A stretch of DNA of 21,427 nucleotides from a virus: the IMG/VR virus record IMGVR_UViG_3300046000_006213, positions 1-21,427 of that record. One strand, 5' to 3'. Under the pieces are notes generated by a model. It did no database searches. It was not told the origin of the DNA and saw only the letters and a program-made list of their open reading frames with translations. Numbering within the stretch: position 1 is the first letter of the stretch; each line of letters begins with the position of its first letter. Positions 1 through 21,427 of this stretch are shown one piece after another. The translations under genes and the position numbers were made by a program.

Positions 1-742
1 CAATGTAAATTCTATCGACGCTTGATTTAACTAGTTTTTCCATTAGTTTGTTATGTAACACTTTACCTAATAATGGAATCACATTTCTTTTAATTGTGAT
101 TGCATCAAACATACCTTCACAAAGTATAATTGGTGCATCCCAATTTATGTATAATTCTAAACCTATAACTTCCTTAGATGCTACAGGTGGATTTTTGTAT
201 TTACGATCTGATTCTTTATAAGCGCGAGCAACGAAGTAATTTAAAATACCATTTGCATCATATGAAGGTATTATTATTCGCCCACCATACGACCCTTCTT
301 TACAGAAACCAATATTATATTTTAAAATATCGTCTTTAGTTACGTTACGTTTCGTTAGAAATTTTAATGCGTGTTTAGCCTCTATTTGAGCGATCTTATC
401 CGAGTAAATACCATTTAATGCGATGTACTCAGCGGGTAAAGCGAGTACCTCAGTAGATACAATATCTTCTATATTAGTAGGCTGAATGAGCAGATTTAGG
501 TCAGTAAATTTGTCTGGTGTTGCTTTTGCTTGTTTAAATAGGGTACGGATAGTTTTACCCTTAGTATCACACACCCAACAATGCCAAAAATTTTCCTTTT
601 TAGCTGTGGTACGTAATGATACTTCTAGTTTATTTTTGTGGTGAGCACAAAACGGACATTTAAAAGCATAGTTACCTTTGCTTGTTGGTGTGCCTTTACC
701 TAAAACAGATTCTACTAATACTAGTAGAGCAGCATTTTCCAT
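1..742 (-). CDS. DNA primase, zinc-finger/TOPRIM type (C-terminus cut by window edge)
   Basis: I translated this gene by hand from the ATG at 742; 247 residues are visible and the gene continues past position 1. It should make RNA primers for phage DNA replication, the job of T4 gp61. A zinc-binding module is seen at the N-terminus: CPFC at residues 29-32, histidines 34-35, and CWVC at 55-58. A TOPRIM strand follows near residues 206-218 (IILCEGMFDAITIK), with the conserved glutamate at 209. Between them lies the usual primase linker, with LKFLTKRNVTKDDI around 126-139 and GGRIIIPSYD around 153-162. The gene starts 18 bases after the GIY-YIG gene stops, with no clear ribosome binding site. 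It is the only replication gene seen beyond the structural block. Family assignment is firm; equivalence to gp61 itself is inferred from function, because the sequence looks more DnaG-like. Confidence 0.9.
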   Translation of the reverse strand, partial: MENAALLVLVESVLGKGTPTSKGNYAFKCPFCAHHKNKLEVSLRTTAKKENFWHCWVCDTKGKTIRTLFKQAKATPDKFTDLNLLIQPTNIEDIVSTEVLALPAEYIALNGIYSDKIAQIEAKHALKFLTKRNVTKDDILKYNIGFCKEGSYGGRIIIPSYDANGILNYFVARAYKESDRKYKNPPVASKEVIGLELYINWDAPIILCEGMFDAITIKRNVIPLLGKVLHNKLMEKLVKSSVDRIYI

Positions 743-760
743 AACCGCAAATATAAGACT

Positions 761-1201
761 TTATTTTGCCTCTATCAAATCTCTAGTAAAAAATTTACCT
801 AATATATTGTCATTATAGGACATACTAGAACTAGTTAAACATTCATACTTGCATTGATAATGCATTTCATAGTATGTTAGTTGTTTTTTGGTAGAACATT
901 GTCTATAAATCCAACAATTGAAATTTTCCTCACCATATTGTTTAATATCAGCAAGTAATTGCTTATTAGAACCCCAATATGTTTGCCAATCACTTTCACT
1001 TTGAATAATTTCAAACTTTGGTTTGCGACCAGGTCCTGTTTGTTCTGCTAATTGTTTTTGAGTAAGTTTATGCTTCTTATTATGAAAGAATGCTTTTTTA
1101 CCAATGTAAAACTTACCTGTTATTTCGTTAGTAATACAGTAAACAAAACCATAATATTTTGTGGGATCAATTATATCCCAACTTTTCCATTTATGTATCA
1201 T
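761..1201 (-). CDS. GIY-YIG family endonuclease
   Basis: This 146-residue protein carries a GIY-YIG nuclease domain. The first motif appears as GFVYCIT (residues 18-24) and the second as KFYIGKK (30-36), with tyrosine 32 and lysine 35/36 in the catalytic basic position. A likely metal-binding glutamate is E112 in YYEMHYQ, and N132 in NDNILGKF fits the conserved late asparagine. So the main active-site positions look intact. Related stand-alone proteins are common in T4-like marine phages and are often called Seg-like or homing endonucleases. The start codon overlaps the end of the upstream 124-aa gene by 11 bases, which suggests coupled translation rather than a recent insertion into a gap. 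It sits directly before the primase gene. Its target and whether it is mobile cannot be read from the sequence. Confidence 0.85.
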   Translation of the reverse strand: MIHKWKSWDIIDPTKYYGFVYCITNEITGKFYIGKKAFFHNKKHKLTQKQLAEQTGPGRKPKFEIIQSESDWQTYWGSNKQLLADIKQYGEENFNCWIYRQCSTKKQLTYYEMHYQCKYECLTSSSMSYNDNILGKFFTRDLIEAK

Positions 1202-1565
1202 ATTTCACAACGAATGTCATGTCAGTGTAAGGTGACATTAAAATTGGTTTACCAAATTTAGCTATTGCTAATAAATCATTATCATCATTATATAAACCTA
1301 TTGCTGTAGCATAAGGTGTAAAATAAGATCCTGATGGTAAAGTAGAGCCTGTAGCAAATGATTTTAAAGTACCATTTAAAGAACCTGTTAAAACATATCC
1401 TGCACTTCCAGATACTATACGAGGTTGACTACCTGAAATTAAAGTAGGATTGTAAGATAAATTAAATTCACTTTCTTTAATAGTGCAATGTATTTCATTC
1501 TCAAACAAAGTATGTTCATTTTTAAATGATAATTGAAAGGATCCGGTATAGCTTATTATGGGCAT
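1191..1565 (-). CDS. Small structural protein sharing a C-terminal module with the 323-aa virion protein
   Basis: This 124-residue protein is probably a virion component, judged by position and relatedness. Residues about 85-107 (YATAIGLYNDDNDLLAIAK and onward to KPI) closely match residues 284-306 of the 323-aa protein at 4612-5583, and similarity extends back to a shared 'NP(S/T)xI' segment. It is therefore a short relative carrying only the C-terminal module, interrupted by a Ser/Gly-rich insert at about 44-80 that contains several SGS tripeptides. The ATG lies 9 bases after the stop of the Thr-Pro linker gene, and the 3' end overlaps the GIY-YIG start by 11 bases, so all three are probably co-transcribed. 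No signal peptide or membrane segment is seen. The exact role is unknown; an adapter or tip piece of a fibre is plausible. Confidence 0.7.
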   Translation of the reverse strand: MPIISYTGSFQLSFKNEHTLFENEIHCTIKESEFNLSYNPTLISGSQPRIVSGSAGYVLTGSLNGTLKSFATGSTLPSGSYFTPYATAIGLYNDDNDLLAIAKFGKPILMSPYTDMTFVVKYDT

Positions 1566-1574
1566 TTTTTATTA

Positions 1575-2303
1575 TTATCTTTGGTTACCTATATAAGTAT
1601 TTGCAACATAAGTATTTCCAGTTGTAACTGTAGGGTTACCACCAGCATAAACAGCAGGACAAGAAAGTTCAAGACTAGCACCTAAAGTTTTCTGTATGTA
1701 AGGACTACAGAAGTCATTATTACCATTAACTCTAAATATAATTTCACCAACTTGGTAACTATATGCTCTAGATGTTTGAAAAGTTCTTACATAGAATTTA
1801 TTACCAGAAGGAACATTTACAGAAACTGTACTTGTTGTTGTTAACGTTTGTTTTAATGATGGTGAACCTTCTCCAGAACCTTGATAAAAAATTTCAGTAT
1901 ATCCTGTATTACCAGCATCTATTGTTAAACTTACTGTTACTGATACTTGAGCAGTAGTAGGAGTAGGTGTTGGAGGTGTAGGTGTTGGGGTTGGATAAAT
2001 TGTAGGGGTGAATGTTGGTGTTATAGTTGGTGTTAATGTTGGTGTTATAGTTGGTGTAGGAGTTGGAACTAAACCTGTATAAACAATAACTGTATTTGTT
2101 AGGCTTGTAGCACAAGCTGGATTTTTATTTACTAATAAAACATTAGTAGGATAAGAAACTACACTCATAGATACAGCTGCTCTTAAATCTGCTAAAGATA
2201 CATTTGTCATAAGCGGAGCACTATTCACCGTGTCGGCATATATTGAATATGGACCTGGTGAGGTAGTTTCGTCAGTTACTTGTACGTATATTGTATTAGG
2301 CAA
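1575..2303 (-). CDS. Tail-fibre/adhesin-like protein with Thr-Pro linker, TTG start
   Basis: This 242-residue protein has three parts: an N-terminal domain (about 1-78), a Thr-Pro linker (about 79-118) made of near-repeats of TPTI/TPTL, and a C-terminal beta-rich domain (about 119-242) with FYVRTFQTS and cysteines at C198 and C215. The linker looks like the proline-rich spacers of secreted adhesins and mucin-like stalks. The reading frame has no ATG: an in-frame TAA lies five codons upstream, leaving AAC ACA TAC ATT TTG, so TTG at 2303 is the best start (ATT is less likely). A promoter-like ATATTTATA lies 15 bases upstream. It follows the glycosyltransferase gene and precedes the small structural gene. 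I infer a receptor-binding or decoration role; no named family is recognised. Confidence 0.7.
   Translation of the reverse strand: MPNTIYVQVTDETTSPGPYSIYADTVNSAPLMTNVSLADLRAAVSMSVVSYPTNVLLVNKNPACATSLTNTVIVYTGLVPTPTPTITPTLTPTITPTFTPTIYPTPTPTPPTPTPTTAQVSVTVSLTIDAGNTGYTEIFYQGSGEGSPSLKQTLTTTSTVSVNVPSGNKFYVRTFQTSRAYSYQVGEIIFRVNGNNDFCSPYIQKTLGASLELSCPAVYAGGNPTVTTGNTYVANTYIGNQR
1950..2069 (-). repeat. Tandem 12-base repeats coding the Thr-Pro linker
   Basis: The stretch encodes about 40 residues dominated by Thr-Pro. At DNA level the plus strand shows a recurring 12-base unit close to GTTGGTGTTATA or GTTGGTGTTAAT, clearest at about 2030-2066 and degenerate elsewhere. Such repeats can change copy number by slippage and so lengthen or shorten the stalk without breaking the frame. 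Confidence 0.8.
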
Positions 2304-2318
2304 AATGTATGTGTTTTA

Positions 2319-2327
2319 TATAAATAT
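2319..2327 (-). promoter_or_regulatory. Putative late promoter box upstream of the Thr-Pro linker gene
   Basis: The minus strand reads ATATTTATA, 15 bases before the TTG start. It is one of seven intergenic copies. No -35 element is evident, as expected for a T4-like late promoter. Confidence 0.55.
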
Positions 2328-2343
2328 TTTAAAATTTAACTTT

Positions 2344-3594
2344 TTATATGGGTAATATTTCTTCAATTTTACCACACCACCCTTGTAATAAAGAGTGTGG
2401 TGATATTGTCCATTTACTAGGTTGAGCAATGGTTTCAAATTCAACCCATATTTCTATATTAGATTTCGTTTTAAATAATGTTATTTCATCAACACCTATA
2501 TCTTTTCTAAATAATTCAACACCATCTATATCGTTAAAGGTAAGTGCCCAAAAATTATAATCATCTAACGGCACTAAATCCATATTAAGATTAATACAAT
2601 GTTTAAACATCTTTATAAATGATGCATCGTAGTTCAAAGGACTAGTGATAACTGGATTAGGTGCTACTTTATTTTGTAAAGTATAGCTTTGAATGCTTCT
2701 ATCTCTAAAACGAATACCAGCATATGCTTCGTATTGTTGTAAGATTCGTTCAGTACCAAAATCATAAGGACCAAATTCCATATCACATCTACATTCTATA
2801 TCAATACCAAATAATGCTCTATTTCGTTTATGAGCATGAGTATTTTTATGAAACCATTCTTTATCATCTTCCCAATGTTTAATTCTATCCTTACGAGTAT
2901 ATTCGTGCCAAGCAATTATTATATGGGGATGAAATAAATCATAACCATGAGTATATGAACGAACAGCTAATGAAATTTCTTCACCATGAAAATAATATTC
3001 AGGATCATAAGGTACTTCCGTACACCATTGACCTAAGGTAAAAATAAAATGTGCTGATAGAAAACGTGATGAAATAGGTGATGTTAAGTTTTGCCAATCT
3101 GGTATAATAGCAGGTAAGAAAAATACAGCTCCTTCAGGAATAAATCTATCAAAAGTCATCCACCAAGATTCAATTACTCTTTCTTCAGGATCATTATTAG
3201 GATTGAAAGATGGTAAATAAGCAGTTAATAAAGGTTTTTTATGACCTTTTGATTTTAAATCTTCTAATGAATCAATACATTTAGTATCCCACCCTTCAAC
3301 AAAGCGATGATGTGAATCTAATTGTAAATAATAATCTTCACCTTGATATTGTTGTTGAATTAAATTTCTAGCCCAACATGTTCCTTTAGAATCATTATAA
3401 GGAATATCTATAATTGTAAAACGAGGATCAAATTGAAACTCATCTAAATTATCCCATTCATCTTCAATATTGTGTTGCCAAGCAATACCAAATCGTAAAT
3501 TAACAGGATTATCTGCTTTATTTATGCAGTCACGTAATGTGAATAATAATTGTGGATCTCTATAAGATGCAATAGAAATAAAAATAGTACTCAT
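2344..3594 (-). CDS. Glycosyltransferase, GlcNAc-transferase family (PF11397-like)
   Basis: This 416-residue enzyme should transfer a sugar, probably N-acetylglucosamine, from a nucleotide donor. The N-terminus IFISIASYRDPQL (4-16) is the typical opening of the family, QLDSHHRF (91-98) is the metal/nucleotide-binding DxH-type motif, and YFHGEEISLAVR (201-212) with the following HGYDLFHP is the conserved acceptor/catalytic region. Residues after about 305 form an extra C-terminal part, perhaps a small beta domain. The founding family includes the Dictyostelium Skp1 hydroxyproline GlcNAc-transferase. The gene lies among virion genes, between a ~322-aa structural gene and the Thr-Pro linker fibre gene, so the substrate may be a virion protein; modification of DNA or host glycans is the alternative. 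No signal peptide is seen, so it acts in the cytoplasm. Confidence 0.85.
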   Translation of the reverse strand: MSTIFISIASYRDPQLLFTLRDCINKADNPVNLRFGIAWQHNIEDEWDNLDEFQFDPRFTIIDIPYNDSKGTCWARNLIQQQYQGEDYYLQLDSHHRFVEGWDTKCIDSLEDLKSKGHKKPLLTAYLPSFNPNNDPEERVIESWWMTFDRFIPEGAVFFLPAIIPDWQNLTSPISSRFLSAHFIFTLGQWCTEVPYDPEYYFHGEEISLAVRSYTHGYDLFHPHIIIAWHEYTRKDRIKHWEDDKEWFHKNTHAHKRNRALFGIDIECRCDMEFGPYDFGTERILQQYEAYAGIRFRDRSIQSYTLQNKVAPNPVITSPLNYDASFIKMFKHCINLNMDLVPLDDYNFWALTFNDIDGVELFRKDIGVDEITLFKTKSNIEIWVEFETIAQPSKWTISPHSLLQGWCGKIEEILPI

Positions 3595-3635
3595 AACTAT
3601 AATATAATAACCTATTTTAACACAAACAAATTATG

Positions 3636-4604
3636 TTATAAAGGAGCTAATGATGATGTTGCTACTATAAATCCAAAAGTACAATCGGGAGGTATAATGT
3701 TAAATCTTATCAATGCTTTATTACTTGTTATCACTGTACCATTACCTAATGCTTTATCTACTGTATAATAAACATCATAAGTACCTTGTTGAAAAAATGA
3801 TTGAGGTGTAGATCCTGAAATCATTGATGGTTTTAGACTTCCTGAAAGTATAGTAATAGTAGATAATTGATCAGCACTACCTGATAATCTAATAGAACCT
3901 GTAGGTGTTGAGCCTGTAATAAAACTTCCTGATCTAACTAAGTCGTTAGCTAATATACTTGTACTTCCTGTTTTTATAAGATCGCTTGCTTTAAATGTGT
4001 AAATATTAGATACAGCAAGTGGTGGTAATGCAAACATATTTTGGTAAGACTGAGTGGTAACTACTGCAATACCTTGTGGGTAAAATATATTACCTATATG
4101 AACTGTTCCTTGATCGTATAAGTTACCATTACCGTCATCAGTTATATAATATGCAGAAGATGATAATACAAAATTATAAGGTAATACCTTACTACCATAT
4201 ACATCTTGATTAATAGCTAATACACGAATACCTTGGTTAGATCCTGTAGGTATTCTTTTTATTAATTTAGGATTTTCATCATACTTAAAATATGATGCTG
4301 TAGCATATGTTGTAGATGCTGATTCGTAAAAAATAGAATTAGCTAAAGAAGAAGTATTTAAAAGAGAACCACTAAAGTTTTGATAAAACATGTGGTTTAT
4401 TTGGTTATAAACTAAACGTTCATATTGTCCTTCAGTTACAGGGTCTGTAATAGGATTAAATATTCCGGTTAATCTAGTACCTTTATAAATTGTTATATAA
4501 CTACCACTTGAAGGGTAAGAAGTAACTGTACTATCCCACTGTTTATTAGCAGTGTAAGGTACATGCGTAACGTCCGATTTGTTGATTTGTTTGAATGATG
4601 ACAT
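3636..4604 (-). CDS. Virion structural protein, SGS-rich, related to its upstream neighbour
   Basis: This 322-residue protein has no enzymatic motif. A core at about 125-184 (from IRVLAINQDVYGSKVLP through TDDGNGNL to GNIFYPQGIAVVT) can be aligned with residues about 111-196 of the 323-aa protein encoded immediately upstream, and both also share a GQY(E/R)xLVY segment (about 59-66 here). The remainder is rich in Ser, Gly and Thr with many SGS tripeptides. The C-terminal third differs from the neighbour and ends in a beta-rich stretch with GTYDVYYTVD and NKALIRFNI. The start lies 7 bases after the stop of the neighbour. Similar cores occur in uncultured tailed-phage structural proteins that I know only as hypotheticals. 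A fibre or baseplate-periphery role is inferred from context. Confidence 0.7.
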   Translation of the reverse strand: MSSFKQINKSDVTHVPYTANKQWDSTVTSYPSSGSYITIYKGTRLTGIFNPITDPVTEGQYERLVYNQINHMFYQNFSGSLLNTSSLANSIFYESASTTYATASYFKYDENPKLIKRIPTGSNQGIRVLAINQDVYGSKVLPYNFVLSSSAYYITDDGNGNLYDQGTVHIGNIFYPQGIAVVTTQSYQNMFALPPLAVSNIYTFKASDLIKTGSTSILANDLVRSGSFITGSTPTGSIRLSGSADQLSTITILSGSLKPSMISGSTPQSFFQQGTYDVYYTVDKALGNGTVITSNKALIRFNIIPPDCTFGFIVATSSLAPL

Positions 4605-4611
4605 ACATAGA

Positions 4612-5583
4612 TTAATAGTCTAACTTAATTCTAATTAAGGCTTCCTTAGTAAAGTCTTTTACTAATGGTTTACTTAATTTAGCAACTGCCAATAATTCAT
4701 TATTATCATTATACATACCTACTGTGGTAATGTATGTTTGTGGATTGTTAATTAAAGTAGTATACAATAAATTACCATTTGCGTCTATAACAGATGGGTT
4801 TGTAGTATAGTTGTATTCTGTATTTTTAACACGAGTAAAGAAATAACGTGCTGAAATAGTTTCTGATGAATTTGCTGAAAAATTACTACCACTATAAACA
4901 GAATTATATAAGTTAAATTGATTATTTAAACTACCAGTTCCTCTACTTGAAGTAACAAAATAATTAGCACCACCACTTCCTGATAATGCGTTTGCATCTA
5001 AAATGATAGTGTTTAAATCTGGGAAGAATAAACCATAATATTTTGATGGTGTACCTGATGTAAAATAAGCTCCTGAACTTCCACTAATTATGTTATAATA
5101 TTTGTTTTCACCTACAAAACGAGATAAATTTGTAGTACCACTGTCGTCTGTTAATTTCAAAGTACCAGCGCTACCACTTAAAAATAAATTTAAAGAACCA
5201 GGTAATAAAGATTCTTTATAACGAGCTCTAGAAACGTTAATTACGTAAATAGAATCTGAAGTTGTTGAACCATTATCAAAACTAAAGTTTGTTGTTTCAG
5301 TTCCGTAAACTAAATTTCTGTATTGACCATAAACAACACGTGATGGTGAATATCCAGGAATAGCTGCATTAATAGGAGCTGAACCTGAACCACTTACGTG
5401 ACCATATTGGATACTAAATTGAGGAGCAAGATAAGTAGTATCATAAACATCTAAATAATATTCAGTAGCTGCTCCAAAGTTATAAAATGAAGTTAATGTT
5501 GCAGAATCTCCACTCCATAAACCACGTACTACGGTTTCTGAACTAATTACTGAATCTTCTGTTGCGTATCTTGTAAATGACAT
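4612..5583 (-). CDS. Virion structural protein with core module plus C-terminal module
   Basis: This 323-residue protein combines two modules seen elsewhere in the window. The central core (about 111-196, with LLPGSLNLFLSGSAG and TDDSG) resembles the downstream 322-aa protein. The C-terminal module (about 243-323, with YITTVGMYNDNNELLAVAK) resembles the 124-aa protein at 1191-1565. Between them are Ser/Gly-rich segments such as ALSGSGG and VYSGSNFS. No signal peptide, membrane segment or catalytic motif is seen. The ATG lies 13 bases after the stop of the 221-aa gene, so it belongs to the transcription unit that starts near 6284. It is likely part of the tail fibre or outer baseplate, but its attachment point cannot be told from sequence alone. 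Confidence 0.72.
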   Translation of the reverse strand: MSFTRYATEDSVISSETVVRGLWSGDSATLTSFYNFGAATEYYLDVYDTTYLAPQFSIQYGHVSGSGSAPINAAIPGYSPSRVVYGQYRNLVYGTETTNFSFDNGSTTSDSIYVINVSRARYKESLLPGSLNLFLSGSAGTLKLTDDSGTTNLSRFVGENKYYNIISGSSGAYFTSGTPSKYYGLFFPDLNTIILDANALSGSGGANYFVTSSRGTGSLNNQFNLYNSVYSGSNFSANSSETISARYFFTRVKNTEYNYTTNPSVIDANGNLLYTTLINNPQTYITTVGMYNDNNELLAVAKLSKPLVKDFTKEALIRIKLDY

Positions 5584-5596
5584 TGTCTATATTATT

Positions 5597-6262
5597 TTAG
5601 TTTGTAGCTACTTTTTGAATGTTTAAAGGAATAGTAATTCTAGCTCCACTATCTCTACCAATAAAGGTAATAGTAGTTGTTAATGTAGTCAAACTAGTTC
5701 CAAACAAAGTATTAATTGTTGTACCTGTTAATGTAAATGAAGTACCTATTTGACTTGTTGAAAGTACAGCACCTGAAGTTGTGTTTAAACCTGTAATTCC
5801 AGGGGTGGTTGTTGTAATACCTGTTCCTGCAAATGAAGATAATAATCTTGAATCAGAAACTGTTACTACATATCCATTTGTTTCAAATGTACTTGTAGCA
5901 CCTAAATAGTTAAGTGTTTGTGGAGTAATTGTCAATGATGCACCTTGACGTAATAAAATACTACTATAACCAACATTAATAACTGGTAAACGTGATGTAC
6001 CACGAGGTAAAGTTACTAATTTGTAACGCATAATTTGCGTATCTTCAGGGAAAGCTTCTATTACAGGCATGTTTTCAATTGCTTCACCATAGTAAGCAGA
6101 TCCTGATGGGTGGTTAGGATTATACAAAGTATAATCAACTTCATCATCAGCTAATGAAAACTGTGTAATTTGAAATGAACCATCGTTACGAGCCAATAAT
6201 TGACGGCCCTTAGTGGTTAATATTGCATCTACTGTTACGTACGTAGGATTTAAAATTGCCAT
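5597..6262 (-). CDS. Conserved phage structural protein (221 aa)
   Basis: This protein has a well-conserved-looking N-terminal half: ILTTKGRQLLARNDGSFQI (14-32), LADDEVDYTLYNPNHPSG (37-54) and AIENMPVIEAFPEDTQIMRY (61-80). I recognise this pattern from structural proteins of uncultured marine and freshwater tailed phages, but not a named family. The C-terminal half is Thr/Ser/Gly-rich and beta-like (about 140-221). It is the first gene after a promoter-like motif and heads a run of structural genes (323-aa, 322-aa). It follows the 1,621-aa giant gene after a 46-base gap. A role in the outer baseplate or in linking fibres to it is inferred from the gene order only. Confidence 0.7.
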   Translation of the reverse strand: MAILNPTYVTVDAILTTKGRQLLARNDGSFQITQFSLADDEVDYTLYNPNHPSGSAYYGEAIENMPVIEAFPEDTQIMRYKLVTLPRGTSRLPVINVGYSSILLRQGASLTITPQTLNYLGATSTFETNGYVVTVSDSRLLSSFAGTGITTTTPGITGLNTTSGAVLSTSQIGTSFTLTGTTINTLFGTSLTTLTTTITFIGRDSGARITIPLNIQKVATN

Positions 6263-6283
6263 AATTCGTTATGTTGTATATAT

Positions 6284-6292
6284 TATAAATAT
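6284..6292 (-). promoter_or_regulatory. Putative late promoter box upstream of the 221-aa structural gene
   Basis: The minus strand reads ATATTTATA inside the context AATATATTTATAATATATAC, 21 bases before the ATG at 6262. It lies in the 46-base gap after the giant structural gene. Confidence 0.55.
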
Positions 6293-6308
6293 ATTAAGTT
6301 GTTAATTT

Positions 6309-9300
6309 TTAAACGGTGTTTATTATTATTCCTGATGAAGGTGTCGATGTAGATAATAACTTTTGTTGTACTTGTCTTGTTATTGTATCAATATTATTTA
6401 ATACCTCTGGTGATAAATTATCGGGAATAATAAATCCGTATGATGTTTGTCCATCAGTTTTATTAAATGATAAATTAATATTAGTTTCATCAGGTATTTT
6501 AGATAAGAACAAAGCCTTACTTATTGTATTTGGTGTGTAAGTAGTATTTACTAAACTGCTAACTAAGTTAGGTGTTACAGTTAATACTAATTTGTTATTA
6601 TCATTGGAATTAATTGATACATTACTAATATTAAGTTCCTGATACTGAGTGGGAGAATAATAAATTAGAGCCACATCTCCAACCTTAGGTGAAAATGTAT
6701 AATAAACATTTCCATATGAACTTGAAGCATAAAGAACAGAACTAGTTGCAGGTAAATATAAATAATCTGTAAATCCAGATAAACTTTGATTAATTATAAG
6801 TTGATTAATACCACTTGATCCTGATATAAATTGTCCAATTTGTCCTACAGAACTAGAACCTGTAAATGCATATGTGTTAGCCCCAGCAAGTGAAATTGAG
6901 TTTTTTAAACCACTATAAGGAGTTCCAGTTCCAGTAGATAATATAGATGCTGTAAAACTAGTTGGGTAGTTAAATTGTTTTAATTGGAATGTTATTTGGT
7001 CTCCCTTATTAAATGGATTATAAGAAGTATTAATATCAAAAGTTAAAATACTTGATAAATTACCTAGTGTTGATGTAGCGGTTAAAGTTTGTGTTGCTAG
7101 AGATGATGTTGTTGATGAACCTGATGGTTGATTAATTATATCAAACTTATAAGAAGCAGACATACTAGAAGAAGGAAATTGAACATTTATACCAAAATTA
7201 GCTGAAAAAGCCATATTAATTCCATACTGAGATATACTGTATGTTGGGAATGTAATTGTAGGATTTGATCTAATATTAAAATAGTTACTATTACCTTGGG
7301 CAAAATCTGCATCTTGAGTATCAAATATAGAATAAATACTACCTATACTACCTACAGCTCCAGATCCTGTAGTAAAGGCATAAGAAGAAGTTGCGGTTGA
7401 TTGATAGAAAATAGCATTATTAGTATTATTAATATTCATTAATACACCTGATCCTCCTTTACCTGTGTATTGGAAATATAACTTTTGATCAGATCCACTA
7501 GTAAAATATAATGTTGGGTAATATGAATATCCACTATCAAAAACAGGTTTAACACCATCTGTAGTTTTTTGGTTACTATATTGTTGGTTATCAAATAAGG
7601 CAATTGTTGAATTTTTACCTTGTTTAAATGTATTTTGAATTTCAAACCAATGAGTGCTTGGAGGGGTATTACTTAAATTTTGATTTAATTCAGTTAAACT
7701 ACCACTTTCATCTACAAGATATTTTAAAGCAGTTGCATTACGACCGGGGAAGAAAGAACTACTTACAATTTGAGTAAATAAACCAAATTTTCTAACATAT
7801 TGATCAATAGCTGCTGATTTACCATATGATACGTCACCCTCATAACCACCTGAAACTGCTGATGCAGTAGTGTAGGTATTATAAGTAACACTAGACACTT
7901 TAACACCATCATATCTTGGTGCATTATATGAAAATAATGTTAAATAAGAATCTTGTAATTGAGCTGATGATGTTACGTAATTAAAATCAGATCCACTTGC
8001 TAAAGAATAAGTTACATTGTTTTTAGTAACTATATAATAAGTATTACCTATAGATCCAGATACTAATTTATTAGAATACACATATAACCCTGTTGATCCA
8101 GAAACAGTAACATACATATTTCCTATAGATGAACTATAAGGTGCTAAAGATTTACTAGCATTAAAAGATGCTGTTAAATTATTCATTGATGCTAAAGCAT
8201 TAGAACCAGAAGTTACATAAATTATTTTTGCAGTATTAGTAGGAAGTGTACTTCCAGTAATTGCAAAAGTAACACCATTTATATTTAAAGTGCCTGTTGG
8301 TGCAAATGTAGGTCCTAAACTAGCACTATTAATTAAAAACGAAGATGTAGATTGTAAATAATAGTTATTAAGATATTCTATATTTTTTCTTTTACTTGCA
8401 AATAAACTACCAGAAACATTATTAAGTAATGTATTAAATTTAGAACGTGTAAATGTAGATTCATTTATTTGTTGATAAATAGAATGATTAACATTATATA
8501 AGTCAATAAATCTAGCATAAGGATTAAAATTACCAGGGGTAAAATAATCATCATAAATGTTTATTTGACTACCACTAATAGCTCCATCAAAATAAGCAAC
8601 TCTATCTTCCTGTAATTGGTTATAAAAAGGATCATAAGATGCTGTTATTCTAGAACCACTTATATTGTTACTACCTACTGCTATTACAGTAGTAGTATTA
8701 GGGTTAGCATAAGCAATTTTATTTCTTTCTAAAACTGGGGAATTAATAGTTACACCTGTTGAAAGACTAGCTCGACCAGGAACATAATCTTCTAACATTT
8801 TAAATAGTGAATTATCAAAGAACTGTACTAAACGAATAAAATTATTATAATCAGTAGCAGCCATAGATCCAGTTCCTACTGTGCTAGTAAACGGTATTAT
8901 AGACGATGATAATGGAGATAAATAAAAACTTCTTTGAGCATTTAAATCACTATAAGATCCACTATATAATTGTCTTGGGTCTCCAATATAGTCATCTAAA
9001 CTCCATGATGGGTTTGAAGATATAATAGAAGATGAAGCAAAAGTATCTATTAATGTTTGTGGAGAAAACGATACATCAACATAATGATCATCTGTTGTTC
9101 TAAAATCAGATGATTCAGAAGTATATTGTTGAATACTAACTAAAGGAGATAAAACACTACCCGTAATTGTAGTATTTACAATTCTAACTTTATTATTATT
9201 GTACCCCTTTAATAATTCAGCTGTAGTTGAACCACCATATTCCTTTATATTTAAAATACTACTACTAATAACACTTCCGGTTGGAGTATAATAAGAATTT

Positions 9301-11174
9301 GTAACAAATAAAGAAGATGTAATTAATTTTCCACCAACATATGATCCAGAAAGATTAGAAATAATATTATAATAATCTTGGTTTGGTATACCAAATGTAG
9401 AAAGTAATGTTCTTAATCCAGCTACAGTACCTTTACGTTGTAATAATATAGGTAAGTTATGGTAAATACGTTTATATGATTCTGCTAAAATATCTTTTTT
9501 AGGTATGTTATTTAAATAACTACTTGTAGCAGAAAAATTTGTTAAATAACCATTATATGACGCACTGCCCGTATTTGAACCAACTAAATAATTAGCTATA
9601 TCTTGGTTACCAAAACTATTAAATACACTTATACCTAAAGATTGTAATAAATTATATACAACATCTTTAGAAATACCCAAATTTAAATTATTATTAGAAA
9701 CATTTACACTAGTAATAGATTTAATATATATCCAAATGTTATCAAAAAATTGACCCATCATATTTAAGAAAACTAAATAGTTCTCATTATTAGGATCATC
9801 TACTATAAAACCTGGTACTGAATATTTAAAATAATTTACATTATTTAAATCATAATCTTCAGCACTGGATGTAATAGAACTATACCAAGTTTTTGATTGA
9901 GAAGAAGTGGTTGGATATAAAGAATATGGTTTATTACTGCCTGATTTTGGAAAAGGTGTAACACCATATTGAAATGAAGATGTTAATGAACCTGATGAGA
10001 AATATAAATAGTTTTCAAATCCATCAAAATTAGCTATAATATTATTAATACTAGATGTATATGAATTTATTTCTGATTGTAAACTACTTGTAGTAGATAT
10101 ATTAGGAGTATATTGGCTTATAGTTTTATTATAAGTTTCAATTTTTTGTACTTTGGTATAAAAGTTTTGTACACGAGATAAAGCTGAACCAAATGTTACA
10201 AAACTATTAAATCCACCTCCTTCACCTCCTATACCATCAAAATTTATATTAATATTAATACTTTGAGAAACACTTAAATTTTGTAAAGCATCTTGGTTTA
10301 AAGCTAATTCATCTAAACTTTTATAATCATTTGAAGTTGTATTTGATCTATTAAATCTACCTCTATTTTTAAATTTAGGTCCTCTTAATTTATTTCCCCC
10401 TTCAGGTACAGAAAATATTGCATCAAGATTAAGATTAAATATATAAGGTGAAGAAATTTCTTCAACAACCCATAATGAATCTTTTTCAGATATTGTAGGA
10501 TCTAATTCATTATATAATTTAAATAATATTTCATATCCTGTATCTATAGGATTGAGAACTATATTAGTAATTATTTCTTGTCTATTGTTTGAAAAATCTA
10601 AAAGAAAAGGATCAAAAATAGAAGATGAAGAATAACTATTAATTAATTCTAAGGATCCACTTTCAAGTTGTGAATCTGTTAATACAACAGATCCAACTCT
10701 AATTTCAGTTCTATCAGGAGAAATTTCCTTAATAAATAAATCAGCATTTGGAAATTTTGATATTTTATTTTTAAATATGTTATATTGAACCTTAAATTCA
10801 CCAGATGTATATCCTAAATCTTGTAAATCCTGTACAGGATCAATTTCAATAATAGGATAAGTAGAAGATGTAGTTGATAAATTAGAAACACTTCCTACTT
10901 CAGCTCCTGTAGCTGTTGTATTATTTATATTTAAATTAGATGTAACTCCAGGATTTAAACTATAATTAGATGGTAATCTATATTGGCGATAGTCATAATT
11001 AGCATCTAATAAATTATTTCCAATATCATAAACATGATATTCAATATAATCTTTATTAGCATTAAAACTTTTTTGAATTTTTTTAGAGGTTATTAATCTC
11101 AAATCAGCATTATCGTAACGTGATACTTCTGTTGTATTTAATATACTACCTACTATTTTAATATTATCTGCCAT
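6309..11174 (-). CDS. Giant tail/baseplate structural protein (1,621 aa)
   Basis: This is the largest gene of the window. The N-terminus begins MADNIKIVGSILNTTEVSRY and continues as a beta-rich region to about 260, followed by a basic patch (KLRGPKFKNRGRFNRS, about 263-278) and a Gly-rich turn (GIGGEGGGF, about 314-322). A helical region near 562-605 has ESYKRIYHNLPILLQRKGT and GLRTLLSTFGIP; this 'IYHNLPxLLxxKGT' pattern recurs in large tail proteins of tailed phages. After about 600 the protein is Ser/Gly/Thr-rich with many SGS tripeptides and probably mostly beta-structured. Position after gp25, gp6 and the DNRLRE-like gene makes it a candidate for the large peripheral baseplate wedge component (a role like T4 gp7 or gp10) or a long fibre. 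I cannot identify it with a T4 gene by sequence. Confidence 0.75.
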   Translation of the reverse strand: MADNIKIVGSILNTTEVSRYDNADLRLITSKKIQKSFNANKDYIEYHVYDIGNNLLDANYDYRQYRLPSNYSLNPGVTSNLNINNTTATGAEVGSVSNLSTTSSTYPIIEIDPVQDLQDLGYTSGEFKVQYNIFKNKISKFPNADLFIKEISPDRTEIRVGSVVLTDSQLESGSLELINSYSSSSIFDPFLLDFSNNRQEIITNIVLNPIDTGYEILFKLYNELDPTISEKDSLWVVEEISSPYIFNLNLDAIFSVPEGGNKLRGPKFKNRGRFNRSNTTSNDYKSLDELALNQDALQNLSVSQSINININFDGIGGEGGGFNSFVTFGSALSRVQNFYTKVQKIETYNKTISQYTPNISTTSSLQSEINSYTSSINNIIANFDGFENYLYFSSGSLTSSFQYGVTPFPKSGSNKPYSLYPTTSSQSKTWYSSITSSAEDYDLNNVNYFKYSVPGFIVDDPNNENYLVFLNMMGQFFDNIWIYIKSITSVNVSNNNLNLGISKDVVYNLLQSLGISVFNSFGNQDIANYLVGSNTGSASYNGYLTNFSATSSYLNNIPKKDILAESYKRIYHNLPILLQRKGTVAGLRTLLSTFGIPNQDYYNIISNLSGSYVGGKLITSSLFVTNSYYTPTGSVISSSILNIKEYGGSTTAELLKGYNNNKVRIVNTTITGSVLSPLVSIQQYTSESSDFRTTDDHYVDVSFSPQTLIDTFASSSIISSNPSWSLDDYIGDPRQLYSGSYSDLNAQRSFYLSPLSSSIIPFTSTVGTGSMAATDYNNFIRLVQFFDNSLFKMLEDYVPGRASLSTGVTINSPVLERNKIAYANPNTTTVIAVGSNNISGSRITASYDPFYNQLQEDRVAYFDGAISGSQINIYDDYFTPGNFNPYARFIDLYNVNHSIYQQINESTFTRSKFNTLLNNVSGSLFASKRKNIEYLNNYYLQSTSSFLINSASLGPTFAPTGTLNINGVTFAITGSTLPTNTAKIIYVTSGSNALASMNNLTASFNASKSLAPYSSSIGNMYVTVSGSTGLYVYSNKLVSGSIGNTYYIVTKNNVTYSLASGSDFNYVTSSAQLQDSYLTLFSYNAPRYDGVKVSSVTYNTYTTASAVSGGYEGDVSYGKSAAIDQYVRKFGLFTQIVSSSFFPGRNATALKYLVDESGSLTELNQNLSNTPPSTHWFEIQNTFKQGKNSTIALFDNQQYSNQKTTDGVKPVFDSGYSYYPTLYFTSGSDQKLYFQYTGKGGSGVLMNINNTNNAIFYQSTATSSYAFTTGSGAVGSIGSIYSIFDTQDADFAQGNSNYFNIRSNPTITFPTYSISQYGINMAFSANFGINVQFPSSSMSASYKFDIINQPSGSSTTSSLATQTLTATSTLGNLSSILTFDINTSYNPFNKGDQITFQLKQFNYPTSFTASILSTGTGTPYSGLKNSISLAGANTYAFTGSSSVGQIGQFISGSSGINQLIINQSLSGFTDYLYLPATSSVLYASSSYGNVYYTFSPKVGDVALIYYSPTQYQELNISNVSINSNDNNKLVLTVTPNLVSSLVNTTYTPNTISKALFLSKIPDETNINLSFNKTDGQTSYGFIIPDNLSPEVLNNIDTITRQVQQKLLSTSTPSSGIIINTV

Positions 11175-11182
11175 TATATAAG

Positions 11183-11524
11183 TTACGCTTGTGGTTGATT
11201 TAGTGTGGTAATTGTTGATTGTATATCAACTAATTGTCCTCTTAAAGATGTAATTTCATTTAATAATGCTTGAATATCTGTATCATCAAGTCTAACTCCT
11301 AAAGTACCTGCTATTTTTTCTAACATAGCTCTTAATACATCTTCAGGTATAAAATCATATAATGAATTAAACAAATTTAAAAAATCTTCTACAGTAAAAG
11401 ATGGTGCCGCTGCTTCTTGTTCCCCAGTTTGATTAGCAGGAGGTAACTGGTTGAAATTTCTATTAATAACTTTTTCAAAAGCAGCTTTATCAAATACTGT
11501 TTTTTCTATAGGAATTTGAGACAT
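11183..11524 (-). CDS. Small structural/assembly protein with C-terminal coiled coil
   Basis: This 113-residue protein is unrecognised. It has a polar, flexible N-terminal third (with NQTGEQEAAAP, about 36-46), a helical middle (FTVEDFLNLFNSLYDFIPED, about 48-67, then VLRAMLEKIAGTLG) and a likely coiled coil at 79-108 (DDTDIQALLNEITSLRGQLV onward). The ATG overlaps the stop of the DNRLRE-like gene by one base (TAATG), so the two are probably translated in coupled fashion and may interact. The giant structural gene starts 8 bases after its stop. A short coiled-coil linker or chaperone for the giant protein would fit, but this is only inference from position and length. Confidence 0.65.
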   Translation of the reverse strand: MSQIPIEKTVFDKAAFEKVINRNFNQLPPANQTGEQEAAAPSFTVEDFLNLFNSLYDFIPEDVLRAMLEKIAGTLGVRLDDTDIQALLNEITSLRGQLVDIQSTITTLNQPQA

Positions 11525-12633
11525 TATCTTATAACTTTAAAGTAGTAATTATTATCATTTATAACTGTTTCACCATTAGCTAATATAGTTTTAAATAATA
11601 GTTTATAGTAGCGTTCAGGTTCTAACCCGTTCATGTATATGTCAAAATAATTACTAGTACTATCACAACTAATTTTGGTGTAGTTTGTATCGTAATCTAC
11701 GACTATTTCCTCGGTATCCAAATCTTTTATTGACCAATATGAAGAAGAAGGCAATGCTTTGTTATTTAAATAAACCGAACTAGTTTGAAATGTTCTAGCT
11801 GGAAATTTATCTCTCACATTGACTCTAAAACGTTGTACTGAGTCTTGTTGGTATTCACCTTTATTATTACCTAATGAAGGAACAAATAAATCATTAGTAA
11901 CTGTTGATAATGAACCTGTATATATTTGATCATCCCATCTAATTTCTAGACATGGTGGATAAATAGTGTGGGTATTACCTGAAAAATATTTTGTTTCAAA
12001 TTTAGAAGAAGATGCTGAAAATTCTAATGATGATGAGTGTTTAAGAATAAACCCATTATTATAAAGAGACCCAGCATACCAAGAAGCAACAGTATTAGTT
12101 ACTTTTAATTCTATATCTTTAGAAGTAATATATGTAAATGATTGAGTAGCTTGATAATTAGATCCAGTATACCATAAACCACCACCTATTGTTCCTCCAG
12201 TTCTATAAGAACCAGTAGTACCTGAAGGTATAGAACCATTAGAAAACCAAGGTGTTGCTACATCAGTTCCATCTTTATATTGCCAACCAACTCCATCAGT
12301 AGTAGTAGGTACATTACCTAATCTGCCAGTACCCATATTCCAACTTCCTGATAATGGGTGACAAAATATTGTGTAATCTAAAGGGATTGAGCTAGCATTA
12401 GCTAAATATAACTTTAAATAAGCGTCATAAGAATTATAACGGCCTATTGTGTTATTAATAAGATCATTAATTTGGTTAGTTGGAAATTTGATAACACCAC
12501 GTGCTACCTCATTAGTTTCGTTGATAGTGTAAAAAGTGCTAAGTTCTATAATTTCATCTAAACCCGTATTTAATGTTGGGTAAAACGAATATAGAGTAGC
12601 ACTCTTTTCAGGGAATATTTTATAAATTGCCAT
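11524..12633 (-). CDS. Virion protein with DNRLRE-like beta-sandwich domain
   Basis: In this 369-residue protein residues about 10-232 have the layout of DNRLRE domains: a start SATLYSFYPTLNTGLDEI (11-28), GVIKFP (46-51), LKLYLANA (73-80), a long loop with SGSWNMGTGR (95-104), ELKVTNTVASWYAGSLYNNG (175-194), and a closing strand YPPCLEIRW (225-233). Such domains are jelly-roll-like and occur in secreted, surface and carbohydrate-associated proteins. Residues about 255-369 form a second beta-rich domain, perhaps Ig-like, ending NNYYFKVIR. The first gene after a promoter-like motif, it precedes the coiled-coil and giant structural genes. I infer an outer baseplate or fibre component that may contact the cell surface; the DNRLRE match is by pattern reading, not by a profile search. 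Confidence 0.65.
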   Translation of the reverse strand: MAIYKIFPEKSATLYSFYPTLNTGLDEIIELSTFYTINETNEVARGVIKFPTNQINDLINNTIGRYNSYDAYLKLYLANASSIPLDYTIFCHPLSGSWNMGTGRLGNVPTTTDGVGWQYKDGTDVATPWFSNGSIPSGTTGSYRTGGTIGGGLWYTGSNYQATQSFTYITSKDIELKVTNTVASWYAGSLYNNGFILKHSSSLEFSASSSKFETKYFSGNTHTIYPPCLEIRWDDQIYTGSLSTVTNDLFVPSLGNNKGEYQQDSVQRFRVNVRDKFPARTFQTSSVYLNNKALPSSSYWSIKDLDTEEIVVDYDTNYTKISCDSTSNYFDIYMNGLEPERYYKLLFKTILANGETVINDNNYYFKVIR

Positions 12634-12650
12634 AGTTAGTAATTACTACA

Positions 12651-12659
12651 TATAAATAT
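12651..12659 (-). promoter_or_regulatory. Putative late promoter box upstream of the DNRLRE-like gene
   Basis: The minus strand reads ATATTTATA, 17 bases before the ATG at 12633, in the 44-base gap after the GH19 gene. Confidence 0.55.
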
Positions 12660-12677
12660 GGTAAATACTAAACTGTT

Positions 12678-13277
12678 TTACGCTAACAATGCGTAGAACT
12701 CATTAAAGTGTTTGATGCGATCATCTAATCCAATTGTACCACCATTAACACGTTTAGTAATTGACGTAACAACTGCTGTAGTTGCGCCACCATCTGCCAT
12801 TTTATGTAAACCGTTTTTATTAAAGAACCATGCCGCCGATGCTAATGGATATTGAGTTGCAACTGTTGTTGGATCGGTATTAACATCAGCACCAATTGAT
12901 TTAAAAAATGCTTGATAGTTAGATTTTCCAGTTAATTGAATATAACCGCGACCACAAAATTTAGCACCCTCACCACTTGCCTCATCGCCATTACCCATTC
13001 TAGATGAATAAACTTTATTAGCAATCTTTTCAGGTTTGCGTTCGTATTGTTTAGCTAAAGCTTCATTTGGAAAATATTTTTTAAATATACCCATTAAACC
13101 TTTAGCACTATAGTTTAAGTTTTCTTTTACTAATCTAAAATTACCTGACTCATGTCCGCATTGAGCTAAAAAATGAGCTAAACGTAATGGAGTATTAATT
13201 TCAAACTTCTCTATAACTCCTGGAATTTGAGCTATAACTGTGTCAGGAACATGTCCTTTTAATTTGTCTAATTTCAT
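12678..13277 (-). CDS. Glycoside hydrolase family 19 muralytic enzyme (endolysin or tail lysozyme)
   Basis: This 199-residue enzyme should cleave the glycan strands of peptidoglycan. GH19 hallmarks are seen: HESGNF (42-47) with the likely catalytic acid E43, a second acidic candidate E52 in KENLNYS, FCGRGYIQLTG (108-118), the aromatic AAWFF (148-152) and KRVNGG (175-180). Length is that of a stand-alone catalytic domain, with no signal peptide, membrane segment or separate wall-binding domain. It lies 12 bases after gp6 inside the baseplate operon, not in a holin/endolysin cassette, so it may be a virion-associated lysozyme; a conventional endolysin role is equally possible. By eye its base use is less AT-extreme than that of the structural genes around it, with more CG dinucleotides, which may reflect separate acquisition. 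Confidence 0.9.
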   Translation of the reverse strand: MKLDKLKGHVPDTVIAQIPGVIEKFEINTPLRLAHFLAQCGHESGNFRLVKENLNYSAKGLMGIFKKYFPNEALAKQYERKPEKIANKVYSSRMGNGDEASGEGAKFCGRGYIQLTGKSNYQAFFKSIGADVNTDPTTVATQYPLASAAWFFNKNGLHKMADGGATTAVVTSITKRVNGGTIGLDDRIKHFNEFYALLA

Positions 13278-13289
13278 AAATTTTTATTT

Positions 13290-15113
13290 TTATAATGTTA
13301 CAACTCTACCTTGAATATCTGTATCAGGATATCTAATTTCAAATATTGAAGGATCAGCTGATGGGTATATAACTCCACTCTGAGTGGCTCCTAAAATATC
13401 ATATCCAAAAGCAGAATATTCGCTTCCTGTAGGATCTTCTTTATTAATTATTGTTAAATTAGGAACTGATTGTACTCCATTTACTTGTAGTAAAAGAGAT
13501 ATAATTTCTGAGGTTACTATAGGTTGATCAATTTGCCATTGTTCTATATTAAAATAGGCTTTTAAAGATGTAAGACAATCTCTTAATACTGTTTGATTAC
13601 TAAAACCACTTGTTATAGTAATATCAAAATTAATACCTATGTTAATATAAAATGCATCTTTAATATTAATAGCATCAGTAACCATTCTATACTCATTTAG
13701 ATAAGTTACTAAATTTTCTTTTAATTTTGTAGTTGCTGCTGTTAATTTTTTATCTGAGTTGTAAGCTAAAATATACAAATCTAATGATAATGGGTTGGAA
13801 ATTGGTTTTGAAGATAAAGAAGGTTGTGGGTTTGTATAAATATCTTGAGTAATATAAGCTTTAGATATACTACCATAATCTGCAGGTAAAGATAATGCTC
13901 TTACAATATAATCATTTTTAGTTACAGCACGTAATTGAGATGAATGAGCATATAAAGCATTATTTCTAATTTCTTCTATTTCATCTCCACTTCTACCACC
14001 TGATGATGGGTTAGAATTTGTTGAAAGAATACTGTTTAATACAATGGTAGTTGTAGCATCATTTATTCCTGATTTAGTATAGGATGTTGAAGAGTTTATT
14101 ATAGTTAAATCATTAGCAGGTACATTAGAAGCAATACCTCCACCTACCAAATATCTAACTGTTAATGTTGTATTTGAAGGAGCTAAACCATATTCTTGAG
14201 TATAAAATATAGAAGATTGGTTATAATTATTTAATAAAGTTGATACACCTGGTACTAAACCTAGTCTAATATTATCTGGTGTTGGTATTATATTACTATC
14301 TGATTTATCAGACACACCTGCTCCAAATTCTAGTTGTAAAGTATTATCAGATAAAAGTCTTGAAACAAATCTACGCGGTACACGTTTTAACTTTAATAAA
14401 TAAGGAACTTGATCTGTATCATAGGTTGGATTAGTTAATTTATCATAAACTGTAGATTGAGCTAAATAAGGAACTTCATACCATATATTACCATCACTAT
14501 CAGTTACGTCTAAAATTTGCAAAATATTAGTATCATTGATAACTACATTTGAAAATTTTTGAGGATTAGTAAAGGTAAATGTTGTTGAATTTATTTCTGC
14601 TGATATAGCAGATATTGATTTTTTAACTAAAAAATAGTCAGCATTATAAAAAGTAACAGTAGCACTCCCAGTATCAGTAAAATCTACTTGTTGAGTCGTT
14701 AAAAATTTTGTTTGTGTTGTTGCCGAAGTTACAGTAGTGTTTGGTGGAATTATTAGGCCATAATTAGTATTAGGTATTATAGTTCCTCCATTAGGTATAG
14801 CAGGCATTAATTGAAAAATATCTAATGTAACTGATGAAGCATATGATGATTTAGGACGATATCCTAAAGTATATGAAGTAGCATATAAATTTTCTTTTTC
14901 CTTTGAATATAATAAAAAGTTTTCTTGTATTTGATTATCAAGATAAAAAGACATTACATCACCAACATATGAAGCCATTTCAATGAACATAGCTCCTGGG
15001 TTAGCATCAGAAAAATCATTATATGATGTTGGAAAATATGTTTTAGCATAATCTACTAGATTAGCTTTAAAGTCATTAAATCCTTTATTTAAATATGATA
15101 TATTATTAGCCAT
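13290..15113 (-). CDS. gp6: Baseplate wedge protein gp6 (baseplate J-like)
   Basis: This 607-residue protein matches the T4 gp6/baseplate J group, whose members form the inner wedge ring around the tail hub and transmit the signal for sheath contraction. The N-terminal part has the typical segment DANPGAMFIEMASYVGDVMS (36-55) followed by FYLDNQIQENF and LGYRPKSS. The later 'RSGDEIEEIRNNA' and LRAVTKNDYIVRA stretch (roughly 375-405) is the conserved J-family centre. The C-terminus carries repeated beta/helix segments ending RYPDTDIQGRVVTL. Length is close to T4 gp6 (about 660 aa). It starts 2 bases after the gp25 stop, and gp25-gp6 adjacency is conserved in T4-like phages, which supports both calls. 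Confidence 0.9.
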   Translation of the reverse strand: MANNISYLNKGFNDFKANLVDYAKTYFPTSYNDFSDANPGAMFIEMASYVGDVMSFYLDNQIQENFLLYSKEKENLYATSYTLGYRPKSSYASSVTLDIFQLMPAIPNGGTIIPNTNYGLIIPPNTTVTSATTQTKFLTTQQVDFTDTGSATVTFYNADYFLVKKSISAISAEINSTTFTFTNPQKFSNVVINDTNILQILDVTDSDGNIWYEVPYLAQSTVYDKLTNPTYDTDQVPYLLKLKRVPRRFVSRLLSDNTLQLEFGAGVSDKSDSNIIPTPDNIRLGLVPGVSTLLNNYNQSSIFYTQEYGLAPSNTTLTVRYLVGGGIASNVPANDLTIINSSTSYTKSGINDATTTIVLNSILSTNSNPSSGGRSGDEIEEIRNNALYAHSSQLRAVTKNDYIVRALSLPADYGSISKAYITQDIYTNPQPSLSSKPISNPLSLDLYILAYNSDKKLTAATTKLKENLVTYLNEYRMVTDAINIKDAFYINIGINFDITITSGFSNQTVLRDCLTSLKAYFNIEQWQIDQPIVTSEIISLLLQVNGVQSVPNLTIINKEDPTGSEYSAFGYDILGATQSGVIYPSADPSIFEIRYPDTDIQGRVVTL

Positions 15114-15115
15114 TA

Positions 15116-15526
15116 TTATTGAAATTGTACTGTTACTTGGTCTGGGGTATTAGAAATTATTAAACGATAGTTTATAGTTACACTTAAAGTATTTGAATCA
15201 GGATCAGGTGAAATTTCTACGTTTCCTAATACTATTTCAGGAATAAAAATATTAATAGCATCTATTATTTTAAATCTTAAAAGATCTAAATTAGGTGTTG
15301 TTATATTTTCAAACAAAGATCTTCTTAAATCAGCCCCAAATTCAGGATTCATTATGCGTTCACCTTTATCAGTCAATAACAAATTAATTAAATTTGATTT
15401 GATTTGATCTTTTGTGCTGTATGTTTTATTAAAAACACCAGCAGCATTGAAAGGCAATGATACCCCAATTACAATATTCTTTTGTAAATCTAACGGATTT
15501 ACACGTATTGTTTGAGGTATTGGCAT
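15116..15526 (-). CDS. gp25: Baseplate wedge protein gp25
   Basis: This 136-residue protein is the gp25-type wedge component, related to TssE of type VI secretion systems. It helps join the gp6 ring to the tail hub and seeds sheath assembly. The diagnostic segment is LLLTDKGERIMNPEFGADLR (49-68), followed by SLFEN, where the G-E-R and P-x-F-G residues are those conserved in the family. The C-terminal half gives the expected beta strands (NVEISPDPDSNTLSVTINYR). Length is near T4 gp25 (132 aa). Its ATG lies one base after the stop of the 125-aa gene, and gp6 follows almost directly, so the three are one translational cluster. Confidence 0.93.
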   Translation of the reverse strand: MPIPQTIRVNPLDLQKNIVIGVSLPFNAAGVFNKTYSTKDQIKSNLINLLLTDKGERIMNPEFGADLRRSLFENITTPNLDLLRFKIIDAINIFIPEIVLGNVEISPDPDSNTLSVTINYRLIISNTPDQVTVQFQ

Positions 15527-15527
15527 A

Positions 15528-15905
15528 TTATCCTAAATTTTTAAGACCTGATCTTTCTTGTGGTGTCATATTGTTTGCTGAATCAACCAAAAATGCTAAG
15601 TATGGATTAACAGGTTCACCTGTTTCATCATTAACTTGATCACGTATAACCTCTAAAGGCACACTTGATTGATACTGTTGTGGTTGAGGAGCCATACCAA
15701 ACATAGATCCCATCTTTTCAGCTAATTGGCTACGTACAGCCGCGTTAGGCTTAATATCGGTACTAGTAAAATTCATTGTTTGGTTTTCAGACAATGGTTT
15801 TCTGTTTTGACGAGCCATAGCTTCGTTTAAAATTTCAGGTAATTCTTCGTGAATAGCATCAATTACCGCTTCTTTAATTAATCTTTTAAATGCTTTAATG
15901 TTCAT
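15528..15905 (-). CDS. Small conserved protein in the baseplate operon (125 aa)
   Basis: I choose the ATG at 15905 (protein start MNIKAFKRLIKEAV) over the ATG at 15944, because the longer version overlaps the 467-aa gene by 26 bases and adds a low-complexity lead, while the shorter start falls 13 bases after that gene's stop and directly behind a promoter-like ATATTTATA. The protein has an N-terminal amphipathic helix (about 3-30), a middle with MGSMFGMAPQPQQ, and a C-terminus with PYLAFLVDSANNMTPQERSG. No family is recognised. Its place between the 467-aa protein and gp25 suggests a role in tail-hub or wedge assembly, perhaps as a minor component or chaperone. No membrane segment is seen. 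Confidence 0.7.
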   Translation of the reverse strand: MNIKAFKRLIKEAVIDAIHEELPEILNEAMARQNRKPLSENQTMNFTSTDIKPNAAVRSQLAEKMGSMFGMAPQPQQYQSSVPLEVIRDQVNDETGEPVNPYLAFLVDSANNMTPQERSGLKNLG

Positions 15906-15908
15906 AAT

Positions 15909-15917
15909 TATAAATAT
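15909..15917 (-). promoter_or_regulatory. Putative late promoter box abutting the 125-aa gene start
   Basis: The minus strand reads ATATTTATA only 3 bases before the ATG at 15905, in a 13-base gap. If it works as a T4-like late box, the transcript would begin at or in the start codon (leaderless), so function here is less certain. Confidence 0.4.
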
Positions 15918-15918
15918 T

Positions 15919-17322
15919 TTATCCTTGTAAATTTTGTTGATCAATAACTAATTTTAATTGATTTACCAATTGTTGTGGATCTAATGTAAATGAATAATCA
16001 CTTTTTAATTGTTCTACATTTTTAGTATCAACAGCAACAACATAATGGCGTTTATTACCTTTTACTACAAATTTAATATCAACTTCTTCTTTAATAACAA
16101 ATGTAAACCCTTTATAAGTTCCAAATTGGTTAGGAGTAGGTTGATTAAGAGCGCCCGCTGGGTATATTTCATTTATTAGTTGTTGAACAGCGGGAGATGT
16201 AGAACGGCTTAATGGATCTTCACTAGCTAATCTAATTTGTGATAAATAATCACTTAACTCACTTGGTGTTAATAATTCTAAAGTTTTATCTTCTATTAGT
16301 TGATTTAAATCACGTAATTGTCTTTTTAAATCTTCTAATATATCAATTGATGTTTCTAATATTGAAGTTCCTATAGATAATGCTGTTGATATACCTCGTA
16401 CAATATATAAAGCTTTAGCAGCTAATACTGCAAGTTTTTTAGCTATTGTACCTCCAGGTGCAAGTATATTTTCTAATATCCTTAAAACTATAGATAATAT
16501 CAATAATACAACATTAATAGTTCTTGCAAGCTTTAATAAGTCTTGAACTTTTTTCTCTTGTCTATTAATTATATTTATACAAGCATTTCTAGCTACTCTA
16601 GCCTGGTTTATTGAATCTAATGTTGTAGCGGCTTCTATAATAATGTTAGTTGAATCAACTAATCTTTGTAAATTACCATTATCAGAAACTACTTGAATTA
16701 ATTTTTCTGTAATTTGAGCTATAATAATATTAGATAAAACATTAAATAAAAGACGAGAAATTTGTTTTCTTTTTTCAGCTTTAGCTAATTTTTTTTCTAA
16801 ATCTGTTCTTCTTTTTTTTTCTTCTTTTTCTAATTTTCTTTTAGTTTTTCTTTCTTTATATTTTATAAAATCTCCTAATACTATTTTTTCTAATTTCTTT
16901 TTTAATCCCGGGTATTTTTTAGGATCAGCAGGATCTCCATTTAATTCTTTATCTATTATTTTTTTTTCTTCTTCGTAATTTGCATTTTCTTTAATAAGAG
17001 CAAGTGCATATTCCTCTTCAGTTAATACTGGGGGAAATACTTCCACTGTATTAAGACTAGTAACTACAGAAGTAGGTTCAGAATCTGCTTTTAATTGCCT
17101 TTGATTTAAAGCATGATTTATTTCTAAATTAATAGATCTTTTAACTGTATCTTCAATTTCTTTTTTTATTAAATCAACAGCATTTAATAATGTAGTTTTA
17201 ACATATTGTTTAGCACTATCTACAAGTTGATTACCAAAAGCCTTTGGATCTTTAACTGCATTAATAGTTACATTTACTTCTCGAGGAACAAACTGAGATA
17301 AATTTGATTTAATATCTGCCAT
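15919..17322 (-). CDS. Tail/hub protein with Lys/Glu-rich coiled coil and long hydrophobic helices
   Basis: This 467-residue protein is not recognised. It has four visible parts: an N-terminal segment with amphipathic helices (about 25-75); a strongly charged, coiled-coil-like stretch at about 101-188 (including KRKLEKEEKKRRTDLEKKLA); a hydrophobic helical half at about 189-330, with IAQITEKLIQVV, INVVLLILSIVLRILENIL (269-287) and KLAVLAAKALYIV; and a C-terminal domain (about 395-467) that looks globular (GTYKGFTFVIKEEVDIKFVV). It follows the gp5-like spike with a one-base TAATG overlap and precedes the 125-aa and gp25 genes. That position suggests a tail-hub, tape-measure-like or membrane-active injection protein. 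It is shorter than typical tape measures. The coding strand holds an A9 run near 16812-16820. Confidence 0.7.
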   Translation of the reverse strand: MADIKSNLSQFVPREVNVTINAVKDPKAFGNQLVDSAKQYVKTTLLNAVDLIKKEIEDTVKRSINLEINHALNQRQLKADSEPTSVVTSLNTVEVFPPVLTEEEYALALIKENANYEEEKKIIDKELNGDPADPKKYPGLKKKLEKIVLGDFIKYKERKTKRKLEKEEKKRRTDLEKKLAKAEKRKQISRLLFNVLSNIIIAQITEKLIQVVSDNGNLQRLVDSTNIIIEAATTLDSINQARVARNACINIINRQEKKVQDLLKLARTINVVLLILSIVLRILENILAPGGTIAKKLAVLAAKALYIVRGISTALSIGTSILETSIDILEDLKRQLRDLNQLIEDKTLELLTPSELSDYLSQIRLASEDPLSRSTSPAVQQLINEIYPAGALNQPTPNQFGTYKGFTFVIKEEVDIKFVVKGNKRHYVVAVDTKNVEQLKSDYSFTLDPQQLVNQLKLVIDQQNLQG

Positions 17323-18530
17323 TATACTGTGAAATTTTGTTGAGATGTTATGTCATCAAGTCTATCAAATAATGAATATAGATTATTAAATAAATCTTCA
17401 CTAGCAGCTTCTACTTTGGATAATGGAGCTCCTTCTTGTGTATTTGAACATGCTGTCATTCTAGCTGCAAATATTGCTACCATTGATATCATATCATTTA
17501 AAAGAGTAACTGTTTTAGCACCTAATAATAAGGGTTCATCGGGTGTACTACCATCTGATTTAGAACCTAAGTATATTTTTTGTACGACATCTCCAAGTGT
17601 ATTTTTTGTTTTTTTAGCATTCAAATATATGCCACCTTCACCATTTAAACTTATCATATTATCAGTACTAATTTCAATATCTTTTTTAGAAAAAAACATT
17701 AAATTTTCTTGGCTAGAATTTAATACAATTCTTCCAGCATTTAATATTATTTGTGAACTTTTATCATATTCATTAACAGGAATGGGTGCTGTATTTGGGT
17801 TGTAGGTTAATACATTTATATTTAAAGGTACTCTTTGAGTTGTTGTTAAATAAATTGAAGCTGCATCTTTATTTATATCTTCTACATAAAACTCCTTTGA
17901 TGGATCTAAAGCAATACCATTAGTTATAATAGTAATAGGATCACCATTATTACCTCTATCACTCCAATTATTTAAAAATGAAAATGTTTTAATTGTAGAA
18001 CCAAAACGAATTGAATTTCCTTTTCTACCTAAAATAATATTATCTCCTTCAAAATTTAAAAGAGGTCGTAATGCTGATTTTTCAGTAAATGTTTTTCCTA
18101 GTGGAGTCTTTTTTAAAGGTGTTTGAGCATTTACCTGGGAATTACTCCATATATTAATTGTATTTAAATAATAATGTTGAGGCTCGCCTGGGATAGGAGA
18201 TGGTAAATCAATAATATAAACAACTTCACCCAATAATGGAAAATAATTAAATTGAGGAAAAAAAGGCTTAGCAACACTACATCCATTTAAAAAACCATCA
18301 TCAGTTGATGATCCTACTTCATTTTTAGATTCATCAAAATCTTTATAAAATATAGTTCCTAAAGCCTCAAAACCCCCATATTTATCAAATTGAAAAGATG
18401 TTGGAGTATTTCTTGTGTTTATGATTGCAAATACCCTCCCAGCTTGTATAGTAAAATCCCCACCAGATTGATTTGATGAAACATTACTCATTTCCGATGA
18501 TATAGATCCTAAACCTGTTTTAATAACCAT
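17322..18530 (-). CDS. gp5: gp5-like baseplate spike/hub protein without a lysozyme domain
   Basis: This 402-residue protein has an N-terminal OB-fold-like domain (about 25-130: FTIQAGRVFAIINT at 26-39, LGTIFYKDF, FPLLGEVVYIIDLP at 97-110, then HYYLNTINIWSN). A middle part holds NIILGRKGNSIRFGSTIK (164-181). The region at about 258-340 has short strands ending in Asn/Gly turns (IILNAGRIVLNSSQENLMFF, DIEISTDNMISLNGEGGIYL), typical of the triangular beta-helix of gp5/VgrG spikes. The tail end is helical (about 340-395). In T4, a lysozyme domain sits between the OB fold and the helix; I see none here. It is the penetrating tip of the contractile tail in related phages. It starts 6 bases after the stop of the 132-aa gene. 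Confidence 0.75.
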   Translation of the reverse strand: MVIKTGLGSISSEMSNVSSNQSGGDFTIQAGRVFAIINTRNTPTSFQFDKYGGFEALGTIFYKDFDESKNEVGSSTDDGFLNGCSVAKPFFPQFNYFPLLGEVVYIIDLPSPIPGEPQHYYLNTINIWSNSQVNAQTPLKKTPLGKTFTEKSALRPLLNFEGDNIILGRKGNSIRFGSTIKTFSFLNNWSDRGNNGDPITIITNGIALDPSKEFYVEDINKDAASIYLTTTQRVPLNINVLTYNPNTAPIPVNEYDKSSQIILNAGRIVLNSSQENLMFFSKKDIEISTDNMISLNGEGGIYLNAKKTKNTLGDVVQKIYLGSKSDGSTPDEPLLLGAKTVTLLNDMISMVAIFAARMTACSNTQEGAPLSKVEAASEDLFNNLYSLFDRLDDITSQQNFTV

Positions 18531-18536
18531 ATGTCA

Positions 18537-18935
18537 TTACTTATTAGTTTCGTATTGTAGTTGTTGTGGTTTTGGGGCTTGATCTAATAATTTTTTACCT
18601 TCTTCTTGAATGGCTTTTTGCTCTTCTAACAAAGCATTAATTTCATCCATATTAATTAAATCCATCCCCGCATTACCATTAACAGTTGAAGCACGTTGTG
18701 CAATAGCTGCCATTTTAATTAATTGTTCGTTATTTTTTACATTAACATCAATTAAATCTTTAACAGTAGGCATTAACATTACCGCGGAACCCGCGTTAGA
18801 TGTTGCCATAGGTTTCATAACATCAATAAATTCACCGATTTGTTTATCGATATCTTTATTATTCTTATGTATCTTTTTAAATAAATCCGATAAAGACATA
18901 CCATCGAATACAGATACGTCATCAAAATTAGCCAT
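18537..18935 (-). CDS. Conserved 132-aa protein heading the baseplate operon
   Basis: This protein begins MANFDDVSVFDGMSLSDLFK and continues as a mostly helical chain: KKIHKNNKDIDKQIGEFID (20-38), a central stretch SAVMLMPTVKDLIDVNVKNN (51-70), EQLIKMAAIAQRA (71-83), and a Glu/Lys-rich helix at about 97-121 ending in a PKPQQ tail. The 'VFDGxSxxDLxKxI' opening recurs in small proteins of marine T4-like phages, always of unknown function as far as I know. It is the first gene after the sigma factor and the first of the baseplate cluster, preceded by a promoter-like motif. A minor virion or hub-assembly function is likely from context. No membrane segment or signal peptide is seen. Confidence 0.7.
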   Translation of the reverse strand: MANFDDVSVFDGMSLSDLFKKIHKNNKDIDKQIGEFIDVMKPMATSNAGSAVMLMPTVKDLIDVNVKNNEQLIKMAAIAQRASTVNGNAGMDLINMDEINALLEEQKAIQEEGKKLLDQAPKPQQLQYETNK

Positions 18936-18949
18936 AAAATGCGTTTACG

Positions 18950-18958
18950 TATAAATAT
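18950..18958 (-). promoter_or_regulatory. Putative late promoter box upstream of the baseplate operon
   Basis: The minus strand reads ATATTTATA, 14 bases before the ATG at 18935. A second, overlapping TATTTATA lies at 18956-18963, making this the only doubled site. It sits in the 29-base gap behind the sigma-factor gene. Confidence 0.6.
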
Positions 18959-18964
18959 AAATAA

Positions 18965-19750
18965 TTAAATCTTTATATACCCATGATCGTAATATTCATT
19001 ATATAATCGAGTACGTAATGTATCTAACTTTTTAATAATTTTAGTTATCTGAGGGGTGGATACATCTGTCATCTCGCGAATATAAATGTATAGAGCCTTT
19101 TTATTAAATATTTCTAGCGTTTCACGCTTACGAAATAATTCAATAATAGCGTCTGCCGTCTGGGCATCGTGAGATTTAGGAAATAATGTGTGGATATGTT
19201 TATCAATATATCTAATATACTGATTGATAAATAGATTCGGAGAGTGCATTTCATCAATAGCATCCATTGATTCGTATAGTTGAGTTTTATCCTCATCTAT
19301 TTCATCAACATCTGCTTTTTCTTGTAACTTTTTATAGTTGTTCTCGTTATATACAATTAAGTAACGTTTAGCAATAGTACCAAAGTAACTAAATGCTTTA
19401 CCCTTCTCAGATTTATATAAATGTAATTTTTCAAGGAGAAAAGTAATCACCTCATGTTTTAATTCTTCAATTGTATCAGTATCGGTATAGTAAAACTTAA
19501 ACGTATGAATAATATTCTCAGCTAATTTATAAAAACCATATTTAATACGCTCATTATAAATGCGATTACGTTCAGCCATATCTGTGGTAATAAGGTACTC
19601 CACAATAGCATCCTCAGTATCTTGAGTAAAGTAAATTCTTGGTTCTTTTGGTTTACGCTTACGAGGTTTACCGCGTTTAGTTAACGCTATCGTTTCATCA
19701 TCGTCTCCGAAAATGTCGTAGTCATAATCTTCTTCATATGAATAGGCCAT
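18965..19750 (-). CDS. gp55: gp55-like late-transcription sigma factor
   Basis: This 261-residue protein should redirect the host RNA polymerase to phage late promoters. Sigma region 2 is clear at about 70-132: YGFYKLAENIIHTFKF, then IEELKHEVITFLLEKLH (94-110) and GKAFSYFGTIAKRYLI (117-132), the hallmark -10-binding segment. A helix-turn-helix-like stretch near the C-terminus (LYIYIREMTDVSTPQITKII, about 220-239) could act as a reduced region 4. The protein is longer than T4 gp55 (185 aa) because of an acidic then basic N-terminal tail (about 1-38: DYDYDIFGDDDE, then KRGKPRKRKPKEPR) and a longer C-terminal half. In T4 the protein also binds the sliding clamp through its C-terminus; here the end is LYNEYYDHGYIKI and clamp binding is unproven. 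It directly precedes the baseplate operon. Confidence 0.88.
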   Translation of the reverse strand: MAYSYEEDYDYDIFGDDDETIALTKRGKPRKRKPKEPRIYFTQDTEDAIVEYLITTDMAERNRIYNERIKYGFYKLAENIIHTFKFYYTDTDTIEELKHEVITFLLEKLHLYKSEKGKAFSYFGTIAKRYLIVYNENNYKKLQEKADVDEIDEDKTQLYESMDAIDEMHSPNLFINQYIRYIDKHIHTLFPKSHDAQTADAIIELFRKRETLEIFNKKALYIYIREMTDVSTPQITKIIKKLDTLRTRLYNEYYDHGYIKI

Positions 19751-19773
19751 GTTATTATCTTAGTTTTAATAAC
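19751..19773 (-). other. Inverted repeat in the leader of the sigma-factor gene
   Basis: GTTATTA and TAATAAC form a perfect 7-base inverted repeat around a 9-base loop, ending directly at the ATG of the sigma gene. The hairpin would be weak (one G-C pair) but could cover the ribosome-binding region. No T tract follows, so it is not a terminator. Confidence 0.35.
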
Positions 19774-19803
19774 AGTATACGAAAGGAAAAGGACGTAACC
19801 AAA

Positions 19804-20082
19804 TTAGTTTTTACGATTATTGAATTGACTTACTAAAGTTTGTATTTCCTTTAAGTTTTGGAAGAAAGTACCTACTTCATCATCGGCTTGGAATGCACCC
19901 TGTAAATCAAGTTCTTTTAAACGAGATTCTCCATCGGCAGCAATAATACCAATAGCGTCAATATATTCTTGTTGTTGAATAAAAGCCTTTTCTAAAGCAT
20001 TATTACGTCTAATAATTAAAAATGCTCCAATAGCAATTAATTCGATTATGTGGATTATAAAAACCCATAAAGCTATCATCAT
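19804..20082 (-). CDS. Small membrane-anchored protein
   Basis: This 92-residue protein begins with a hydrophobic segment at about 3-24 (IALWVFIIHIIELIAIGAFL, then IIRR), followed by positive residues RRNNALEK, which suggests a single N-terminal membrane anchor with the rest in the cytoplasm. The remainder is helical, with QQQEYIDAIGIIAADGESRL (36-55) and a conserved-looking C-terminus DDEVGTFFQNLKEIQTLVSQ (67-86). Similar 'DDEVGxFFxxLKEIQ' endings occur in small proteins of T4-like marine phages, with no known role. Two consecutive ATG codons mark the start; the sequence GAGGATAATTTATG upstream, partly the end of the previous gene, could act as a ribosome binding site. It is 3 bases from the 65-aa gene and precedes the sigma factor by 53 bases. 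Confidence 0.75.
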   Translation of the reverse strand: MMIALWVFIIHIIELIAIGAFLIIRRNNALEKAFIQQQEYIDAIGIIAADGESRLKELDLQGAFQADDEVGTFFQNLKEIQTLVSQFNNRKN

Positions 20083-20085
20083 AAA

Positions 20086-20283
20086 TTATCCTCTAAATTG
20101 TTGTGCAAATTCATCAGGTTCAACAGAAATCATTTCGCGAACTTTTTCAATTGCTTCTTTTAATGTTTCAATAGATTCAAGAATTTGATCTTGAGGAACA
20201 TTTCTATTCACTTGAATTTGAATGCGATTAGCAACCGCTTCTGTTTGTACCAATTTGTCTAATACGTTATTTTTGTATCTCAT
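20086..20283 (-). CDS. Small helical protein (65 aa), unknown function
   Basis: The protein (start MRYKNNVLDKLVQTEAVANR) is predicted to be almost wholly helical, with a coiled-coil-like stretch QILESIETLKEAIEKVREMI (33-52) and an acidic end. Its stop is separated from the next gene by only 3 bases (TAATTTATGATG), so it is probably co-expressed with the membrane protein downstream and could be its partner. A promoter-like ATATTTATA lies 14 bases upstream. No family is recognised; short coding proteins with this opening are, to my knowledge, found in T4-like phages as hypotheticals. Confidence 0.7.
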   Translation of the reverse strand: MRYKNNVLDKLVQTEAVANRIQIQVNRNVPQDQILESIETLKEAIEKVREMISVEPDEFAQQFRG

Positions 20284-20433
20284 AGTATATGTTTATATAT
20301 AAATATATGTGCTTTTCCGTTCCCGCTGTTCCTATCATTATTCTCGTTTCTTTCTATCTACCTGTTCAAACCAACTGTAGGTGGAAGTTACGAAAAATAT
20401 TTTATATTTCCAAAGAAAGAGAGTAACTTTTGG
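20284..20433. other. Longest intergenic gap (150 bases)
   Basis: It holds most of the terminator-like hairpin at one end and the promoter-like box at the other. Between them is a comparatively GC-richer island (about 20311-20335; minus strand AGGAACAGCGGGAACGG, with a repeated GGAAC 9 bases apart). I see no tRNA and only a 23-codon open frame that I do not support. Confidence 0.5.
20298..20306 (-). promoter_or_regulatory. Putative late promoter box upstream of the 65-aa gene
   Basis: The minus strand reads ATATTTATA, 14 bases before the ATG at 20283, in context CACATATATTTATATATAAAC. It would drive the 65-aa, membrane-protein and perhaps the sigma-factor genes. Confidence 0.6.
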
Positions 20434-20440
20434 TTACTCT
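20420..20440 (-). terminator. Terminator-like hairpin overlapping a stop codon
   Basis: AGAGTAAC and GTTACTCT form a perfect 8-base stem with a 5-base loop. On the minus strand the 3' side is CTTTCTTT, a moderate T-rich tail; on the plus strand it is TTATTTC. The TAA stop of the 85-aa gene lies inside the stem. It separates that gene from the next unit, which has its own promoter-like box. Confidence 0.6.
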
Positions 20441-20691
20441 TTATTTCTAATATTTTTTAATTCTTCTCGAATCATTGCTTTAAGTTGCTCTTTAACCTGA
20501 CTAATTTTAGGTGAACGCTTAAGTACAGTATTAACCATATTAACTATTTCGGGTTGTTCAACAGTAAATTCAAATGTATTATCTAATTTATTATCTGTTA
20601 TATCAAAGCTATCAATATTAACATTTAATGCCTGTAAGTGATTAAGCAATGCTGCTTTATCTTCTAATTTTATTTTGTAATGTTTTGCCAT
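20434..20691 (-). CDS. Small protein of unknown function (85 aa)
   Basis: The protein begins MAKHYKIKLEDKAALLNHLQ and has an N-terminal helix, a strand-like middle (NIDSFDITDNKLDNTFEFTV, 25-44) and a Lys-rich helical end (QVKEQLKAMIREELKNIRN, 65-83). The layout, helix-strand-helix with a basic tail, resembles small nucleic-acid- or partner-binding phage proteins, but I recognise no family. The LIREEL-type ending recurs in short phage structural or accessory proteins. Its stop codon is embedded in a terminator-like hairpin, so it probably ends a transcript. A promoter-like ATATTTATA lies only 3 bases before the ATG. Confidence 0.65.
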   Translation of the reverse strand: MAKHYKIKLEDKAALLNHLQALNVNIDSFDITDNKLDNTFEFTVEQPEIVNMVNTVLKRSPKISQVKEQLKAMIREELKNIRNKE

Positions 20692-20694
20692 ATC

Positions 20695-20703
20695 TATAAA
20701 TAT
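20695..20703 (-). promoter_or_regulatory. Putative late promoter box abutting the 85-aa gene start
   Basis: The minus strand reads ATATTTATA 3 bases before the ATG at 20691, the same unusually short spacing as at 15909. A transcript from it would be almost leaderless, or the motif serves another role here. Confidence 0.4.
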
Positions 20704-20800
20704 TAACTTTTAATAGTCTGCTCAAGTTGCTATTGCCTCCACTTATCCTACACTTATACGTATATACTATATTTAAGCGTTTATTTCGTTTTTAAATTAA

Positions 20801-21313
20801 TTAAATACCGGCTTTATTTTCACTAATAATATCACTTATAACTTTTTCCGCCATAGCAATAGTTACCGCAAATCCCTCTTTATTAATATTATATTGTTCA
20901 AAATGCTTGTGAACAAGCGACTCAATATAGTTAGGTGATTTACAAGGAAAAGCATTAGAAATATACCAAGGAGTAATTATACCCGCACCTTTATTTATTT
21001 CAGCAACACGTTGTTGTGGGGTACGATCCGTATATCCAATTTTTAAAATTCCAGGTTGACCCTTATTAACTAATATATAAACATATCCCTCCCCAATTGA
21101 TAAAGGAACATCAAAACGTTCGCGTTTAACCCAATATTGAACTATATCGAACTTAGGATTAAGTGGATCTGGAGAGAGAGTAAATACATCTGTATATTGG
21201 ACATTATCGTGTGTGGTGTCAGGACGAAGATAATAATCCAGTTGAGCTTGCTCTAACGTAACACGTTGTTGAGATGCTTTTTCAAGTGTGATGTTTGCAA
21301 CGTAATTTTTCAT
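20801..21313 (-). CDS. T5orf172 / GIY-YIG-like domain protein
   Basis: This 170-residue protein has an N-terminal part of about 75 residues with no recognised domain (helical start, then FDIVQYWVKRERFD at 55-68) and a C-terminal T5orf172/MUG113-type domain at about 76-165. Motifs seen are YVYILVN (77-83), GILKIGYT (88-95), QQRVAEIN (100-107), and YIESLVHKHFEQY (129-141) containing the conserved glutamate E131 and the LHxHF-like signature. The domain belongs to the GIY-YIG nuclease superfamily, and whether it cuts DNA in phages is not established. It begins 10 bases after the stop of the partial gene at the window edge, which suggests one operon. A gap of 109 bases separates it from the 85-aa gene. 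Confidence 0.8.
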   Translation of the reverse strand: MKNYVANITLEKASQQRVTLEQAQLDYYLRPDTTHDNVQYTDVFTLSPDPLNPKFDIVQYWVKRERFDVPLSIGEGYVYILVNKGQPGILKIGYTDRTPQQRVAEINKGAGIITPWYISNAFPCKSPNYIESLVHKHFEQYNINKEGFAVTIAMAEKVISDIISENKAGI

Positions 21314-21323
21314 AACTTGTTGT

Positions 21324-21427
21324 TTATACTGAGAAATATAGGTAAGAGTCGTGCCGTACCCACACTACTCCATCGAACCCGATATATGGTTGTGTACAAT
21401 ACGTTGCACAATAGACATATCTTCCAC
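21324..21427 (-). CDS. 3' end of an upstream gene (partial)
   Basis: One minus-strand frame stays open from the window edge to a TAA at 21326-21324, giving 33 residues with protein-like content (QPYIGFDGVVWVRHDSYLYF near the end). The stop lies 10 bases before the next ATG, the tight spacing usual in this genome. A second frame ends earlier (TAG after 20 codons) and a third runs through into the next gene start, so the choice is a judgement. No function can be given. Confidence 0.4.
   Translation of the reverse strand, partial: GRYVYCATYCTQPYIGFDGVVWVRHDSYLYFSV

Follow-up and report, generated by a model that had tools for sequence, protein, structure and literature searches.

The 21,427-nt stretch of viral DNA analysed here (the window) carries one 9-base motif, ATATTTATA as read on the coding strand, in seven of the gaps before its genes, which raises the question of what this element does and which protein reads it. 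The original prediction had placed seven gap sites and a single same-orientation copy inside a gene, and an exact search of the window located all eight where they had been claimed. With spacing counted from the last motif base to the start codon, the sites and some of their neighbouring genes are as follows.

20695..20703, minus strand, candidate late-promoter box ATATTTATA, 3 nt to the ATG at 20691 of an 85-aa ORF, predicted leaderless
20298..20306, minus strand, candidate late-promoter box ATATTTATA, ATG at 20283, 14 nt downstream
18950..18958, minus strand, candidate late-promoter box ATATTTATA, ATG at 18935, 14 nt downstream
15909..15917, minus strand, candidate late-promoter box ATATTTATA, 3 nt to the ATG at 15905 (125-aa ORF)
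15116..15526, minus strand, late gene lying downstream of the 15909 box, gp25-like baseplate wedge
13290..15113, minus strand, gp6-like baseplate wedge gene, late
13835..13843, minus strand, exact ATATTTATA copy within the gp6-like gene, probably chance
12678..13277, minus strand, endolysin gene, glycoside hydrolase 19 type
12651..12659, minus strand, candidate late-promoter box ATATTTATA, ATG at 12633, 17 nt downstream
6284..6292, minus strand, candidate late-promoter box ATATTTATA, ATG at 6262, 21 nt downstream
2319..2327, minus strand, candidate late-promoter box ATATTTATA, TTG start at 2303, 15 nt downstream

The eight coding-strand copies compare with approximately 1.9 per strand in whole-window dinucleotide shuffles (3.87 copies with both strands summed), in line with the fewer than two that had been expected by chance. 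The gaps, rightly described as only a few percent of the window, make up 3.4% of it yet contain seven of the eight copies, and in 5000 trials with shuffled gaps the mean was 0.18, the maximum was three and the observed seven was never reached. The reverse complement of ATATTTATA was absent from the window gaps, the one plus-strand copy of ATATTTATA found by exact search of the window (16571) lies antisense within a gene, and a copy of the form CTATTTATA at 10003 also sits within a gene.

A scan of related phages, proposed with the original prediction as its check, showed the motif to be enriched in gaps and not equally frequent inside genes. A clade-wide k-mer first pass was dominated by orthologous gaps, and the genomes were therefore analysed singly. 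In six large related phage genomes, including that of Flavobacterium phage immuto, an isolate with Flavobacterium sp. LMO8 as its laboratory host, the upstream gaps were strongly enriched, mostly in one direction, and the core consensus in the sense reading was MTATTTATW (M = A/C, W = A/T). The ATATTTATA motif was the top upstream-gap 9-mer in three large relatives, with 0, 0 and 1 copies of its reverse complement, and strand ratios in long contigs were 24:1, 38:3, 26:1 and 23:1. In immuto the ratio was 16:1 and 14 of the 16 copies lay in gaps, which make up 4.6% of its genome. Of 160 relatives from clades A and B, 159 could be assessed, and in all 159 the core stood, with no more than one mismatch, in the gap after the sigma factor gene, the one that here holds the 18950 box. 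The base preceding the core was A or C in 98% of sites, and the fourth base downstream of the core was A in 78% and G in 12%. Across 134 sites there was no fixed −33/−35 element, with no upstream position beyond the pre-core base exceeding approximately 0.2 bit, and the claim that no −35 element is visible therefore stands. We found no description of the motif in the open-access literature, subscription papers lying outside the search.

The original prediction read the element as the phage T4 late-promoter box in reverse orientation, and this part of it failed. TATTTATA and the T4 box TATAAATA are exact reverse complements, and any palindrome-like AT box resembles its own reverse complement; aligned in the sense direction, TATTTATA equals TATAAATA at six of eight positions, including the A at T4 −12 and −8. 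In the sense direction of upstream gaps, TATTTATA occurred 24 times in immuto (2.4 shuffled) and 32 times in the related genome G003 (4.0 shuffled), and the corresponding counts for TATAAATA were 7 (2.6 shuffled) and 10 (5.4 shuffled), so that TATAAATA is not the sense box of either genome. T4 itself, as a control in the same pipeline, has TATAAATA in the sense direction (17 vs 7). That true T4 late boxes stand reversed here and drive antisense or upstream-directed transcription is barely credible, as the flanking genes are nearly all co-directional; strand bias, the direction of these genes and the AUG spacing led us to reject a reverse-orientation box. Strand bias, the downstream A, the preceding A/C and the fixed AUG distance together assign the element to the sense gene. 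Read in this way it resembles T4 late promoters in having a single AT-rich 8-bp box near −10, no conserved −35 element and a position before virion genes (PMC2988020, PMC7892883), but it has MTATTTATW instead of TATAAATA and its apparent start point is closer. An altered late box is also known, in silico, from the T4-family Aeromonas phage Aeh1 (PMC2988020), although the change there is at −13/−12 (a/gC) and here at −10/−9.

The genes that carry the box are predominantly late. It preceded 33 of 56 late (virion, packaging) genes and 7 of 49 early genes (p=2.5e-6), a table that is approximate because gene calls on the metagenome contigs were simple ATG ORFs and class labels were taken from the immuto annotation and BLASTP. 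Five of the seven early genes with a box were PhoH lying within the head-gene cluster, and in immuto alone the box was found at 8/13 late and 0/15 early genes. The major capsid gene lacked it in every genome where this was tested, and it was never found before the sigma gene itself (0/73). Early genes have a different, host-type promoter, TTG-N20-TATATTTR, with the TTG at one fixed spacing in 19/20 and 26/27 early-type sites of two genomes; in the clade A genomes G002, G003 and G004 this class is less uniform and the fixed-spacing TTG is in a minority. Two putative examples lie in the window.

748..778, minus strand, putative early promoter of host type for the primase gene: TTG 776–778, N20, TATATTTG 748–755, ending 5 nt before the ATG at 742
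19773..19803, minus strand, putative promoter of host type for the sigma gene: TTTG 19800–19803, N20, TATACTG 19773–19779

The likeness to the Bacteroidota −7 element (TAnnTTTG) that had been pointed out is real but partial, and a separate, true host-type class exists in the same genomes. Could the host primary sigma, with no phage factor, simply be reading the boxes as weak versions of its own −7 element (TAHHTTTG)? ATATTTA does overlap the TATATTTG/A of early promoters in the same genomes, the TATTT run is common to the box and Bacteroidota housekeeping promoters (TTTG/TAHHTTTG), and the −33 region is poorly conserved among F. johnsoniae promoters (PMC6847099). We nevertheless regard this as quite unlikely, since in the early-type promoters of immuto, G006 and Mel-JY01 the TTG keeps a constant N20 distance and at the late boxes it does not, TTG spacing at the latter being scattered where it is fixed at early-type sites of immuto and G006. 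The late boxes thus lack both the TTG near −33 that primary-sigma promoters have at fixed spacing from TAHHTTTG and that element's TA and G; the CTATTTATA form cannot give that TA, the A/C preference before the core argues against it, and the gene classes are separate, down to the sigma gene without a box. These data bear out the suggestion of a late-promoter class with a changed recognition sequence, conserved in relatives, linked to late genes and distinct from host-type early promoters, and we consider it likely that these sites serve a T4-related Bacteroidota phage as late promoters, read by a phage gp55-related sigma factor.

18965..19750, minus strand, probable gp55-related sigma factor gene, sigma region 2 fold at residues about 40–140

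In an AlphaFold model of this ORF (mean pLDDT 73.8), whose immuto homologue is gp118, residues 40–140 matched sigma-2 domains with Z up to 9.0 at 2.3–3 Å over about 90 residues, the best-resolved matches including 1or7 sigma region 2 (Z 9.0, 2.3 Å over 89 residues); middling Z values are common for helical models, and nearly all of the structural matches listed were sigma factors. Foldseek alone gave no match below E 0.001, and the sigma profile matched no sequence in the PDB. Profile–profile comparison with gp55 (hhalign) gave P 0.0014 over 92 columns, but a probability of 17%, and a PHROGs search returned gp55 at E 0.5. The gp55 profile phrog_234 found solely this ORF in immuto (E 0.008) and G006 (E 0.013), in a loose search that also rings in 7/14 control genomes. 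The claim that a gp55-like sigma is encoded here is supported by the sigma-2 fold and, less firmly, by this weak but specific similarity. As in T4 gp55, only region 2 is recognizably sigma-like (PMC2988020, PMC7892883), but the ORF exceeds gp55 in size and adds a helical C-terminal domain (residues about 165–261). T4 late promoters work with gp55, gp33 and the sliding clamp gp45. The clamp profiles PF02916, PF09116 and PF00705, which a diverged clamp might escape, recognized no T4-type clamp in these phages. Tyr97 of T4 gp55 stacks on A−12 (PMC7892883) and the aligned Tyr is kept in 54/54 sigma homologues; the residues aligned with the T4 −9 pocket (N13, H95) differ, matching the A-to-T change of the box there. 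With two box bases and the residues of one base pocket changed together, these phages offer a natural test of specificity change in a gp55-type sigma. When the C-terminal domain was modelled and searched on its own to see whether it is a sigma-4, no sigma-4 match of note emerged. A pattern search of IMG/VR found no relatives of the Mel-JY01 sigma.

As the pairing of sigma and box is arrived at indirectly and the sequence link of the ORF to gp55 is weak, the promoter might instead be read by another phage protein, a transcription factor or activator; the 484-kb genome of the relative LR756508, which encodes a sigma homologue, had no box in the 220 kb searched. This is unlikely, however, given that the box is conserved beside the sigma gene in both clades, is present at some loci where the sigma is only 42–54% identical, and is accompanied by a sigma-2 fold with no −35-like or activator site visible. 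The box is probably the switch by which the phages' own sigma turns on late genes.

A new feature described here is that box-to-start spacing is bimodal, being 3–5 nt (mostly exactly 3) or at least about 9 nt. Over 105 gene families the modal spacing was exactly 3 in 12, 3–5 in 18 and 6–12 in only 7, and in the family of the 125-aa ORF (15905), which has an immuto homologue at 81525 in the spacing-3 class, it was exactly 3 in 129/134 members. In addition, A stood at −3 in 70% of long-spacing genes compared with 43% of short-spacing genes. Such fixed, bimodal spacing predicts leaderless late mRNAs: the box is often near enough to the gene to place the predicted 5′ end on the start codon, and the AUG of the spacing-3 class would stand at or adjoining the RNA 5′ end. 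In contrast, spacing in the T4 control was 13–52 nt, and the host phylum mostly has leaders: these exceed 10 nt in 87% of predicted transcripts of F. johnsoniae (PMC6847099), and 5′ UTRs under 10 nt account for only about 3.7% in B. thetaiotaomicron (PMC7366714). A few genes have a spacing below 3, too short to fit RNA synthesis beginning at base 4. A sense-strand position near start codons would also suit an element that acts in the RNA (AUAUUUAUA) to enhance translation or direct processing, and not a promoter in the DNA. We judge this very improbable, because two discrete spacing classes fit a ribosome site poorly, the box is missing from early genes, whose translation makes the same demands, and Mel-JY01, which has Shine–Dalgarno leaders, keeps the box farther upstream, mostly at 31–39 nt.

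For the preferred late-promoter reading, we propose that host RNA polymerase with the phage sigma would open the DNA at MTATTTATW, in the sense direction and with no fixed upstream element, and that RNA would start about four bases downstream of the box at a purine, usually A; F. johnsoniae transcription starts 4–5 nt downstream of the −7 element (PMC6847099). Where this A falls within the start codon the late mRNA would have no leader, and where it lies ahead of it the mRNA would carry an A-rich leader at least about 6 nt long. Early genes, including the sigma gene in close relatives, would be transcribed with the host sigma from promoters resembling TTG-N20-TATATTTR, and box-bearing genes would be transcribed late. 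More tentatively, at somewhat less than an even chance, widespread T4-related Bacteroidota phages may combine a diverged gp55-type sigma with their own box MTATTTATW to produce many AUG-starting late mRNAs without a T4-type clamp; if true, late transcription would be coupled to leaderless translation in a phylum where leaderless mRNA is rare. Leaderless late mRNAs are predicted here in hosts that do not use Shine–Dalgarno sites, and the isolated phage immuto makes this prediction testable. The box would give a very common aquatic phage group with hardly any annotated regulation a late-gene promoter signal, and with such a signal known, late operons could be called from sequence alone.

Two minor observations are that the 125-aa ORF with its ATG at 15905 lies directly upstream of the gp25-like gene, and that the 134 sites show a weak preference for G 17–19 nt upstream of the core.

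The 9-mer ATATTTATA, with the core TATTTATA, was found on the coding (minus) strand of the window at seven positions, every one of them in the gap before a gene, and is listed below with the other features.

20695, 20298, 18950, 15909, 12651, 6284 and 2319, minus strand: ATATTTATA in pre-gene gaps
13835, minus strand: copy of ATATTTATA within a gene
16571, plus strand: the single further copy
18965-19750, minus strand: putative gp55-related sigma ORF
748-778: putative early-type promoter of the primase gene
761-1201 and 20801-21313: ORFs resembling homing endonucleases, one of SegE-type GIY-YIG and one with a T5orf172 domain
1575-2303: threonine/proline repeat ORF (TPTPTITPT...) amid tail or structural-looking genes

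Gaps make up 3.4% of the window, and 5000 dinucleotide-preserving shuffles of each gap gave a mean of 0.18 and a maximum of three copies, against the seven seen. The seven gap sites and the intragenic copy of the original prediction were borne out, and its observation of ATATTTATA before genes stands. The same prediction took the box for the T4 late box in reverse orientation, which was not upheld: the reverse complement of ATATTTATA is absent from the window gaps, and TATTTATA, read in sense, matches the T4 late box TATAAATA everywhere except at T4 -10 and -9. Two of the three bases flipped in T4 (A-12, A-9 and A-8; PMC7892883) are retained in TATTTATA. These sites are probably a class of late promoters that acts as in T4 but has a box and a sigma factor that have diverged; because the box sequence differs, a strict definition would exclude them from the T4 late promoters. 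We found no earlier description of the box in the open literature.

The window spans an entire IMG/VR record (21.4 kb) and is probably a genome fragment; along with an endolysin and a primase, it encodes T4-type baseplate proteins (gp25-like and gp6-like). The annotated relatives closest to it are Flavobacterium phage immuto (160 kb), Microcystis phage Mel-JY01 (190 kb) and LR756508, which is uncultured. The phage group is very large, since two IMG/VR searches with sigma ORFs each gave at least 600 matches. A scan of related genomes for the motif relative to genes, proposed with the original prediction, showed it to be gap-enriched and mostly one-directional. The coding strand of immuto has 16 copies of ATATTTATA and the opposite strand has one; gaps are 4.6% of that genome, yet hold 14 of the 16, preceding genes for terminase, tail sheath, tail tube, baseplate hub and tail spike. 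Of the 238 sense copies counted across 80 related loci, 206 lay in gaps; reverse copies totalled 24. De novo 9-mer enrichment upstream of genes, performed separately for each genome, ranked ATATTTATA first in three large relatives, G002 (18 versus 0.8 shuffled), G003 (31 versus 1.5) and G004 (21 versus 1.0), where its reverse complement occurred upstream of genes 0, 1 and 0 times respectively; the identical procedure on T4, as positive control, showed TATAAATA in sense (17 versus 7; shuffled, 1.9). LR756508 (1-220 kb) encodes a sigma homologue, but has neither a TATTTATA nor a TATAAATA signal, so its late promoter must differ.

The box is also associated with late genes. Among immuto genes with a gap, TATTTATA precedes 8/13 late and 0/15 early or metabolic genes, and over five genomes, with labels assigned by homology, the general form MTATTTATW precedes 33/56 late versus 7/49 early genes (p=2.5e-6). 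Five of these seven early genes encode PhoH, which in immuto sits among head genes. In contrast to T4 gene 23, the major capsid gene was not preceded by a late box in the adjoining gap wherever tested (G002, G003, G006 and immuto); co-transcription may account for this and is the sole explanation that we can offer.

Over 134 sites, A (80%) or C (18%) directly precedes TATTTATA, and the fourth base past the core is usually A (78%), with G in 12%; no other upstream position exceeds about 0.2 bit, in agreement with the lack of a -35 element noted in the original prediction. A variant ending in T is common. The gp55-like sigma factor of that prediction was supported in fold, its sequence similarity to gp55 being weak. 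ORF 18965-19750 matched no family above cut-offs, and members of its own family give weak matches, at best E 0.002, to Sigma70_r2 and a phage sigma PHROG. In whole genomes a T4 late-sigma profile singled out this ORF alone in both immuto (E 0.008) and G006 (E 0.013), at a loose cut-off that 7/14 control genomes also pass. In the structural model (pLDDT 73.8), residues of about 40-140 match sigma region 2 domains (1or7, Z 9.0, 2.3 A, 89 residues), whereas the C-terminal domain (about 95 residues) gave no clear fold match. The tyrosine that stacks on A-12 in T4 gp55 (PMC7892883) is invariant (54/54) in a tentative alignment to gp55; positions aligned with its -9 pocket (N13 and H95) are mostly T/Q and F/Y. 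Profile searches of these phages recognized no T4-type clamp.

Predicted promoters in these phages fall into two classes, the host-type early promoter and the late box. Early-type sites in immuto and G006 read TTG-N20-TATATTTA, with TTG at a single spacing in 19/20 (immuto) and 26/27 (G006), and late boxes have no fixed-spacing TTG. Judged by the Bacteroidota consensus TTTG / TAHHTTTG (PMC6847099), these sites are host-type promoters; the class is less uniform in G002, G003 and G004. In the window, the primase gene is preceded by TTG-N20-TATATTTG, which ends 5 nt upstream of the ATG. The sigma gene carries the late box in 0/73, and in close relatives it has a separate promoter of host-like form, reading TTTG-N20-TATACTG in the window, while the gene directly after it has the core, exact or with one mismatch, in 159/160 relatives, the remaining one not being assessable. 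Early-type promoters of the window clade carry, between their -33 and -7 parts, an element GGCAAAAT or TTGTCAAAA, a possible middle-promoter activator site; in the primase promoter it reads AGGCAAAAT. At about 60-77 kb, immuto has at least 14 near-identical early promoters, TTG-N20-TATATTTAGGTAT(CAATAATTAAAAC), mainly before small genes.

Distances from box to AUG form two groups: among 105 gene families the modal distance is exactly 3 in 12, 3-5 in 18, 6-12 in only seven and 13-20 in 50. The family of the 15905 gene, a 125-aa ORF just upstream of the gp25-like gene, keeps a distance of 3 in 129/134 members, across both clades (A and B). Were RNA to start at the fourth base, a spacing of 3 would place the AUG at the extreme 5' end, and leaders in the class that could work next would be at least about 6 nt long. 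A at -3, a Bacteroidota translation signature, occurs in 70% of long-spacing versus 43% of short-spacing genes (short, n=14). We therefore predict, from sequence, leaderless expression of the spacing-3 late genes. In Mel-JY01 (PP395634) the distances are mostly 31-39 and leaders appear to carry Shine-Dalgarno sequences. Its early-type sites fit the Bacteroidota consensus, as TTG-N20-TATATTTG in 8/12, and a gene lying among its head genes encodes ribosomal protein S21; its assignment to a cyanobacterial host may be an error, or it may infect a companion from the Bacteroidota.
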